Source: Desulfovibrionales bacterium (lineage in GTDB: Bacteria > Desulfobacterota > Desulfovibrionia > Desulfovibrionales > Desulfovibrionaceae). From it: DNA of 64,000 nt. The stretch is from NCBI GenBank assembly GCA_030156255.1, contig JASGMV010000009.1:1-64000 (forward strand). Reading direction: 5' to 3'. The position numbers and the translations under genes were made by a program. This document shows positions 1 through 64,000 of this stretch, piece by piece. Under the pieces are notes generated by a model, which was given only the letters and a program-made list of their open reading frames with translations, was not told the DNA's origin and did not search any database. Every line of letters begins with the position of its first letter. The first letter of the stretch is position 1.

Positions 1-6
1 GACGCC

Positions 7-81
<75 letters not shown>

Positions 82-84
82 AGA

Positions 85-159
<75 letters not shown>

Positions 160-165
160 GAATGC

Positions 166-240
<75 letters not shown>

Positions 241-252
241 TCGGGAAGAGAG

Positions 253-281
253 TTTCTACTCCCCCAAAACCCAACTGTCAA
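253..281 (-). promoter_or_regulatory. Promoter of the Gly-Cys-Gly tRNA operon
   Basis: On the minus strand the spacing is TTGACA-N17-TAGAAA (-35 at 276-281, -10 at 253-258). The -35 is perfect and the -10 matches 4 of 6. The predicted start lies about 5-8 bases before the 5' end of the first tRNA at 240, as expected for a stable-RNA operon. Between 282 and 680 I see no further gene or strong signal. Confidence 0.65.
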
Positions 282-685
282 GATTACAACAGGAAAGAAT
301 ATCGTTTTTCTCGCCCGACATTGCCATGCTCCAGGCAACGCAAAGCCTTCCGGAAAAGATCGCCGCCTGAACGCATTAAACAATTTTTATCGATTAATTT
401 CAATATATTATTCAGGAAGCCATCTACCGCATCCTGTTGACTGAGTGGTCACTCCGGCGTATGAAGAACATGGACTGGACCTGCCGTGAGAATTGTTGGT
501 CCGCCGCGCCAACACAACATGCAAACGAGGCCGTCCCTACCGCCCCCCGGATCGGACGACCAGTCTACATGCAGGGTCACGGACGGGCTTGGCCACGCAG
601 GTCCGGTTCTCCACCTTCCGTCCGTTTTCCGACGCCATCTTTCGAGCATTTATCTTTTGCAATATATTTCAATCCATTGGCTGGA

Positions 686-701
686 TGGAGCAGCTTTTGC
701 A
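686..701 (+). promoter_or_regulatory. Possible sigma-54 promoter
   Basis: A TGG at 686-688 and a TTTGCA at 696-701 give the GG-N10-GC spacing required by sigma-54, with a good -12 box but a poor middle part of the -24 box. The inferred start near 712 lies about 10 bases before the Shine-Dalgarno of the gene at 738. Nearby NtrC-family activators make a sigma-54 promoter plausible, but this is a pattern match only. Confidence 0.35.
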
Positions 702-737
702 TAACCAGGGCAAACCCTTAGGGAAGGATCCTGTCGC

Positions 738-2084
738 ATGCTGCTCGACGCCAATCTGCTGCAAACGCTTCTCGCCCCCGGAGCCGATTCCGGAGGAATG
801 CTCACCAAAGGACTGCAAGCCGTGCAGTCCATGGCGAAGACCGAAGGAGCGGACCAGGTCGAAGGAGGGCCCAACGGGAAATTCCAGGCCGAGCTGCTCT
901 CCAACATGCTCGACTCGCAGCTCATGCAAGGCGCGGACATATTCGGAGCCGGCGCCGCAGCCAGCCCCGCCGATCTCGCCGCGAGCTTCGAAAACAACAT
1001 TTTTCAAAACTCCATGCTCCTGGACGTCATGGTCGCGTTGTCCAACGTTTCGGAAAGCCAAAACCACGGCGCGCAGGGCTTCAACACCCAGGGAGGCCTT
1101 GGGCAAACGGTTGCCCCCTCCACGTTCAACCGCGCCATGAAGGCCTTCGCCGCGGCGGCCAGGCTGGGCGATCCGTCGCAGGCGCTTCCTTCTTTCCCCA
1201 CAGCGCCGCAGCAGGCGCCCGGCGCAGCTCAAGCGCTGCCAGAATTCCCGGAGCCGCCGGCCCAACTCGCCGAGTCCGACAATGAATTTCCTTCCGTCAT
1301 CCGCCGGGCCGTGACCCCGCCGGAGCAGACCGGCAAAGCCGCCCCCGCCCCGCCGTCCTCCGCCCCCGAGACCATTCGCCCCGAATCGGATTCGCGCCCG
1401 CCCTCTCCGAATCCCGCGCCCACGGCCCTCGCCCGGAGCGAAGCGGCTCCAAGCGTGAGCGGCGAGCTTTCCGCCGCATTCGAATCCGGCAAACGCGGCG
1501 TCGCCGAAATCGGCTACGACCGCATGGGAGGAACCTCCTACGGCTCCTACCAAATATCCTCCAAGCTGGGTGTGATGGACAACTTCTTGGAATTCCTGGA
1601 CCAAAAGGCCCCGGAGTGGGCCAGCAGGCTCCGGCTGGCCGGCCCGGCCGACACCGGGTCCACCCAGGGCGCCATGCCCGAGGCCTGGCGGGGCATCGCC
1701 TCCGAGGCGCCGGAAGCCTTTGAAAAACTGCAGCACGATTTCATCGCCCGCACCCATTACGCCACGGCCCTGGACAAAATCCGCTCCACCACCGGCCTTG
1801 ACGTCTCCAGTTTGCCGGGCGCCATTCAGGAAGTCTTGTTCAGCACCGCCGTCCAGCACGGGTCAACGGGCGCGGCGCGCATCTTCGAACGGGCTCTGGA
1901 TTCCCTGCCCGGCGGCAAAATCATCAACACCGCCTTGCGCAGCGTCATTGACTCGGTCTACGACGAACGCAAGGGACAATTCGGAGGCTCCACGTCCATT
2001 GTGCGCCGTAGCGTGCAGAACCGGCTCGAAAGAGAAAAGCAACTGGCCCTGTCCATGTTCGACGCCGAAACGACAAAGTCCTGA
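738..2084 (+). CDS. Putative peptidoglycan-active protein with C-terminal lysozyme/chitosanase-like domain
   Basis: This 448-residue protein has three parts. Residues 1-145 are Met/Leu/Ala-rich and helical. Residues 146-240 form a Pro/Ala/Ser-rich linker. Residues about 242-445 carry a compact domain with Glu249 in FESGKRG, then GYDRMGGTSYGSYQ and a later STAVQHG motif. I recall the same signature in proteins annotated as VgrG-related, thought to have a chitosanase- or lysozyme-like fold with the first Glu as catalytic acid; that is memory, not a search. No signal peptide is visible, so export by a flagellar or other specialised route would be needed. The start at 738 follows GGAAGGA with good spacing, and a possible sigma-54 promoter lies upstream. 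The gene stands alone; its neighbour is convergent. A role in local wall opening is inference. Confidence 0.6.
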   Translation: MLLDANLLQTLLAPGADSGGMLTKGLQAVQSMAKTEGADQVEGGPNGKFQAELLSNMLDSQLMQGADIFGAGAAASPADLAASFENNIFQNSMLLDVMVALSNVSESQNHGAQGFNTQGGLGQTVAPSTFNRAMKAFAAAARLGDPSQALPSFPTAPQQAPGAAQALPEFPEPPAQLAESDNEFPSVIRRAVTPPEQTGKAAPAPPSSAPETIRPESDSRPPSPNPAPTALARSEAAPSVSGELSAAFESGKRGVAEIGYDRMGGTSYGSYQISSKLGVMDNFLEFLDQKAPEWASRLRLAGPADTGSTQGAMPEAWRGIASEAPEAFEKLQHDFIARTHYATALDKIRSTTGLDVSSLPGAIQEVLFSTAVQHGSTGAARIFERALDSLPGGKIINTALRSVIDSVYDERKGQFGGSTSIVRRSVQNRLEREKQLALSMFDAETTKS

Positions 2085-2111
2085 GAGGCCTCTTTCAGGA
2101 CTCGGCCGCCC

Positions 2112-4130
2112 TCACCACAGATAGGCCGAAAACCCGGCCCAAAGCATGATCACAACGGGCGCAACCAGCCATCGGCCCAGAAAATCCGCCCGCCGCGCCA
2201 GGCGGCTGTTCTCTGAGTGCGGCCCTACGCCCAGCCAGCACAGAATCACGGACACGACGAGCCCGACGTCGGCCAAAGCAAAAAACACCCAGCCGTACGG
2301 ATAGCCGATTTCAGCACTCCACCTCGCGCAGCACCAGACCTGGACCGCCAGCAATACGACCAGAGACAGATGGCTTTGGAGCAACCGGGCCTTGCGCCAG
2401 TTGGCCGGCCCCAGCAAGGCTCCCAGGCCAAGCAGAAGCGGCAAGGTAACGGGCAGCCAAAATCCCAGCAGGCGCCCGCGAAGCAAGGGGCGAACCATGA
2501 CGAGCCGGCTCGCTTCAAAACGCTCCAACAGCCGGGGGCCTTCGCCGTCCGACGCCAGGGGCTCGTATCCCGAGCGACTCACCGAGCCCATCGCCCGATA
2601 ACCCGCGGCGTCCATGGAGGCCTCTTCCCTGGTTTCTCCCATGAGAACAACAGCCAGCTCCGAAGCGGCCGACGGCGAACAGGCGACCGTCAACGGCAGC
2701 GCCGCCGGTTCGCCAAGCGGCAAAAAACCGGGCCAGATCAAGGGGAACTCCCTATCCACAAGAATGGTGCGCGAGCTCACTGCGTTCTCCCTGCTCCGGG
2801 ACAGCGTCGCGCCTGCATGGATCAGGGAAATACCCGACGGTTCGAGCGTCAGCGCCTGCACCGGAGCATCGCCCGCCCACATAAGGCGAATCAAGACCTC
2901 AGCCCGGAACGTTCCGCGGGCCGGGTTCACTTGGCTGATGCGCTTGGGCTCCACCTTGATGCGGACCGCATGCGCCATACCGCCCGGTTGGGCTGCGCCC
3001 GCATCCGAAAATTTCCCGCTCCAGGGGGAGGGAAGCTGGAGCATGGCCGGCCGAAGCCCGGTTTCTCCGGATGAAGCGAACAATATCCTGCGCCTCGCAT
3101 CCCCCGAGGGTTCAAAAGCCAACGGCCCCGTAACGCCCATGAGAGGCTCGGGACGGCGAGCCAACTCCACCAGGAAGGAGCGCACCCGCTCCCGGTCCGG
3201 GCCCTGGGTGTCGACGGCGCGCTGAAGAAGCCAGCCGGCGTCGCGTCCCAACGCTGCGGCGGGACTGGGAGGCGCGCCGAACCGTTGGAGAAAGGAGTTG
3301 TAAAACGCGGTGGACGCCAACGGCGCCATGTCCCAAAGAAATGCTGCGGATTCGTACACGCCCTCAAGCCCCGCCTCCGTCCGGAGGGACAGCCCGTCGC
3401 CCACGGCTACGACGTTTTGGGAAAAGCCGCGGCGGCGCAGGTCTCTTGCGAGCTCAAAGGACTCGTCGTAAGGCCCGAAGCAGACGACCGCGTTCGCCGG
3501 TTCTTCGGCTTTCTCAATGCGCCGAGCTGCGCAGCCGCTCAACTCCTCGGCCGCAGACACGCCCAGGCAAGCCCCATCCACGGCGAGGCCGGCCTTGGCC
3601 GCCTCATCCAGAAACAGATGGCCAAGCTGCGGCCACGGAGAGGCCGCGGCTGTAGCGACCAGGACACGCGACGCTCCCAAGGCGGAACTCGCGTAGCGAG
3701 CTGCGGCGAAGGCCATCCTCCGCGCCCCGGGCGTCATACTGAACGTCCTGCCCGGCGCGCCTTCCTCCGGAGCTGAAAATCCGGAGGCCGAAAGCATGAC
3801 GAGGCCCGCCTTGTCCAACACCGTCGCCGCCGCGGCGCGGCAGGCGTAGTCCGTGGCCGCCACCACAGCCAACACGTCCGGATCCGCAGCCAGCTCCCGG
3901 GCTGCGGCCGCGGCCTGCTCCGGACTCCCACCGTCCGTTTTCAACACAAGCGGAAGGTCGGTCCCTGCGCGCAGGCCCGCAAGCACGTCATGGGCCGCGG
4001 ACCCCGGAGCGTCCTCACGGGAAAGGATGACGCCGAGCTTGTCGTTGCGCTGAGCCGTAGGCAGCAAACCGCAAGCGGTGATGATCAGCAGGCAGAGCCC
4101 TGCAATCGCGGTAATCCATAACCGGCGCAA
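2112..4130 (-). CDS. Type I periplasmic-binding lipoprotein with C-terminal four-helix membrane domain
   Basis: I chose the TTG start at 4130 because AGGGGG lies 8 bases upstream and the product then opens with a classic short lipoprotein signal: basic LRRLW, a hydrophobic stretch and the lipobox ITAC. An in-frame ATG at 4205 has no Shine-Dalgarno and would add 25 polar residues. Residues about 30-370 look like a type I periplasmic-binding (LivJ or branched-chain amino acid) domain, with the two-lobe pattern of alternating strands and Ala-rich helices. A domain of about 130 residues with few landmarks follows. The last 150 residues contain four hydrophobic segments: GFWLPVTLPLLLGLGALLG, LSLVVLLAVQVW, WVFFALADVGLVVSVILCWL and WLVAPVVIMLW. 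No ABC permease or ATPase is adjacent, so it may be a sensor or adaptor rather than a transporter subunit. It is divergent from tetR. Confidence 0.65.
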   Translation of the reverse strand: MRRLWITAIAGLCLLIITACGLLPTAQRNDKLGVILSREDAPGSAAHDVLAGLRAGTDLPLVLKTDGGSPEQAAAAARELAADPDVLAVVAATDYACRAAAATVLDKAGLVMLSASGFSAPEEGAPGRTFSMTPGARRMAFAAARYASSALGASRVLVATAAASPWPQLGHLFLDEAAKAGLAVDGACLGVSAAEELSGCAARRIEKAEEPANAVVCFGPYDESFELARDLRRRGFSQNVVAVGDGLSLRTEAGLEGVYESAAFLWDMAPLASTAFYNSFLQRFGAPPSPAAALGRDAGWLLQRAVDTQGPDRERVRSFLVELARRPEPLMGVTGPLAFEPSGDARRRILFASSGETGLRPAMLQLPSPWSGKFSDAGAAQPGGMAHAVRIKVEPKRISQVNPARGTFRAEVLIRLMWAGDAPVQALTLEPSGISLIHAGATLSRSRENAVSSRTILVDREFPLIWPGFLPLGEPAALPLTVACSPSAASELAVVLMGETREEASMDAAGYRAMGSVSRSGYEPLASDGEGPRLLERFEASRLVMVRPLLRGRLLGFWLPVTLPLLLGLGALLGPANWRKARLLQSHLSLVVLLAVQVWCCARWSAEIGYPYGWVFFALADVGLVVSVILCWLGVGPHSENSRLARRADFLGRWLVAPVVIMLWAGFSAYLW

Positions 4131-4283
4131 TCGATTTTCCCCCTGCCGCCGCTCGACACTTTCTGCACGCTCTGCGCGGACTCCCAGGCCCGCCGTGAGG
4201 CGCATCCAGCCAAGTAGGCGACGCGCTGCACCATACCCCGTTCCGACGCGAATGGTAAAGCCCGGACAAGAGATTCTTCGATC

Positions 4284-4313
4284 TTGACAAAGTCTCTCTA
4301 GAGTGACAATAAT
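4284..4313 (+). promoter_or_regulatory. tetR promoter with palindromic operator in the spacer
   Basis: TTGACA at 4284-4289 and AATAAT at 4308-4313 are separated by 18 bases (5 of 6 match in the -10). The spacer is almost entirely a 16-base near-perfect palindrome at 4292-4307 (GTCTCTCTAGAGTGAC, 14 of 16 symmetric). A repressor dimer bound there would block RNA polymerase. The simplest reading is autorepression by the TetR protein encoded 20 bases downstream, possibly with control of the divergent lipoprotein gene. Confidence 0.65.
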
Positions 4314-4333
4314 TACTCACAAGGAGACGCTCC

Positions 4334-4972
4334 ATGAAAAAATCTCCCGCCAAAAGCAAACGCCTCGGCCGCCTTGCAACCCGTGACAACCTGCTCGAAG
4401 CCTTGGGCCGCGTGTTGGTTCGGGACGGATTTTCCGCCGTAGGCGTCAACGCCGTGGCGCGCGAAGCCGGTGTGGACAAGGTGCTTATCTACCGCTATTT
4501 CGGTGGGATGCAGGAATTGTTGGCGGCTTTTGGACAAAGGGAGAACCTCTGGCCGGATCTTATCGAACTGACCGCCGGCGACCCCACGGGTTTCGCCCGG
4601 CTGCCGGCCCGCGACAAGGCCTGTCTGCTGGCGCGCAACTTCCTCCAGGCGCTCAGAAACCGGCCGGTCGCCCGGGAAATTCTGGCGTGGGAGCTCGTGG
4701 AGCGCAATGAACTCACATCGGCGTTGGGGGCCGCAAGAGATCGAACGGCTCTCCAGATTCTCAGCATGCTGCAGCCATCCGCGGGCGAAGACGCCTTGAA
4801 GGTGGATATGGAGGCGGCCCAGGCGGTGTTGACCGCCGCTGCGAGCTATCTGGTGCTCCATTGCGGAAGGACAATGCGCTTTGCGGGTCTGGAGGCAAAC
4901 GGCGACGACGGCTGGATGCGCATCGGCCAAACCATCGACGGCATGCTGCTCGGATTATTGTCCTTCGCCTAG
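4334..4972 (+). CDS. TetR/AcrR-family transcriptional regulator
   Basis: The 212-residue product has the usual TetR length. Residues 15-60 form the N-terminal DNA-binding domain, with recognition region VNAVAREAGVDKVLIYRYFG matching the family's helix-turn-helix. The C-terminal part, Leu/Ala-rich and helical, should bind a ligand and dimerise. AAGGAG lies 8 bases before the ATG. The promoter overlaps a palindrome (4292-4307) that is the likely self-operator. The gene is divergent from the binding lipoprotein ending at 2112, a common arrangement for a regulator and its target. Its TAG stop codon lies inside the left end of a dispersed repeat element starting at 4968. The ligand is unknown. Confidence 0.88.
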   Translation: MKKSPAKSKRLGRLATRDNLLEALGRVLVRDGFSAVGVNAVAREAGVDKVLIYRYFGGMQELLAAFGQRENLWPDLIELTAGDPTGFARLPARDKACLLARNFLQALRNRPVAREILAWELVERNELTSALGAARDRTALQILSMLQPSAGEDALKVDMEAAQAVLTAAASYLVLHCGRTMRFAGLEANGDDGWMRIGQTIDGMLLGLLSFA

Positions 4973-5065
4973 ATCAAGTTAACTGCGAAAAAATCGACTG
5001 CTCGGCAAGGATTCCCCCGCAACTCCTTGCCGTGAAACAAGCATTTCAAGCGTATGATGCTTGAA
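4968..5065 (+). repeat. Dispersed hairpin element, copy 1
   Basis: One of four related intergenic elements (others at 15777, 44165, 45151). It opens with CCTAGATC, which contains the tetR stop codon. It then has the shared AGTTAACTG...GAAAAA block, a hairpin with arms CGGCAAGGA and TCCTTGCCG, and the shared right part GCATTTCAAGCGT. The third hairpin seen in copies 2 and 3 is shortened here. No reading frame is present. See the findings for the family description. Confidence 0.75.
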
Positions 5066-5127
5066 CGACGCTTGGCCGACGCAATCCTTTTCTTCCTTCC
5101 CCCCTCGAAATACGGGCCGGCCGCCTC

Positions 5128-5156
5128 TCGACCATCGGCCGGCCTCATGCTATAAG
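5128..5156 (+). promoter_or_regulatory. Candidate promoter of glpX-rpe
   Basis: TCGACC-N17-TATAAG matches sigma-70 consensus in 4 of 6 positions at each box. It lies about 75 bases before the glpX start. Two GGCCGGCC palindromes flank the -35 region, about 20 bases apart, and could be a regulator site or simply GC-rich sequence. Confidence 0.4.
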
Positions 5157-5230
5157 CCTCGCCACCGACGGAAACGCTGCAGGAACCGGCAGCAATATTC
5201 CTTTCTACAGCTTATACCTCAGGAGTGATC

Positions 5231-6214
5231 ATGCCGCAGGAAGCCCCTCAACGGAACCTGGCTCTCGACCTTTTGCGGGTAACGGAGTCCGCGGCCATGG
5301 CGTCGGCCCGCTGGCTCGGCAAAGGCGACGGCAAACGCGCGGACGGCGCGGCGGTGGAGGCCATGCGCACCAGTTTCAACGCCATGAACATGAGCGGCGT
5401 GGTGGTCATCGGCGAAGGCGAGAAGGACAGGGCGCCCATGCTTTTCAACGGAGAGGCCGTGGGCGACGGCAAGGGCCCCGGATTTGACGTGGCCGTAGAC
5501 CCTGTGGAGGGCACCAAGCTACTGGCCTTCGGCCGCCCCAACGCCATTTCCGTGGTGGCTTTGGCCCCGCGGGGGACCATGTACGATCCAGGCCCGTGCT
5601 TTTACATGCGCAAGCTGGTGGTCCCCCCCCAGGCCAAGGACGCCGTGGACATCATGGCGCCGGTCGAGGACAACCTGAAGAAGACGGCCGCCGCGCTGGA
5701 CAAAGACGTGGACGACCTTGTGGTCTTTGTTCTGGACAAACCGCGCCACCAAGGCCTGATCCAGGAAATCCGCAAGGCCGGCGCGCGCATCCAGCTACAC
5801 ACGGACGGCGACGTAGCCGGTTCGTTGATGGCCGTGACCAACACCGTGGACATGATGATCGGAACCGGCGGCACGCCGGAGGGCGTGCTTTCGGCCGCGG
5901 CCATTCGCGGCCTGGGCGGAGAGATGCAGGGTTACCTCGATCCCCAGAGCGAGGAAGAGCGTCGCAACGTGATCAACGCGGGCTACGACCTGAAACGCGT
6001 CTTGCGCACGGAGGACCTGGTGGCCAGCGACGACACGTTCTTCGCCGCCACGGGCATTTCCGGCGGAACCTTCCTGAAAGGCGTACAGTTCACCGGCCAC
6101 GGCGCCGAGACCTACTCCATGGTCATCCGCGGCAAGACCGGCGCGTACCGGGAAATCAAGACCCGGCACAATTTCGAAAAACTTATGGCCATCAGCTCCA
6201 TCGACTACGATTAG
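5231..6214 (+). CDS. glpX: Class II fructose-1,6-bisphosphatase GlpX
   Basis: The enzyme dephosphorylates fructose-1,6-bisphosphate in gluconeogenesis in the cytoplasm. The 327-residue product has the usual GlpX length and family blocks: an early MSGVVVIGEGEKD metal-binding motif, FDVAVDPVEGT with the Asp-Glu catalytic metal ligands, and a later GTGGTPEGVLSAAAIRGLGG block. I chose the ATG at 5231 because AGGAG sits 5 bases upstream; a GTG at 5225 would overlap the ribosome-binding site. It is followed by rpe in the same direction, so the pair probably supports hexose and pentose phosphate supply in an organism living on small organic acids. Confidence 0.95.
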   Translation: MPQEAPQRNLALDLLRVTESAAMASARWLGKGDGKRADGAAVEAMRTSFNAMNMSGVVVIGEGEKDRAPMLFNGEAVGDGKGPGFDVAVDPVEGTKLLAFGRPNAISVVALAPRGTMYDPGPCFYMRKLVVPPQAKDAVDIMAPVEDNLKKTAAALDKDVDDLVVFVLDKPRHQGLIQEIRKAGARIQLHTDGDVAGSLMAVTNTVDMMIGTGGTPEGVLSAAAIRGLGGEMQGYLDPQSEEERRNVINAGYDLKRVLRTEDLVASDDTFFAATGISGGTFLKGVQFTGHGAETYSMVIRGKTGAYREIKTRHNFEKLMAISSIDYD

Positions 6215-6245
6215 CTCAACGCCGTTTCAAAGGCCGCGATTTGAA

Positions 6246-6271
6246 GCAGCGCTGGAAATACGAAGCGCTGC
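6246..6271 (+). other. Hairpin between glpX and rpe
   Basis: Perfect 8-base arms GCAGCGCT and AGCGCTGC are separated by 10 bases. No T-run follows, so it is unlikely to be a full terminator. It could stabilise the glpX end or attenuate reading into rpe. Confidence 0.4.
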
Positions 6272-6368
6272 GCCGCACAAAGCGAAACCGCATTTTTGCC
6301 TTATGCGCTCAATCAAAACCACAGCATGCGGTCATGATGCAACAATGCTATAAACGGAGGCCGGCGCC

Positions 6369-7040
6369 ATGATAGAAAACAAGATCATCCTCTCGCCCTC
6401 GCTGCTGTCCTCGGACTTCGGCCGGCTCGCCGAGGAGCTGGCCGCCCTGGAGGAGGCCGGGCTCGAGTGGGTGCATTGGGACGTCATGGACGGCCGCTTT
6501 GTACCGAACATCACCTTCGGCCCGCCGGTCGTCAAGGCGTTACGCAAGCATTCCAAGCTGTTCTTCGACGTGCACCTGATGATCCAGGAGCCGGACCGCT
6601 ATCTCGCCGAATTCATCGACGCCGGGGCGGACCTTCTGTGCGTGCACGCCGAGGCCGTGACGCACCTGGAGCGCTGCGTCGCGGAAATCAGACGGCTCGG
6701 CGCCCAATGCGCCGTGGCCCTCAACCCGCATACCCCGCTGTGCATGCTGGAGCACCTGCTGCCGGAGCTGGATATGGTGCTGATCATGTCCGTAAACCCC
6801 GGGTTCGGCGGGCAGTCGTTTTTGCCCTTCACCAAGGACAAAATCCGCCGGCTGGCCCAGATGATCCAGGAAAGCGGAAGCAATGCGCGCATTCAGGTGG
6901 ACGGCGGCGTCAGTCCCGAAAACATCAAGGAGCTGGCCGACCTGGGCGCGACCATCTTCGTGTCGGGCTCTGCCTTTTTCGGCCATCCCCCGTACGCAGA
7001 ACGCTTGGCGACGTTCATGACGGCGGCGAGCATCGCCTGA
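6369..7040 (+). CDS. rpe: Ribulose-phosphate 3-epimerase
   Basis: Rpe interconverts ribulose-5-phosphate and xylulose-5-phosphate in the pentose phosphate pathway. The 223-residue TIM-barrel protein shows the family landmarks in order: SPSLLSSDFGRL near the N-terminus, HWDVMDGRFVPNITFGP with the metal-binding His and catalytic Asp, FDVHLMIQEPDRY, MSVNPGFGGQSF, and the phosphate-binding IQVDGGV and FVSGSAFFG near the end. CGGAGG lies 10 bases before the ATG. The 154-base gap to glpX contains a hairpin but no obvious strong promoter, so co-transcription is likely. Confidence 0.95.
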   Translation: MIENKIILSPSLLSSDFGRLAEELAALEEAGLEWVHWDVMDGRFVPNITFGPPVVKALRKHSKLFFDVHLMIQEPDRYLAEFIDAGADLLCVHAEAVTHLERCVAEIRRLGAQCAVALNPHTPLCMLEHLLPELDMVLIMSVNPGFGGQSFLPFTKDKIRRLAQMIQESGSNARIQVDGGVSPENIKELADLGATIFVSGSAFFGHPPYAERLATFMTAASIA

Positions 7041-7158
7041 CCGGCGGGACGCAGTTCGAGATTGCACCGTCTTGGGAGCCCGTCGCTGGAAAACAGGACG
7101 TCTCTGGTTGACGGCCCGTCGCGACGGCGCCAGCTGTTTTCATCACCCGACGCCTTGG

Positions 7159-7518
7159 CTATTGCGCAGGCGGCGAAGCTTCATCTTTCGGATAGTTATA
7201 GGTGCACGCCTGGGCGCAATAGCTGGAGCCGTAGCTGAAAATCTTGGCGCAGCCATAGGCCCCGGTCTCTCTGATATAATGCGTCTGCACGTCGTAGCAG
7301 GCGCTACGGCAGGTTTGGGCGTCGGCGTACTCCTGCTGCAGCAACTCCCTGTACGCATCGCAAATTTCGTTTTTCCACGCGCACGTATCATCCTTTTCGT
7401 AGTCAGAGCTCATACAGCGCGCCCAGACCTGGCCGGGAGTCAGCGAAGCCCCCGCGACGCAGCCGCTTAAGGACCAAACACAAAGCGCCCCCGCCAACAA
7501 AAGCACAACCTTTCGCAT
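7159..7518 (-). CDS. Small cysteine-rich lipoprotein
   Basis: I do not recognise a family. The ATG at 7518 follows GGAGG with 8-base spacing and gives a 119-residue product opening with MRKVVLLLAGALCVW and the lipobox LSGC, so the mature protein should be lipid-anchored. The mature part carries eight further cysteines in a regular spread, which suggests four disulfides and an extracytoplasmic location, plus many aromatic and charged residues. The longer frame reaching 7596 has no ribosome-binding site. It is convergent with rpe and probably monocistronic. A scaffold or stress role is possible but nothing in the sequence decides it. Confidence 0.72.
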   Translation of the reverse strand: MRKVVLLLAGALCVWSLSGCVAGASLTPGQVWARCMSSDYEKDDTCAWKNEICDAYRELLQQEYADAQTCRSACYDVQTHYIRETGAYGCAKIFSYGSSYCAQACTYNYPKDEASPPAQ

Positions 7519-7872
7519 GACCGATTCCTCCGCCGGGTCTTTTCCGACCCGCTTTTTCGGATGATAATCAGAATTGGCCGCCCCAACAAGCGGCAAACCT
7601 CAAAAACGACCCCGCGCTCCGCATCGCAATGCATGCGGGCGCCTTCAAGGGGGTACGCACCTCCGGCCGCTGCGTTTTTTTGCGGCGGGGCCGAGGCATC
7701 GCGTTGCATGAACAACTGCGGTCGAGAAAAATTCCGCCCACCGGGCTTCATCGGCCATTCGCGCGCCGGCCGACAAATGAGGAGGTCTCGCCAGGGGACG
7801 GCAGGAAAGCCGTTGCATTTTCCGAATCCGTAGCCTATTCTTGCTTCGATATTATTCTTTGTCGCACCACGC

Positions 7873-9876
7873 ATGAAACAGACGCAACGATCTCACAGGG
7901 CCATGGACAAGGCGAACAAGCTTCTCTACGACTATTACGACCGCTCCATCGAACAAGATGGGCGGGATGAAGCGGCGCGAAAGCTGCGCCAAGTGGTCGT
8001 GCTCGGTGTGCACATCCTGCTGGAGACGCCCGAAGCGGCGCATTCTCCCAAAGTGCGCCGCGTCTTCGAGCATGTGCAGGGAGGTCGGGAGGAAGACTTC
8101 GCCGAACACATGGCCGTCCTCGTTCAGGACACGCACAAGGCGTTTGAGAAAAAATTCATCGCCGGCGTCAAGCTTTCCCAACAGGAGATCATCCTTCCTT
8201 TCCTGTCGGACGTGGATATCCCCAACACCAGACAAAACGTGAGCCGCTGGCGCAATTTTCTGGACCGCATCAGCCCCCGCAACCGGTTGGGCCAGGACCC
8301 TGTGACCCGTATCGCCGGGCGCATCCCCTACCGCAACGGCGTCTGGTTGTCCGACCTTGTTTTCCAAGCGGGCGCCGAGCCCTGTCCGCCGCCGGAAATC
8401 CACACCATCCACGGAGAACTCGTCTGCTCGGCCAAACGGCACCGTATTGCGACGCCATTGACCATCGAAGGCGACCTGCACCTGCTCTTGGACATGCTCG
8501 GAATTTCCGAATCGCCGGTCAAACAGCTCAAGGGCGCGCTGCACATCAACGCGCCCGTCCGCAAGCACCTGAAATTCGCCGGCAACCTGCCGCTGGGACC
8601 GGAGACGCTCATGGCTTGGGGGCTTCGCCCGGGAGCCCAACTCGTGCTCGGCGACCACGGACGCTACGTGCTGCAAGCAAAACAGCACGAAGGCGACATC
8701 GTCCACACCCTGGCGGAAGTCCTGGACCCGGCATCCACCCGCCGGACCGTCAGCATGCGATATTTATGGGATAAGGGCGCCGCCGCCTGGCGGGAGCTCA
8801 GTTCGCAGCTGCCCATGGACACCCTCAACGCCGTGCGCGTGAAACTGAACAACCTCGCCCACGCGCTGGGTCTGGGGCCGGAGTTTCTGCGCGACCACAC
8901 GGACTCCATCCAGGAAAACATACGTAATCTTTTGATATTTTTCGATATATGTTTGGGCGTTTACACCAGGGGCCGAGGTTCGCCGCTTCGCGGGGGCGAC
9001 GAGCCCACCGTGGCGGCCATGGCCGACGCGCTCTCCGGATTGGCCCGTCTCTGCCAGGCGGACGCCCTGGAGGACGAGATGGCCGTACGCAAGCGCGTGG
9101 AAAAAATACATCGGCAATTGGACGCCATTTCCGAGGACCGGCTGCAGGAACTCAAGGACATTTTCCTGGAGCCCCTCCCGGCCATGAATTTGAAAAAAAT
9201 CCGCTGGGACCTCCAGTATCTCGGCAAACTTCTTACGGAGCAGTTGGAGTTGGAGGACGTCTTGACCTCGGCCGGCAAAACGCTTGTGTTCCTCAACAAC
9301 ACCTTCCTGTCCAAAGAGGCCAAGACCAAGGCGGCGCGGCTGATCGGCGGGCTGCGCAGGATTCTGCGCCAGATCGTGACCCCCGGGGAAGTGGATCCCA
9401 TGCTCATCGCCCTGCTCAAGGCCAGGGACGACAGCCTGCTCAAGGCCCTGCGGGCTTCCCACCCGGACGAGGAAAAGCATTTGGAGGAGCTCGCCGCCAA
9501 ACTCAACATCCTGGACATGCCCACCGCGCCGAAGATCGTCGAAAAATTCGACACCGCCCCTGAGGAAAGCGATTCGCCCGAAATGCTTGTGGACAAGGAC
9601 TTCCTGCATAAATGCAGGGAGTTCCATCGCGCCTCGCTGGACGAACTGTTTCGCTGGATCAAGGACGACGGCGAGCCCTATTACGATATGGAGCGGCTGC
9701 GCCAGGCGCTGCTGGTCAACATGGAGTCCTACGCGGCGGACAGCCTGCGCAAGGGGCTCAAGGAATTTGAAGGCCAGCGCCCCAGCGAAGTCGCCCGGAC
9801 CGTCTTCGACAGCCTGTCCCAGGTGGAGCCGATCATGGCCGCCTACAACCGCGTCATGGCCCGCACGACCGGCTGA
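7873..9876 (+). CDS. Uncharacterised 667-residue protein
   Basis: I do not recognise this protein. It is cytoplasmic by appearance: no signal peptide and no convincing membrane segment. It is rich in charged helices, with extended Leu/Glu/Lys/Arg stretches around residues 390-560 (for example ALEDEMAVRKRVEKIHRQL) that could form coiled coil. A middle region (about 150-300) looks more beta-rich. The start is uncertain: neither ATG at 7873 nor ATG at 7903 has a good Shine-Dalgarno, and the 275 bases upstream hold no other gene. Codon use matches its neighbours. The gene is isolated between a convergently placed lipoprotein gene and a decayed membrane-protein gene, so context gives no role. Confidence 0.75.
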   Translation: MKQTQRSHRAMDKANKLLYDYYDRSIEQDGRDEAARKLRQVVVLGVHILLETPEAAHSPKVRRVFEHVQGGREEDFAEHMAVLVQDTHKAFEKKFIAGVKLSQQEIILPFLSDVDIPNTRQNVSRWRNFLDRISPRNRLGQDPVTRIAGRIPYRNGVWLSDLVFQAGAEPCPPPEIHTIHGELVCSAKRHRIATPLTIEGDLHLLLDMLGISESPVKQLKGALHINAPVRKHLKFAGNLPLGPETLMAWGLRPGAQLVLGDHGRYVLQAKQHEGDIVHTLAEVLDPASTRRTVSMRYLWDKGAAAWRELSSQLPMDTLNAVRVKLNNLAHALGLGPEFLRDHTDSIQENIRNLLIFFDICLGVYTRGRGSPLRGGDEPTVAAMADALSGLARLCQADALEDEMAVRKRVEKIHRQLDAISEDRLQELKDIFLEPLPAMNLKKIRWDLQYLGKLLTEQLELEDVLTSAGKTLVFLNNTFLSKEAKTKAARLIGGLRRILRQIVTPGEVDPMLIALLKARDDSLLKALRASHPDEEKHLEELAAKLNILDMPTAPKIVEKFDTAPEESDSPEMLVDKDFLHKCREFHRASLDELFRWIKDDGEPYYDMERLRQALLVNMESYAADSLRKGLKEFEGQRPSEVARTVFDSLSQVEPIMAAYNRVMARTTG

Positions 9877-10008
9877 ACGCCAAACCGCTCCCTCGAAGCA
9901 ATTTCCGCTTGCCCATACGACGGAAGCCGCCCAGCTATCCAAACTATCGTCTCGAAAAAAGGCGTAACTGTATCCAAAAACGCCGCTTCGGCGCCCGCGT
10001 CCCGTGCC

Positions 10009-10330
10009 TTAAAAGGCCAGCGCCAGCCAGATGACCAAACCATGCAACAGCACGGCGATCAGAAAAAAGTTGAACATTTCGGCGCAGTCACGAATGTCGC
10101 TCAGGCGCATATCCAGCAGTTCCCTGGCGATGCTCGTCGCATAATTGGGACAAAGCCAGGTGCTCTACGCCAAGTACATGGCGTAGAGCACCTAGGTGTG
10201 CTCCGAAAAACTATCGTTTTGGAAAAACTGCGTCTCGTAAGCCCAGTCGATGAACTGCAAGCCGATATCGATGAACGACAAGTCGAAAACGATGATGAGC
10301 CAACGTCGCTTATACTTCGAAGAGGAGCAT
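10009..10330 (-). pseudogene. Decayed small membrane-protein gene
   Basis: Reading the minus strand from the ATG at 10330 (GGGAGG upstream) gives MLLF, then a frameshift is needed to enter KYKRRWLIIVFDLSF. That frame continues as sensible protein through IDIGLQFIDWAYETQFF. It is interrupted by two TAG codons eight codons apart, then resumes with NYATSIARELLDMRLSD, DIRDCAEMFNFFLIAVLLHG and VIWLALAF before a TAA at 10009-10011. At least one frameshift and two in-frame stops mark it as a broken gene of about 107 codons with two hydrophobic segments. The stops coincide with a perfect inverted repeat at 10158-10193. The original function is unknown. Confidence 0.6.
10158..10193. repeat. Perfect 14-base inverted repeat
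   Basis: The arms AGGTGCTCTACGCC and GGCGTAGAGCACCT are exact complements around an 8-base loop. The repeat sits inside the decayed gene and its arms create both in-frame TAG codons. It has no T-run and no flanking gene boundary, so it is not an obvious terminator. Palindrome creation by template switching in the broken gene is one explanation. Confidence 0.7.
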
Positions 10331-10367
10331 CACACCACAACCTCCCGCCGACCGCTCTGCTCGCCCG

Positions 10368-11774
10368 TTACGGCTGTCGCTTAAAATCCTCTTTGCGCAG
10401 CCCGTAGCGGGCCATCATTTTGTGCAGCTGCCGGGTGCTGATCCCCGCGGCCCGGGCCGTATGGTCGATCCGGCCCCGATGCTCCGCCAACACTTTGCGC
10501 AGGTAGGCGCGCTCCACCTCCTCCACGCATCGGGCGCGGGCTTCGGCCAAGGTCCAGTCCGCGTCGATGGAGAATCCGTCCGGAGTTTTCGCGGCGTCAA
10601 AGATGTCGGCGGGAAAGCTCTCGGGCGTCAACAGGTCCGAATTCTCCAGAATGACCGCGCGCTCCAGGAGATTCTCCAACTCGCGGACGTTGCCCGGCCA
10701 ATCGTAGCGCCGAAACGCCTCCAGCACCTCGGGGGCCAACCCCTCGAAGACGCCGTACCCCCGCGCCGCCAGCCGGTTCAGGATGGTCCGGCTGATGCTC
10801 TCCAGGTCCTCAGCGCGCTCCCGCAACGGCGGTATGCGGATGGGAAAGACGTTCAACCTATAATAGAGGTCCCGGCGAAAACGGCCTTCCCGGCAAGCGT
10901 CCTCCAGGTCTTCGTTCGTAGCCGCCAGCACCCGGACGTCCACGGCGATATCCGTTTCGCCGCCCACGCGCTGCATGACGCGGTCCTGCAGAACGCCCAG
11001 CAACTTGACCTGGGCCGCCGGGGGGATGGCCCCGACCTCGTCCAGCAGAATCGTCCCGCCCTGGGCGATCTCAAACTTGCCCAGCTTCCGGCGCGTCGCT
11101 CCGGTGAACGCCCCCTTCTCGTGGCCGAAGAGCTCGCTTTCCAGCAAATTCTCGGGCAAGGCCCCGCAGTTGACGCTGATGAAAGGTCCGCGCGACCTGT
11201 CGGAGCGCAAATGAATGACCCGGGCCAGGGCGGTCTTGCCGACGCCGGTCTCTCCCGTCAACAGCACCGTGGTCCGGGTGGGCGCCGCCCTCCGGGCCTT
11301 GTCGAACACGGCGGCCATGGCCGGAGAGCGGGTTCGCTCCGTCTCCTCCACCTCGCCGCGCCACGTCCCTTCGCGCCAGTAGGCCAGTTCTCCCCGCAGC
11401 CGTTGCTGATCTTTGACCACCTGGGCCACATGGTCCACCTCTTCGGCGGTCAAAGGCCAGGTCAGATAATCGCTGGCGCCGGACTGCACCGCGGCGACGC
11501 CCAAGGCCGTCATGTCCGCCGGGCACAGCGCGAAGACCGGCGTTGCGGGGCTTTGCTCGCCGCATCGCTTCAGAAAAGGCCCGAACCCTTCGGTCCCGCG
11601 CCCCGCCCCCGCAAGGCGCACGTCGATAAACGCCAGGTCGGGACGCTTCGCGCCCAAGGCGCTCAGAAAGGCCTCGGCGTTTCGCACGCTGGTCAGTTGA
11701 TAGTCGTGCGAAAAAAAACGATGGACAGCGGCCAAATCCCGGTCCACGTCGCTCGCCAACAAAAGGCTCCGCAT
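10368..11774 (-). CDS. NtrC-family sigma-54-dependent response regulator with atypical receiver
   Basis: The 468-residue product has an N-terminal receiver (1-120), an AAA+ domain (about 145-380) and a C-terminal Fis-type helix-turn-helix (about 425-460). The AAA+ part has Walker A GETGVGKT (174-181), the sigma-54 contact loop GAFTGA (221-226), Walker B GGTILLDEVG and the usual WPGNVRELENLLERAVIL region, so it should activate sigma-54 polymerase. The receiver keeps the phospho-acceptor Asp51 but has Trp106 where the conserved Lys normally sits (YLTWP rather than YLTKP). Its activation may therefore not follow ordinary phosphorylation. No cognate kinase is adjacent. The start at 11774 opens MRSLLLASDVDRD, as expected for a receiver. 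Confidence 0.9.
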   Translation of the reverse strand: MRSLLLASDVDRDLAAVHRFFSHDYQLTSVRNAEAFLSALGAKRPDLAFIDVRLAGAGRGTEGFGPFLKRCGEQSPATPVFALCPADMTALGVAAVQSGASDYLTWPLTAEEVDHVAQVVKDQQRLRGELAYWREGTWRGEVEETERTRSPAMAAVFDKARRAAPTRTTVLLTGETGVGKTALARVIHLRSDRSRGPFISVNCGALPENLLESELFGHEKGAFTGATRRKLGKFEIAQGGTILLDEVGAIPPAAQVKLLGVLQDRVMQRVGGETDIAVDVRVLAATNEDLEDACREGRFRRDLYYRLNVFPIRIPPLRERAEDLESISRTILNRLAARGYGVFEGLAPEVLEAFRRYDWPGNVRELENLLERAVILENSDLLTPESFPADIFDAAKTPDGFSIDADWTLAEARARCVEEVERAYLRKVLAEHRGRIDHTARAAGISTRQLHKMMARYGLRKEDFKRQP

Positions 11775-12114
11775 CTACCTGACTCCATTGACTTTTTCAA
11801 AAACGAATCTTCAGGAGGACGAGCATACGAAAAATATGGCGGCCTGTCATGCCCGCTCTTTCAATCAAACGACGCAACCCCCGGCAAGAACTGGAGATTC
11901 TGATTATTAAAAATCGGACTTTCGGGTTCCGATGCAAAGGCGTCCATCTTCCGGCTTCACAACGCGCCCGGATAAAAAACGGAACCCACGGTTCTTGTAT
12001 TCACAAACACTCTATTTGTAATACTTAATAAAATTAACAAGATAAGTTTGGACTATTCTTTGCTGAGGGGGTGGCCCTTGCTTCGAATGCATGTATCTTT
12101 TCAGGAGAGCAGCA
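11775..12114. other. Intergenic region, AT-rich before yitT-like gene
   Basis: This 340-base gap between divergent genes contains no convincing frame. From about 11990 to 12060 it is clearly AT-rich compared with its surroundings. A weak promoter TTGTAT-N16-TGTAAT (11995-12022, plus strand) overlaps a small inverted repeat ACAAA...TTTGT. It is the likely promoter and operator zone for the gene at 12115, and possibly for the regulator on the other strand. Confidence 0.35.
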
Positions 12115-13113
12115 ATGTCCGCTTCGGTTTCCCAGCAGCCCGCCAAAAGCGCCACGGCCTACCATCAGGCCGCTCTGCCCGCCCCCGGCCTCAGTCTGTC
12201 CGGCGGCGGACTGCCGGAATGGCTGGTTCCTTTCGACGCCGCGCGCAGCCAGCGCAGCCGGATGGGCGCCCTGACCCGCTCCACGGCGTGGAACCTGATG
12301 CTGCTCACCGTGGGGGCGGTCATTTACGCCCTGGCTCTGAACGCCATCGCCATCCCCCACGGACTCATCACCGGCGGAGCCTCGGGGCTCGGGCTGTTGT
12401 GCTACTATCTCTTCGGGGGACTCGACGCCCCGCAATGGGTGCTGCTGTTCAACCTGCCGCTCTATGTGGTGGGTTATGTTTTCGTCAGCCGCCGCTTCTT
12501 CTGGTACAGCCTGTACGGCATGGTCTGCACCATCGCGGCCATGCAGTGCATCCACTACACGGCGCCCATCCAGGACCCGTGGACCGCGGTGCTGACCTGC
12601 GGCGCTTTGATGGGCGTCGGCTGGGGCGTGGCGCTCAACTCCCTGGGCTCTCTGGGCGGATTCGACATCCTCGCCGTTCTGCTCCACCGCAAGTTCAACA
12701 TCTCCATGGGCGGCTTCAACATCGTTTCCACGGTGGGCATCTTCGCCGTCGGCCTGGCCTTTTGGGAGCATCAGGCCGTGTTGTACTCCCTGTTCGCCTT
12801 TTGCGCCGCCTCCATGGTCATGGAGCGCTGCCTCGGCCTGCTGAACCAGCGCAAGCTCGTGCTGGTCGTTTCGGATACGCCCGAAGCCATCGCCAAAGAG
12901 GCGTCGAGCCGCCTGCACATCGGTTGCACCATGCTCAACGGACAAAGCGCCTACACCGGCGATGCGCGAAAGGTGCTGCTCATCGCTATCCACACCATGA
13001 AGCTCAAGCAGTTGGAGGAGATCATCTACGATCTGGACCCGAACGCCTTCACCGTGACCCAATCCACTTTGAACGTGCTGGGTTCGAGGTTCTCAACCCC
13101 CAACGAAAACTGA
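12115..13113 (+). CDS. YitT-family membrane protein
   Basis: The 332-residue product has a roughly 70-residue polar N-terminus, five or six hydrophobic segments (from WNLMLLTVGAVIYALALNAI to VLYSLFAFCAASMVM), and a C-terminal cytoplasmic domain (about 250-330) of the DUF2179 type. The family landmarks are IPHGLITGGASGLGLL and LGSLGGFDILAVLLHRKF. I chose the ATG at 12115 because AGGAG lies 8 bases upstream; an ATG at 12091 has none. The biochemical function of YitT proteins is not established; a transporter or permease role is inferred from their topology. Confidence 0.85.
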   Translation: MSASVSQQPAKSATAYHQAALPAPGLSLSGGGLPEWLVPFDAARSQRSRMGALTRSTAWNLMLLTVGAVIYALALNAIAIPHGLITGGASGLGLLCYYLFGGLDAPQWVLLFNLPLYVVGYVFVSRRFFWYSLYGMVCTIAAMQCIHYTAPIQDPWTAVLTCGALMGVGWGVALNSLGSLGGFDILAVLLHRKFNISMGGFNIVSTVGIFAVGLAFWEHQAVLYSLFAFCAASMVMERCLGLLNQRKLVLVVSDTPEAIAKEASSRLHIGCTMLNGQSAYTGDARKVLLIAIHTMKLKQLEEIIYDLDPNAFTVTQSTLNVLGSRFSTPNEN

Positions 13114-13313
13114 CGACGTTTCTTTGCTGCGGAAAGGCCGAATTCTTGCACATTGGGTGCGCATGCAGGATTTGGCTTTTTCTTGCGCTTCGCATTCGGA
13201 CCTGATAGCCCATCCCTGCAACAGACATTTTTGTATGAGTCTTCAGGGGGGAAATCCCGTTTCCAAGGATTTTCCCTTGCATATCCCTCTGTGCAAACAA
13301 GCAGGAGTTCGCC

Positions 13314-13994
13314 ATGTTGCCTGTCGGCTCGCTGGTCAACGCCGGGGCCATCATCGTCGGGAGCGTCGTCGGTCTTTCGCTGCGCGACCGCTTCCCGGAG
13401 CGCATGCGCATCTTGATCTACCAGGCGCTCGGGTTGTGCGTGATGGTCATCGGACTGCAGATGGCCTTCAAGATGACCGAGCCGCTGCTCGTCATCTTCA
13501 GCCTGATTCTTGGCGGAATGTTCGGAGAAATCGTGCGGATCGACGCGCTGTTGGAGCGTTTGGCGCAACGCGTGAAAAAGCTCGCCAGGTCCTCGGACGG
13601 CTCCTTCACCGACGGGTTCGTCTCCGCATCGCTCATGTACTGCATCGGCTCCATGGCCATTATCGGAGCCTTTGACGAAGGACTGCGGGGCGATCCGAGC
13701 CTGCTTTTCACCAAGGCCATGCTCGACGGCTTCATTTCCATCCCCCTGGCCTCCACCATGGGCATTGGCGTGCTCTTCGCCTTCGCGCCGGTTCTCGTCT
13801 ATCAGGTCGGCCTGACCCTGCTGGCCGGCGCGCTCCAGCCCTTTTTCACGGACCAACTCATCGCCCAGATCACGGCGGTGGGGGGCGTGCTCATCATGGG
13901 CATCGCCTTCGACATGCTGGGGCTCTTGACCATCCGACTGTCCAATCTGCTGCCTTCGCTCCTGGCCGCCGTTCTGCTGAGCTTGCTGCTGTAG
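13314..13994 (+). CDS. DUF554-family membrane protein
   Basis: The 226-residue, very hydrophobic product matches the DUF554 (YdfK-like) pattern: N-terminal NAGAIIVGSVVGL, then IFSLILGGMFGE, FVSASLMYCIGSMAIIGA and a GI-rich C-terminal half with ITAVGGVLIMGIAFDML. About six or seven membrane segments can be drawn. CAGGAG precedes the ATG with good spacing. The function of the family is unknown. It follows the YitT gene by 200 bases, so a shared transcript is possible but not shown. Confidence 0.88.
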   Translation: MLPVGSLVNAGAIIVGSVVGLSLRDRFPERMRILIYQALGLCVMVIGLQMAFKMTEPLLVIFSLILGGMFGEIVRIDALLERLAQRVKKLARSSDGSFTDGFVSASLMYCIGSMAIIGAFDEGLRGDPSLLFTKAMLDGFISIPLASTMGIGVLFAFAPVLVYQVGLTLLAGALQPFFTDQLIAQITAVGGVLIMGIAFDMLGLLTIRLSNLLPSLLAAVLLSLLL

Positions 13995-14119
13995 GAAGTT
14001 TCTCCCTGAAACATTTTCCGCTTGCAGCGCCTGTTTAACGACGGACCCAAGCCAGCCCGCAAACATCTCACGCAAAGGTTGCCCGCCCCCTTGCCGAGCA
14101 CAGTCCGACGCTTTCAAAG

Positions 14120-14845
14120 TCAACCTGCTCTCGGCCGGGAAGTCTGCTCCAGGGCCAACAACAGGCCGTACAACAACGCGCAGCACAGGCAAACCGAAAC
14201 CAGCGATCCGAGCCGGATCGCCGCTTCAACCACGGGCATGGCGTGCGATGCGGCCTCGGCCAGCGCTTTTTGCACCGCAACCGCCGGCGCGGCCAGTGCG
14301 GCGGCGGCCGCGGCCGCATGCAGCCGCACGCCCAGGCTGACGCGCCCGATGCGAGGCCCGGCGGCGCCTATCACCAAAGCGTTGGTCATCTGCCCGGGAA
14401 ACGTCAGAAACACGGAAGCAGCGGCCGCAACATGCGCCAAAAGCTCCATTCGAACGCCGAAGCGCGCCAGCAGAACGTGGACCAATCCGCCGGCCAGCAG
14501 GGCGAGCAGAAACACGCACAGCAGATCGAAAAACATGCGCGCCCCGCGTGGACTGAACACGGCCAGCACGCCGCAGCCGCCCCATCGCCCGTCACCCGTG
14601 CGGCGAGCCCGCATTCCTAACAACACGGGCGGGATAAACGCCAAAAGCGCCACGGCCTGAACCAATGCGCCAAGCCCGACGCCGCTGAAACTCCGTACGG
14701 CCGCCGCGGCCAACATCTGGGTTACGGCGGCCGCCAAGGAGCATTTGAGGCAGCACGCAAGAATGGCGGCGAAGTCGTCGGCTACAGCCAAAACGGCCTG
14801 CAAAAGCAAGGAGGCGGCGCCCAGCGCCGGTGGTTGGCGAGGCAT
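14120..14845 (-). CDS. Uncharacterised integral membrane protein
   Basis: From the ATG at 14845 this frame gives 241 residues, with about six hydrophobic segments very rich in Ala, Leu and Val. Examples are LGALVQAVALLAFIPPVLLG, FDLLCVFLLALLAGGLVHVL and SLVSVCLCCALLYGLLLAL. I do not recognise a family. Its first 250 bases overlap the 3' part of the psiE frame in another phase. The membrane pattern makes this frame the more credible one in the overlap. It is probably translationally coupled to psiE. Confidence 0.55.
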   Translation of the reverse strand: MPRQPPALGAASLLLQAVLAVADDFAAILACCLKCSLAAAVTQMLAAAAVRSFSGVGLGALVQAVALLAFIPPVLLGMRARRTGDGRWGGCGVLAVFSPRGARMFFDLLCVFLLALLAGGLVHVLLARFGVRMELLAHVAAAASVFLTFPGQMTNALVIGAAGPRIGRVSLGVRLHAAAAAAALAAPAVAVQKALAEAASHAMPVVEAAIRLGSLVSVCLCCALLYGLLLALEQTSRPRAG

Positions 14846-15371
14846 GGTCCCATGATGGCGCAGTCGACCGGCCGAGGCAAGCCCCGCGGGAGCGGCCGCC
14901 GGCGGGCTGGGGGTCCGGCTCTTTTTCGGTCCTGCACTCCTCGGGCCGCCGCTCCTGGTCGTCCGCCGGCGAGAAGTGAACCGCCAGCGCGCGCACGAGG
15001 CCCAAAGCCAGGATGAGCACGCCAAAAGCCATGAGCAGCACCGCGTTCATCTGGTGGTTGAAAAGCGCCACGATGAGCTCCCGCAGTACGAAAACCAAGG
15101 CGGGCGTGATGAGCGCGTGCAGCCGGAAACGGTGGGTTTCGAAGTACTCCACAAAGCTGCGGAACAGTTCGATGATGACCAGAAAAGTCAGAATGTCGGT
15201 GATGACCCTGGTGAAGGCGGCGCCCATGGGTTCGCTGCCGAACAGCATCCGAGCGCCATATATGGTCTTGCAGAGTCCCAGAGCCATGACCACGATGATG
15301 TAAATGATCAGGACATCGACGAGAATCTGCATGGATTTACGAAAGATTACGATTGGCGCATACTTACTCAT
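14592..15371 (-). CDS. psiE: PsiE-family phosphate-starvation-inducible membrane protein
   Basis: The ATG at 15371 follows GGAGG by 10 bases and begins MSKYAPIVIFRKSM. Residues 1-135 form a typical PsiE protein: four hydrophobic segments, the LTFLVIIELFRSFVEYFE block and LRELIVALF. PsiE is induced by phosphate starvation in other bacteria, but its activity is unknown. The frame runs on to 259 residues, well past the usual family length. The last 110 or so residues are Arg/Gly/Ser-rich and lie out of phase over the next gene. That tail looks like a read-through shadow, so the original stop may have been lost by a frameshift near 14940. Confidence 0.7.
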   Translation of the reverse strand: MSKYAPIVIFRKSMQILVDVLIIYIIVVMALGLCKTIYGARMLFGSEPMGAAFTRVITDILTFLVIIELFRSFVEYFETHRFRLHALITPALVFVLRELIVALFNHQMNAVLLMAFGVLILALGLVRALAVHFSPADDQERRPEECRTEKEPDPQPAGGRSRGACLGRSTAPSWDHASPTTGAGRRLLAFAGRFGCSRRLRRHSCVLPQMLLGGRRNPDVGRGGRTEFQRRRAWRIGSGRGAFGVYPARVVRNAGSPHG

Positions 15372-15637
15372 ATATGAAAAGCCTCCGTACGTTTCTACCA
15401 AAGGCGGCTTGATTGCGTGTTGCCGTGGACGAAACGGCCTGTGGCGGGCTTTCGACAAAGGCACCTTGCCAGGACTCGGCAAGCTGGTCGTCACGTCCCG
15501 ATGACGAATCGCCGACAGGTTGTTAAGCAAACGCGTCCATCGAGCGCAGCCTAAGCCTTATATGGGGAAATGACGCATTATCGATATGAAGGATCGGAGC
15601 AAACAGAGTGGGCGTACGCGTCCTCGATAAACAAGAG

Positions 15638-15673
15638 AAGGCGTCCGGCCTGGGACGACAGGTCGGACGCCTT
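15638..15673 (-). terminator. Hairpin downstream of the SNF2 gene
   Basis: Arms AAGGCGTCCG and CGGACGCCTT, extended by CCTG/CAGG, form a stable stem with a 6-base loop. The minus-strand flank after it is moderately T-rich (CTCTTGTTTATC). It probably ends transcripts of the helicase gene that terminates at 15819. Elsewhere in 15372-15776 I see no gene. Confidence 0.5.
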
Positions 15674-15776
15674 TCGCTGCGTCTCAATAGAAAGAATCAA
15701 ACAGCAGGGCGCAGGAGCGCAGGGGAAGTCTCCTTGGCTAAGCGCCCGCGTCTGAAACCGCGTTCAAGGGCGCGAG

Positions 15777-15823
15777 TTAGAGCATATCACGCTAAAACTT
15801 TTTCCAAGTTGAACCGTTCTAAA
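15777..15823 (-). repeat. Dispersed hairpin element, copy 4 (ends only)
   Basis: Read on the minus strand this 47-base stretch starts TTAGAACGGTTCAACTTGG and ends TTAGCGTGATATGCTCTAA. It has both ends of the family seen at 4968, 44165 and 45151 but lacks the middle hairpins, like an internal deletion derivative. Its left end contains the TAG stop of the helicase gene (15819-15821). Confidence 0.65.
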
Positions 15824-18800
15824 CCTCGAACAACATTTCCAGGTCCTCGCGGGTCAGGGACTTGAGAGCCGGCTGGCCCGGAATGATCGCCTCGGCCACG
15901 TCCTTCTTCTGCTCCTGCAGCTTCAGAATCTTCTCCTCCACCGTGTTCTGGCAGATCATCTTGTAGGCGAAGACCTGCCGTTTCTGGCCGATGCGGTGGG
16001 TGCGGTCCGTGGCCTGGTTCTCCACGGCCGGGTTCCACCACGGGTCGTAGTGGATCACGTAGTCGGCCGAGGTCAGGTTCAGGCCGGTGCCGCCGGCCTT
16101 AAGGGAGATGAGGAAGATGGGAATGTCCGGGTTCTCGTTGAAGCGGTCCACCTGCTCGAAGCGGTCCTTGCTGGAGCCGTCCAGATAGGCGAAGGGAATG
16201 TCCTTGATGGACAGCCAGGAGCGGATCACGTGCAGCATCTGCACGAACTGCGAGAACACCAGCACCTTGTGCCCGCCTTCCACGATGTCCGTGACCAGGT
16301 CTTTGAAGGCGTCGAACTTGCCCGAGGGCAGATTGGTCTCCACACCGGGCATGTCCAGTTTCAAAAGCCGCGGGTGGCAGCATATCTGGCGCAGTTTGAG
16401 CAAGGCGTCCAGAATGGACATCTGGGACTTGGCCATGCCCTTCTCCTCCACGGTCTTGAGAACCTGCTCTTTGAGCTTGGAGGCCAGGGCGTTGTACAAC
16501 TCGCGCTGTTCGTCGATGAGGTCGCAGTAATGGACGGTCTCGATCTTGGGCGGCAGGTCCTTGGCCACTTCCTTCTTGGTGCGGCGCAGGATGAACGGCT
16601 TGACCCGGTTGCGCAAGAGCTCCAGGGTCTCGTCGTCTCCGTCCTTGATGGGCTTGACGATGCCCCGCTGGAAGGTGTGCTGGGAGCCCAGAAAGCCCGG
16701 CATGAGAAATTCGAACAAGGACCACAGCTCGAACAGGTTGTTCTCGATGGGCGTGCCCGACAGGCACAGCCGCATGCCCGCGTCCAGCCGGCGCACGGAC
16801 TTGGCCGTGATGGTGTTGGGGTTCTTGATGTTCTGGGCCTCGTCCAGAATAACCAGATTGTAGGAGTACTTGAGCAACTCCTCCAGGTCGCGGCGCAGCA
16901 GCGCGTAGGTGGTGACGACCAAATCCGAACTCTTGATTTTCCGGAACAGGTCCTCGCGCCGGGAGCCGTAGATGATCAGCCGTGAAAGACTGGGCGTGAA
17001 CTTCGCCGCCTCGCGGTCCCAGTTGGGCAGCACCGAGGTGGGCACGATGATCAGGTTGGGCCCTTTGGCGCCCCGCGAAATGCAATGCTGGATGAACGAG
17101 AGGGTCTGGATGGTCTTTCCCAGGCCCATTTCGTCGGCCAGGATGCCGCCGAAGCCGTAATCGCGCAGGAAGTTGAGGTACGACAGCCCCTGAACCTGGT
17201 ACGGCCGCAACGTGGCGTTGACCCCTTCGGGCTGGCCCACGTCCTTGATCTGGCGAAAGCTGCTGATTTTCTCGCGAAGCTTGACGAAGTAGTCGTCGGT
17301 CTTGGCGTCGGGAATGTCGTCCAGCAGACGGTCCAGAACGGGAATTTCGTACTGTTGGAACTGCTTCTTGGGCGGCTTTTCGGGATCGAAGCCAAGGGTT
17401 TTGAGCGTCTGGCCCAGGCGGCGCAGCCAGGGCTCGGGCAGGCTGGTGTAGGAGCCGTCCTTGAGCTGGACGTAGCGCTTGCCTTTGGTCCAGGCCTCCC
17501 AGATGACCTCGATGGGCACTTTCTGGTCGTCGTAGGTAACGTTCAGGTCCAGCTCGAACCACTTCTCCTCTTCGTCCGAATTGATCTCGGCCGCGATGCT
17601 CGGTTTGGACAACCGGACCTTGTAGCGAGTGAGGTTCTTTTCGCCGTAGACGCGGTAGGCCTCCACCAACTGCGGGTAGTGGTCCAGAAGGAAATTGATA
17701 GCCTCCTCCTGCTCCATGAACCAGGCGCTGTTGGAGCGGGGCTGGAAGCCCATGGAGGCCAATTCGGCGAACAGCATGGCCTCCTCTTCGCGATCCCGGC
17801 GAATGAGGTAGGAGGAGCCCTCGAAGTGGTAGCTGCCGGTCTGCAGCTCGGGGTTGGGACCCGGCAGCGTGACCTCGCCGTGCTCGGTGTCGTAAACGTT
17901 CTGGATTTTGAGGGTCAGCAGGCTGCCTTCCTCGTCCAGGAACAATTTCGGATCGAAGGAGGCGGTCACGAAGATGGGCCCCATGCGCTCCAGGAAGTCC
18001 TCCTGGCCGTGCAGGTCCGAGACGGCGAACTGGGTCCAAACCCGGTCGATGAACTCGGAAATATCGACATGCGGGATGATGGGCGCTTCGGAAGCCATTT
18101 CCTGGACCAACTCCGGATCGAGCCCGGTCTGGACCGGATAGAATCCGTATTTCCAGTAGACCCACATGGGCAGCCGGCCGTAGAGGAAAATGTCCTGGCC
18201 GAGAATGGAGAACGGAGGCTTGCCCTCGCGGGCCAGCAGGATGTCGAAGGACAGCCCGTCTTCGGAAAGCTGGGGGGAAAGCTTGAGCTGCAGCGTCTCG
18301 GACTCTATGCGCAACGGCTTGTCCGTATCCTCGTGGAAGAGGTAGTACTCCCTGCGCACCGCCCGGAAAAACCAGGAGAGCAGCCCCGGCGGCAACACCA
18401 CGCGATGGCCGAAATAATCGAGGTTGTGCCCTATCTGTTCGGCTACGAAAGGAAGCTGGGGAGAATTTTCGCACCAGCCTTCATTGTTGATGATCTGCTC
18501 CAGGGTGATCTCGTTCTGCACCTGCGAAATGCCGGACTTGTTCTGCCGGGCGCGGAAAAAGGCCACCTGGAGGCGGCCCGGTTCGGGATAGAACCGGTAG
18601 ATGATGTAATGTTGGCCGGCCTCGGGCTCGAGCCGCGTTGCGAAATAGGGACGAAAGGCCTGGCGCCAGTCCGTGCGGGACTTGGGCGCCTCCTCTTCCG
18701 ACTCCGCGCTCAGGGAGCCGAGCAGCTTCAAGGCCGTGGCGGAAACGTGCCGGCAGACGCCGGTGAACGAATCGGGACAATTGCAGTAAAAGTTCACCGA

Positions 18801-19025
18801 TCCGTCGCGAATGTTGACGCCAAGCTCCGAAGCGTAATTCTGGAAGTCGTCGCCCTGGACCTGGCCGTCCACATCCCAGAATTGCTCGCGCTTTTTCAGC
18901 TCCACTTTCTGCACGCCGCCGGAGTCCACAATGGACTGAGCGCCTTCCAATATATATTCCGGAACGGTGTTCCGGACAAAATGGAGCAACAGCTCCCTGA
19001 CTTTTTCCTCTTCCGAATAACTCAT
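15819..19025 (-). CDS. SNF2-family DEAD/DEAH helicase with SWIM zinc finger
   Basis: This 1068-residue protein is a bacterial SNF2/HepA-like ATPase expected to translocate on double-stranded DNA or remodel protein-DNA complexes. Residues 81-93 carry a SWIM-type zinc finger (Cys81, Cys83, Cys91, His93). Residues about 150-560 form the poorly conserved bacterial SNF2-associated region. The SNF2 motor fills the C-terminal half: DEMGLGKT (Walker A), LDEAQNIKN (DEAQ box), LSGTPIENNL, and the helicase C motifs ending YDPWWNPAVENQATDR then THRIGQ. The gene is monocistronic, with a hairpin and repeat copy 4 directly after its stop codon. Its specific partner (RNA polymerase recycling or repair) cannot be told from sequence. 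Confidence 0.93.
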   Translation of the reverse strand: MSYSEEEKVRELLLHFVRNTVPEYILEGAQSIVDSGGVQKVELKKREQFWDVDGQVQGDDFQNYASELGVNIRDGSVNFYCNCPDSFTGVCRHVSATALKLLGSLSAESEEEAPKSRTDWRQAFRPYFATRLEPEAGQHYIIYRFYPEPGRLQVAFFRARQNKSGISQVQNEITLEQIINNEGWCENSPQLPFVAEQIGHNLDYFGHRVVLPPGLLSWFFRAVRREYYLFHEDTDKPLRIESETLQLKLSPQLSEDGLSFDILLAREGKPPFSILGQDIFLYGRLPMWVYWKYGFYPVQTGLDPELVQEMASEAPIIPHVDISEFIDRVWTQFAVSDLHGQEDFLERMGPIFVTASFDPKLFLDEEGSLLTLKIQNVYDTEHGEVTLPGPNPELQTGSYHFEGSSYLIRRDREEEAMLFAELASMGFQPRSNSAWFMEQEEAINFLLDHYPQLVEAYRVYGEKNLTRYKVRLSKPSIAAEINSDEEEKWFELDLNVTYDDQKVPIEVIWEAWTKGKRYVQLKDGSYTSLPEPWLRRLGQTLKTLGFDPEKPPKKQFQQYEIPVLDRLLDDIPDAKTDDYFVKLREKISSFRQIKDVGQPEGVNATLRPYQVQGLSYLNFLRDYGFGGILADEMGLGKTIQTLSFIQHCISRGAKGPNLIIVPTSVLPNWDREAAKFTPSLSRLIIYGSRREDLFRKIKSSDLVVTTYALLRRDLEELLKYSYNLVILDEAQNIKNPNTITAKSVRRLDAGMRLCLSGTPIENNLFELWSLFEFLMPGFLGSQHTFQRGIVKPIKDGDDETLELLRNRVKPFILRRTKKEVAKDLPPKIETVHYCDLIDEQRELYNALASKLKEQVLKTVEEKGMAKSQMSILDALLKLRQICCHPRLLKLDMPGVETNLPSGKFDAFKDLVTDIVEGGHKVLVFSQFVQMLHVIRSWLSIKDIPFAYLDGSSKDRFEQVDRFNENPDIPIFLISLKAGGTGLNLTSADYVIHYDPWWNPAVENQATDRTHRIGQKRQVFAYKMICQNTVEEKILKLQEQKKDVAEAIIPGQPALKSLTREDLEMLFEV

Positions 19026-19250
19026 ATGCGTACTAGGCCCATCGGGGCCGCGGCTCCACGTGTTTTTTTCTGCGCTCTACGCCGGCTTTTCGCGTGGGGC
19101 GAAGGAACGCCAACAGCACCATTTAATCAAATTTCAGGGGCTAGGCAAGTGGCGCTTGGCTTTTCCCTGCGGGTTTGACATACTTGGAGCGCTTGGCCCC
19201 AATATAATTGCTTGCGATTCTCGTCCATTGACCAATCCCGGGAGGAAAAC

Positions 19251-20903
19251 TTGAGGCGACGAGCCCTTTTTCTGGCTCTTGTCATTGCATGGTGTTCGCT
19301 TCTCGCCTGCTCCGGCGGCGAGCGCGGCGGCGAACCCGAAGCGAACTATTCCTCAGCCCCCGGCCCCGCGGTCGACGGGGGGAGGATCGTGCAGGCCACG
19401 CTCGGGGAACCGGACAACCTCATCCCTCCCCTTTCGACGAGCGGTTCGTCCCACGCGGTCACGGAGCTGATCTACGTCGCGCCGCTGCGCTACGACAAGG
19501 ACCTGCAACTGACGCCCTGGGCCGCGGAATCCTACCAGGTTCTGGAGGAAGGGCAACTCCTGCGGTTCAAGCTGCGCAAGGACATCCGCTGGTTCGACGG
19601 AACGCCCCTGACCGCCGACGACGTGGAGTTCACCTATCGGCTCATGACCGACCCCAAAACGCCCACGGCCTACGCCGAAGACTTTCTCGCCATATCCTCC
19701 TTCAACAAGACCGGGCCTTATTCTTTCGAGGTCCGATACGACAAACCCTTTGCGCGGGCTCTGGTCACGTGGGCCCAGGAAATCCTGCCCAAACACGCCC
19801 TGGAGGGCCAGGACCTGCTGGCCACGCCCCTGTCCCGCGCGCCCTTGGGCGCCGGACCCTACAAGCTGGCCCAGTGGGATGCGGGCGACAAACTGGTCCT
19901 CAAGGCCAACCAGGACTACTTTCTGGGGCGTCCGCACATCGACGAGGTCGTGCTGCGCGTCATCCCCGACCTGGCCACTCAATTTCTGGAGCTCAAGGCC
20001 GGCGGACTCGACATGATGGATCTGACGCCGCAGCAGTATCTTTTCCAGACCAAGGACGACTTCTGGCGAACGAACTACAACAAATACAAATATCTCTCTT
20101 TCGGATACACTTACCTGGGCTTCAACCTTCGCCGGCCGATGTTTCAGGATGTGCGCGTGCGCCAAGCCCTCAGCTACGCCATCGACAAGCAAGAGCTGGT
20201 CAAGGGCGTGCTGCTCGGAATGGGCCAACCCGCCATGGGGCCGTACAAACCCGGAACGTGGGTGTACAACGACAAGCTGACGCCCTACGGATACCATCCT
20301 GACAAGGCCGAAGAGCTGCTCGACGAGGCGGGCTGGACCGACTCGGACAAGGACGGCGTGCGGGACAAGAACGGCGAGCCTTTCGCGTTCACGATCCTGA
20401 CCAACCAGGGCAACACGCAGCGCATCAAGACGGCCACCATCATCCAGCGCCGGCTGGCCGACGTAGGGATCAAGGTTCAGGTGCGCACCATCGAATGGGC
20501 CGCCTTCATCAAGGAATTCATCGACAAAGGCAGATTCGACGCGGTCATTCTCGGCTGGAACATCCTGCAGGACCCGGATTTGTTCGACGTATGGCACTCC
20601 TCCAAGGCCAAAAACGGGGGGCTCAATTTCGTCGATTACGAAAACGCCGAACTCGACAAACTCCTGGAGGAGGGCCGGCGCACCGTCGAACAGTCCAAAC
20701 GCAAAAAAATCTATGACCAGGTCCAGGAAATCCTGCACCGAGACCAGCCGTACGTGTTCTTGTACGTTCCGGACGCCCTGCCCATTGTCCAGGCCCGCAT
20801 CCAGAACATTCACCCCGCCCCCGCGGGCATTGGCTACAACTTCACCGAATGGTGGATACCGAAACAATGGCGACAGAGGCAATCACGACAACCCGCCCCT
20901 TGA
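19251..20903 (+). CDS. Peptide/nickel-type ABC transporter substrate-binding lipoprotein
   Basis: The TTG at 19251 follows GGAGG by 5 bases and gives a short signal peptide MRRRALFLALVIAW ending in the lipobox LLAC, so I prefer it to the ATG at 19212. The 550-residue product is a family 5 extracellular solute-binding protein (OppA/DppA type). It has the early DNLIPPLSTSGSS, the GQLLRFKLRKDIRWFDGTPL block, AEDVEF-like TADDVEFTYRLM and the DVRVRQALSYAIDKQELVKG motif. It should deliver oligopeptides or a related ligand to an inner-membrane permease. No permease or ATPase gene is adjacent. Its 3' end overlaps the rel gene by about 50 bases in another frame. Confidence 0.9.
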   Translation: MRRRALFLALVIAWCSLLACSGGERGGEPEANYSSAPGPAVDGGRIVQATLGEPDNLIPPLSTSGSSHAVTELIYVAPLRYDKDLQLTPWAAESYQVLEEGQLLRFKLRKDIRWFDGTPLTADDVEFTYRLMTDPKTPTAYAEDFLAISSFNKTGPYSFEVRYDKPFARALVTWAQEILPKHALEGQDLLATPLSRAPLGAGPYKLAQWDAGDKLVLKANQDYFLGRPHIDEVVLRVIPDLATQFLELKAGGLDMMDLTPQQYLFQTKDDFWRTNYNKYKYLSFGYTYLGFNLRRPMFQDVRVRQALSYAIDKQELVKGVLLGMGQPAMGPYKPGTWVYNDKLTPYGYHPDKAEELLDEAGWTDSDKDGVRDKNGEPFAFTILTNQGNTQRIKTATIIQRRLADVGIKVQVRTIEWAAFIKEFIDKGRFDAVILGWNILQDPDLFDVWHSSKAKNGGLNFVDYENAELDKLLEEGRRTVEQSKRKKIYDQVQEILHRDQPYVFLYVPDALPIVQARIQNIHPAPAGIGYNFTEWWIPKQWRQRQSRQPAP

Positions 20904-23065
20904 TCCGGATTACCGAGATCATGGACAAGGTCGGCTCCTACATCGACAATCCCGACCTTGGCCTGATCCAACGGGCGTACATCTTTTCGGCGAAGGCCCA
21001 TGAGGGACAGGTGCGCCTGTCGGGCGAACCCTACCTCATGCACCCCCTCAACGTGGCGCTGATCCTGGCGAACATGCGCATGGACGAGGCGTCCATCGCC
21101 GCGGGTCTGCTCCACGACACCGTGGAGGACACCCACGCCACGGTGGACGAAATCGAGGAGCTTTTCGGCGAGAACGTCGCCGACATCGTGGACGGGGTGA
21201 CCAAGATCAGCTTGATGGAGTTCGACTCCAAGGAGGCGGCCAAGGGCGAAAGCATCCGAAAAATGATCCTGGCCATGGCCGAGGACATCCGCGTGCTCAT
21301 CGTCAAGCTGGCCGACCGGTTGCACAATCTGCGAACCCTGGGCTACCAGTCCTCCGCCAAGCAACGGGCCATCGCCCAAGAAACCATGGACCTCTATTCG
21401 CCTCTGGCCAACCGCCTGGGGCTCCACCACGTCAAGCTGGAGATGGACGACCTGTGCCTCAAATACCTCAAGCCGGACATCTACGAGCAGATCAAAAACG
21501 GCGTGAGCCACCGCTTCACGAGCTCCCAGCAGTACATCGACCAGGTCATCTCCAGGCTGGAGAAGCTGCTGGCCAAGAACAAGATTAAAGGACGCATCTT
21601 CGGCCGGGCCAAGAACGTCTATTCCATTTACAGCAAAATGGTCCGCCAGAGGCTGGACCTGGACCAGGTCCACGACCTCATCGCCTTCCGGATCATCGTG
21701 CCGGCCGTGAAGGACTGCTACGCCGTGCTCGGCCTCGTCCACGCCGAATGGATGCCGGCGCCCGGCAGGTTCAAGGACTACATCTCCATTCCCAAAGCCA
21801 ACATGTACCAGTCGCTGCACACCACGGTCATCGGACCGGAGGGCGAACGCATCGAGATACAAATCCGCACGGAGGAGATGCACAAAATCGCGGAATACGG
21901 CGTGGCCGCCCATTGGCAATACAAGGAAGGCCCCAAAAAAGACGGACACTCCCGCGACGCCCAACGCTTCACTTGGCTGCGCCAAATCCTGGACTGGCAA
22001 AGGGAGCTGAAGGACCCTCGCGAGTTCATGGCCTCCCTGCGCTTCGACCTGTTCAGCGACGAAGTCTACGTGTTCACGCCGCACGGCGAGGTGAAGGAGC
22101 TGCCGGACGGAGCCACGCCCGTGGACTTCGCCTTTCTCATCCACACCGAGGTGGGAACCCACTGTTCCGGAGCGCGGGTGAACGGCAAGCTCGTGCCGTT
22201 GCACACCCCGCTCACGAACGGGGACACGGTGGAGATCTTCACGGACAAAAACCGCAGCCCCAGCCGGGACTGGCTCAAGTTCGTCAAGACGGCCAAGGCC
22301 CGCACCCGGATCAAGCAATGGATTCGCACCGAGGAGCGCGCCAAGGCCATCTCCCTGGGCCGAGAGATGCTCGAAAAGGAAGGCCGGCGCATGGACATGA
22401 ACGTCGCCAAGCTCATCCGCGACGGGCGCATGGCCAAGCTGGCGGAAAAATTCTCCTTCACCAGCGCCGACGACCTCATGTCCTACGTCGGCTATTCGCG
22501 CGTCACGCCGCGCAAAGTGCTCCGGCGCATGTGGGACATGCTGCGCGGCGAAGGAGAGTCGCCGCAGGAGCCGGAGGAGCCGCCGCGCCAGGAGCGCAAG
22601 GACGGCCAGAAAACCCCGCCCAAGTCCGAAGCGGTGCTCATCAAGGGCGTGGACGACGTGCTGCTCCGTTTTGCGGGCTGCTGCAATCCGCTGCCCGGCG
22701 ATCCCATCGTGGGCTACATCAGCCGCGGCCGGGGCGTCACCATCCACACAAGCGACTGCCCCAACGTCAAGACCTTCGAACCGGAGCGGATCATCAGCGT
22801 CTCCTGGGCCGGGGAGGAGGACGACCATCCGTACCCGGCCAAGATCAAGTTCAAGTGCAAAAACACCAAAGGCGTTCTGGCCCGGGTCTGCATGACGCTC
22901 GCCGACCAGGACGTCAACATCGCCTCCGGAAATTTCTCCTCCAGCGTGGACGGATTCACGGAAATGGAGTTCACCGTCGAGGTTCGCGACGCCGACCACC
23001 TGTATCGGACCATCTCCAAGGTCACGAAAGTGGATGGAGTGTTGGAGGTGAGCCGGGTATCCTGA
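20849..23065 (+). CDS. rel: Bifunctional (p)ppGpp synthetase/hydrolase Rel/SpoT
   Basis: The 738-residue product has the full Rel architecture. The HD hydrolase domain (about 45-200) has the metal-binding His-Asp at 89-90 and EDT following. The synthetase domain lies at about 240-380, then TGS (about 400-460), a helical region and the C-terminal ACT domain (about 660-735). The RFKD motif in GRFKDYISIPKANMYQS is typical of bifunctional enzymes, whereas monofunctional RelA usually has an acidic version. With an intact HD site, both synthesis and breakdown of the alarmone are expected. The start is uncertain: ATG at 20849, 20867 or 20921 are possible and none has a strong Shine-Dalgarno. Overlap with the upstream lipoprotein gene suggests coupling. 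Confidence 0.93.
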   Translation: MVDTETMATEAITTTRPLIRITEIMDKVGSYIDNPDLGLIQRAYIFSAKAHEGQVRLSGEPYLMHPLNVALILANMRMDEASIAAGLLHDTVEDTHATVDEIEELFGENVADIVDGVTKISLMEFDSKEAAKGESIRKMILAMAEDIRVLIVKLADRLHNLRTLGYQSSAKQRAIAQETMDLYSPLANRLGLHHVKLEMDDLCLKYLKPDIYEQIKNGVSHRFTSSQQYIDQVISRLEKLLAKNKIKGRIFGRAKNVYSIYSKMVRQRLDLDQVHDLIAFRIIVPAVKDCYAVLGLVHAEWMPAPGRFKDYISIPKANMYQSLHTTVIGPEGERIEIQIRTEEMHKIAEYGVAAHWQYKEGPKKDGHSRDAQRFTWLRQILDWQRELKDPREFMASLRFDLFSDEVYVFTPHGEVKELPDGATPVDFAFLIHTEVGTHCSGARVNGKLVPLHTPLTNGDTVEIFTDKNRSPSRDWLKFVKTAKARTRIKQWIRTEERAKAISLGREMLEKEGRRMDMNVAKLIRDGRMAKLAEKFSFTSADDLMSYVGYSRVTPRKVLRRMWDMLRGEGESPQEPEEPPRQERKDGQKTPPKSEAVLIKGVDDVLLRFAGCCNPLPGDPIVGYISRGRGVTIHTSDCPNVKTFEPERIISVSWAGEEDDHPYPAKIKFKCKNTKGVLARVCMTLADQDVNIASGNFSSSVDGFTEMEFTVEVRDADHLYRTISKVTKVDGVLEVSRVS

Positions 23066-23305
23066 AAACTACGGCATACTCATAATTAATCTCCACAGCG
23101 CTTCAGACAAGCTATGGCAACGCCTCCAACCTTTTTTTGCCATCCTCGCCAGGAATGGCGGGGCAGGCCATCCGAAGACGCCTCCCAAACTTGCGCGACA
23201 TCCCGACGTGGAGAATTCTCCAAAAATCACTCTGGGCGGCAACACAACAACAAATTGCAGAAGAAGGGAACCTCATTACCGTTCGCCCGCCCTTGTCCAC
23301 CGTCT

Positions 23306-24439
23306 TTACTCTTTCCGAGGGGCAGCGTATCTTTCCACCAGCTCGACGTAAGGCTCCAAGCCGGAAAGCACATCATCCGGCCAGGAAAAAGGGCCAGGGG
23401 CCGGCCCGGCCTGCACCTTTCGCAGCACGCGGCGAAGCTCTTCCACATCACCAGGATCCCGGACCAGATTTTCACGGGGGAGGAACCGGGCGCTTCCGTT
23501 GTTCGCGCTGGAAACCGCCCGGAGTCCGCAGGCCAGAGCCTCCAGCACGGCATTGGAGCAGGCATCGTAGAAAGTGTCCAGAATGAACAGGTCCGCGCGG
23601 TTGTAGAAGCGCAGCATGTCGTCCACCCGGCCCCAAAAGACAACGCGATTCTCCACACCGAGGCTTCTGGCGAGCCGGAGATATTTCGCGGGATTCCGCC
23701 CGCCTGCCACGTGCAGCACATGGTTCTCCGGCAAGCTGGCCAACGCATGTAGAAGCGGGCGGATGCCTTTAAGAACAAAGTTGGTGGCCGCTGTGGCCAT
23801 GACAATGGTCCCCGGGGCGATGTTCGCTTCCCTGCGCCATGCCTCACGGGTTTGCGCGTCCACCGCATAAAATCGTTCCAGGTCTGGCTTGTTGTAAATG
23901 ACCGTGATGTCGTCCCGGTTCAGCTGCGGGTAGGCCTCGATGATCCAGTCGCGCACGAGATCGGATACGGCAATGATCTTGTTGCTATTGCGCATACGAG
24001 CATTGTCCAGAAAATGAATGGCCCAATTGGCCGGAGAGAGGTGGCGGGAAAGCATTTTCATGGTCCTAGGCAAGCCCTCCGGCCACGCCAGTTTGGAAAG
24101 CCGCCAGAAAACGGACAGGGGGCCGCCGCCAATACGGAGAATATCCTGATGCACGGTCTTGCCCAAGCCGAACACCACGTCATACCCGCCTTTTCTTCGA
24201 GCCACCTCCGCGGCCGCGGCAAACCACGCCACCTTAATGAAACGCAAGCCTCCAAAGCGTCCGACCACCACGGGCGTCACGCCTGCAGGGGGGGCGGTTT
24301 CGCATCGGGAGCAAATGAAATCCACACGGTGGCCCCGCCGCGCCAGGGCCTCGGAAAGACGCCAAGCAAAACCTTCGGCCCCGCCGTAGCGGCTGAAACG
24401 TGGCATCATTACAGCCAGTTCAAGATATTCTCGTTCCAT
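23306..24439 (-). CDS. GT4-family glycosyltransferase (LPS core type)
   Basis: This 377-residue protein is a retaining GT-B glycosyltransferase. The N-terminal domain opens with LAVMMPRFSRYGGAEGFAW, a nucleotide-sugar transferase start with the GGAE-type glycine motif. The C-terminal domain carries DTFYDACSNAVLEALACGL, the GT4 donor-binding E-x7-E region. The middle part, KTVHQDILRIGGG, resembles WaaG-like enzymes that build the LPS core, so a heptose- or glucose-transfer role is likely but not proven. AAGGAG precedes the ATG by 6 bases. No other LPS gene is adjacent, and the upstream flank is an IS-scarred region. Confidence 0.88.
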   Translation of the reverse strand: MEREYLELAVMMPRFSRYGGAEGFAWRLSEALARRGHRVDFICSRCETAPPAGVTPVVVGRFGGLRFIKVAWFAAAAEVARRKGGYDVVFGLGKTVHQDILRIGGGPLSVFWRLSKLAWPEGLPRTMKMLSRHLSPANWAIHFLDNARMRNSNKIIAVSDLVRDWIIEAYPQLNRDDITVIYNKPDLERFYAVDAQTREAWRREANIAPGTIVMATAATNFVLKGIRPLLHALASLPENHVLHVAGGRNPAKYLRLARSLGVENRVVFWGRVDDMLRFYNRADLFILDTFYDACSNAVLEALACGLRAVSSANNGSARFLPRENLVRDPGDVEELRRVLRKVQAGPAPGPFSWPDDVLSGLEPYVELVERYAAPRKE

Positions 24440-24682
24440 TGCTGCTCCTTCACAGCTGGAGTTGCCCCATTAAACCGGACACCCCAATTCGAACATTCCC
24501 GAACCGCAGCCTCCGACGGAACTCTTATGAGCCCACTCTCGGCGGCGCCCGCCGGCTCACACCGGTCAGGCTCCGACATCTCCTCTTTCCCGATGTATTC
24601 CCTGAACGACAGCATCCGCAAGTCGTTGTGCGGGTGTTTCTCGTCACCCACCGGCGGTCAGGCGCGTGAGAGCGTTCCGGCG
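24440..24682. other. Scrambled intergenic sequence before the IS5 remnant
   Basis: This stretch has several short frames on both strands but none with a credible start. Its base use and patchy similarity to transposon-like coding suggest old insertion debris joined to the IS5 fragment. I cannot assign a second element. Confidence 0.35.
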
Positions 24683-24995
24683 CCGGAAAGGATCAAGGGA
24701 CTCCAGGTCGAATACGTTGTCGCAGACAAGGGCTATGACAGTAACAGCCTAATAAGTCATCTCATCGGGCAGAATGTGAAGCTTGTTATTCCGCTCACAA
24801 AGAGTCGTCTCGCCCCGCGCGAATACGACAAACACATTTACAAAGAACGGCATTTCGTAGCGTGCTTCTTCTGCAAAATCAAAGAGTACAGACGACTAGC
24901 CACCCGTGACCAGAAATTGACAATTTTTATTGGGTAATGGTGACTATCGCTTCATACCCATCTGCTTGCGATAATTTGAAAACACGCCTTAGTTG
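24683..24995 (+). pseudogene. IS5-family transposase fragment
   Basis: A short C-terminal piece of an IS5/IS427-type DDE transposase. Recognisable blocks in order are VEYVVADKGYDS (the second catalytic Asp), VIPLTKSR, REYDKHIYKERHFVACFFCK (with the catalytic Glu) and KEYRRLATR. The frame stops at 24937 after TIFIG. Moving to another frame restores MVTIAS, the usual family ending, so there is a frameshift near 24935. The N-terminal half with the first Asp is missing and no terminal repeats are visible. This is a dead remnant; it lies between the glycosyltransferase gene and the hybrid kinase gene. Confidence 0.8.
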
Positions 24996-25078
24996 CGCTT
25001 CAGCGTCAAGAAGCTTAGATTAGAAATCTATGCCCCTTTGTCTTGGAACTATGACGCCCAACCAAGCAAGGACGTACG

Positions 25079-28000
25079 GTGAGCATTAAAGGCAGGCTCA
25101 TTTCCCATTTTGTCGGACTAGCCGGAGCGCCCCTGCTGCTGACCGCTCTGGTGCTGGCCTGGCAAGGCATGGTGATGCTCCACGACCAGGCCGAAGTCTT
25201 GCTCAACGGCGCCGCCAACAGCGCCGTACACCGAGTCGAATCCTACGTTGCAAGCCTCAAAGGGGAGTTGAGCCTGGCCGCGCGCCTGGTCACGGTGGAC
25301 GCCCCGAAAGAGTCCGATTGGACCGCGAGCCTGCAGGTGCTCCTTCATGCAGGGCAACAGCAATTTTTCGGCTTGGCGATTCTCGACGAAAACGGCAAGG
25401 TCGTCGCCCAGGCAGGAAAGTTCTACGGTCCAGGACTCTCCCGCAAGCTCTCCCCCGGCGCCATGCCCGCAACCGCGGGAATGGATGAAGGAACCCCGGT
25501 TCTCACCATCGCGGAACCGTTGGGCGAAGGCCACTCCGGCTATCTCGCCGGCAGCGCCCCCCTGCAACTGTTGACCCCTCTCTTCGAGGACTTGAGTCGA
25601 CAATGCCAGGGCGAGGTCATGTTGGAGAACGAGGCTGGCCTCGTTTTTCTCCAGCCCGGAGGCGGCGAACACGCCCTCGATTCAGAAGCCAACCTGCTTC
25701 AGGCCTTGGACATCGCCAGCCGGCGCAAGGTGAAGGAGCCGAACGCCGGCCTCGTGGTCACGGCCAAGCTGCCCTGGACAGTGGCCTTCCAGCCCGCCAT
25801 CAGGGCGGCGCTCATCACCGCCATCGCGCTGTTCCTGTCCCTGGGCGTGTCCGCGCTGTTGGCCGTCTTCGCAAGCCAGCGCATCATCGAACCTCTCCAG
25901 TCCCTGGCCCAGGCCGCCAAACGCCTTCAAAACGGCGATCTCTCAGCCCGGGTCCAGGCCGAGGGCTCCGACGAACTGGCGACGACCTCCCAGGCCTTCA
26001 ACGCCATGGCCTCCAAGCTCTCCAAAAGCCTGGACGGTTTGCGGGAGCAGGTGGCCATCCGGGAAAAAATGGAAGATCGGCTCCGGGCCAGCGAGGCCAC
26101 GGCCCGAGCGCTCATCAACGCCTCCATAGAAGCCGCGTTTCTGCTGGACGAAAACTATCTGGTCCTCACAGCCAATCCCGTAGGCGCGGAGTTCTACGGG
26201 CAACGCATTTCGGACATGGAGCACCGCTTTCTGAAAGACTTTTTGCCCCCCGAAAACTTCGAGCAACTTCGCGCCAAAGCGGACCAGGCGCTCCAAAACG
26301 GCCGGCCCGTGCGGTTCGAACAAGTCACGGCGGGCCGCATTTTCGACATTCTGCTTTCTCCCATCCAGGGACGGGAGGCCAAGGAGGACCGGAAACTCGC
26401 CGTATTCAGCCGGGACATCACCACCACCCGCCTGGCCGAACAAGCGCAGTTGCTGCACAAAACCAGGCTGGAGGCCCTCGTGGCCCTGGCCCGCATGACC
26501 GACGCCTCCCATCGGCAGATCGCCGACTTCGCCCTGGAGAAAGCCATCCAGTTGACCAACAGCAAACGCGGCTTTTTGAGCCTGCGCGACGAGGCCACGG
26601 GAGACTTCTCCCCCTTCGCCTTCTCCCAGGGCGCCATTGAGGACTGCAAGATCGCGGACAAGACCAAAAGCCAGGATTGCGGCCAGGGAGGATTGTGGGC
26701 CGAAGCCATTCGGCGCAAGGAGCCGATCATCGTCAACAACTACCAACCCGGCGACAACGCTCTTCCCGAAGGGCATGTGACAATCGAACGCCTGATCGCC
26801 GCTCCCGTGATGGAGGGAGAAAAAGTCACCGCCCTGGTCGGCGTCTCGGACAAGGAAGACGACTACGACGTGACCGACTCCATCCAATTGATGCTGCTGA
26901 TGGAAGGCATGATGCAGCACCTGCGGCGGATCTCCGCGGCCCAGGAGCTCCAGCGGGCCCGGGACGAAGCGCTTGCGGCCAACGACGCCAAAGGCAAATT
27001 CCTGGCTCACATGAGCCACGAGATACGCACCCCGCTTCAAGGCGTCATCGGCATCATCGAATCAAGCCTTCGATTCGATGCGCCGCCGGAGCTTGCGCGC
27101 AACCTGGACCTGGTGCGCGACGCCTCCCACTCCATGCTCACCATCGTGAACGACATCCTGGATTTTTCCCGCATCGAAGCCGGCAAGCTGGATCTCGTCG
27201 ACGAAAACGTCGATCTGCCGGAGTTGCTGGACAACGTGATCGGACTTTTCAACCTCCTGGCCAACGACAAGGACGTGCAACTCAGAGCCCGCACAACGTC
27301 CGAGGCGCCCCGCCTGATCCGCACCGATCCGGATCGGTTGCGGCAAATTCTCGCCAATCTCGTCAGCAACGCCGTCAAATTCACCGAGCACGGCGAGGTG
27401 GAGATTGTGGCGCAAGCGACCTCGCAAATCCGCGAAGGACGCGTGGAGCTCGCCCTGTCCGTGCGCGACACGGGACCGGGCATTCCAGAAGCCGAGCGGG
27501 AGGCCATTTTCGAGGCCTTCCAGCAAGCCGGACCCTACGTCGCCAAAAGATACGGAGGCACCGGACTGGGGCTGGCCATTTGCGCCAGGCTCGCCAAGTT
27601 GATGCACGGCGACCTCACGGTGAAAAGCACCGTCGGGGAAGGCAGCACTTTCACTTTCCGGGCCGAATTCGAAGTCCCCGATCCTGAAATAGCGGAAGAC
27701 GCTTCGCCGGAGCCCCCCGATCAGACGCCGGAACTCCCGACGTTGCGCATCCTGCTGGCCGAAGACACGTTGATCAACCAGGTGTTCATCGAAGACCTGC
27801 TGACCCGCGAAGGCCACGGCGTCACGGTAGCGGATAACGGCGTCCGGGCCTTGGAGGCCCTGGAGAAAGAACGCTTCGACGTGGTGCTCATGGACGTGCA
27901 AATGCCGGAAATGGACGGGCTCGAAGCCACCCGGCGCATCCGCGAATCCGGCGTCGGTCCCAATCCGGCCGACCTGCCCATCGTGGCGCTGACCGCCTAC

Positions 28001-28486
28001 GCCATGGAGTCCGACCGCAAACGGATTCTGGAGGCCGGCGTCGACGAATACCTGAGCAAACCGGTCCAGGTGGACGAATTGATGCGAGTCATGGCCAAAG
28101 CCGTGGGCGCGACGCCCGACGCGACGCCCACCGTCCAGCTCCCGTCCCCGCCGGCGGACAGCCCCGCGGATTTCCTCGACGAACTTGCAGCCGAATTCGA
28201 CCCCGAGACGGTTCGAGACTTGCTCGGCCGCTTTGAACGAAATTGCGACGCATGGCTCCAGGCCATGGACCAGGCCCTGGAGACGGACGATTTCGAGGCC
28301 TTGTCCTCCGCAGCGCGCGACTGGGCGGAACAAGCCGGAAATCTCCGGGCCATGGATGCGACCGAAGCCGCCCGCCGGGTGCAACTGGCGGCCGAACAAG
28401 GCCGTAAGCAAGAGTGCCGCGCGACCCTTGGCCGGCTGCATCAGACGGCCGCCTCGCTTTTGGAGAAGATTCGCTCGCGGGGGTAG
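25079..28486 (+). CDS. Hybrid sensor histidine kinase (HAMP-PAS-GAF-HisKA-HATPase-REC-degenerate Hpt)
   Basis: The GTG start at 25079 follows AAGGAC. The 1135-residue protein has a membrane segment at about 10-30, a periplasmic domain to about 240 and a second membrane segment near 245-270. HAMP follows (about 270-325), then PAS (about 340-440) and GAF (about 460-600). A complete kinase core comes next: H box [13 protein letters not shown] with His near 646, and ATPase motifs DTGPGIPE and [10 protein letters not shown] receiver has its phospho-Asp near 940 in [12 protein letters not shown]. The last 110 residues look like an Hpt domain, but the AHTLKG motif is replaced by ARDWAE, so the phosphotransfer His is absent. 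It is 2 bases upstream of an NtrC-type regulator, its likely target. Confidence 0.92.
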
Positions 28487-28488
28487 CT

Positions 28489-29883
28489 ATGAGCCGCGTG
28501 CTGGTCATCGACGATGACGAAATCTTCCGCCTGTCCCTCGGAGATATCCTGCGGGGCGAAGGCCACACTCTCGCCACGGCGGAAAGTATCGAACAGGGCC
28601 TCCGGCTGGCCGAATCCACGCCCTTCGACCTCGTGTTCCTCGACGTCCGGTTGCCCGACGGCAATGGGCTCACCTTGCTGCCCGGACTCAAGGCCCTGCC
28701 CTCAAGGCCGGAAGTGATCATCATCACCGGCTCCAGCGATACGGAAGGCGCCCAAATGGCCATCGAAGGCGGCGCCTGGGACTATATCGTCAAGACCGCC
28801 TCCATCCATCACCTCCGGCTGGCCTGTCTGCGGGCCCTCGAATACCGCAACAAGAAACTGACCTTGCTGCCCGTGAACGCCTCGGGAATCGTCGGCGGCG
28901 GCAAATGGCTGAAACGCTGCCTCCAACGCCTGGCCCGGGCGGCCGCCTCAGACGCGCCGGTGCTCATCCTGGGGGAGACGGGGACCGGCAAGGAGCTCTT
29001 CGCCAGGGCCGTGCACGCCAACAGTCCGCGAGCCGGCGGACCGTTCGTTGTGGTGGACTGCGCCGCTCTCCACGAAAGCCTGCTGGGCAGCGAGCTTTTC
29101 GGACACACGCGCGGGGCCTTCACCGGCGCCCTCGCAGACAAGGACGGCCTTGTGCGCCTTGCAAACGGCGGAGCCCTCTTCCTGGATGAAGTCAGCGAGT
29201 TGGCCCCGGAGATGCAAAAAAGTTTCCTGCGCGTGCTGGAGTCCAACAGCTACCGGCCTCTCGGCTCGGGCAAAGAGTACACCAGCAACTTCCGCCTGGT
29301 CAGCGTGAGCAACAAGGATCTGGAGGAGTTGGTCCGCCAGGGCCGCTTTCGGCAAGACCTGCTCTACCGCATCCAGGGGGCCGTTTTGCGGCTGCCTCCG
29401 TTGCGGGATCGCCCGGAGGACATCCCCGAGCTGACGGCGCACCATTTGGCCGCCATCCGGGGCCGACAAGGCCTGGAGCCGGCCTACGTCTCTCAGGAGT
29501 TCATGGACCTGCTGCAGCGCTACCACTGGCCCGGCAACGTGCGCGAGCTGGTGCGCGTTCTGGAAACCGCCTCGGCCCAGGAGCCCGGCGAACCGGAGCT
29601 GCGCTCAGCCCACCTGCCGGCCGATCTGCGGCGCCGCCTGGCCTGCGCGTCGGCCGGGGACGAGGCCTGCGCGCAAGGCTCCGCCGGCTTCTCTCCGCCA
29701 CCTCCCGAGGGTTTGGGCTGGAAAACCTACCGCGATCAAGCTCTGAATGCGGCGGAAAAAGAGTATCTTATGCACCTCATGGCCACCTGCAAAAACGACA
29801 AGCGACAGGCCCAGCGCGTGTCCGGCCTGAGCCAATCCCGCCTCTACGGCCTGCTCAAAAAACACGGGCGCAGTCGCGGCTGA
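28489..29883 (+). CDS. NtrC-family sigma-54-dependent response regulator
   Basis: The 464-residue protein has a receiver with Asp52 as acceptor and Lys102 conserved. The AAA+ domain has Walker A GETGTGKE (162-169), GAFTGA (209-214) and GGALFLDEVSEL. The C-terminal Fis-like helix-turn-helix has recognition region RVSGLSQSRLYGLLKK. It should switch on sigma-54 promoters when phosphorylated. The ATG at 28489 lies 2 bases after the kinase stop, so the two are translationally coupled and form one signalling unit. The target promoters are unknown; none stands out in the immediate downstream gap. Confidence 0.93.
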   Translation: MSRVLVIDDDEIFRLSLGDILRGEGHTLATAESIEQGLRLAESTPFDLVFLDVRLPDGNGLTLLPGLKALPSRPEVIIITGSSDTEGAQMAIEGGAWDYIVKTASIHHLRLACLRALEYRNKKLTLLPVNASGIVGGGKWLKRCLQRLARAAASDAPVLILGETGTGKELFARAVHANSPRAGGPFVVVDCAALHESLLGSELFGHTRGAFTGALADKDGLVRLANGGALFLDEVSELAPEMQKSFLRVLESNSYRPLGSGKEYTSNFRLVSVSNKDLEELVRQGRFRQDLLYRIQGAVLRLPPLRDRPEDIPELTAHHLAAIRGRQGLEPAYVSQEFMDLLQRYHWPGNVRELVRVLETASAQEPGEPELRSAHLPADLRRRLACASAGDEACAQGSAGFSPPPPEGLGWKTYRDQALNAAEKEYLMHLMATCKNDKRQAQRVSGLSQSRLYGLLKKHGRSRG

Positions 29884-29892
29884 AGCGCTCAT

Positions 29893-29930
29893 TTCCCGTT
29901 TCTTAGGAAATAATTCCTATTTTTCGGGAA
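29893..29930 (+). terminator. Nested hairpin after the kinase-regulator operon
   Basis: An inner stem TAGGAA/TTCCTA (29904-29919) is followed by five T residues, and an outer stem TTCCCG/CGGGAA encloses both. The inner stem is short and AT-rich, so termination may be partial. From 29931 to 30246 I see no further gene. Confidence 0.5.
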
Positions 29931-30257
29931 CTATCACTCCAAGCGGTCGGTCAATCCCGCATTTGCCAACAAATTCGCTCCGGCCAATTCCGGATAAACT
30001 TGGCAGGCTCTTTGTATGGCCCCAAAGAGTCGACGACAATCGCCCTGGGAAGCCGTCCACGCCGTTCGGTTCGCCCATGTGGACCCTTGCATTTGACAAG
30101 CGCCCGCCTCGCCGGCGCTCCACAGGTCGACAAACGCGCGTCCGGCGCCGGGGGCAAAATACCCCTCATCGCCCGACGGCTTTCCAGGCGTTTATGCAGG
30201 CGGGCGCGCTCCGCCCCGGGCGCGCCTCGCCTACAGCGAAACATCCAGGAGGCGGAC

Positions 30258-30572
30258 ATGCAAACTTGCCGTGTGCAGAGGCGGCATCGCCAGGATCTGA
30301 TCTTTCAGGGAGAAATCCTCGCCCAGGCGAGCGAACGCGAAACCGACGAACGCCTGAGCCAATGGATGGAGGTGGCGCTGTACCGAACCAGCGTCGGCAA
30401 ATACATGCTGGTCTCCAACCTGCATTGCGATTCCAACGGAGCGCACAAGCTTTCAGGCTGTCTCTCCTTTCACTCGCCCGACGACGTGGAGCAGTTTCTC
30501 CACGTGGAGCAGGTCGACCACGCCGACGTGGTGCGCCTGCTTTTGGAACGTGCGAGGAACAACACGGACTAA
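30258..30572 (+). CDS. Uncharacterised 104-residue protein
   Basis: The ATG at 30258 has a strong AGGAGG 5 bases upstream, which selects it over longer upstream frames. The product is soluble, with no signal peptide. It opens MQTCRVQRRHRQDLIFQGE, has a likely beta-sheet middle (ALYRTSVGKYMLVSNLH) and ends in an acidic helix with repeated VEQFLHVEQ. I recall similar small proteins in other Desulfovibrio genomes but no function. A terminator follows at 30642, so it is a single-gene unit. Confidence 0.72.
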   Translation: MQTCRVQRRHRQDLIFQGEILAQASERETDERLSQWMEVALYRTSVGKYMLVSNLHCDSNGAHKLSGCLSFHSPDDVEQFLHVEQVDHADVVRLLLERARNNTD

Positions 30573-30641
30573 CGTTTCTACACGTGGGAGAAGCGCCCGC
30601 GCTCTCGACGAAAACATGGCCAGGGCCTGCAGCGGTCCACC

Positions 30642-30678
30642 GCCCTCCGCTTCTCCCGAAAGCGGAGGGCTCTCTTTT
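30642..30678 (+). terminator. Rho-independent terminator
   Basis: Perfect 11-base arms GCCCTCCGCTT and AAGCGGAGGGC with a 7-base loop are followed by TCTCTTTT. It ends the transcript of the small gene at 30258. Confidence 0.8.
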
Positions 30679-30824
30679 GAGATTCACAGACATGCGGCGT
30701 GCGGGAAGTCGGCTTTTCGGCAGCCTGGGAGGCGCAACCAAGGCGCGACGGACGACGGACGGCTCGTGGAAGGACGCGTGGCCCCGCGCTTGGCTCTCAA
30801 GCGCTCATGCGATACATTCCCCGC

Positions 30825-31625
30825 ATGGAAAATCCGATCATCGTCGCCAGCGGCCTGCCCCGCTCCGGGACATCCATGCTCATGCAAATGCTGCGCGCCG
30901 GGGGGCTGCCCGTCGTCACGGACGGCGTTCGCGCTCCCGACGAGCACAATTCGCGCGGTTACTTCGAGGACGAGCGCGTCAAAAGTCTTGAAAAGAACGC
31001 CTCCTGGCTGTTCGAGGCCCGCGGCAAAGCGATAAAAATCGTCTCCCCGCTGCTCCAGTATCTTCCCGAAGGACTGAGCTGCGTGGTGCTGTTCATGCGC
31101 CGCGACCTCGCGGAGGTGACAGCCTCCCAATCGCGGATGCTGGAGCGGTTGGAGGCGCCGCCGGACGCGGACTTCCACAACTTGGAAACCCTATTACGCG
31201 CCCACCTCCGGGAAGTGGAGCAGTGGATCAAGGACCGGCCCGACACGGCCGGACTGTTCATCAACCACGGCGAGGCCCTGCGCGACCCGAGACGCGCGGC
31301 CGGGACGATCCGGGATTTTCTGCAGGGGCTCGGCTTGAACGTCCGCCTGGACGTCGAGGCCATGGCCGCCGCCGTGGACCCCGCGATGCAGCGTCAACGC
31401 GCCGAGGAGCTGGATTCGAAACCGCAGCAGTCCGTTCTGCGCCTGCCCGCATCTCTTTACGCCAGACTCGAAGCCGCGGCCCGAAGCGCCGGCTTCGACA
31501 ACACGGACGACTTCGCCGCCCTGTTGCTGGAGCAAGCCTTGGGGCCGCAGCCATCTGCGCAGAGCGCATCGCAATCCGAGGATCAGGCCATTCGCAATCG
31601 GTTGCAATCGCTGGGGTATCTCTGA
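30825..31625 (+). CDS. Sulfotransferase-like P-loop protein with C-terminal RHH-like tail
   Basis: The 266-residue product opens MENPIIVASGLPRSGTSMLM, whose GLPRSGTS is the 5'-phosphosulfate-binding P-loop of sulfotransferase-like proteins. Residues 40-190 follow the family, including VVLFMRRDLAEVTASQ as the second nucleotide-binding motif. Residues about 205-240 (RLPASLYARLEAAARSAGF, then DDFAALLLEQAL) look like a ribbon-helix-helix or CopG-type module, unusual for this family. An upstream ATG at 30807 is an alternative start; neither has a clear Shine-Dalgarno. The acceptor substrate is unknown. In a sulfate reducer, modification of a surface glycan or small molecule is possible. Confidence 0.78.
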   Translation: MENPIIVASGLPRSGTSMLMQMLRAGGLPVVTDGVRAPDEHNSRGYFEDERVKSLEKNASWLFEARGKAIKIVSPLLQYLPEGLSCVVLFMRRDLAEVTASQSRMLERLEAPPDADFHNLETLLRAHLREVEQWIKDRPDTAGLFINHGEALRDPRRAAGTIRDFLQGLGLNVRLDVEAMAAAVDPAMQRQRAEELDSKPQQSVLRLPASLYARLEAAARSAGFDNTDDFAALLLEQALGPQPSAQSASQSEDQAIRNRLQSLGYL

Positions 31626-31841
31626 GCGGTCATTGCAGTCGCCGGCGTGAACGCTGCGAACGCCCGGGGCGCGGACTCCGAACGCCCGCACGACCATCCG
31701 TGGACGAAAAAAACGCAGCCGGTTCAAAATAATTTCCCTTATCTCGCCGCGCCAAGGCCGAAAAGTCTCGCAGCCTCTTCCACGAGCCAAAAACAAGCCC
31801 TTCTCCGGCGCAACAAAGAGGCGTATCACCCGTTGAATCGG

Positions 31842-31857
31842 TGGGCGCTTCTCTGCT
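31842..31857 (+). promoter_or_regulatory. Possible sigma-54 promoter for regulator-cheD
   Basis: TGG at 31842-31844 and CTGCT at 31853-31857 give GG-N10-GC spacing. A sigma-70 alternative, TTGAAT (31833-31838) with TATGGA 18 bases on, overlaps it and is about equally good. Either would start a transcript about 30-40 bases before the Shine-Dalgarno of the gene at 31907. Confidence 0.3.
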
Positions 31858-31906
31858 ATGGAGAAGGCGGCGCATATCACCCTGGACGCCAGCAACAGGA
31901 GGCGAC

Positions 31907-32335
31907 ATGCTGCGCATACTTGTGGCTGAAGACTCTCCTTCCGCCCGGCTGTTTCTGGAAACCATCATGGCCGATTACGGCCGCGTCGAGTCGGCGGTCG
32001 ACGGAGCACAGGCGGTGGAGCTTTTCCAGCAGGCCCTGGACGCGGGCGAACCTCATCACGTGGTGGTCCTGGATATCATGATGCCGGTAATGGACGGACT
32101 CTCCGCCCTGATAAAGATACAGGAGATTGGTCGGGAGCGCGGCCTCGACGACGAGGAACTGCCCAAATCCATCATGGCGTCCTGCCTGACCGATCCTGAC
32201 CACATGATGCGGGCCCATTACGAATGCGGAGCGGACGTATACCTCACCAAACCTTACACGCAGCAGACGCTGGAAGAAGCGCTCGTCAATCTGGGGCTCA
32301 TCGCCAATCCTCTGGGAGAAATGGAAGAACTATGA
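31907..32335 (+). CDS. CheY-like response regulator
   Basis: The 142-residue protein is a single receiver domain. It has acidic residues in VAEDS, the acceptor Asp56 in VLDIMMPVMDG and Lys in YLTKPYT. AGGAGG lies 4 bases before the ATG. It has a slightly long loop after the acceptor (GRERGLDDEELPK). It overlaps cheD by four bases (ATGA), so the two proteins are made together. It has no output domain and likely acts by protein binding, perhaps on chemotaxis arrays. Confidence 0.9.
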   Translation: MLRILVAEDSPSARLFLETIMADYGRVESAVDGAQAVELFQQALDAGEPHHVVVLDIMMPVMDGLSALIKIQEIGRERGLDDEELPKSIMASCLTDPDHMMRAHYECGADVYLTKPYTQQTLEEALVNLGLIANPLGEMEEL

Positions 32336-32826
32336 TGAATATTCTCCTGGAGCATCCGGACCTGCGACGCCATTTTCTCCAAATCTCCGAGGGGTGCGTC
32401 TTTACACAGCCCACCGCCGTGAGCACGGTGCTGGGCTCGTGCGTCTCCGTGACCTTTTTTTGCCGCAGCACGCGCATAGGGGGCGTCTTCCACGCCCTGC
32501 TGCCGGAGAGCAGCTTGTACCGGGAGCGCGACAAAGAGTACACGCCCTACCGCTACGTCGACACGGCGGTCGAAAAAATCGTGCAACGCATGAAAGTTCT
32601 GGGCGCCCGGTCCATGGACATCGAAGCGAAAGTCTTCGGCGGCGCCTCCACCTTGCAGAACGGCGTGTCCGAAGTGGGGCGCAACAACGTCGCTTCGGCC
32701 CTGGCCGCCCTGGAGCGGGAAGGATTCGTCGCGGCTGCCTCGGACGTGGGCGGAACCGTCGGACGCAGGCTGCTCTTCTTCACCCACACCGGCGACGTCT
32801 ACATCCGGCGAACCAAAGGTAGTTAA
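32332..32826 (+). CDS. cheD: Chemoreceptor glutamine deamidase CheD
   Basis: CheD deamidates glutamines of chemoreceptors and in some bacteria binds CheC or CheY. The 164-residue protein has the catalytic Cys37 in STVLGSCVSV and the His54 in GGVFHALLPE, with the later AKVFGGAST block, all typical. Two adjacent ATG codons at 32332 and 32335 can start it, and the first overlaps the upstream stop codon. No receptor, CheA or CheW gene is adjacent, so it serves receptors encoded elsewhere. The partner response regulator is upstream in the same operon. Confidence 0.93.
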   Translation: MMNILLEHPDLRRHFLQISEGCVFTQPTAVSTVLGSCVSVTFFCRSTRIGGVFHALLPESSLYRERDKEYTPYRYVDTAVEKIVQRMKVLGARSMDIEAKVFGGASTLQNGVSEVGRNNVASALAALEREGFVAAASDVGGTVGRRLLFFTHTGDVYIRRTKGS

Positions 32827-32954
32827 AGCCAGAGTTGTCTGATAAAAGTCGGGGGATGGAAAAACCCTATCTACTCGAAAAAAAGAATTTTTTTTGCGCT
32901 TCCGGAGGGGGGGCCCCCGTTCTTGGTGTAGACCCAAAAAATCAAATCCCAGAA

Positions 32955-32994
32955 ACAGAAAAAGGGTTCACGGCTGAGTTTGCCGTAAACCCTT
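32955..32994 (-). terminator. Terminator of tRNA-Lys
   Basis: On the minus strand AAGGGTTTACGG pairs with CCGTGAACCCTT (one mismatch) and is followed by a T-rich tract (TTTCTG). It lies 8 bases beyond the 3' end of the tRNA. Confidence 0.7.
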
Positions 32995-33002
32995 CTAATT
33001 TC

Positions 33003-33078
33003 TGGTGGGTCATGAAAGACTCGAACTTTCAACCAACGGATTAAGAGTCCGCTGCTCTACCAATTGAGCTAATGACCC
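33003..33078 (-). tRNA. tRNA-Lys (CTT)
   Basis: A 76-nt cloverleaf on the minus strand with acceptor GGGTCAT/ATGACCC, anticodon CTT in the context ACTCTTAAT and encoded CCA at plus-strand 33003-33005. It has its own promoter at 33115-33144 and terminator at 32955-32994. Confidence 0.95.
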
Positions 33079-33114
33079 GCTCTGTCGGGAGATTTCGTCC
33101 CGCGCGAGAGGAGA

Positions 33115-33144
33115 TGTCTAATCCGCCCTCTCGCCTTTTGTCAA
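33115..33144 (-). promoter_or_regulatory. Promoter of tRNA-Lys
   Basis: On the minus strand TTGACA (33139-33144) and TAGACA (33115-33120) are 18 bases apart. The expected start is about 30 bases before the tRNA 5' end. This element lies in the 90-base gap shared with dsbD on the other strand. Confidence 0.55.
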
Positions 33145-33167
33145 GAAAATATTTATCACTCCTTTCC

Positions 33168-34985
33168 ATGAAGCGCGCATTCCCCTTTCTGATGCTCTTG
33201 CTGCTCGCGGTCGGCCTGCTTTTTCCGCCGGCCGAGGCCGTTTGCCAGGAAAACGCCGACAAGCTCCCCATGTCCACGACGTGGGGGCTTTTCCGCGCCA
33301 GAGACGCGGCCGGAGACGGGCGGATATTCGCTGTGCTCACCGTCGCGCCGGCCCCGGGATGGAGTTTCTACTCCAACGCCCCGGGCGACATGGGACGCCC
33401 CACGGAGCTGGCGGCGAACCTCGGCGACGGCGTTCGGCTTCCCGTGGCCTATCCCGAGGGGAAAACCAAGGCCGAGGGGAGCGATCCGGACGCGGTTTCG
33501 GAAATCTACGACGGCCCCACGCCGCTGCTCATCCTCCTGCCGGCCGATGTCCGGCCGCCCTTCACCCTGAACGCCCGGCTATCCTTGCTGCTCTGCTCCG
33601 ACACGCGGTGCCTGCCCGTGGATGAAAACCTTATTTTCAGCGGCGCGGGTTTCACTCCGGACAAGCTTCCTTCGGTCCAGGACCAGCCCTGGCGGCGGCT
33701 GGCCGAAAAAGCCTTGACGGGCGCATCTTCGGGCGCAAGCGACCCGGAAAATGCGCAGCTTGCGCCGCAATATCTGCATCCCGGCCTGGAGGTTACGGGC
33801 CTTTTGCCGGCCCTGCTTTTCGGATTGCTCGCCGGATTGATCCTCAACGCCATGCCGTGCGTGCTGCCCGTGGTGACGCTCAAGGTCAACGCCCTGCTGG
33901 CCGGCGCCTCCGCGGAGCAGGACCATCATCGCCGCCGGTTGTTCCGGGAGCACAACCTCTTTTTCGCGGCCGGCGTATTGGTCTATTTTCTATTCCTGAG
34001 CGCCCTGCTGGGATTCACCGGCATGAGTTGGGGAGCCGTCTTCCAGAGGTCGGGCGCGGTCATGGCCCTGACCGCCCTGGTGTTCGGGTTGTCCTTGAGC
34101 CTGCTGGGGGTTTTCAATCTGCCGGTGGTGGACATGAAATTCGCCCGCGCAAGCAACGACCGCCCCAGGTCCCAGGCGTTTTTCACCGGCCTTTTGGCCA
34201 CCCTGCTGGCCACTCCGTGCAGCGGTCCCTTTCTCGGCGGGGTGCTGGGCTGGGCCCTCGTCCAGCCGCCTGTGGTGATCGCGGCGGTCTTTGCGGCCAT
34301 CGGGCTGGGCATGGCCTCGCCCTATCTGGTCCTGGCCGCGGCGCCCGGCCTGGTGCGCTTCGTCCCCAAACCCGGCGCATGGACCGAATATTTGGAGCGC
34401 GCCGTGGGCTTTTTCCTTTTGGGAACCTGCATCTATTTGATGTCCATCCTGCCGGAAAAACGGCTCATCGCCGCTTTGACGCTTTTGTGGGCCACGGGGC
34501 TGGCCGCGTGGATTTGGGGTATGGCCGGCCCGTCGCTCAGTACAACCAAGCGCGCGGGCCTGCGCCTTCTGGCTGCGGCGATCGTGGCCGGGGGCTTGCT
34601 GCTCGCCCTGTCCCCGCCCCGGGGACAGAACTTGTGGCGACAATTCGACCAGGAAAGCTTCCAGGCCGAGTTGGGCGAGACGCCCATCCTGGTGGAGTTC
34701 ACGGCCGACTGGTGCCCCACCTGCAAGTTGCTGGAAAAGACCGTTTACACCCCTCGCAGGATGCAGCGGTTGCAACAAACCTACGACCTGCTATTGATCA
34801 AAGCCGATCTGACGGAATCTCAACCGGAAGCCCAACGGCTTCTGGAGCGTCTCGGAGGCAGGAGCATCCCCGCGGCCGCCATCTTTCCCTCCGGGAAGAA
34901 CGCCTCACGTCCGCTGGTGTTGCGCGATCTGTTCAGCGCCTCGCAACTGGAGACGGCGCTGGAGCAAACCCTTGGGCGAAAATAA
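33168..34985 (+). CDS. dsbD: DsbD-like thiol:disulfide interchange protein
   Basis: DsbD passes electrons from cytoplasmic thioredoxin to the periplasm. The ATG at 33168 gives a 605-residue protein with a signal peptide MKRAFPFLMLLLLAVGLLF; the longer frame would start inside the tRNA gene. The N-terminal periplasmic domain (about 30-215) has the cysteine pair in LLLCSDTRCLP. The membrane core (about 230-480) carries the two reactive Cys in NAMPCVLPVVTLK and LLATPCSGPFLGG. The C-terminal thioredoxin domain has the active site ADWCPTCK near 540. All six expected cysteines are present, so it should be active. It is 9 bases upstream of the alcohol dehydrogenase gene. Confidence 0.93.
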   Translation: MKRAFPFLMLLLLAVGLLFPPAEAVCQENADKLPMSTTWGLFRARDAAGDGRIFAVLTVAPAPGWSFYSNAPGDMGRPTELAANLGDGVRLPVAYPEGKTKAEGSDPDAVSEIYDGPTPLLILLPADVRPPFTLNARLSLLLCSDTRCLPVDENLIFSGAGFTPDKLPSVQDQPWRRLAEKALTGASSGASDPENAQLAPQYLHPGLEVTGLLPALLFGLLAGLILNAMPCVLPVVTLKVNALLAGASAEQDHHRRRLFREHNLFFAAGVLVYFLFLSALLGFTGMSWGAVFQRSGAVMALTALVFGLSLSLLGVFNLPVVDMKFARASNDRPRSQAFFTGLLATLLATPCSGPFLGGVLGWALVQPPVVIAAVFAAIGLGMASPYLVLAAAPGLVRFVPKPGAWTEYLERAVGFFLLGTCIYLMSILPEKRLIAALTLLWATGLAAWIWGMAGPSLSTTKRAGLRLLAAAIVAGGLLLALSPPRGQNLWRQFDQESFQAELGETPILVEFTADWCPTCKLLEKTVYTPRRMQRLQQTYDLLLIKADLTESQPEAQRLLERLGGRSIPAAAIFPSGKNASRPLVLRDLFSASQLETALEQTLGRK

Positions 34986-34994
34986 GGAGAAGCC

Positions 34995-36203
34995 ATGTCC
35001 TTCAACATGTACATGCCCACCCCGATCCTGTTCGGTCTGGACAAGTTGGACGAACTGGCCGACACCCCGCGCCTGCCCGCGGGAGACCGGGCCATGATCG
35101 TCACCACCAACGGCGGGTCCATGATGCGGTGCGGTTATTATCAACGCGTGCAGAGTTTGCTGGGTTCGCGCCAAGTGGCCTCGATCCTCTGCGACCAAAT
35201 CAGTCCCAATCCCGAATCCGACGAAGTGGAGGCCGCAGCCGCCGTTGCGCGCGCCAAGGGCGTCCAGTTCGTCGTGGGCCTGGGCGGCGGCAGCGCCCTG
35301 GACGCGGCCAAGGCCATCGCGTTGCTTGCGGCCAACGAGGGCGCCGCCATGTGGGACTACATGTCCGCGGGGTCGGGCAAGGGCCTTACGCCCGAGCATC
35401 CGGCGCTGCCCATGGTCGCCATTCCCACCACCGCGGGGACCGGAAGCGAGGCCGACCCCTGGTTCGTGGTCACCAAGTCCGGCTCCAGGGAAAAAATCGG
35501 CTGGGGCTGCGACGCCACCTTCCCGGCGCTCAGCATCGTGGACCCCAAGCTCATGCTGTCGGTTCCGCCCGGGATCACAGCCATCACCGGAATGGACGCC
35601 TTTTTCCACGCCGCGGAATCCTACCTGACCATCAACCGGCAGCCCGCCTCGGATTTGCTGGCCTTGGAGACCGTCAGCCTCATCGCCGGGCAGTTGCCCA
35701 TACTCGTGGATGAGCCGGAAAACCTGGAGCTGCGAACCGTGCTGGCCTGGGCGTCCACCTCCGCCGGAATCTGCGAGGCCTTGGCCGGATGCACCGGCCT
35801 GCACTCCCTGGCCCACGCCGTGGGCGCTCTGCACCCGGAAGCTCCCCACGGAGCGGCCTTGATCGCCCTGTCGCGGGCGTGGTTCCTGATCATGGCCGAA
35901 GCCGAGCCCGAGCGCATGGGCGACCTGGCCATGGCCATGGACCAGGCGGCCGAAGACCCGGCCGGGTGTTGCGATCCGGCGGACTTCCACCCGCTTTTCA
36001 CCTCCATGCTGGAGGATTGCGGACTCGGCGCCTTGGGCTTGGCGGACCTGGGCGTTCAGGAGGACGAGATCGAGGAATTGGCCGAAAACGCCTTGTGGAC
36101 CATGCCCGCCCTGTTGGACGCGACCCCCGTGGAGCTTGACAAGGAGGACCTCATGGCCATTCTCGCGGCGTCCATGCATCCCGACGAAATGGAGCGCCTG
36201 TGA
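34995..36203 (+). CDS. Iron-containing (group III) alcohol dehydrogenase
   Basis: A 402-residue NAD(P)-dependent dehydrogenase of the Fe-ADH family. The dinucleotide motif GLGGGSALDAAKAIALL and the IPTTAGTGSEADPW block are clear. Likely metal ligands include the Asp of SIVDPKLM and the His residues in TGLHSLAHAVGALHPEAPHG. AAGGAG precedes the ATG. Sulfate reducers use such enzymes for ethanol and other short alcohols, but the substrate is not readable from the sequence. It overlaps tlyA by four bases (GTGA). Confidence 0.93.
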   Translation: MSFNMYMPTPILFGLDKLDELADTPRLPAGDRAMIVTTNGGSMMRCGYYQRVQSLLGSRQVASILCDQISPNPESDEVEAAAAVARAKGVQFVVGLGGGSALDAAKAIALLAANEGAAMWDYMSAGSGKGLTPEHPALPMVAIPTTAGTGSEADPWFVVTKSGSREKIGWGCDATFPALSIVDPKLMLSVPPGITAITGMDAFFHAAESYLTINRQPASDLLALETVSLIAGQLPILVDEPENLELRTVLAWASTSAGICEALAGCTGLHSLAHAVGALHPEAPHGAALIALSRAWFLIMAEAEPERMGDLAMAMDQAAEDPAGCCDPADFHPLFTSMLEDCGLGALGLADLGVQEDEIEELAENALWTMPALLDATPVELDKEDLMAILAASMHPDEMERL

Positions 36204-36943
36204 AGCTCAGGGCGGACCAGGCGCTGGTGGAGGCGGGGCTGGTTGAAAGCCGGGAGCGAGCCAAACGGCTGATCATGGCCGGCCAGGTCCTCATGGACGC
36301 CGGCGCAGGGCCGGTCCCGGTCGGCAAGCCCGGCCAACCCGCGCCCGACAATGCAACGTTCAGCCTCGTCGCCCCGGAGCGCTACGTCAGCCGGGGAGCG
36401 TACAAACTGGAGACGGCCATCGAGGCCTTTAACCTGGATGTCCAGGGCAAGACCTGTCTGGACGTCGGCGCCTCCACCGGCGGTTTCACCGACTGCCTGC
36501 TTCAAAACGGCGCGGCCAAGGTCTACGCAGTGGACGTCGGCTACGGGTTGTTGCACGAGAAACTGCGGAACGACCCGCGGGTCGTCAGCCTGGAGCGGGT
36601 GAACATGCGCAAGGCCGAGCCGGGTCTGGTCCCGGAGGCCGTGGACCTGCTGACCATGGACGTCTCTTTCATTTCAGCCCGAAAGGTGCTGCCGGCCTGC
36701 CTCCAATTCATGAAAAACGACGCACTGGCCGTGGTGCTGGTCAAGCCCCAATTCGAACTCGGGCCTGGACAAACCGACAAGGGCGTGGTTCATTCCGAGG
36801 AGTTGCAACGCCAGGCAGTGGCCCTGGTCGAGGAGTTCGCACAGTCCCGGTGCGGCATGCAGCGGGTCGGCGTGGTCCCGTCCAAGGTCAAAGGCCCCAA
36901 GGGCAACCAGGAATATGCGGCCTGTTTCGTGCGAAGGACATAA
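36200..36943 (+). CDS. tlyA: TlyA-family rRNA methyltransferase/hemolysin
   Basis: The 247-residue protein combines an N-terminal S4 RNA-binding domain (MKLRADQALVEAGLVESRER, residues 1-60) with an FtsJ-like methyltransferase. The S-adenosylmethionine motif is CLDVGASTGGFTDCLL, and DLLTMDVSFISARKVL and VVLVKPQFE follow. TlyA proteins 2'-O-methylate 16S and 23S rRNA; the hemolysin name is historical. The GTG start overlaps the dehydrogenase stop codon, so expression is coupled. Confidence 0.92.
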   Translation: MKLRADQALVEAGLVESRERAKRLIMAGQVLMDAGAGPVPVGKPGQPAPDNATFSLVAPERYVSRGAYKLETAIEAFNLDVQGKTCLDVGASTGGFTDCLLQNGAAKVYAVDVGYGLLHEKLRNDPRVVSLERVNMRKAEPGLVPEAVDLLTMDVSFISARKVLPACLQFMKNDALAVVLVKPQFELGPGQTDKGVVHSEELQRQAVALVEEFAQSRCGMQRVGVVPSKVKGPKGNQEYAACFVRRT

Positions 36944-36961
36944 CTCCATCAAGGAGGCGAG

Positions 36962-37486
36962 ATGAGCGTCAACGATGCGGCGGCGGTGTTCAAGGCCATC
37001 AACGACAAGAGTGAAGAAGCCCGGGAGGCGGCCCTGTTCGAGGTCAAAAACCTGAAAAAGGACCTCTCCACCCTGGAGCGCATCCTCTCCGGAGCGCAAA
37101 AGAAGATGAGCGTCTCGCCTTTTGACATCGTGCATAGCGCATTCGAGACTTTTCATCATTTATGCGTGTTGCTGGAAAACCAGAAGCTGGCGGAGCTCAT
37201 GGAGCAGGACCTGGGCGAGGCCAAGGCCCACGCCTTTCTGGAGAGCCATGGGGCGACGCTGCTGAAAAAGCCCAGGGGCTGGCATTGGATATCCCCGGAC
37301 GGAGAAATGCACCTGCTCGGCAAGGCCGAAGAGCCGGACAAGGCCGCGGCCAAGCTGGAAACACTGGTGTCCAAGCTGGCCAAGCCGCGCAGAGGCGGCA
37401 AGGCGAAGTCCCAAAAATCAAATACGTCCGCCCAAAACGGAGCCGCTCCCCCGGCCGAGCCCGGCGAGCAACTCTCCCAGCAGTGA
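36962..37486 (+). CDS. Uncharacterised 174-residue protein
   Basis: I do not recognise this protein. AAGGAGG stands 4 bases before the ATG. It is soluble and mostly helical, with a charged N-terminal half (KSEEAREAALFEVKNLKKDL) likely to form a coiled coil. A short conserved-looking middle (PRGWHWISPDGEMHLLG) follows, then a low-complexity basic Lys/Ser/Ala/Pro tail. It sits between tlyA and plsC in the same direction, so it belongs to the same operon and may have a housekeeping partner role. Confidence 0.75.
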   Translation: MSVNDAAAVFKAINDKSEEAREAALFEVKNLKKDLSTLERILSGAQKKMSVSPFDIVHSAFETFHHLCVLLENQKLAELMEQDLGEAKAHAFLESHGATLLKKPRGWHWISPDGEMHLLGKAEEPDKAAAKLETLVSKLAKPRRGGKAKSQKSNTSAQNGAAPPAEPGEQLSQQ

Positions 37487-37542
37487 ACTCCGCCCTTGCG
37501 CCATGCCTGAACTTTGATTAGGGAGCAAACTCCGGACCCAAC

Positions 37543-38262
37543 ATGTTTCGCACCATATTCTTCTATCTCCTCTTTACGCCGCTGACCTTGTCGTTCAGCC
37601 TGCTCTCCATCCTTGGCGGCGTCCTCGGCGCCCGCCGCCTGTCCTCACGGAGCGGCGGGACGTGGTGGGGCGTCTGCCTCGCCTGGCTGTGCGGACTCCC
37701 CATGGAAACGGACCTGGCCAAATTGCCGGACCAGGGTCCGTGCGTCTTCATGGCCACGCACCAAAGCCTCATGGACATTCCCATCCTGTACAGCATGCTG
37801 CGCAAGTTCCCCATCGCCTTTGTGGCGAAAAAAAGCCTGTTCGAAATTCCGGTGTTCGGCGCGGCCATGCGGGCGGCGGGACACATCCCCATCGACCGGT
37901 CCAACCGCCGGGCGGGGATGAAGTCCATCGAGCAGGCGGCCAAAGCGGCCCAGGAAGGGACCTGCCCGGTCATCTTCCCGGAGGGCACCCGCAATCTGGA
38001 GTTGGACCATCTGCTGGAGTTCAAGATCGGCGGCATGGTTCTGGCGCTCAAGTGCCAACTCCCCGTGGTCCCCATCGTCATATGCGGCATGGGCGAAGCC
38101 TTTCCCAAAGGGAGCCTGTTCATGCGCCGAAGAATCATTAAGGTCCGGGTGCTGGATCCGGTGGACCCGGGCGCCTATACGCTCAAGCAACGGGAGCAGT
38201 TCAAGGAAGACATGCAACGCCGCATGGAGGAAGCCTACCAGGAGTTACGGCGTGGAAACTGA
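37543..38262 (+). CDS. plsC: 1-acyl-sn-glycerol-3-phosphate acyltransferase
   Basis: PlsC adds the second acyl chain to make phosphatidic acid at the inner membrane. The 239-residue product starts with a hydrophobic anchor (FRTIFFYLLFTPLTLSFSLL). It has the acyltransferase HX4D motif as THQSLMDIP, the glycerol phosphate motif FPEGTRNLE and the later PIVICGMG block. Its 3' end overlaps the RNase J gene by 11 bases, so the two are translated together. Confidence 0.92.
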   Translation: MFRTIFFYLLFTPLTLSFSLLSILGGVLGARRLSSRSGGTWWGVCLAWLCGLPMETDLAKLPDQGPCVFMATHQSLMDIPILYSMLRKFPIAFVAKKSLFEIPVFGAAMRAAGHIPIDRSNRRAGMKSIEQAAKAAQEGTCPVIFPEGTRNLELDHLLEFKIGGMVLALKCQLPVVPIVICGMGEAFPKGSLFMRRRIIKVRVLDPVDPGAYTLKQREQFKEDMQRRMEEAYQELRRGN

Positions 38263-39913
38263 ACCGATCCTGACCATTACCCCTCTCGGCGGGCTTGGCG
38301 AAATCGGCATGAACTGCATGATGTTCTCCACCGAGAACTCGCTGGTCGTGGTCGATTGCGGGCTCATGTTCCCGGACGACGACCTGCTCGGCGTGGACGT
38401 CGTCATTCCGAGCTTCGAACCCATCCTGGAGCAGAAACACAAGCTCAAGGCCATTGTCTTGACGCACGGGCACGAGGACCACATCGGCGCCCTCCCCTGG
38501 CTGCTGCGCTATGTGGACGCCCCGGTGTACGGATCTCCCTTCACCCTCGGCCTCGTGGAAAGCAAGCTCAAGGAGCACGGGCTGGATAGCTACGTCCAGC
38601 TGAAGCCCGTGCACGGCGGGGATACGCTCAGCGTGAACGACCTGACCTTCCACTTCTTCCCGGTCTGCCACTCCATCGTAGAGGGCTTCGGCCTGGGGAT
38701 CGAAACTCCGTCCGGCCGCGTGGTCCACACCGGGGACTTCAAGGTGGACCGCCAGCCCATGGACGGCTACGCCACCGACCTGGAGGCCTTCGCCCGGTTT
38801 TCCGAACCCGGCGTGCGGCTGCTGCTGTCCGACTCCACCAACGTGGAGCGCGACGGCTTCGCACTCACGGAGCGCGAAATCCTGGAGCGGCTGCGGGAAA
38901 TTTTCGCCTCGGCCAGCGGGCGCATCCTGGTCACGCTGTTCTCCAGCCACATCCAGCGTATCCAGGAAGTCATCGACCTGGCCGCCGCCTTCGGCAGAAA
39001 AGTGGCGATCAACGGCAAGACCCTCCAGCGCAACATCGACCTGGCGCGGGACCTCGGCAAGCTGCGCGTTCCATCCGGCGTGTTGCTGCCGCTGGACGAA
39101 ACCGCCCGCCTGCCGGACGAAGAGGTGGTTCTGCTGGTCACCGGCTCCCAGGGCGAACCATTGTCCGCGCTGACGCGGATGTCTCTAGGGCGGCACCGGC
39201 AACTTTCCGTCAAGCCCGGCGACCTGGTGCTGATGTCCTCCCGGATCATCCCGGGCAACGTCAGGGCCATCACCAAAGTCATCAACCGGCTCTACAAGCT
39301 GGGCGCCGAGGTGCTGTACGAACGCGTGCACGCCATCCACGCCTCGGGGCACGCCCACCGCGAAGACCTGCGCCTCATGCTGGACGCGGTGAAGCCGGAA
39401 TGGTTCGCGCCCATCCACGGGGAATACCGCCATCTGGTCAAGCACAGCCGGCTGGCCGTGGAGTGCGGCGTGCATCCGGCCAAAGCTATCGTGGTGGAGG
39501 ACGGCCAGCCGCTGCTGTTGACGCCGGACAACCTCGCCATTGGCGAGGCGATTCCTCTCGAATCCACCTTCGTGGACGGAAAAGGCGTGGGCGACGTGGG
39601 CGAAACCGTACTGCGCGAACGCCAGCTTTTGTCCGAGGAAGGTCTTGTCATTGCCCATATGGTCCTGGACGAGCAAACCGGCGAAATCCTGGACGGCCCG
39701 AGCCTCATCTCCAAAGGGCTGGTGTTCGAGCAGGAATACTCCCACCTGTTGGAGGACGCCAAATGCCTCCTGATGGACCTGTTCGAAGACACCCCTCCCG
39801 GCCAGACGGAGAAGCTGCGGGACCGCACGCGCAGCGCCCTGAGGCGTTATTTTCGAAGCATCCTGGGACGCGACCCCGTGGTGGTGCCGATCATCACCCT
39901 GGTTACCGTCTGA
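38252..39913 (+). CDS. rnj: Ribonuclease J
   Basis: RNase J is a metallo-beta-lactamase/beta-CASP nuclease with endo- and 5'-exonuclease activity in RNA decay and maturation. The GTG start at 38252 follows CAGGAG. The 553-residue product has the zinc motif LTHGHEDHIGALP, the later FPVCHSIVEGFGLGI and TGDFKVD metal sites, and the beta-CASP motif LVTGSQGEP. It ends with the usual C-terminal domain. A hairpin terminator at 39934 closes the operon that began at dsbD or the dehydrogenase gene. Confidence 0.95.
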   Translation: METEPILTITPLGGLGEIGMNCMMFSTENSLVVVDCGLMFPDDDLLGVDVVIPSFEPILEQKHKLKAIVLTHGHEDHIGALPWLLRYVDAPVYGSPFTLGLVESKLKEHGLDSYVQLKPVHGGDTLSVNDLTFHFFPVCHSIVEGFGLGIETPSGRVVHTGDFKVDRQPMDGYATDLEAFARFSEPGVRLLLSDSTNVERDGFALTEREILERLREIFASASGRILVTLFSSHIQRIQEVIDLAAAFGRKVAINGKTLQRNIDLARDLGKLRVPSGVLLPLDETARLPDEEVVLLVTGSQGEPLSALTRMSLGRHRQLSVKPGDLVLMSSRIIPGNVRAITKVINRLYKLGAEVLYERVHAIHASGHAHREDLRLMLDAVKPEWFAPIHGEYRHLVKHSRLAVECGVHPAKAIVVEDGQPLLLTPDNLAIGEAIPLESTFVDGKGVGDVGETVLRERQLLSEEGLVIAHMVLDEQTGEILDGPSLISKGLVFEQEYSHLLEDAKCLLMDLFEDTPPGQTEKLRDRTRSALRRYFRSILGRDPVVVPIITLVTV

Positions 39914-39933
39914 GGCTGGCGTGGATGGCTCTC

Positions 39934-39992
39934 CCTGCCGATCCGACCGGTCGCCGGATCGGACTTTGACGGCGCCTCCATCGGCAGGTTTT
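39934..39992 (+). terminator. Compound terminator after RNase J
   Basis: Outer arms CCTGCCGAT and ATCGGCAGG are followed by TTTTC, and an inner hairpin CCGATCCG/CGGATCGG lies within. The structure ends the long operon. Confidence 0.7.
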
Positions 39993-40024
39993 CAATATAA
40001 TAACCGATTTCGCACCAGTGAACG

Positions 40025-40054
40025 TTGACCCCGGAGCCTTCCGGCTGGTACGCT
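40025..40054 (+). promoter_or_regulatory. Candidate promoter of the FAH-family gene
   Basis: TTGACC-N18-TACGCT lies 60 bases before the ATG at 40114. The -35 matches 5 of 6, the -10 only 3 of 6. Confidence 0.35.
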
Positions 40055-40113
40055 AATTTCGTTTCCTAACGACAAACAACTTGCCGTTCCAACACAAAAC
40101 CGAAAGAGGCGTC

Positions 40114-40893
40114 ATGCGAGTCATCCGTGTACGGCATAGGAATCAAACTTTTTACGCTTCCCTGGTCGACGAAAAAAATGTCCAATGCCTAAACAAGAAC
40201 CTTGATCTGAACGAGCCCATCCCTCTGAGCGAAATCCAGCTGTTACCGGTCGTTTGGCCGACCAAAATCGTCTGTATCGGCATCAACTACCGCGGCCATG
40301 CGGAGGAATTGGGCCTGCCTGTTCCGGAAGAACCGATGCTTTTTCTCAAACCGCCGTCCTCCGTCATCGGCAACGGACAGCCCATCATCCTGCCCCGGAT
40401 GTCGTCGCGAGTGGATTACGAAGGGGAACTGGCCATTGTCATCGGCCAAAGCTGCCGGAACGCCAGCCTTGAAGACGCCAAAGCCTGCGTGTTCGGCTAC
40501 GCCTGCGCCAACGACATCACCGCCCGCGACCTTCAGAAGCGCGACGGCCAGTACGGACGGTGCAAGGGGTTCGATACGTTTTGTCCCGTGGGTCCCTGGA
40601 TCGAAACCGAAGTGGGAGACCCCGGCGCCCTGAACATCGCCACCCGGGTCAACGGAGAGATCAAACAAAACGCCAATACCTCGGACATGGTCTTTTCTCC
40701 CTTGGAGTTGGTGAGCTTCATCTCCCGGGTGATGACGCTGCTGCCGGGGGACGTTGTGCTCACGGGCACGCCGCCGGGCATCGGCCAGATCCATGAAGCG
40801 GACGAAGTTCGCGTGGAGATCGAAAACGTCGGCCTGCTGATCAACGTCGTGGCCTCGGAATCCGGTTCGACCGGCTCCGCCGTGCTCCAGTAA
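40114..40893 (+). CDS. Fumarylacetoacetate hydrolase family protein
   Basis: The 259-residue protein belongs to the FAH superfamily of metal-dependent hydrolases, decarboxylases and isomerases acting on beta-keto or 2-oxo acids. Typical blocks are [39 protein letters not shown] with the metal-binding Glu residues, [15 protein letters not shown] and [16 protein letters not shown]. The ATG at 40114 follows AAAGAGG; the frame extends upstream only through a non-ATG codon. The subfamily often includes oxaloacetate decarboxylase or acylpyruvase-type enzymes; the substrate is not certain. It has its own promoter candidate and terminator. Confidence 0.9.
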
Positions 40894-40936
40894 CCGCTCG
40901 CGGGGGCCGTTTTCCGCAGCGGACGGTTTTTCTTTT
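40894..40936 (+). terminator. Terminator after the FAH-family gene
   Basis: CCGCT-c-GCGG pairs with CCGC-AGCGG around a 10-base loop and is followed by a T-rich tract (TTTTTCTTTT). Confidence 0.65.
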
Positions 40937-41068
40937 GCTTGCCTTGCGTCTCCAGCTAGGGTAAATAACCCTGTTTTACAAATCACACGCTTCGGCGCGC
41001 CTGGGTTCCTTTCCATCGTGGAAGGGCGGCGATCAATTCCGAAGCGGAGGAAAAAACCCGGAGGACTT

Positions 41069-41887
41069 ATGGCTTACGTCACCATGAAGCAGATGCTGGA
41101 GACCGGCGTCCACTTCGGCCACCAGACCCGCCGTTGGAATCCGAAGATGCGTCCTTACATCTTCGGCGCCCGCAACGGCATCCACATCATCGACCTGCAG
41201 CAGACCGTGAAACTGTTCCAGACGGCCCACGATTTCGTTTCGGACGTGGTTGCCGGCGGGGGCAAGGTGATTTTCGTGGGCACGAAGCGGCAAGCCCAGG
41301 AGTCGGTCAAGGCCGAAGCCGAGCGGGCCGGACAGTTTTACGTCACCCATCGTTGGATGGGCGGCATGTTGACCAACTTCCAGACCATCAAAAAGAGCAT
41401 CGACCGGCTGAAGATGCTGGAAACCTGGTTCGAGGACGGCACCATCAGCAAGTTCCCCAAAAAGGAAGTGGTCATGATGGGCCGGGAAATCGAAAAACTG
41501 AACAACACCCTCGGCGGCATCAAGGACATGGACGCCCTGCCGGAAGCCGCGTTCATCGTGGATCCCAAGCGGGAGCAGATTGCGGTCATGGAGTGCCGGA
41601 AGCTGGGCATCCCCGTGGTGGCCATCACCGACACCAACTGCGATCCGGATATCATCGACTACATCGTCCCGGGCAACGACGACGCCATTCGGGCCATCAA
41701 GTTGTTCGTGGCCCACATCGCCGACGCCTGCCTCGAGGGCGACGCCCGCAACAAGGATATGGACGCGGTCAAAGCGCAGGAGCAGGCGGCCGAAAAGCAA
41801 GCCGAAGCAACCGAACCGGCCGAAGCAGCAGCAGAGATTCCGGCGGAAGCTCCCGAGGCTGCGGTGGAAGCCTCCGAGGCCGAGTAA
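41069..41887 (+). CDS. rpsB: 30S ribosomal protein S2
   Basis: S2 assembles late on the small subunit. The ATG at 41069 has GGAGG 4 bases upstream. The 272-residue protein has the typical start [20 protein letters not shown], the [13 protein letters not shown] block and the Asp-rich [12 protein letters not shown] block. The last 40 residues form an Ala/Glu/Pro-rich acidic tail that goes beyond the core fold. It is followed by tsf after 37 bases, the conserved rpsB-tsf order. Confidence 0.97.
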
Positions 41888-41924
41888 TTCGACAGCCCAC
41901 TACAGCCATAAGGAGCTGATGATC

Positions 41925-42791
41925 ATGGCGATCACTGCACAGCAAGTCAAAGCCCTGCGCGATAAAACCGGCGCAGGCATGATGGATTGCAAAAAAGCCC
42001 TGGCCGAATGCGGCGGGGATGAAGAAAAAGCTATCACCTACCTTCGCGAGAAGGGCCTGGCCAAGGCCGCCAAACGCGCCGACCGGGCCGCCTCCGAAGG
42101 CGTCATCGGCCTGTTCGAGTCCGCCGACGGAGCCACCGCCGCGCTGGTGGAGTTCTGCTGCGAGACCGACTTCGTGGCCAAGAGCGACGACTTCAAGGCC
42201 TTTGCGGTCAAACTCGCGGACAAGACCGCCGCCTCCCTGCCCGAAGGCGTGGCTCCCATCGCCGAGAGCGCGTTGGACGACACCGGCCTCAAGGGCGAGT
42301 TCAGCGGACTGCTGGCGGCGCTGGGCGAAAACATCCAGCCCGGCCGCAGCGCCAAGCTCATCGCCAAGGGCGGCATTGTGGGCTCCTACGTGCACAGCAA
42401 CGGCAAGCTCGGCGTGCTGGTGGAAGTCCTGGCCGACAACCCCGTGGACGCCGTGAAGGACTTCGCCCACGACGCCGCCATGCAGGTGGCCGCCGCCAAT
42501 CCCACCGCCGTCTACCCGGAGGAGCTTCCCCAAGACGTGCTGGAAAAGGAAAAAGCCATCTACAAGCAGCAGGCCATGGACGAGGGCAAGCCCGAAAACA
42601 TCGCCGAAAAGATCGTACTCGGCCGGATCAACAAGTTCTACAAGGAAGTCTGCCTCAACGAGCAGCCCTTTATCAAGGACGACAAGAAAACCATCAAGCA
42701 ACTGGCCGCCGAAGTCGGCAAAACGGCTGGCTGCGAGGTGAAGCTCGGACGGTTCGTCCGCCTGAATCTGGGCGAAACAACCGAGGCCTAG
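41925..42791 (+). CDS. tsf: Translation elongation factor Ts
   Basis: EF-Ts exchanges GDP on EF-Tu. I chose the ATG at 41925 because AGGAG is 9 bases upstream; an ATG two codons earlier is only 3 bases from it. The 288-residue protein opens [20 protein letters not shown] and contains the CETDFV motif and both core repeats. A terminator follows, which separates it from pyrH. Confidence 0.97.
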
Positions 42792-42806
42792 GCGAAGCTA
42801 CGGTGA

Positions 42807-42836
42807 AAAACGGGCCTGCGAGGGCCCGTTTTTTTT
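42807..42836 (+). terminator. Rho-independent terminator after tsf
   Basis: ACGGGCC and GGGCCCGT arms around a 5-base loop are followed by a run of eight T residues. It probably limits reading from rpsB-tsf into pyrH. Confidence 0.9.
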
Positions 42837-42892
42837 CCGCTTCCGGGGGTCGCTCCCGAAAAGCGCCAACACATAACGACAAGGCGATTCGA

Positions 42893-43618
42893 ATGGCCGA
42901 TCTCGCATATACACGTGTTCTTCTGAAACTCTCGGGCGAAGCCTTGGCCGGAGGCGACCCTTTCGGCATCCAACCCGCGGCCGTGAACACATTCTGCCAG
43001 GAAATCGCCGAAGTGGTGAGCCTGGGAGCCCAAGTGGCCCTGGTCATCGGAGGAGGCAACATCTTCCGAGGCATGTCCGCCTCGGCCAAAGGCATGGACC
43101 GCTCCTCAGCGGACTACATGGGCATGCTGGCCACGGTGCTCAACGCTCTGGCCGTGCAGGACGCTCTGGAAAAGATTCACTGCAAGACCCGGGTCATGAG
43201 CGCCATCTCCATGCGCCAGGTCTGCGAACCGTACATCCGCCGCAGGGCCGTCCGGCATTTGGAAAAAGGCCGCGTGGTCATCTGCGCCGCAGGAACCGGC
43301 AATCCCTACTTCACCACGGACACCGCCGCCGCTCTGCGGGCCATGGAATTGAAATGCCAGGCGATCTTCAAGGCGACCCGGGTCGACGGCGTCTACGACA
43401 AGGATCCGCTCCAATATCCCGACGCCAAAATGTTCGACCATATCAGTTATCTCGAAAGCCTGGAGCGCCGGCTAAAAGTTATGGACTCCACCGCCATTTC
43501 GCTAGCCATGGATAACAACCTTCCCATCCTCGTCTTCAATCTCAACCGGCCCGGAAACATCAAGCGGGTGGTCCAAGGCGAACGGATTGGGACCATTGTG
43601 CAAGGAGGTCAAGAGTGA
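42893..43618 (+). CDS. pyrH: UMP kinase
   Basis: PyrH phosphorylates UMP to UDP for nucleotide and envelope precursor supply. The 241-residue amino-acid-kinase-fold protein has [24 protein letters not shown], the [19 protein letters not shown] block and the TDTAAALRA motif. AAGGCG precedes the ATG. Its last codons overlap frr by four bases (GTGA), so the two are coupled. Confidence 0.96.
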
Positions 43619-44169
43619 AACAGGTCATAGAGGAAGGAAGCTCGCGCATGGACGGGGCTCTGTCCAGCCTGCAGACACAGTACGCCAAGCTGCGCACCGG
43701 ACGGGCCTCGACAAGTCTGGTCGATAACATCAAAGTAGAGTATTATGGGACTCCGACGCCGTTGAACCAGATCGCCTCCATCTCCGTCCCGGACTCCAGG
43801 ACGATCACCATCCAACCGTGGGATAAAGGGGCCTTTGGCGACGTGGAGCGCTCCATACAAAAATCCGATCTCGGCCTCAATCCCATCAATGACGGCAAGA
43901 TCATCCGGATATCCATTCCGCCGCTGACTGAAGAACGGCGCAAGGATCTGGTCAAGGTGGCCAAGAAATACGCCGAAGACGCCAAGATCGCCGTGCGCAA
44001 CGTTCGCCGCGACCTCAACGAAACCCTCAAGAAGATGCAGAAAAACAAGGAAATCACCGAAGACGATCTGCACTCGGGCATGGATGAGGTCCAATCCACT
44101 ACCGACGAATACGTCAAGACCGTCGATGAGGCGTTCGCGGAAAAAGAAAAGGAAATTCTGGAAATCTAG
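43615..44169 (+). CDS. frr: Ribosome recycling factor
   Basis: RRF splits post-termination ribosomes with EF-G. The GTG at 43615 follows GGAGG by 7 bases. The 184-residue protein has the hallmark [33 protein letters not shown] and the coiled three-helix C-terminal part. The TAG stop codon sits inside the left terminal repeat of element copy 2, which then fills the gap to uppS. Confidence 0.96.
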
Positions 44170-44290
44170 AGCAGTTAACTGTGAAAAAGTTGATCTGCTC
44201 TGTAAGAATTTGCGAGCAAATTTTTGCCGCGAAATGCTTGCAGGCGGCCCCGCCGTTAAGCAAGTATTCGAAGCGTAAAAACGCTCTAGA
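44165..44290 (+). repeat. Dispersed hairpin element, copy 2 (126 bases)
   Basis: The element has perfect 8-base terminal inverted repeats, TCTAGAGC at 44165-44172 and GCTCTAGA at 44283-44290. Between them are three imperfect hairpins, including GAAATGCTTG/CAAGTATTCG enclosing GGCGG/CCG. It fills almost the whole frr-uppS gap. The left end contains the frr stop codon, and the right end supplies AGAGG, the only Shine-Dalgarno candidate for uppS. Related copies lie at 4968, 15777 and 45151. Confidence 0.85.
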
Positions 44291-44299
44291 GGCGCTATT

Positions 44300-45007
44300 G
44301 TGGCTAATATGAACTTGCCGCGCCATGTCGCCGTCATCATGGACGGCAACGGCCGCTGGGCCAAAGCTCGAAACCTTTCCCGTAGCGACGGCCACAAGGC
44401 CGGCGCCGAGGCGGCGAAAGCCATTGTCGTGCGCTGCCGGGAATTAGGCATCCCCTACCTCACGCTGTACACATTCTCCAAGGAGAACTGGTCAAGGCCG
44501 AAAGAGGAAGTCAGCTTCCTTTTCGACCTGCTGATCCGTTTCCTCAATCGGGAGCTGGACACCCTTTTGGCGCAGTCCGTCCGGTTGCAGGTGTTGGGAG
44601 AGTTGGACGATTTGCCTTTCGGCGTCCGGCAGGTGGTGCATCGGGTTTGCGAGAAGACCCAGGGAGAAAAGGCCCTGACCTTGAATCTGGCGCTCAATTA
44701 TTCCGGACGGGCGGAAATTCTGCGCGCCTGCCGCCGCCTGGCCGCCAAGGGCCTCCCTCCCGAGGAAATCACCGAGGAGGCCTTCCAGCGCGAACTCTAC
44801 ACCGCAGGCCAGCCGGACCCGGACATCATCATCCGCACCAGCGGAGAGCTTCGGCTCTCCAATTACCTGCTCTTCCAGGCGGCCTACTCGGAGTTCTACT
44901 TCACGGACGTGCATTGGCCGGATTTCACGCCGGCCCACCTCGAAGACGCCATCCTCGACTACCAGCAGCGGCAGCGCCGTTTCGGCAAAACCGGCGAGCA
45001 GCTGTAA
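44300..45007 (+). CDS. uppS: Undecaprenyl diphosphate synthase
   Basis: UppS makes the C55 lipid carrier for peptidoglycan and LPS. The 235-residue cis-prenyltransferase has HVAVIMDGNGRWAKARN (catalytic Asp), GHKAGAEAAK, LTLYTFSKENW and the C-terminal DIIIRTSGELRLSNYLLFQ and YFTDVHWPDF blocks. I use the GTG at 44300, with AGAGG 7 bases upstream from the end of the repeat element. The order pyrH-frr-uppS is widely conserved; here a mobile-like element lies between frr and uppS. Confidence 0.95.
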   Translation: MANMNLPRHVAVIMDGNGRWAKARNLSRSDGHKAGAEAAKAIVVRCRELGIPYLTLYTFSKENWSRPKEEVSFLFDLLIRFLNRELDTLLAQSVRLQVLGELDDLPFGVRQVVHRVCEKTQGEKALTLNLALNYSGRAEILRACRRLAAKGLPPEEITEEAFQRELYTAGQPDPDIIIRTSGELRLSNYLLFQAAYSEFYFTDVHWPDFTPAHLEDAILDYQQRQRRFGKTGEQL

Positions 45008-45040
45008 CGCCGGTCCCGATCCGATCTCAATAACGACGGA

Positions 45041-45080
45041 AACAACAAGACGCGGTCAGATCGGACCGCGTCTTGTTGTT
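45041..45080 (+). terminator. Strong hairpin after uppS
   Basis: Perfect 17-base arms (45041-45057 and 45064-45080, beginning AACAACAAGACGCGG) enclose a 6-base loop. The 3' arm is partly T-rich but no long T-run follows. Confidence 0.7.
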
Positions 45081-45150
45081 TCGTACGACGGCGCCCCTTC
45101 TTTCAAAGGAGCCGAACGCCAAGGCATAACAATCTCAACTCAAGCGTTCC

Positions 45151-45277
45151 TGGAGCAGTTTAACTTTGAAAAAGTTCAACTGCTCGGCAAGGATTTGTCC
45201 GCAAATCCTTGCCGCGAAATGCTTGTAGGCGAGCTACGCTCGCCGCAAAGCAAGCATTTCAAGCGTAATATGGTCTA
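45151..45277 (+). repeat. Dispersed hairpin element, copy 3
   Basis: This copy has the best-preserved secondary structure. GAGCAGTT/AACTGCTC frames the first hairpin. CGGCAAGGATTTG pairs perfectly with CAAATCCTTGCCG (13 bases). GAAATGCTTG pairs with CAAGCATTTC and encloses GGCGAGC/GCTCGCC. Its terminal repeats have decayed (TGGAGC left, GGTCTA right). The right end contains, on the minus strand, the TAG stop of the gene at 45275. Confidence 0.85.
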
Positions 45278-45667
45278 ATGAAAAGTAATGTCACAACGCA
45301 AGGAATTTTCATCATCTCCAGTCACTACGACTTTTGCATGATAATACGTCTTGCCTTCAGGTGCAAATGCGCTGCAGGCCGGAGCTTGGTTGCCTTTGCG
45401 ATGAATCTCAACGGAAACGACTCTGTAAATCCAAAATGCCAATTCATCTTGAAAGCCAGTACGTCCGGAATCGACGTCAAAGACTTTAACAGTATTCGCT
45501 CCTAAACCCTGAGGCTGGTTAACCCGATAAAGAACAGTAACATCACAGTTTGATTGATTATCAACATCCACCTTCGCCGCCCAGGACGATGAGGCGAACA
45601 CCAAGACTGTCAACAGACCGAAGAAAAAAACGCTGGCTTTCGTTAAGGAGATTGTCTTGTTGAACAT
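45275..45667 (-). CDS. Small secreted protein, unknown function
   Basis: The ATG at 45667 has GGGAGG 8 bases upstream; an ATG six bases earlier is too close to it. The 130-residue product has a long signal peptide (MFNKTISLTKASVFFFGLLT...SSWA) and a mature part opening KVDVDNQSNCDVTVLYR, with three cysteines and several beta-strand-like stretches. I do not recognise it. The region is noticeably less GC-rich than its neighbours, consistent with acquired DNA. Its TAG stop lies in the end of repeat copy 3. Confidence 0.68.
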   Translation of the reverse strand: MFNKTISLTKASVFFFGLLTVLVFASSSWAAKVDVDNQSNCDVTVLYRVNQPQGLGANTVKVFDVDSGRTGFQDELAFWIYRVVSVEIHRKGNQAPACSAFAPEGKTYYHAKVVVTGDDENSLRCDITFH

Positions 45668-46098
45668 CACCATGTCCTCCCTTTTTCTTGAATGCTCTTT
45701 GAAGTCCGTTCGCCGAAGCAATGGGAACAACTCGTACTGCGTCTTGCCGCTTGTCAGGGAGATGAACGGTCCGTCTCGCCAAAGACCATGAATACCTTCG
45801 CACGGTCCCATAATTGTAACAAATTTCATACCAAGTTACACTGACTGGAACATCTTGTTTTTCTTGATATATCTAGCGAGAAAAATTCGGAGAGGGTTTT
45901 ACGCCACCAAGGTTGGCGGGAGGCGCCAGCTAATTTGGCGTTCCCATGAACTGACGGGCTCACTTGGACCAGAGTAAACGCAAATTCGCAGCAATAACAG
46001 GAACAGAACCGCGTGACCCGCGGCCTTGACGGCGACAAAGCCGGAGGCGCATCGATGACCGCCGGTTCACCGGTCGGTCGCTATGTCATCGGCAGTTC
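45668..46098. other. Low-GC intergenic region without clear genes
   Basis: About 430 bases upstream of the small secreted protein gene. Several short inverted repeats are visible (for example near 45902-45930) but no frame with a start signal. The base composition from 45690 to 45900 is lower in GC than the flanks, matching the adjacent gene. Confidence 0.35.
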
Positions 46099-46129
46099 GG
46101 GCGTGGTCCGGGATTTCCGGACCACGCCC
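46099..46129 (-). terminator. Hairpin downstream of the TauE pair
   Basis: Perfect 13-base arms GGGCGTGGTCCGG and CCGGACCACGCCC with a 5-base loop, 25 bases beyond the stop codon of the gene ending at 46154. There is no T-run on the minus strand, so it may act as a stabiliser or weak terminator. Confidence 0.55.
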
Positions 46130-46153
46130 TCCATATTCTCGGACTCAACTTGC

Positions 46154-46579
46154 TTAATGTCCGGAGTTCACGACGCCCGTGGCGGAGATTGTGATCAACA
46201 TGACAACCCACAGCGCCATGCAGCCCCACAAAAACATTCTTTCTCTAAAATAAAAGAAAGCCGCCGACAAAAGCGCCGGCAGGGCCACACCGCCGCCCAG
46301 GACCAGCCCGAACTGCGTCAGGCCGTCGCCCAAGGTCATGTGCTGCATCCAGAAGTGCCCGCCGGGGAAGGAGCTTCCGGCCACGGACCACACGTCCAAA
46401 GCGCTCTTGCCCTCCCAAATGGCTGAGAACAAATAATGCGGATTCACCATATTGTTGTCGACATTCAAAACGGCCACGAGAGGGCCGATCATGCAAAGAA
46501 GCGCGGCGCAGACGCACAGCCAATAAACGACGTCGCCATAGACAATCTGCGCACGAGGCATTTTCGGTCGAAGAGGCAT
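46154..46579 (-). CDS. Small membrane protein paired with TauE/SafE exporter
   Basis: AAGGAG lies 6 bases before the ATG at 46579. The 141-residue product has three hydrophobic segments: VVYWLCVCAALLCMIGPLVA, GLVLGGGVALPALLSAAFFY and MFLWGCMALWVVMLITI. A 60-residue loop between the first two probably faces the periplasm. I do not recognise a family with confidence; small membrane partners such as DUF1634 proteins often accompany TauE/SafE exporters. It is 16 bases downstream of that exporter gene and is clearly in its operon. Confidence 0.75.
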   Translation of the reverse strand: MPLRPKMPRAQIVYGDVVYWLCVCAALLCMIGPLVAVLNVDNNMVNPHYLFSAIWEGKSALDVWSVAGSSFPGGHFWMQHMTLGDGLTQFGLVLGGGVALPALLSAAFFYFRERMFLWGCMALWVVMLITISATGVVNSGH

Positions 46580-46595
46580 AACATTCTCCTTGCGC

Positions 46596-47696
46596 TCAGG
46601 CGGTCTTGCTTCGCCGGCTCCAGCCGGAGAGTTTCACGAGAACGGAAACAAGAATAACGGCGAACACCAAGCCGGTCACCCATACAGGCGGCTCGGGCAT
46701 GACCTTCATGACGCTCAGAGCCTTGGTGATGAGTCCGTAACTGGTGAAAACCATCACGCCGATGAGCAGAATGCGGATGAATCCGGCCTTCACGCGCATC
46801 AGAATGTACGCTCCGACCAGCCCGCCCAGCACCTGGCCCACAAGCCAGGGCGCGGCGAACAAGGGGATGATGGCGCCCGACAGCAGGTACGGCCACAGGG
46901 CCACACAGTCGCCCATGCCCAACAGCACGCCGGAACAAGCCGCGGCCACCTTCAACGGCACGGCCATCACCAGGTTCAGGGCCGGCACGATGGCCCAGCC
47001 CGCGCCCAGGCCGAAGAAGCCCGAGAGCATGCCCACGCCCACAACGACCATGGCCAGCAGCCACGCCCGCGTGACCTTGTACTCCACGACCTTGTTCAGC
47101 GAGGCCTCGTAGTACGGCTGGGTCAGCTTCAGTTTCGCAGTGAACGGGTCCACCTGCTTGACCTCCGGCCACTCGATCTTCTGGCCGCCGAATACGAAGT
47201 ATCCGGCCAGAGACAGAATGATCAGGCCAAGGGCCAAGCGAACCAAGCCTTCGCCAAGCGCGCCAAGATGCTCGGCCACCAACAGCGCCCCCTGGGCGCC
47301 AACAAAGGCGCCAATGCCGTAGGCCGTAGCGGCCAAGATGCAAATTTTTAAATTGGCCAGCCCCCGGCGCATGAACGGGCCGGTGGAGATCAAGCCGCTG
47401 AACATGGCAACCACCAGGCCGGTGGCGCGGACAATCAGGCTGTCGACGGACGTGAACGCAAGAAGTATTGGAGTAAACAATACCCCGCCGCCGATGCCGC
47501 CCATCACCGCAAGCAACGCAATGCCGAAACTGAGAAAAAAGGACCCCAGGAGAATCCCAAAGATCGCCATGCCGGACATTCCGCCCGGCGGCGGCTCCAA
47601 TCCGGCCGAAACAAGGCCGATGCCCACGTAGGACAAGACCAATATCCCCACCATGACGAGGATTTCTAAATATGGACTTTTTAGGTATTTACCCAT
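46596..47696 (-). CDS. Sulfite exporter TauE/SafE family protein
   Basis: A 366-residue membrane protein with two repeats of four or so helices. The signature GGIGGGVLFTPIL in the first half is echoed by FFGLGAGWAIVPALN in the second. A roughly 50-residue soluble insert (PEVKQVDPFTAKLKLTQPYY) separates the halves. The family exports sulfite, sulfoacetate or related anions. In a sulfate reducer, sulfur-anion export is plausible but the substrate is not readable here. A GGGGT-type ribosome-binding site lies upstream of the ATG. It heads a two-gene operon. Confidence 0.9.
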   Translation of the reverse strand: MGKYLKSPYLEILVMVGILVLSYVGIGLVSAGLEPPPGGMSGMAIFGILLGSFFLSFGIALLAVMGGIGGGVLFTPILLAFTSVDSLIVRATGLVVAMFSGLISTGPFMRRGLANLKICILAATAYGIGAFVGAQGALLVAEHLGALGEGLVRLALGLIILSLAGYFVFGGQKIEWPEVKQVDPFTAKLKLTQPYYEASLNKVVEYKVTRAWLLAMVVVGVGMLSGFFGLGAGWAIVPALNLVMAVPLKVAAACSGVLLGMGDCVALWPYLLSGAIIPLFAAPWLVGQVLGGLVGAYILMRVKAGFIRILLIGVMVFTSYGLITKALSVMKVMPEPPVWVTGLVFAVILVSVLVKLSGWSRRSKTA

Positions 47697-48223
47697 GAAA
47701 CCAACCCCTTAATGTTGAATACACCAATACGGGGAGAATCTCGTGAATGGTGGCTTTCCCTTGCTGTTCGCCGCAGCAGAAAAACCGCCAGCGCCGTGCA
47801 CGAAGATTCCCCGGCCTTTGGACACGATGGAGGCGGAGCGACCCCCCGCTACGCCTCGTCATGCTCGCAATGCCCTGAGGAGACTGCGAATTTTTTCACA
47901 AATGAATCGAAAACACAACGGATGTCAAGGGGGAATATTGGGCGGTCCGCGCCGCATCCGGCGACTGTCGGGAAGCGCCTCCGTCCGACGCGCTGGCTTG
48001 GTCGCAAGACTACATGCAAATATTTTTACTTCGTATCGGTAAAGTTGTCCGCTTCCCGCCAACGCGCCGCCGGGCGGCGGTGTAAATTGCATGGCGTCGG
48101 CCGGCGCCGTTTGCTTCTTGCACGGGATTCGCATTTTGCGATATCCTCACCTCTCCGTCTTCGCCGCCGGGCCCGTTTTGGGCCGCGGGCGGCGGTTTCG
48201 TCAACCAACCGCCGGAGGGCTAC
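47697..48223. other. Long intergenic region between divergent tauE and the phosphorelay cluster
   Basis: About 527 bases. The part near tauE (47700-47760) should hold its promoter; the part before 48224 holds GGAGGG. An AT-rich patch at 47890-47925 and another near 48017-48045 are candidate promoter zones. A stretch at 47930-48000 faintly resembles parts of a cobalamin riboswitch but is incomplete. No credible small gene is visible. Confidence 0.35.
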
Positions 48224-48883
48224 GTGGAGCATCAGGAAATAGCGTTGGCCGGGCGCATCACCGCCGATTTGACCCATGAAATGAAAAATGTGCTGGCGAT
48301 CCTGCGCGAGTCCGTAGGCTTGATGCGAGATGTGCTGAACCTCGCTGGAGATGCGCAGTTTCCGCGCATGGAAAAATTCGAAACCGCCCTCTCCATGTGC
48401 GAAAAGCATCTACCCCGCGGCCTGGACATCACCAACCGACTCAACCGATTCGCCCACTCATCGGACGAACCGGCCGAGGAAACGGACCTGGGCGCCATGG
48501 TCAAGCTCGCCGCGGATTTGATGGCCAGACGAGCCAGCCTCAAAAAGCTCGCCGTGGAGGCCGACGCTCCCCGAGGTCCGGTCCTGACCTACGGCTTTCC
48601 CCAACGTATGGTTCTCACCGTCGCAGCCATGGTCAACGCCCTGATCGAGGCGGAGTTGCCCGAAGCCGAAAAAATCACCTTGTCCCTGAAGGCCAAACGC
48701 GGAAACGCCGTCATCCGGGTCATGGCCTCGCCGCTGCCGAAAGGCGAAGAGCCGACCATCGCCGCGCCCGACCTGGATGAAGCCATGAGAGCTCTGGGCG
48801 CATCCATGTCCGTGGAGTACGGCCGCCGCGAGGCCGGGTTGCGACTGGAAGCGCCGCTTCAGAGCCGCCCCGGCGCGTCATGA
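48224..48883 (+). CDS. Histidine phosphotransfer-like protein (kinase-derived, no ATP-binding motifs)
   Basis: The GTG at 48224 follows GGAGGG. The 219-residue protein has a DHp-type helical start with a phospho-acceptor H box, ADLTHEMKNVLAILRES (His18). A second helix and an ATPase-shaped domain follow. The N-box region is only vaguely kept (LTVAAMVNALIEAELPEAE), and the DxGxG and GxGLG boxes of kinases are missing. This resembles the ChpT type of histidine phosphotransferase, which uses such a dead kinase core to pass phosphate between receivers. The next three genes encode receivers or a receiver-kinase, so it is well placed for a phosphorelay. The assignment is inference from motif loss. 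Confidence 0.65.
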   Translation: MEHQEIALAGRITADLTHEMKNVLAILRESVGLMRDVLNLAGDAQFPRMEKFETALSMCEKHLPRGLDITNRLNRFAHSSDEPAEETDLGAMVKLAADLMARRASLKKLAVEADAPRGPVLTYGFPQRMVLTVAAMVNALIEAELPEAEKITLSLKAKRGNAVIRVMASPLPKGEEPTIAAPDLDEAMRALGASMSVEYGRREAGLRLEAPLQSRPGAS

Positions 48884-49094
48884 CCTATCTGTCTCGAAAT
48901 CGCTTGACGAAAGGGAAGCAAAACTGACATCCTAGTAGAGATTGCTCGATCCTGAGGAGAGCGAAGCGACAGGCTTTGCGTCAACTTCGGCGCAATGGGC
49001 GGCGAGCCCCCACGCCGCCCATCGCTTGATTTATTGTGCAGTCCGGATAACGGACCGGTTCATAATTATTGGCAAACACTCCCAGGAGGGCGTC

Positions 49095-49571
49095 ATGCAA
49101 GAGTACAAAATTCTCGTAGTCGACGACGAAGAGGATTTCATCAAAGGCCTTTCCGAGCGCCTTGAACTCCGCGAAATGAAGGCCGACGTCGCCATGAGCG
49201 GCGAAGAGGCCCTGAAAAAGTTCGAGGAGGACGAGCCCGCGGTCATGATCCTTGACCTCAAGATGCCCGGCATGCACGGCATCGACGTGCTCAAAAAAGT
49301 CAAAAAGGCCTACCCGACCACCCAGGTCATCATCCTTACCGGGCACGGCTCCGAGAAGGACATGGAGGCGGCGAAAAAGATCGGCGCCTTCGCCTACCTG
49401 GAAAAGCCGGTGGAGATGGATACGCTGGTCGAGACCATGAACCAGGCCCACACCAAGTGGCAAAAAGTCAAGAGCAGCGTGGACACCGCCTTCATGGGCG
49501 CGGCCCTGGCCGCAACCGGCGAGCTGGACATGGCCCAGCAGGTCATGCGCGAAGAGAAAGGCAAAAAGTAG
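49095..49571 (+). CDS. Response regulator with short C-terminal extension
   Basis: The 158-residue protein is a receiver (Asp54 acceptor in MILDLKMPGMHG, Lys104 in YLEKP) plus about 35 extra residues (VKSSVDTAFMGAALAATGEL...). That extension has no known output motif and may be a docking helix. AGGAGGG precedes the ATG. It lies between the phosphotransfer-like gene and the receiver-kinase gene. Confidence 0.9.
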   Translation: MQEYKILVVDDEEDFIKGLSERLELREMKADVAMSGEEALKKFEEDEPAVMILDLKMPGMHGIDVLKKVKKAYPTTQVIILTGHGSEKDMEAAKKIGAFAYLEKPVEMDTLVETMNQAHTKWQKVKSSVDTAFMGAALAATGELDMAQQVMREEKGKK

Positions 49572-49675
49572 CAAAACAGCATTGAAATTCGACCCGGGGA
49601 CGGCAGGGTTGGCCGGGGTATTGGGATCCCGGCCCCCCGGGTCGTTCTTTTTCATTCCCACCAGGCGAACTATCC

Positions 49676-50926
49676 ATGGACCAACCTCCGCGCCTTCTTC
49701 TCGTGGACGACGAAGAGCGCTTCCGGCAAGTGCTGAGCAAGCGGTTGGAGCGGCGCGGATTGCCCGCCCTGCAGGCCCCGGACGGAGAATCCGGGCTCGC
49801 TCTGCTGGCGGAAACGCCGGTGGACGTCATGGTGCTGGACATGAAAATGCCCGGCCTGTCCGGACTCGACGTTCTGAAACGAGCCAAAGAGGATCACCCC
49901 GACCTGGAGGTGATCCTGCTCACGGGCCACGCCTCCACCCAGGACGGCGTTGCGGGTATCAAGGCCGGAGCCTTCGACTACCTGACCAAGCCGGTGGAGA
50001 TTGAACATCTGGCGGGCAAAATCCGCCAAGCCCAGGAAAAAATTCTCCGCGAGCGGGAAAAACGCGAGGAAGCGGATTTTCGCGCCCGTATGGAGTCGCG
50101 CATGATCGCAGCCGAACGCTTGGCCTCTCTGGGCACGTTGGCCGCGGGGGTGGCGCATGAAATCAACAATCCCCTGGCCGTGATCAACGACGCCGCTGGC
50201 TGGCTCCAGGAGGTATCCAAGCAGACCCCTCCGCAGCCGCCCCTGGACAAATTTCTGGCCAAAGGGCTTGAGAAGATCGCCAACAGCGTGGAGCGGGCCC
50301 GTCTGGTGACACATCAACTCTTGAGCCACGCCCGCGGCTCCGCCCCCAGCCTGACCGAAACCGATATCGGTAAGCTCGGCGAAGAGGCCCTCCAGTTGGT
50401 CGGCAAGCAAGCGCGCAACAAATCCATCGAGTTGAGGGTCGACGTCCAGGGCGACGGGCGCGTCCTCTCCGACCCGAACCAGCTTCGGCAGGTGCTCATC
50501 AATCTGGTGACCAACGCCATCCACGCCACGGACAAGGGCGGCTCCATCGCCATCAAGGTGGAAGGCAAGGACAAATTCGTCGACGTCAGCGTTACGGATA
50601 CGGGCAAAGGCATCCCGGAGGAAAACCTGCCCCATCTGTTCGAACCCTTTTTCAGCACCAAACCCGCGGGCGAGGGAACCGGACTCGGGCTTTTCGTCAC
50701 CGGCGGCATCCTGACCCGGCTGGGCGGGGCCATCGACGTCTCAAGCACCGTGGGCAAGGGAACGACTTTCACCATCACCCTGCCCCGCAAGGGGCCGGAA
50801 AACGGCCTGTGCGCCCACACGGACCCATCGACCGGGGACAACTGGGCCTGCAGGCTCGGCCGCGCGCTGGAGAAGCCGACCCAAAAAAATCTGGGAAACG
50901 ATCAAGCTCAGGAGGAGCAATCATGA
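49676..50926 (+). CDS. Receiver-histidine kinase fusion protein
   Basis: The 416-residue cytoplasmic protein has an N-terminal receiver (Asp55, Lys105) and a coiled linker. A HisKA domain follows with VAHEINNPLAVIND (His161), then an HATPase with NLVTNAIHA, DTGKGIPEENLPHLFEPFF and GTGLGLFV. It lacks membrane segments and a sensor domain, so its input is probably the receiver itself, phosphorylated by another kinase. The C-terminal 45 residues are polar tail. It overlaps the next receiver gene by four bases (ATGA). Confidence 0.92.
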   Translation: MDQPPRLLLVDDEERFRQVLSKRLERRGLPALQAPDGESGLALLAETPVDVMVLDMKMPGLSGLDVLKRAKEDHPDLEVILLTGHASTQDGVAGIKAGAFDYLTKPVEIEHLAGKIRQAQEKILREREKREEADFRARMESRMIAAERLASLGTLAAGVAHEINNPLAVINDAAGWLQEVSKQTPPQPPLDKFLAKGLEKIANSVERARLVTHQLLSHARGSAPSLTETDIGKLGEEALQLVGKQARNKSIELRVDVQGDGRVLSDPNQLRQVLINLVTNAIHATDKGGSIAIKVEGKDKFVDVSVTDTGKGIPEENLPHLFEPFFSTKPAGEGTGLGLFVTGGILTRLGGAIDVSSTVGKGTTFTITLPRKGPENGLCAHTDPSTGDNWACRLGRALEKPTQKNLGNDQAQEEQS

Positions 50927-51285
50927 GCCAAGCCCCCATCCGCGTGCTTCTGGTGGACGACGAAGAAGACTTCGTGGAAATGCTCTCTCTCCGGCTGGAG
51001 GCCTCGGGCTATGTGGTGGAGTGCGCCGCGAGCGGCCCCGAGGGACTCGAAAAGCTCGACTCTTTCGGTCCGCAAGTGATCATCCTGGATGTGAAGATGC
51101 CGGGCATGGACGGCTACGAAGTGCTCGACGAAGTGCAGCGCAAAAGCCCCGGCCTGCCCGTGGTCCTCATGACCGGGCACGGCGATGCGGCCAGCGGAGA
51201 GGCCCACGGCGCCTACGCCACCATGATCAAGCCGGCGGATTATCTGGAATTGACGGAAATCATCAACAATGCGGCGTCAGGCTGA
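50923..51285 (+). CDS. Single-domain response regulator
   Basis: The 120-residue receiver has Asp56 (VIILDVKMPGMDG) and Lys103 (MIKPADY), with GGAGGAG upstream. It is translationally coupled to the receiver-kinase gene, which should be its phosphodonor. Its last 9 bases overlap the convergent lpxI gene end. Confidence 0.9.
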   Translation: MSQAPIRVLLVDDEEDFVEMLSLRLEASGYVVECAASGPEGLEKLDSFGPQVIILDVKMPGMDGYEVLDEVQRKSPGLPVVLMTGHGDAASGEAHGAYATMIKPADYLELTEIINNAASG

Positions 51286-52131
51286 GCCTTCATCGGACAG
51301 CAGGGCCTCGCTCATCCCGACCACGCATATCCCGGCCTTGTCCGCCTCGGCCAACGCCTTTTCCGCTTCGAAGAACAGGCTTTTGCCCGCCTCCAGGCCC
51401 AGGCAAGTCGCCTTGCCCTTGGCCATTGTGCGAATGGTCCCTGGGCCGGCGCTCGGCATGTCCGCCCGCTCCTCTTGCGAAGGCTTGAGCACCTTGACCA
51501 CCACGCAGCCGGGCCCGCCCAATTCGCAGCCTCGGCGCACGGTCTTGTCCGTGCCTTCCAAGGCCTCCACCGCAGCCACGATGCCCTCGCGCACGACGAC
51601 GCACTGTCCTATGTCCAGGCCGCCCACCGCCTTGGCCGTCTTCCAGCCGAAACGCAAATCCCGCCATTCGCGCGCATCGGGACGGCGCTTGGTGAGCACG
51701 CCTTCAGGGGTCGCCAGCTGGGGAACAAAGCCGTGCGGCGGGATGACGGCCATACCCTCGACTTCGAACTCCCGGGTCACGGCCTTGAGCAGGACGTCGT
51801 CCCCGCGGCCGGTCATGCCCCACAAAATGCGCCGGGCCCGGGGATCCGTGAACATGGCCCAGCCTCGGCTGATGGCCTTGGCCTTGTCGATGGTCCCGGC
51901 CATAGTCACCTGGCTTGCGCCCTGTTGTTTGAGGAAATCGAGCAGTTGGCTGAGTTGGCCGATCTTGAGAGCAACACCGGCGTCGGCCTGCCTGAGCACA
52001 TCCATGTTGGAGTGCCCCTTGAAGGCCACGGCCGCCACCCGCAGGCCCTGCTGGCGGGCGCCTTGCAGCACCAGCAGAGGAAACCCGCCGCCTCCGGCCA
52101 CAAGACCCAGGGTCTTCGGCTCATCGCTCAT
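51277..52131 (-). CDS. lpxI: UDP-2,3-diacylglucosamine pyrophosphatase LpxI
   Basis: LpxI cleaves UDP-2,3-diacylglucosamine to lipid X in bacteria that lack LpxH. The 284-residue protein opens MSDEPKTLGLVAGGGGFPLL and has the QVTMAGTIDKAKAISRGW and GRGDDVLLKAVTREFEVEG blocks of the DUF1009 family, then GGLDIGQCVVVREG and KVLKPSQEERADMPSAGP. The ATG at 52131 follows GAGGAG. It is separated from lpxA by 227 bases with two hairpins, so it may have its own promoter. Confidence 0.93.
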   Translation of the reverse strand: MSDEPKTLGLVAGGGGFPLLVLQGARQQGLRVAAVAFKGHSNMDVLRQADAGVALKIGQLSQLLDFLKQQGASQVTMAGTIDKAKAISRGWAMFTDPRARRILWGMTGRGDDVLLKAVTREFEVEGMAVIPPHGFVPQLATPEGVLTKRRPDAREWRDLRFGWKTAKAVGGLDIGQCVVVREGIVAAVEALEGTDKTVRRGCELGGPGCVVVKVLKPSQEERADMPSAGPGTIRTMAKGKATCLGLEAGKSLFFEAEKALAEADKAGICVVGMSEALLSDEGSA

Positions 52132-52170
52132 GCCCGCTCCTCTCGAGAGCCGTTTCAGGTTGATCGGCGC

Positions 52171-52200
52171 TTGGGAAAGGGGAAAAACCCTTTTCCCCAA
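52171..52200. other. Hairpin upstream of lpxI
   Basis: TTGGGAAAGGG and CCCTTTTCCCCAA arms (small bulges) are followed on the plus strand by AACTTTTTTA. It is similar in style to the next hairpin and could regulate lpxI or be part of a G/A-rich intergenic repeat. Confidence 0.4.
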
Positions 52201-52308
52201 AACTTTTTTATTGGGAAGCGATCAATAAAGTCGGAAAAGCGGACTTTTTAGCCCCAGGGATCATTTCAACGCTAACTGGCTATAATTTTAAGATTTTTAA
52301 AAGAGGAT

Positions 52309-52333
52309 CCGGGGGAAAAAGTTTTTCCCCCGG
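52309..52333 (-). terminator. Terminator after lpxA
   Basis: Perfect 12-base arms CCGGGGGAAAAA and TTTTTCCCCCGG around a single base form a very stable hairpin. On the minus strand ATCCTCTTTT follows. It likely ends the lysS-to-lpxA operon. Confidence 0.7.
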
Positions 52334-52358
52334 AAAACCAGCTCAAAAAAACTTCTTT

Positions 52359-53186
52359 CTAGTAGTCGTAACCGTTGTCCTCACGAGTCGCTGCGGGCGC
52401 GATGCCTCGCTCGGAATGCCGAATGAAGTCCGTCAGACGCTTCACTTCGGGAATCCCTTCCGTCTCGCTTTCGGCGCGCTCCAGCGCCTCGGCGCGGGTC
52501 AGGCCGGAGCGGAAGATGATGCGATAGGCCTTGCGCAACGCCTTGCAGGCTTCGGGCGAAAAACCATGGCGCTTGAGCCCGATCGTGTTCGGGCCGTGCA
52601 GTTTGCCGCGGACGCCCGTGGCCAGCATGAACGGAGGAACGTCCTGGACGAATCCCCCCATGGCCCCGATGAACGCGTATTCGCCGATACGCACGAACTG
52701 GTGAATGCCGGTCATGCCGTTGATCACGGCGTGGTCGCCGATGTCAACGTGGCCGGCCAGCGTGGCGTTGTTGGCCATGATGACGTGGTTGTGCAGCGTG
52801 CAATCGTGGGCGATATGCACGTACGCCATGAGAAAACAATGGTCGCCTACGATGGTTTCGCCGCGGCCCAGTTTCGTGCCGCGGTTGATGGTCACATGTT
52901 CACGGATGATATTGGACTCGCCGATGCGCACCCAGGTTTCCTCGCCGGCGAACCCGAGGTGCTGGGGCTCCCCGCCGAGAACTGCGTGGGAGTGCACCTT
53001 GTTGTTCGCCCCCAGGCTGGTGAAACTCTTGATGCGGACGTAAGGCTCCAGCACGGTCCCTTCTCCGATGGAGACTTTATCCTCGACAGTGCAGAAGGCC
53101 CCGATTTCAACATTGGCCCCGATTTCCGCATCGGGATGAATGATGGCCGTCGGATGGATGACAGCCGTTGTATGAATGCTGGACAT
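52359..53186 (-). CDS. lpxA: UDP-N-acetylglucosamine O-acyltransferase LpxA
   Basis: LpxA catalyses the first step of lipid A synthesis. The 275-residue left-handed beta-helix protein shows hexapeptide repeats (IHPTAIIHPDAEIGANVEIG), the catalytic-His region HDCTLHNHVIMANNATLAGH and the GLKRHGF turn before the helical C-terminal domain. Its ATG shares one base with the fabZ stop codon (TAATG). Confidence 0.95.
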   Translation of the reverse strand: MSSIHTTAVIHPTAIIHPDAEIGANVEIGAFCTVEDKVSIGEGTVLEPYVRIKSFTSLGANNKVHSHAVLGGEPQHLGFAGEETWVRIGESNIIREHVTINRGTKLGRGETIVGDHCFLMAYVHIAHDCTLHNHVIMANNATLAGHVDIGDHAVINGMTGIHQFVRIGEYAFIGAMGGFVQDVPPFMLATGVRGKLHGPNTIGLKRHGFSPEACKALRKAYRIIFRSGLTRAEALERAESETEGIPEVKRLTDFIRHSERGIAPAATREDNGYDY

Positions 53187-53650
53187 TAAAGATTCCCCTT
53201 ATCCACCATAACCGCGGTCAATTCGGCTTCGGCGGCGATATCCCCGTCCACGGAGGCCACCGTGTGCATTCTAAACATGCTCATTTTGCGGTGAACCTTG
53301 TCGACCCGCAAATCCAATCGGTCGCCCGGCAGCACAGGCCTGCGGAACTTGGCCTTGTCGATGCCGGTGAACAGAAATACCTTGTTTTTGACGGCCTCGG
53401 CGCCCAGCATGGCGAGAACCAGCACGCCGCCGGCCTGCGCCAGAGCTTCCAGAATCAGCACGCCGGGCATGACCGGAAGACCGGGAAAGTGTCCTTGAAA
53501 AAATGGTTCGCCGATACTGACGTTCTTGTACGCCTGGAGAAATTCACCAAGTTCGAAATCGACGACGCGATCCACCAACAAAAAAGGGTAGCGATGCGGC
53601 AAGTACTCCATGATCTTGCGCACATCCATTATCTTGGGCTGATCAGCCAT
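53186..53650 (-). CDS. fabZ: 3-hydroxyacyl-ACP dehydratase FabZ
   Basis: FabZ dehydrates hydroxyacyl-ACP and competes with LpxA and LpxD for it. The ATG at 53650 has AGGAG 9 bases upstream. The 154-residue hot-dog-fold protein has [12 protein letters not shown], and [20 protein letters not shown] with the catalytic His and Glu. Gene order lpxD-fabZ-lpxA is widely conserved. Confidence 0.96.
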
Positions 53651-54689
53651 TCTTTTCATCTCCTGCGGCGTTGTCCTGGACAAGGCGCTCCACCGTCTTC
53701 TCCAGCTCGCGAACCCGTTTGGAAAGTTCCGGGAGCTTTCTCAAAACCGCTACGGTCCGTTGAAAGCGGCCTTTCTCCAGTTGCGGCGAACCGGCGCCTA
53801 TAAAACCGTCCGGCAAGCTGTTGGTCACGCCGGTCATGGCGCCGAGCATGACCTGGTTGCCGATGGCGATATTGTCGGCCACCCCGACCTTGCCGCCCAT
53901 GATGACAAAGTCGCCGATCTTGGTCGAACCGGCGATTCCCACCTGGGCGGCGAACAGGCAGTGCCGCCCGACTTGGACGTTGTGCGCGATCTGGACCAGA
54001 TTATCGATCTTGGTTCCGGCGGCGACGACCGTGGTGGCCAGAGAAGCCCGGTCCACGGCGGCGTTGGCCCCGATTTCCACGTCGTCCTCCAGCCGCACGT
54101 CGCCGATTTGGGGAATCCGTTGATGCCCCGCGGGCGTATGGGCGAAACCGAAACCGTCTCTTCCCACGACCGCGCCCGGCTGAATGACCACCCTGGCGCC
54201 CAACTCGGTCCGGGCCATCAGTACGGCGGCCGGATAGATGGTCGAATCGGCTCCGATACGACAATCCTCCGCGACGTAGCAATGCGGAAAGATTTTGACC
54301 CGGTCGCCGACCTCGGTCCTGGCGCCGACGTAGGCAAAAGGATAGACGGTGACGTCCTTGCCGAGTTTGGCCTCGGGGTGGATGCAAGCCAGATCGGAGA
54401 CGCCTTGGAAGTCGCCGCGAGGCGGCTCGAACCTAGCCACGATCCGGGCCCAGTCCAAGTACACGTTGGAGCTGACCAGCGCGCAAGGAAAAACTTCGGC
54501 GGCCGAGGCGTCCACCAGAAGGCAACTCGCCTTGCTTTCCTTGGCCTTGGCCAAATACTTGGCGGAGCCCAAAAAAGAGAGCTGCCCGCTTCGGGCGCAT
54601 TCCAAGGTCGAGACGCCTGTGATCAGGACGTCCTTCCCCCGGTGCTCAAGCCCCAGTTCGCGGGCCAGCTCCGATGCGGAAATATCCAT
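53643..54689 (-). CDS. lpxD: UDP-3-O-(3-hydroxyacyl)glucosamine N-acyltransferase LpxD
   Basis: The 348-residue protein has the N-terminal LpxD domain ([12 protein letters not shown]...). A long left-handed beta-helix follows, including the catalytic-His stretch [19 protein letters not shown], and then a C-terminal helix ([14 protein letters not shown]). It overlaps fabZ by 8 bases and starts 5 bases after skp. Confidence 0.96.
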
Positions 54690-54694
54690 AAGCG

Positions 54695-55231
54695 CTACTT
54701 CTTCGCCTTGGCCCGCCAGACGCGGTTCAATTCGACAATGATCTGGTTGGTGATGTCGATGGAATTATCGATGTAAATCAATCCGGAAAACTGGCTGTTC
54801 TTGTCCAAAATAACGGTGTAGTTATTTTTCTTGCCGTAATCTTCAATGATGTCGAGAAGCGCGTCGAAGATCGGTTTGGACAAACGGTCCTGTTCTCCAT
54901 CCATCTTGGTCTTGTAGGTCTTCTCAAGATCCTGATAGTAGCGGACCTTGCGCTTGAATTCCAGCTCCTTGTCCTGTTTGGCTTCCAGCGAAAGCACCAA
55001 AGCCTGCTTCTGCAGGTCCTCCCGCATCTTCTGAAGTTCCTGCTGACGCTTTTCCAGGTCGGACTTCATGTCCTCGAATTTGCCTTTCAACTGATCCATA
55101 GCGGCCACGCCCGCCTCGGACTTGCGGAAGACCTCCTGCATGGACAGAACGCCGATCTTCACGTCCTGGGCGAAGGCCGCCTGGGGCGCGGCCAAAAAGA
55201 GGATCATCGCCAAAAGCAACAGATTACGCAT
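54695..55231 (-). CDS. skp: Periplasmic chaperone Skp/OmpH
   Basis: Skp holds unfolded outer-membrane proteins for BamA. The ATG at 55231 has AAGGAG 8 bases upstream. The 178-residue product has a signal peptide ending AAPQAAFA, then [17 protein letters not shown], a long charged coiled coil (residues about 45-120) and a C-terminal strand region. It is the usual partner downstream of bamA. Confidence 0.92.
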
Positions 55232-55348
55232 AAAGCTGCTCCTTAAAATTGACTTGTCGCGCAAAACGACGAGGAAATGTAGCCTTGAGCGGCGTTGCGC
55301 GCAACCCCTTCTTCAGCCCTTTCGGCGCTGCGCAAACACCGCCCCCCG

Positions 55349-58081
55349 TCAGAAGTCTTGCCCCATGGAGAACTCGATTTTGTTCCGAGGAGACCCTTCG
55401 AGGTCGTCCAGGCCATAACCGTATTCAAGGCGCAACGGGCCCATGGGCGAGTACCAGCGAAGACCAACGCCAACGCTCTTGTAGAGTCCGAGCAACAAGG
55501 GAGAGCCATCGTCCTGCTTGGTGTCCTCGAAGTACCACTGGCCTTCCTCCCAAACGTTGCCCGCGTCGAAGAAGGTCACGCCGACGATGCCGTTTTCCTT
55601 GCTGATGGGGAAGAGGTACTCCACGTTCATGTAGAACTCCTTGAGGCCGCCGATCCGGTCGCCGGTGGCGGGATCAATGGGAGAAATCTTATGCCAGGAG
55701 TAGCCGCGCACCGTTTCCAATCCACCAAGCGAGAACCGTTCGAACACTTCGACGTCGTTGCCGCCGATATTTTCGTGGACGAGCCCGATCTCGCCTTTGA
55801 TGTGGAAAATGGTCTCCCACCACATGGGACGATAATACTGGGAGGTATAGATGTACTTGACGTAACTGTTTCCGCCCCCCAGAGGGCCGCCGCCCATCTC
55901 GAACCGAGCAGTGTTGATCGTACCGCTGGAAGGATTCTGCTTTCGATTGGTCGTGTCGCGCGTGGCGGCGACGTAGACGCTGCTCGACACGTTGGTGCCT
56001 TCGGAATCCTTGAGGGTTTGCGATGCATCATCATCGATGTCGTAGACCCTGTAGTCCTCCAGGTTGTAACCCCAATAGGCGCGCGTGTACTCACCGAGCG
56101 GATACGAAAAATTCAGTATTCCGCCCACGGCGTCTCTGGAATAGTCGTCGTACTCGTACTCCGTGGCGTACAAATCCAATCCGACGCCCAAAGGCGTATC
56201 CTCGTAATTCGGATTGTAGAAACTCAATACGCCGTTCATGGTCTTCTCGCTCCACTTTCCGGAGAAGCCCAAATTATATCCCTTGCCGAAAAGGTTGCGT
56301 TCCTGAATCTTACCGGCGAAAAACACGCCTTCGTAACTGGAGTAGCCGGCGCCGCCGCTCAACATGCCCGTGGACTTATCCTTGACTTTGACCTTGAGAT
56401 CCATCTCGTTGGGATTTCCAGTGGGCGCGGGCTCGATGTCCATTTCGTCGAAGTAATCCAGCTTGCGCAGGCGTTCGGCCGAGCGCCGGAGCTTGAAACC
56501 GTTGAACATGTCCCCGTCGGCCAAACGCATTTCACGCAGAATGACGTTGTCGCGAGTTTTGGTGTTGCCCTGGATAACGACCCGGCGAATGTAGACCTTC
56601 TGATGCTTGGACAGCAGGTATTGAATATCGATGACGTTGACATCCGTGTGCTTGGTAAACGTCGCATCCGCCTCGGCGTAGGCGTAGCCGAAATTGGAGT
56701 AGTAGTCGGCCAGCAGCTTCATGTCCTCGCGCAGGGTGGACCGATCCAAGTACATGCTCTCTTCATCGTCTTCATTGACGTTGTCGAGGTCGATGACATC
56801 ATAGAGCTTGTCCGTGCTTGTGATGAGGTCGCCGCCAAAAGTGACCTTGCCGACTTTATAGCGCGGCCCCTCCTGGACGTTGAACGTGATGTAGATGCCG
56901 TCGTCCCTGATATCGACCTCGGGCTGGCCCACCTTGGCGTCAATGAAGCCCCGGTTGGCGTAGAACGCCTGGATAGCGGCGGCGTCTCGGTCGAGCATCT
57001 CCTCCTTCAGCACGCCGGTCTGGGTGATCCAGGAGAAAATATTTCGCTCCGACAAGGCGAGTTCATCCTTGATGTCGTCTTCGTCGAAATTCTTGGCGCC
57101 CGCGATGGTGATGCCTTCGATGTACAGCTCGGGGCCTTCGTCGATCACGAAGCTCAACCGTTTCTGGCGCGGATCGTCTCCTTCGAGCTCATAGCTGACT
57201 TTGGCCTTGTAGTATCCTTCCTTGCGGTACATTTCACGAATGGTCGCCAAATCCTCGGACAAAGTCTTGGGGTTGAGGACGGATCCCCTTTTCGTGGTGA
57301 CGGCGGCCAGGATGTCGTCAGCGTTGATGGCGTCCGCTCCCTTGACGCCGACGGCCTGAATCAGGGGCTTCTCCTTCACCTCGAAGACGACCGTCTTGCC
57401 GTCCCCGCCGTCCTTGAGTTTCACCCGGACGTCGTCGAAATATCCGAGGTCGTAGATACGTTTGAGGTTCGCATTGACCGTCTTGGGGTCGTAGACATCC
57501 CCTTTTTTGATGGACAAACGCATCAGCACCACATTCTTGTCCAAAACATTGCAGCCCACGACGTCCACATCGGCAATCCGTTGCTTTTTCAAAAGTTCGA
57601 GATTGACCTTCTCCACCAGCGCGTCGATAGCCGGAAGAAGATTGATGAGTCCGTCGCGGTTCACGAACAACGGCACGGGGGGCTTGAGGCCGAAAGCCTC
57701 CACCAACCGGGCGTCCAGGCTGATGGACTCTCCCACCTGGTTGAAGCTTCCGTACAGGGCGTACGTTCCGCCGGCCAGCAACGCAAGGTCCCGAGCCATC
57801 TGCAAATCGAGATACTCGATGTGCTGTTTGGCGATGATGTCGTCCACCCTGGCGCGCGCAACGACGTCGAATCCCGCTTCGCGCAGCCTGTCGGCCACCA
57901 GTTCGGGCAGGCTTTCCTTCAGATAGTCGAATTCGGGCTGCGCATTGATCCCGAAAGGCAGCACCACAATACGCACGTCTTTGGTCGCGGCGTTCGGGGC
58001 CGCCAACGCGAAAACCTGCAGCGCGAAGAATATGAACGAGGCGAAGAGCGCCGAAAGAACCGGGCGCCTAAACTTCGGCAT
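55349..58081 (-). CDS. bamA: Outer-membrane protein assembly factor BamA
   Basis: BamA is the core outer-membrane insertase. The 910-residue protein is longer than the E. coli version, with an N-terminal signal (SALFASFIFFALQVFALA). An N-terminal region with a FlgO-like look (residues about 30-160) precedes five POTRA domains and the C-terminal 16-strand barrel. The barrel region has VRGYSWHKISPIDPATG (loop 6 VRGF-type motif) and ends EFSMGQDF, with the terminal aromatic residue for insertion. The extra N-terminal segment is unusual and may be a fused domain. Confidence 0.93.
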   Translation of the reverse strand: MPKFRRPVLSALFASFIFFALQVFALAAPNAATKDVRIVVLPFGINAQPEFDYLKESLPELVADRLREAGFDVVARARVDDIIAKQHIEYLDLQMARDLALLAGGTYALYGSFNQVGESISLDARLVEAFGLKPPVPLFVNRDGLINLLPAIDALVEKVNLELLKKQRIADVDVVGCNVLDKNVVLMRLSIKKGDVYDPKTVNANLKRIYDLGYFDDVRVKLKDGGDGKTVVFEVKEKPLIQAVGVKGADAINADDILAAVTTKRGSVLNPKTLSEDLATIREMYRKEGYYKAKVSYELEGDDPRQKRLSFVIDEGPELYIEGITIAGAKNFDEDDIKDELALSERNIFSWITQTGVLKEEMLDRDAAAIQAFYANRGFIDAKVGQPEVDIRDDGIYITFNVQEGPRYKVGKVTFGGDLITSTDKLYDVIDLDNVNEDDEESMYLDRSTLREDMKLLADYYSNFGYAYAEADATFTKHTDVNVIDIQYLLSKHQKVYIRRVVIQGNTKTRDNVILREMRLADGDMFNGFKLRRSAERLRKLDYFDEMDIEPAPTGNPNEMDLKVKVKDKSTGMLSGGAGYSSYEGVFFAGKIQERNLFGKGYNLGFSGKWSEKTMNGVLSFYNPNYEDTPLGVGLDLYATEYEYDDYSRDAVGGILNFSYPLGEYTRAYWGYNLEDYRVYDIDDDASQTLKDSEGTNVSSSVYVAATRDTTNRKQNPSSGTINTARFEMGGGPLGGGNSYVKYIYTSQYYRPMWWETIFHIKGEIGLVHENIGGNDVEVFERFSLGGLETVRGYSWHKISPIDPATGDRIGGLKEFYMNVEYLFPISKENGIVGVTFFDAGNVWEEGQWYFEDTKQDDGSPLLLGLYKSVGVGLRWYSPMGPLRLEYGYGLDDLEGSPRNKIEFSMGQDF

Positions 58082-58763
58082 AGAGTTCTCCGCTTCGAAG
58101 CTCCAAGCGCTTGTGCATCAGCGAAGCCAAATCCGCGTTGTGCGTCACCACGACGAGCGTCATTTTGAGCTTGAGATTGAGTTCCGCCAGCATGCGTCCG
58201 ATATGTTTTCCTGTTTGTTCGTCCAGATTGCCGGTGGGCTCGTCCGCCAGGAGAACGCACGGGCGCAACAAAATGGCCCGAGCGATGGCGGCCCTTTGCC
58301 GTTCCCCACCGGAAAGGGTTGTTACCCTATGATGGGCCCTGGTTTCAAGGTCAACCATGGACAATGTTTCCCGCGCCATGGCCAAAGCCTTCTCCAAAGG
58401 CGCTCCCTGGATAACGGCCGGCATCGCCACGTTCTCTTCCGTGGTGAACTCCGGCAACAGATGATGGAACTGAAAAACGAAGCCAAGTTCGCGATTTCGG
58501 GCCTTGGCCCGCTCGTGATCCTTCAACTCGGCCGTGTCCCGGCCTTTGAAAAAGGCCTGGCCGCCTGTTGCATCGTCCAGCAGCCCCATAATGTGCAGCA
58601 ACGTGGTTTTGCCCGAGCCGGAGGCGCCCAGAATGGCCAACGACTCCCCCGACTCCACGCGTAAATTCACGTCCCGCAGCACATCGATCTGCTCGGAGGG
58701 CCCCTGGAATGATTTGCTCAAGCCGATCAATTCGAATACCGGGGAGGCCGTCGCCTCATTCAT
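58068..58763 (-). CDS. lolD: Lipoprotein-releasing ABC transporter ATPase LolD
   Basis: LolD powers extraction of lipoproteins from the inner membrane. The 231-residue ATPase has Walker A GASGSGKTT, the signature LSGGERQR and Walker B LLADEPTGNLD. It overlaps lolC/E by 8 bases and bamA by 14 bases, so the three are one translational unit. Confidence 0.95.
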   Translation of the reverse strand: MNEATASPVFELIGLSKSFQGPSEQIDVLRDVNLRVESGESLAILGASGSGKTTLLHIMGLLDDATGGQAFFKGRDTAELKDHERAKARNRELGFVFQFHHLLPEFTTEENVAMPAVIQGAPLEKALAMARETLSMVDLETRAHHRVTTLSGGERQRAAIARAILLRPCVLLADEPTGNLDEQTGKHIGRMLAELNLKLKMTLVVVTHNADLASLMHKRLELRSGELYAEV

Positions 58764-59994
58764 AGCGTAGCGCCTCCGCGGGATTCAAAGAGCTGGCCCG
58801 ACGCGCGGGGTACAACGTCGCAAGGTAGCACAGCGCCAAGGCCGCAACGCCGATCAGGATCAAATCCGGGGCCTCCAGCTTCACCGGCAGATAGTCCACG
58901 GGGTAAACGTCCGGCGGCAGCTTGATAAACTGGTAGCGCTTGAGCAACAGGCTGACCGGAATGCCGATGGCGTAGCCCAGCGTGGTCCCCACCACGCCGA
59001 TGAGGGTCCCCTGGAGCTGAAAAATTCTCCGGATGGCGCCGGCCTCGGCCCCCATGGACATCAGGATGGAGATGTCCCTCGTCTTCTGCATGACCAGCAT
59101 GACCAGCGTGGTCACGATGGAGAAGGAGCCCACCAGCACGATCATGGCCAGGATGATGAACATGGCCGTCTTCTCCAGCTTGAGCGCGGCGAAGAGGTTG
59201 GCGTTCATCTCCTGCCACGTCTGGGCGTAAAGGGGAAATCCCCCCAGGGCGTTCACCAGCCGCTCCGAAACGGGGCCGACATCGTAGACGTCCTGCACGC
59301 GGACCTCCAGCACCGTGGCCATGTCCGCGCCGATTCCCAGGAGATCTCGGGCCGCGTCGATGGAGACGTAGGCCAGCGTGGTGTCGTATTCGAACATACC
59401 GGTGCTGAAAACGCCGGCCACCTGGAACGTCTTCACCTTGGGCGTGAACCCGGCGGCGCTCTTCTGCCCCGAGGGCGACAGCAGGTTCACCCGCCCTCCC
59501 ACGGAGAGGTTCAGCCTGCGGGCCAGCTCCTTGCCGATGATAATGCCCGGGAACGACGTTTTTTTCTCTAGATCGGTAAACGAAGGGCTGTTCTCGGCCT
59601 TGGGGTCCATGGAAAGTTTCCAGACGGACCCGGCGGTCTTCGGGTCCACGCCCCGCAGCACCACACCCTTGACGCCGTTGCGGGTGGACAGCATCACTTC
59701 CGAATAAATGAAAGGAGTGACGGACACGACGCCGGGGACCTTGTCGGCCTTCTCGACCAACGGCTCGTAGCGCTGAATGCCGCCGGAATAGGACGCCACG
59801 TAGATGTGGGCGTTGACGCCCAGAATCTTGTCCCGCAAGTCCGACGTGAACCCGCTCATGACCCCGAGGACCACGATAAGCGCAGCCACGCCAAGCCCGA
59901 CGCCCAGCACGGCGAAGATGGAAATCACCGAGATGAACGACTGCTTGTGCAGGGAGAATAAGTAGCGCCGGGCGACGAACGACTCGAAGCGCAT
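58756..59994 (-). CDS. lolE: Lipoprotein-releasing ABC transporter permease LolC/E
   Basis: The 412-residue permease has a first membrane helix (FISVISIFAVLGVGLGVAALIVVLG), a large periplasmic domain (about 50-270) and three C-terminal helices, the MacB/FtsX architecture. Only one permease gene is present, so the complex probably uses a homodimer (the single-gene LolF or LolE type) rather than a LolC-LolE pair. It is 5 bases after lysS. Confidence 0.9.
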   Translation of the reverse strand: MRFESFVARRYLFSLHKQSFISVISIFAVLGVGLGVAALIVVLGVMSGFTSDLRDKILGVNAHIYVASYSGGIQRYEPLVEKADKVPGVVSVTPFIYSEVMLSTRNGVKGVVLRGVDPKTAGSVWKLSMDPKAENSPSFTDLEKKTSFPGIIIGKELARRLNLSVGGRVNLLSPSGQKSAAGFTPKVKTFQVAGVFSTGMFEYDTTLAYVSIDAARDLLGIGADMATVLEVRVQDVYDVGPVSERLVNALGGFPLYAQTWQEMNANLFAALKLEKTAMFIILAMIVLVGSFSIVTTLVMLVMQKTRDISILMSMGAEAGAIRRIFQLQGTLIGVVGTTLGYAIGIPVSLLLKRYQFIKLPPDVYPVDYLPVKLEAPDLILIGVAALALCYLATLYPARRASSLNPAEALRYE

Positions 59995-59999
59995 GGACC

Positions 60000-61577
60000 C
60001 TACCCAGCCTCCGGCCGGAGCAAGGGGAAAAGAATGACCTCGCGGATGGAAGGCGAGTCGGTAAGCAGCATCACCAAGCGGTCCACGCCCACGCCCTGTC
60101 CAGCGGCCGGGGGCATGCCGTACTCGAGCGCCCGCACGTAGTCTTCGTCCATGAAGTGGGCTTCCTCGTCTCCGGCCTCCTTTTCCTTGACCTGCTCCAG
60201 AAAGCGAAGCCGCTGGTCAACAGGGTCGTTGAGTTCGGAGAAGGCGTTGGACATCTCCCGGCCGCAGATGAACATCTCGAAGCGGTCGGTAATGTCCGGA
60301 TTCTCGGAATTACGCCGGGAAAGCGGGGAAATGTCCGTAGGGTAATGATAGATGAAGTGCGGCTGGATCAGATTGGGCTCGACGAGAAGATCGAAGAGCT
60401 TGGCCTGGACCTTGCCCAGCTTCTCTCCGTCCACGACCTTTTCGCCTCGCGCCTTCACGATGGCCGCAGCCTTGTCGTAGTCTTCGTAGTCTTCCCGGGC
60501 GAGCCCGCCGATCTTCTCCAGGGACTCATGGAAGGCCATGCGGGTCCAAGCGCCGGGGCTCAAGTCGATGATCTCGCCCTGGTACTCCACTTTGGCGCTG
60601 CCCACGGCCGTCTCCGCCACCTGGGAGAACATGCGTTCGGTGAGGTCCATCAAATCAATATAGGTCGCATAGGCCCAGTAGAACTCGAGCATGGTGAACT
60701 CGGGATTGTGCCGAGTCGAAATACCTTCGTTGCGGAAATTCCGATTGATCTCGTAGACCTTCTCAAATCCTCCCACCAGAAGCCGCTTCAGGTACAACTC
60801 CGGGGCGATGCGCAAATAAAGCCGCATGTCCAGGGCGTTGTGGTAGGTAACGAAAGGCTTGGCCGTCGCGCCCCCGGGGATGGGCTGCATCATGGGAGTC
60901 TCGACCTCGACGAAACCTTCGTTGTCCAGAAAATTCCTCAGAGCCCGGACAACCTTGTTGCGAATCTCGAAAATCTGCTTGGTCCGGGGCGTGACGATGA
61001 GGTCCAGATACCGCTGGCGATACCGGGTCTCCACGTCCTTGAGTCCGTGATATTTCTCGGGCAACGGACGCATGGACTTGGTCAGCAGCTCGACCTTTTC
61101 GGCTCGCAGCGTCAGTTCGCCGGTCTTGGTGTAGAAGAGCCCGCCCTCTACGCCCACGATGTCGCCGACGTCGAACTTTTTGCACGTCTGATAGCGTTCG
61201 GAGCCCAGATCGTCCCGGGCCAGAAAGACCTGAATTTGATCCGTAGCGTCTTTCAGATGGAAAAAAGTGACCTTCCCGAAGGAGCGCCAGGACACAATGC
61301 GCCCAGCGAGGCTGAAAGACTCGTCCAAGGCCTCCAGGGCCTCGGCGTCCATTCCTTCGACCTTTTTGACCAGGTCGGCTACGTCGATGCTCTTGCGGAA
61401 GTCGTTCGGGTACAGCTCAAGGCCGGCGTCGAGGAAGGAGCAAGCCTTGGCGACCCTGGTCTTGAGGACTTCGTTCAGCTCGTTATTCTCAAGAAAGGCC
61501 TCGAGCATAGGCTCGAACCGGCCGACATGCTCGGACTTGACTCCAAGCTTGATCTTTTTTTTCTTATCCCCGCTCAA
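60000..61577 (-). CDS. lysS: Lysyl-tRNA synthetase, class II
   Basis: LysS charges tRNA-Lys. The 525-residue protein has the OB-fold anticodon-binding domain (GRIVSWRSFGKVTFFHLKD), motif 2 NRNFRNEGISTRHNPEFTML and motif 3 GVGVDRLVMLL with the final R. An unusually charged N-terminal extension of about 50 residues precedes the OB fold. The start is TTG at 61577; it has only a weak Shine-Dalgarno. It is the first gene of the envelope operon. Confidence 0.94.
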   Translation of the reverse strand: MSGDKKKKIKLGVKSEHVGRFEPMLEAFLENNELNEVLKTRVAKACSFLDAGLELYPNDFRKSIDVADLVKKVEGMDAEALEALDESFSLAGRIVSWRSFGKVTFFHLKDATDQIQVFLARDDLGSERYQTCKKFDVGDIVGVEGGLFYTKTGELTLRAEKVELLTKSMRPLPEKYHGLKDVETRYRQRYLDLIVTPRTKQIFEIRNKVVRALRNFLDNEGFVEVETPMMQPIPGGATAKPFVTYHNALDMRLYLRIAPELYLKRLLVGGFEKVYEINRNFRNEGISTRHNPEFTMLEFYWAYATYIDLMDLTERMFSQVAETAVGSAKVEYQGEIIDLSPGAWTRMAFHESLEKIGGLAREDYEDYDKAAAIVKARGEKVVDGEKLGKVQAKLFDLLVEPNLIQPHFIYHYPTDISPLSRRNSENPDITDRFEMFICGREMSNAFSELNDPVDQRLRFLEQVKEKEAGDEEAHFMDEDYVRALEYGMPPAAGQGVGVDRLVMLLTDSPSIREVILFPLLRPEAG

Positions 61578-61708
61578 AGCGATCTCACTTTGGTGTTACA
61601 AAAACGCGCCAATAAAGACTCGCATACCTATTCCAAATCCTTAGGCCCGTCAAGAAATCGAGGGTAATGGCGACCGCAGGGAAAAATGAATATTGGCAAA
61701 AAAATGAG

Positions 61709-61737
61709 TTGACGACGTAAGCCTGTTTGGATTAGGA
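61709..61737 (+). promoter_or_regulatory. Promoter of tRNA-Asn
   Basis: TTGACG-N17-TTAGGA. The -35 matches 5 of 6, the -10 is weak (TAGGAA shifted by one is slightly better). Start expected near 61745, 18 bases before the tRNA. Confidence 0.45.
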
Positions 61738-61762
61738 ATCTCCTTCTCGCACAGCGAGATAT

Positions 61763-61838
61763 TCCCCGGTAGCTCAATCGGCAGAGCGGGTGGCTGTTAA
61801 CCACTAGGTTCGCGGTTCAAGTCCGTGCCGGGGAGCCA
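61763..61838 (+). tRNA. tRNA-Asn (GTT)
   Basis: A 76-nt cloverleaf with acceptor TCCCCGG/CCGGGGA, anticodon GTT in the context CTGTTAACC and encoded CCA at 61836-61838. A strong terminator follows at 61875. Confidence 0.95.
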
Positions 61839-61874
61839 GAAATAAATCCGTCCTTGGGACGGTCAATCATTGTA

Positions 61875-61913
61875 GACAAAGGCCCTGGGCGGACAACGCC
61901 CGGGGCCTTTGTC
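61875..61913 (+). terminator. Terminator of tRNA-Asn
   Basis: A 17-base stem (61875-61891 with 61897-61913, one T-G pair; arms begin GACAAAGGCCC) around a 5-base loop. The 3' arm ends CCTTTGTCTG. It is a typical strong hairpin without a long T-run. Confidence 0.75.
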
Positions 61914-62056
61914 TGTATCGCGCCCTGAGAACAATATCGTTGTCTTCAGCCGCATAACCGACGACGCGTCAACGGGCAGGCTGGTTCCTCAAGGGCGCGT
62001 TTTCGACGGTTGGGCGGAGCCGTCGCCGAAGATCGCCGTTTTTTCCTCCTTGTTGA

Positions 62057-62602
<546 letters not shown>

Positions 62603-62628
62603 TTAATGTGAGCCCATCCCATAGGCGT

Positions 62629-62673
62629 GGGACGCCGGGCCGCTTCTGACACGGAGGAGCGGTTCGGCGTCCC
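62629..62673 (+). terminator. Hairpin after flavodoxin
   Basis: Outer arms GGGACGCCG/CGGCGTCCC and inner CCGCT/AGCGG form a stable structure 27 bases past the stop codon. No T-run follows, so termination may be rho-assisted. From 62674 to 62880 I see no gene or clear signal. Confidence 0.5.
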
Positions 62674-62886
62674 TAACGTTAGCGCCCTCGAAAAAATAAA
62701 CCTTCCCCTGCCCCGCCGTGCTCCGCGCAACGCGGCCTTCCCAACAAGAACGGCCCGCGCAAGGTTTCGCCAGAGTTCCCAGCGCAGCCAATCCATACCC
62801 GCAACGAGCGTCCCCACGAGGGAGCCCTCTCTTCCGACGTGTTGCGCCGCTTCGCCGACGCCACGCAAACCGTACGTGCATTAAAA

Positions 62887-62904
62887 TTATCATTTTCGTG
62901 ATAA
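62887..62904. promoter_or_regulatory. Small palindrome upstream of the ATP-grasp promoter
   Basis: TTATCA and TGATAA are separated by 6 bases, just before the -35 box at 62917. It could be an activator or Fur-like half-site pair. Evidence is only the symmetry and position. Confidence 0.3.
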
Positions 62905-62916
62905 CTGACCATATTC

Positions 62917-62944
62917 TTGACACTTAACCCATCAACATTATACA
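62917..62944 (+). promoter_or_regulatory. Promoter of the ATP-grasp gene
   Basis: TTGACA-N16-TATACA: perfect -35 and a -10 matching 4 of 6. It stands 60 bases before the ATG at 63007. Confidence 0.55.
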
Positions 62945-63006
62945 GATCAGTCACAATCACCAAATCCCAACCGGACCAAACGCCCGCCGCGTAATGGAGC
63001 TGCTCG

Positions 63007-64000
63007 ATGCAAACCGGTATGAATTTCTCCGAATATGATGTTGGCCCGTTTTACGATGAAATGTTTTTACCGGACAACACGGCCAGGCCGGGAACGGAGC
63101 TCCTCAAAGAACGCATAGAAACGCTTCGCCTCGGCGAGTTGGCGGCGCGGCAAACCGCGGCCGAGCAAGCTTTTTACGACCAGGGCGTCACGTTCACCGT
63201 CTACGGGCACGCCGACGGGACTGAAAAAATATTTCCCTTCGATATCCTTCCCCGCATCGTACCGGCCAATGAATGGAGCCTACTGGAGGCGGGACTCAAA
63301 CAACGCATCACGGCTCTCAACCTGTTTATCCACGATGTCTACCACGAGCAGAAAATCATCAAGGACAAGGTGGTGCCGGGCGAACTGGTGTTCTCGGCCC
63401 AAGGATATTTCAAGGAATGCATGGGGCTGAATCCGCCCCTCGGGGTATGGTGCCATGTCACGGGATCGGACCTCATTCGTGACGACAAGGGCGTGTTCCA
63501 CGTTCTGGAGGACAACCTGCGCTCGCCGTCCGGAGTCTCCTATGTGCTGGCCAACCGCGCCATCCTCAAGCGCACCTTTCCCATGGTCTTTTCCGCCTCC
63601 AAAGTGCGGCCCGTGGACGACTATCCCTCCCTGCTGCTGGACATGCTGCTGGCCATCTCGCCCCACCGCTACGGCCAGGCCTGCGTCGGGCTGCTCACCC
63701 CGGGGGTGTACAACTCGGCCTACTACGAGCATTCCTTCCTGGCGCAGCAGGCCGGCCTGGAACTGGTGGAGGGTCGGGACCTCGTGGTCCACGACGGTTT
63801 CGTGCAGATGCGCACCACCAGAGGCCTCAAGCGCGTGGACGTTCTCTACCGCCGGGTGGGAGAAGACTTTCTGGATCCCCTCGTCTTCCGGCCCGACTCC
63901 CTGCTCGGCGCGCCGGGACTCATGGAGGCCTATCGCAGAGGCGCCGTGGCGCTCGCCAACGCCCCGGGAACCGGCGTGGCCGACGACAAGGTCATCTACG
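63007..64000 (+). CDS. Circularly permuted ATP-grasp family protein (5' part)
   Basis: The ATG at 63007 has GGAG 7 bases upstream; the frame is open to the end of the window (331 codons seen). The protein opens MQTGMNFSEYDVGPFYDEMF and shows the DUF404/DUF407 pattern: FPFDILPRIVPANEW, LNLFIHDVYHEQ, HVTGSDLIRDDKGVF, and VLEDNLRSPSGVSYVLANR. Such proteins usually sit with an alpha-E domain protein and a transglutaminase-like protease, and are thought to make or attach small peptides. Those partners would lie beyond the window. The function is unknown. Confidence 0.88.
   Translation, partial: MQTGMNFSEYDVGPFYDEMFLPDNTARPGTELLKERIETLRLGELAARQTAAEQAFYDQGVTFTVYGHADGTEKIFPFDILPRIVPANEWSLLEAGLKQRITALNLFIHDVYHEQKIIKDKVVPGELVFSAQGYFKECMGLNPPLGVWCHVTGSDLIRDDKGVFHVLEDNLRSPSGVSYVLANRAILKRTFPMVFSASKVRPVDDYPSLLLDMLLAISPHRYGQACVGLLTPGVYNSAYYEHSFLAQQAGLELVEGRDLVVHDGFVQMRTTRGLKRVDVLYRRVGEDFLDPLVFRPDSLLGAPGLMEAYRRGAVALANAPGTGVADDKVIY

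Follow-up and report, generated by a model that had tools for sequence, protein, structure and literature searches.

A stop codon-overlapping repeat of about 129 bp in Desulfovibrionales is probably an IS630-dependent MITE

The repeats found in the window (the whole stretch of 64,000 nucleotides analyzed) are copies of one short element with terminal inverted repeats and TA at both junctions, four of which overlap the stop codon of a neighbouring gene. Very probably they represent a non-autonomous MITE of about 129 bp moved in trans by a transposase of the IS630 family (Tc1/mariner-like, DDE). Five copies lie in the window, the four described in an earlier note and one decayed copy; they are given here together with one host gene:

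4969-5065, plus strand: copy of 97 bp, internally shortened (model E 6e-9)
14006-14133, minus strand: decayed copy, ends no longer intact (model E 4e-6)
15777-15822, minus strand: short copy of 46 bp, left end fused to right end without the middle
43615-44169, plus strand: frr (ribosome recycling factor), host gene with an insertion in its stop codon
44166-44289, plus strand: copy of 124 bp, both ends CTAG (model E 3e-21)
45150-45278, plus strand: full-length copy of 129 bp (model E 6e-34)

The earlier note had reported a repeat at four places, each with a terminal repeat in the TAG stop of an adjacent gene, and both observations held for all four copies, the element being recognized either by a covariance model or by the match of its ends. 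The left end of copy 4969-5065 overlaps the TAG (4970-4972) of the ORF at 4334-4972, called tetR in the earlier note; that of copy 15777-15822 lies over the TAG (complement of 15819-15821) of the minus-strand ORF 15819-19025, called an SNF2 helicase in that note; and that of copy 44166-44289 lies over the frr TAG (44167-44169), the right end of this copy being located 10 bases upstream of the listed start of the uppS ORF (44300). In copy 45150-45278 it is the right end that lies over a TAG (complement of 45275-45277), belonging to the minus-strand ORF 45275-45829. The right end of the decayed copy is 15 bases from the TAG of the ORF at 13314-13994. Copy 45150-45278 had been regarded as reduced to its two ends, but it is full length, and the ends-only copy is that at 15777-15822, which matched the consensus at 23/27 and 15/17 bases at its two ends (38/44 in total) and was absent from the covariance-model matches of its own genome.

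The consensus, Y-TA-GAGCA...TGCTC-TA-R, spans about 129 bp and contains three hairpins, with terminal inverted repeats TAGAGCA...TGCTCTA in well-preserved copies; this length is too small for a transposase and the element has no coding capacity. Scanned against Rfam at gathering scores, the window gave five tRNAs only. The search of the genome and its relatives proposed in the earlier note was carried out with a covariance model built from 21 copies. In the 3.8-Mb draft genome to which the window belongs it returned 125 rows at E<=1, and about 90 places were kept (E<=0.0022) after opposite-strand and fragment duplicates had been taken out; the weakest of these may be chance matches, and the true copy number may exceed 90, since 150 of 1830 candidates were scored. 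The repeat exceeds chance in this genome, and model matches were found in 67 of the 348 genomes of the order Desulfovibrionales.

The target of insertion was analyzed in copies with both TA dinucleotides intact. The outer bases were Y and R in 15 of 20 such copies of the own genome and in 46 of 52 chosen from relatives, against a background of 312 YTAR among 1864 stop and intergenic TA sites in the own genome, which also served as the background for the relatives. A comparison of orthologous loci, likewise proposed earlier, revealed an empty site and a TA duplication, in few cases. Locus L351 (genome G223) reads CTAG-element-CTAGTGGAGC, and the homologous L344 (G213) reads CCCCTAGTGGAGC and has no element; the flanks align on both sides, and about ten bases immediately to the left differ. 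This pair is the sole good empty site, with its left border diverged. A second one (L354/L360) is approximate, blurred by about 20% divergence, and where L344 and L351 differ at their other site, a different palindrome is present in the partner. Several copies are bordered by TTAG at the left end and CTAA at the right, a combination compatible with duplication of TA only, and a four-base duplication (CTAG) was rejected for this reason.

At the frr-uppS locus, the C-terminal residues of frr before the stop are alike in 30 genomes (the own and 29 others). The distance from the frr stop to the uppS motif is 172 in the own genome, or 52 once the 120-bp insertion is subtracted, and 34-59 in 20 of the 27 relatives in which the motif was located; in the other 7 the spacer is itself longer (120-381). 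All comparison genomes are of other genera.

Ends resembling those of the element occur on IS630 copies of related genomes. Inverted-repeat scans of 61 and 30 loci revealed the IS elements, and six IS630 copies with TAGAGC ends were found in five genomes (two in G025 and one each in G008, G015, G079 and G267), the ends lying about 990-1000 bp apart (in G267 either about 990 or 1136). Four of these copies matched the element ends at 17-19 of 21 bases on the left and 15-18 of 21 on the right, and the best, in G079, at 20/21 and 17/21, while 23 other IS630- or IS5-type elements matched at 11/21 bases at most. The contig carrying the G079 copy starts exactly where the IS does, so that the left flank falls outside it. 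DDE_3 was found in both scanned products of the matching IS630 copies. A scan of all loci with a strict pattern and ends 400-2500 bp apart gave nothing, the pattern probably being too strict. Among 247 genomes of the family, the element was present in 16 of the 24 that have a transposase related to this one against 39 of the 223 without (raw counts, kinship ignored). G015 and G267, which have matching IS ends, gave no element-model match at E<=1e-4, though a stretch of 25 bases in G015 matches the left end of the element. We infer that an IS630 transposase very probably mobilizes the element.

The own draft genome yielded no IS630 carrying such ends. The sole DDE_3 match there was weak and fell in an IS630 remnant (L031), which was rejected as the partner, its C-terminal residues looking by eye like another branch and the end search giving no inverted ends at the locus. 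Element copies break the assemblies of draft genomes, and since this draft breaks at many copies, the failure to see a partner may reflect draft gaps; the partner could be missing from the assembly or have been lost.

In the mechanism proposed here, the transposase would recognize the terminal repeat TA-GAGCA(T/G)TTTAACTTTGAAA at either end, and the element would be excised and inserted into a TA, preferably within YTAR (CTAG, TTAA), with duplication of the TA. Because the mobile part starts with G at both ends, a TAA or TAG that is hit would keep its own TA and gain the G, becoming or remaining TAG in either orientation, with the protein unaltered. The suggestion of the earlier note that the element re-creates the stop codon agrees with what the copies show, the leading G after the host TA giving TAG. 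Copies would accumulate at and downstream of gene 3' ends because YTAR is over-represented at stops, while intragenic insertions would be lost and promoter insertions disfavoured.

The effect of this on the distribution of copies was determined genome-wide. Of the 66 copies in the own genome that retain an intact TA end, 25 overlapped a stop codon (25 of all 90 kept), and in relatives overlap in the stop frame was seen for 28 of 61 copies, compared with 8 and 12 in control frames. A lack of enrichment at stops, which the earlier note had named as evidence against its view, was not what these counts revealed. Genes were called with a self-made caller trained on the own genome; it missed the ORF at copy 45150-45278, whose stop was assigned by hand, and one contig-cut copy was entered at offset -3, as its match begins at model position 4. 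The relatives' count used 64 copies picked from 106 rows, 61 of them with an intact TA end, leaving out the loci L033-L061 and any row that was weak, duplicated or on the opposite strand; 27 of the 28 positives have a real stop codon at the end, and several copies come from sister genomes. None of the 90 own copies lay mostly within a called gene, and 5 of the 75 with both neighbours called lay between divergent genes, compared with 21 of 73 YTAR sites of the window, which alone provided the null for flanking-gene strands.

Whether gene 3' ends are targeted or merely tolerated had been left as alternatives. Stop codons make up 20% of the own-genome YTAR sites outside gene bodies, and 25% if only CTAG sites are counted. 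The excess of 25/66 over 20% (binomial P 6e-4) and the difference from control frames in relatives would favour a machinery that targets gene 3' ends, by sequence, termination or a bound factor, beyond YTAR alone. We consider such targeting unlikely: the excess shrinks against the 25% expectation (P 0.02) and is weak over all 90 copies (P 0.045), the count on 66 copies is biased because the stop-forming end stays intact under selection, and the 8 ends of the four matching IS630 copies terminate no open frame of at least 100 codons. Since YTAR sites alone predict 20%, stop codons would mostly be available, tolerated targets; toleration fits better than targeting, the stop excess being modest, and the position of the element would be explained by selection.

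The earlier note had offered a MITE or a REP-like element, and the former is supported by the inverted repeats, the TA target within YTAR, the IS630 ends and the empty site. REPs are RAYT-associated in the literature, and a REP or BIME consists of a tagged hairpin that lacks both a pair of inverted ends and a target duplication. A REP/BIME-like element mobilized by a RAYT transposase (IS200/IS605-type), with a GTAG tag leaving TAG at gene ends, would be in keeping with the stable hairpins of our element and with passages of PMC3733652 in which REP termini are said to supply TAG stops to flanking ORFs. We give very little credence to this origin, which was rejected on the inverted repeats at both ends, the TA at both junctions together with the empty site, the palindromic YTAR target and the IS630 elements with matching ends. 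It is very unlikely that the MITE depends on a transposase of the IS5 family (IS427 type), although such enzymes likewise insert at YTAR with TA at both junctions. The own genome has one such IS (C40; PF13340 + PF01609), sitting in a CTAG that terminates an open frame of 196 codons, but its ends match the element at 7/21 bases, so different that it was rejected as the partner; the IS5-type ends compared reach 10/21 at most, and no IS5-type element with GAGCA ends occurred among the loci with resolved ends in the 61-locus scan. The notion that the repeats are immobile, ancestral 3' UTR structures or terminators, which would also have spoken against the earlier note, receives almost no credence from us: full-length copies fold strongly and numerous copies sit at gene ends, but empty sites contradict it, copies occur downstream of unrelated genes, and 97-100% identical copies are present within single genomes (G125, G213 and G223). 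By eye the hairpins have no T run after them, and the terminator reading was rejected on that ground.

Transposition by an IS630 enzyme should require the ends alone. The three-hairpin core covaries strongly in 29 elements (2 own and 1 each from 27 other genomes), these being mostly the best match per genome under a structure-aware model that favours paired copies. The covarying hairpins are not obviously required for transposition and are the observation most worth following; they pose the separate question of the role of a folded RNA or DNA. It is conceivable, although we hold it doubtful, that the core is selected and functional and that the element is adapted to gene 3' ends, restoring the stop and supplying a folded mRNA 3' tail, neutral or useful to the host. 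If so, insertion would be neutral or beneficial through mRNA stability, read-through or decay control.

With an IS630-dependent MITE as the preferred reading, both a mechanism and the probable partner enzyme can be proposed for an abundant repeat of Desulfovibrio relatives. The rule that a TA-targeting element starting with G can enter a TAA or TAG stop harmlessly would turn stop codons into safe havens for insertion and predicts the kinds of mobile element able to accumulate in dense genomes. No Desulfovibrio element of this kind appeared in the titles and abstract openings searched, which cover a minority of subscription journals. According to passages of PMC2229807 and PMC3049150, RUP of Streptococcus pneumoniae is about 107 bp long, has ends like IS630-Spn1, a TA target, 110 copies per genome and a predicted folded transcript. 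By these descriptions it resembles our element in length, IS630-type inverted repeats, TA target, high copy number and folding, and differs in its host phylum, AT-richness and proposed insertion in or near IS elements. The enterobacterial ERIC/IRU/RU-1, described as MITE-like and 127 bp long, with short inverted repeats, TA ends and a TA duplication, is similar by description in size, inverted repeats and duplication. On the other hand, an RU-1 insertion appears, from a passage of PMC2759123, to have removed a stop and extended the gene, whereas here the first base of the element restores the stop. GTAG-tagged REPs share the TAG stop often given to flanking ORFs (as passages of PMC3733652 have it), the hairpins and the intergenic location, but are described as palindromes of 20-40 bp, whereas our element is bounded by two inverted ends with TA at each junction and has a putative IS630 partner. 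For the mechanism the model is ISY100, an IS630-family element of Synechocystis whose purified transposase, according to passages of PMC2170065, acts on the inverted repeats, is almost exclusively TA-specific and duplicates the TA; ISY100 is autonomous, and the comparison is one of mechanism.

Sequence comparison of the window revealed one repeat family at all four loci for which the earlier note proposed a MITE- or REP-like element at gene stops. The copies in the window were:

4969-5065, element copy, 97 bp
14006-14133, minus strand, decayed element copy
15777-15822, minus strand, short form of the element
44166-44289, element copy
45150-45278, element copy

The window also carries three tRNA genes in a row at 10-240 (minus strand), in which two stretches are 97% identical over 76 bases.

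The draft genome of the same bacterium (3.84 Mb in 106 contigs) contained at least 47 matches to the copy at 45150-45278 in a DNA search (40 of 105 candidates scored). With 150 of 1830 candidates scored, a covariance model made from 21 copies returned at least 125 rows at E<=1, and at least 90 places with E<=0.0022 were kept after removal of opposite-strand and fragment duplicates. The consensus was YTAGAGCAGTTTAACTTTGAAAAAGTTTAACTGCTCGGCAAGGATTTGTCCGCAAATCCTTGCCGCGAAATGCTTGTAGGCGAGCTACGCTCGCCGTGAAGCAAGCATTTCAAGCGTAATATGCTCTAR, with Y and R taken from the junctions. Five copies were folded; three near-full-length ones gave much stronger folding than shuffles did (z -8.4, -7.8 and -6.3), with z -2.7 for the 97-bp copy and -0.4 for the short copy. 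Thirteen contigs of the draft (C6, C28, C31, C38, C45, C46, C51, C85, C87, C89, C93, C104 and C105) terminate inside a copy or within about 40 bases of one, as expected of a repeat; since repeats break the assembly, the copy number is possibly underestimated.

In the aligned junctions the left TAGAGC and the right GCTCTA were largely constant, and the bases beyond the TA varied. Where both TA were intact, 15 of 20 own copies and 46 of 52 copies chosen from relatives had Y as the left outer base and R as the right one. Across 320,549 bases of own sequence, 1864 TA dinucleotides fell in stop codons or between genes, and 312 of them lay in YTAR; against this background the difference was large for the own copies (P 1e-8) and, with the same own-genome background, for the relatives (P 1e-29). 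A four-base CTAG duplication was excluded by copies with TTA...TAA. The mobile part thus begins GAGC, and the duplicated target is TA.

An empty site was found in a pair of homologous stretches, L351 (genome G223), with the element in CTAG, and L344 (G213), which lacks it and reads CCCCTAGTGGAGCTTGCC; the flanks align on both sides, apart from about 10 differing bases immediately left of the site. The pair of L354, which is filled, and L360, which is empty, was also consistent, although its flanks are about 20% diverged and the empty site is CTGG. The other site in the L344/L351 pair has no bearing on the empty-site question, since the partner stretch holds a different palindrome there; the palindrome, of IS-like ends (GCATTTTAACTTTGAAATG...CATTTCAAAGTTAAT), lies at 2412-2458 of the L351 reverse complement, where G213 has the element. 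At frr, the ribosome recycling factor gene whose stop holds the copy at 44166-44289, the terminal residues were identical in 30/30 loci examined (32 genomes had a match), and the stops, own included, were 12 TAA, 10 TAG and 8 TGA. In the window the frr stop and the uppS motif are 172 apart, or 52 after subtraction of the 120-bp insertion. The motif was located in 27 relatives and not in two others; the distance was 34-59 in 20 of the 27 and longer, 120-381, in 7.

Sixty-six of the 90 kept own copies retained an intact TA, with flank, at one end or both, and in 25 of these, one set by hand, the TA was the start of a called gene's stop codon. The gene-stop-to-end distances peaked at zero (15 left, 8 right), other distances occurring at most twice each, except +29 right (four, from inside the element). 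The expected share was 8% from all stop and intergenic TA, 20% from YTAR and 25% from CTAG, giving P values of 2e-11, 6e-4 and 0.02, respectively; with all 90 copies counted, the excess over YTAR was weak (P 0.045). Among 64 copies chosen from relatives, 61 had an intact end, and a frame open for at least 100 codons entered the end in the stop frame in 28 of the 61 (27 with an actual stop codon), against 8 and 12 of 61 in two control frames. The overlap arises because any TAA or TAG stop fits TAR, which becomes YTAR when the base before it is C or T, and the gene that is hit reads TAG because the first base of the element is G at both ends; four of the 25 overlaps read TAA, the element copy being mutated there. 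None of the 90 own copies lay mostly inside a called gene, and of the 75 whose two neighbours were both called, 5 lay between divergent genes, against 21 of 73 YTAR sites in the window. YTAR availability and loss of harmful insertions account for most of the positional pattern. The open reading frame at 45275-45829 (minus strand), which ends in the element at 45278 and which the earlier note calls a secreted protein, had no Pfam match at E 0.01. An IS5-family (IS427-like) IS with ends TAGATAGTGTAGTCACGAGAT (L110:971-1829; contig C40 of the own genome, about 20937-21795) sits in a CTAG that ends a 196-codon open frame, and the stop-restoring outcome therefore also arises with another transposase family.

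Domain searches of 247 family genomes matched DDE_3 (PF13358) in 48 and the IS5-type DUF4096 (PF13340) in 96. Inverted ends adjoining TA were scanned in 61 loci, plus 30 from the transposase search. Six IS630 copies whose ends are TAGAGCATTTTAACTTTTAAAA or closely similar were found, in five genomes (G008, G015, G025 with two, G079 and G267). The four first-scored copies matched the element, over 21 bases, at 17-19 positions of the left end and 15-18 of the right, and the G079 copy at 20 and 17, whereas 23 other IS630- or IS5-type elements matched at most 11/21. None of the eight ends of four matching copies terminates an open frame of at least 100 codons. The G079 copy lies at the extreme start of its contig, and that genome also has elements near those of the window (141.6 bits, element model); G015 and G267 had no element-model match at E<=1e-4. 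The G267 transposase has DDE_3 and HTH domains. In the G008 transposase DDE_3 and HTH fall in different frames, and the G079 transposase is likewise split, across two overlapping frames, which looks like frameshifted expression. A protein search found relatives of the G267 transposase in 24/247 family genomes; the element occurs in 16 of these 24 and in 39 of the other 223, related genomes not being independent. No such relative was found in the own draft, so the partner either lies within assembly gaps or has been lost. The single weak DDE_3 match there is in an IS630-type transposase remnant (L031:742-1728, contig C5), whose C-terminal residues, by eye, differ from the partner family. Genome G026 (L037, L046 and L053) carries another mini-element with a TAGAGCATCTT start, by eye of the same first hairpin layout and a different body; one IS630 may serve several MITE families.

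An alignment was made of two own copies and 27 from other genomes, one per genome. Compensatory changes occurred in 25 of the 37 pairs of the consensus structure, and 96% of cells paired. Cells changed on both sides numbered 142, whereas shuffles gave 40 (sd 6) and slid partners no more than 25; these counts are inflated by a structure derived from the same alignment, structure-aware picking of copies and related sequences, and the size is still large. The transposase of ISY100, a studied IS630, is described as the sole protein needed and as a binder of the inverted repeats (PMC2170065). Candidate reasons for the structured middle are use as RNA behind genes, a need for a cruciform, or the spreading of a few master copies. 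The element combines a tidy explanation for its position in stop codons with a conserved core.

The element model matched 55/247 family genomes. Across the order it matched 67/348 genomes, of which 64 belong to the own family and the other 3 to a single genus of a different family. A degenerate middle-hairpin pattern gave 77 matching stretches in the named genome collection, which may leave out own-genome records, all titled Desulfovibrio sp., Desulfovibrionaceae or Deltaproteobacteria MAGs. Copies within a genome were 97-100% identical in G125 (n=12), 98-100% in G213 (n=7) and 99-100% in G223 (n=8), a sign of recent movement.

No description of the Desulfovibrio element was found in the literature searched, judged by titles and the starts of abstracts, and we regard it as a new family within a known kind. 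ERIC, RUP and NEMIS are established examples of small bacterial MITEs that have TA at their ends and duplicate TA (PMC2229807). REPs are reported to supply TAG stops, an RU-1 (ERIC) insertion is described that apparently eliminated a stop, and RUP is nearest in logic, because its ends resemble those of an IS630.
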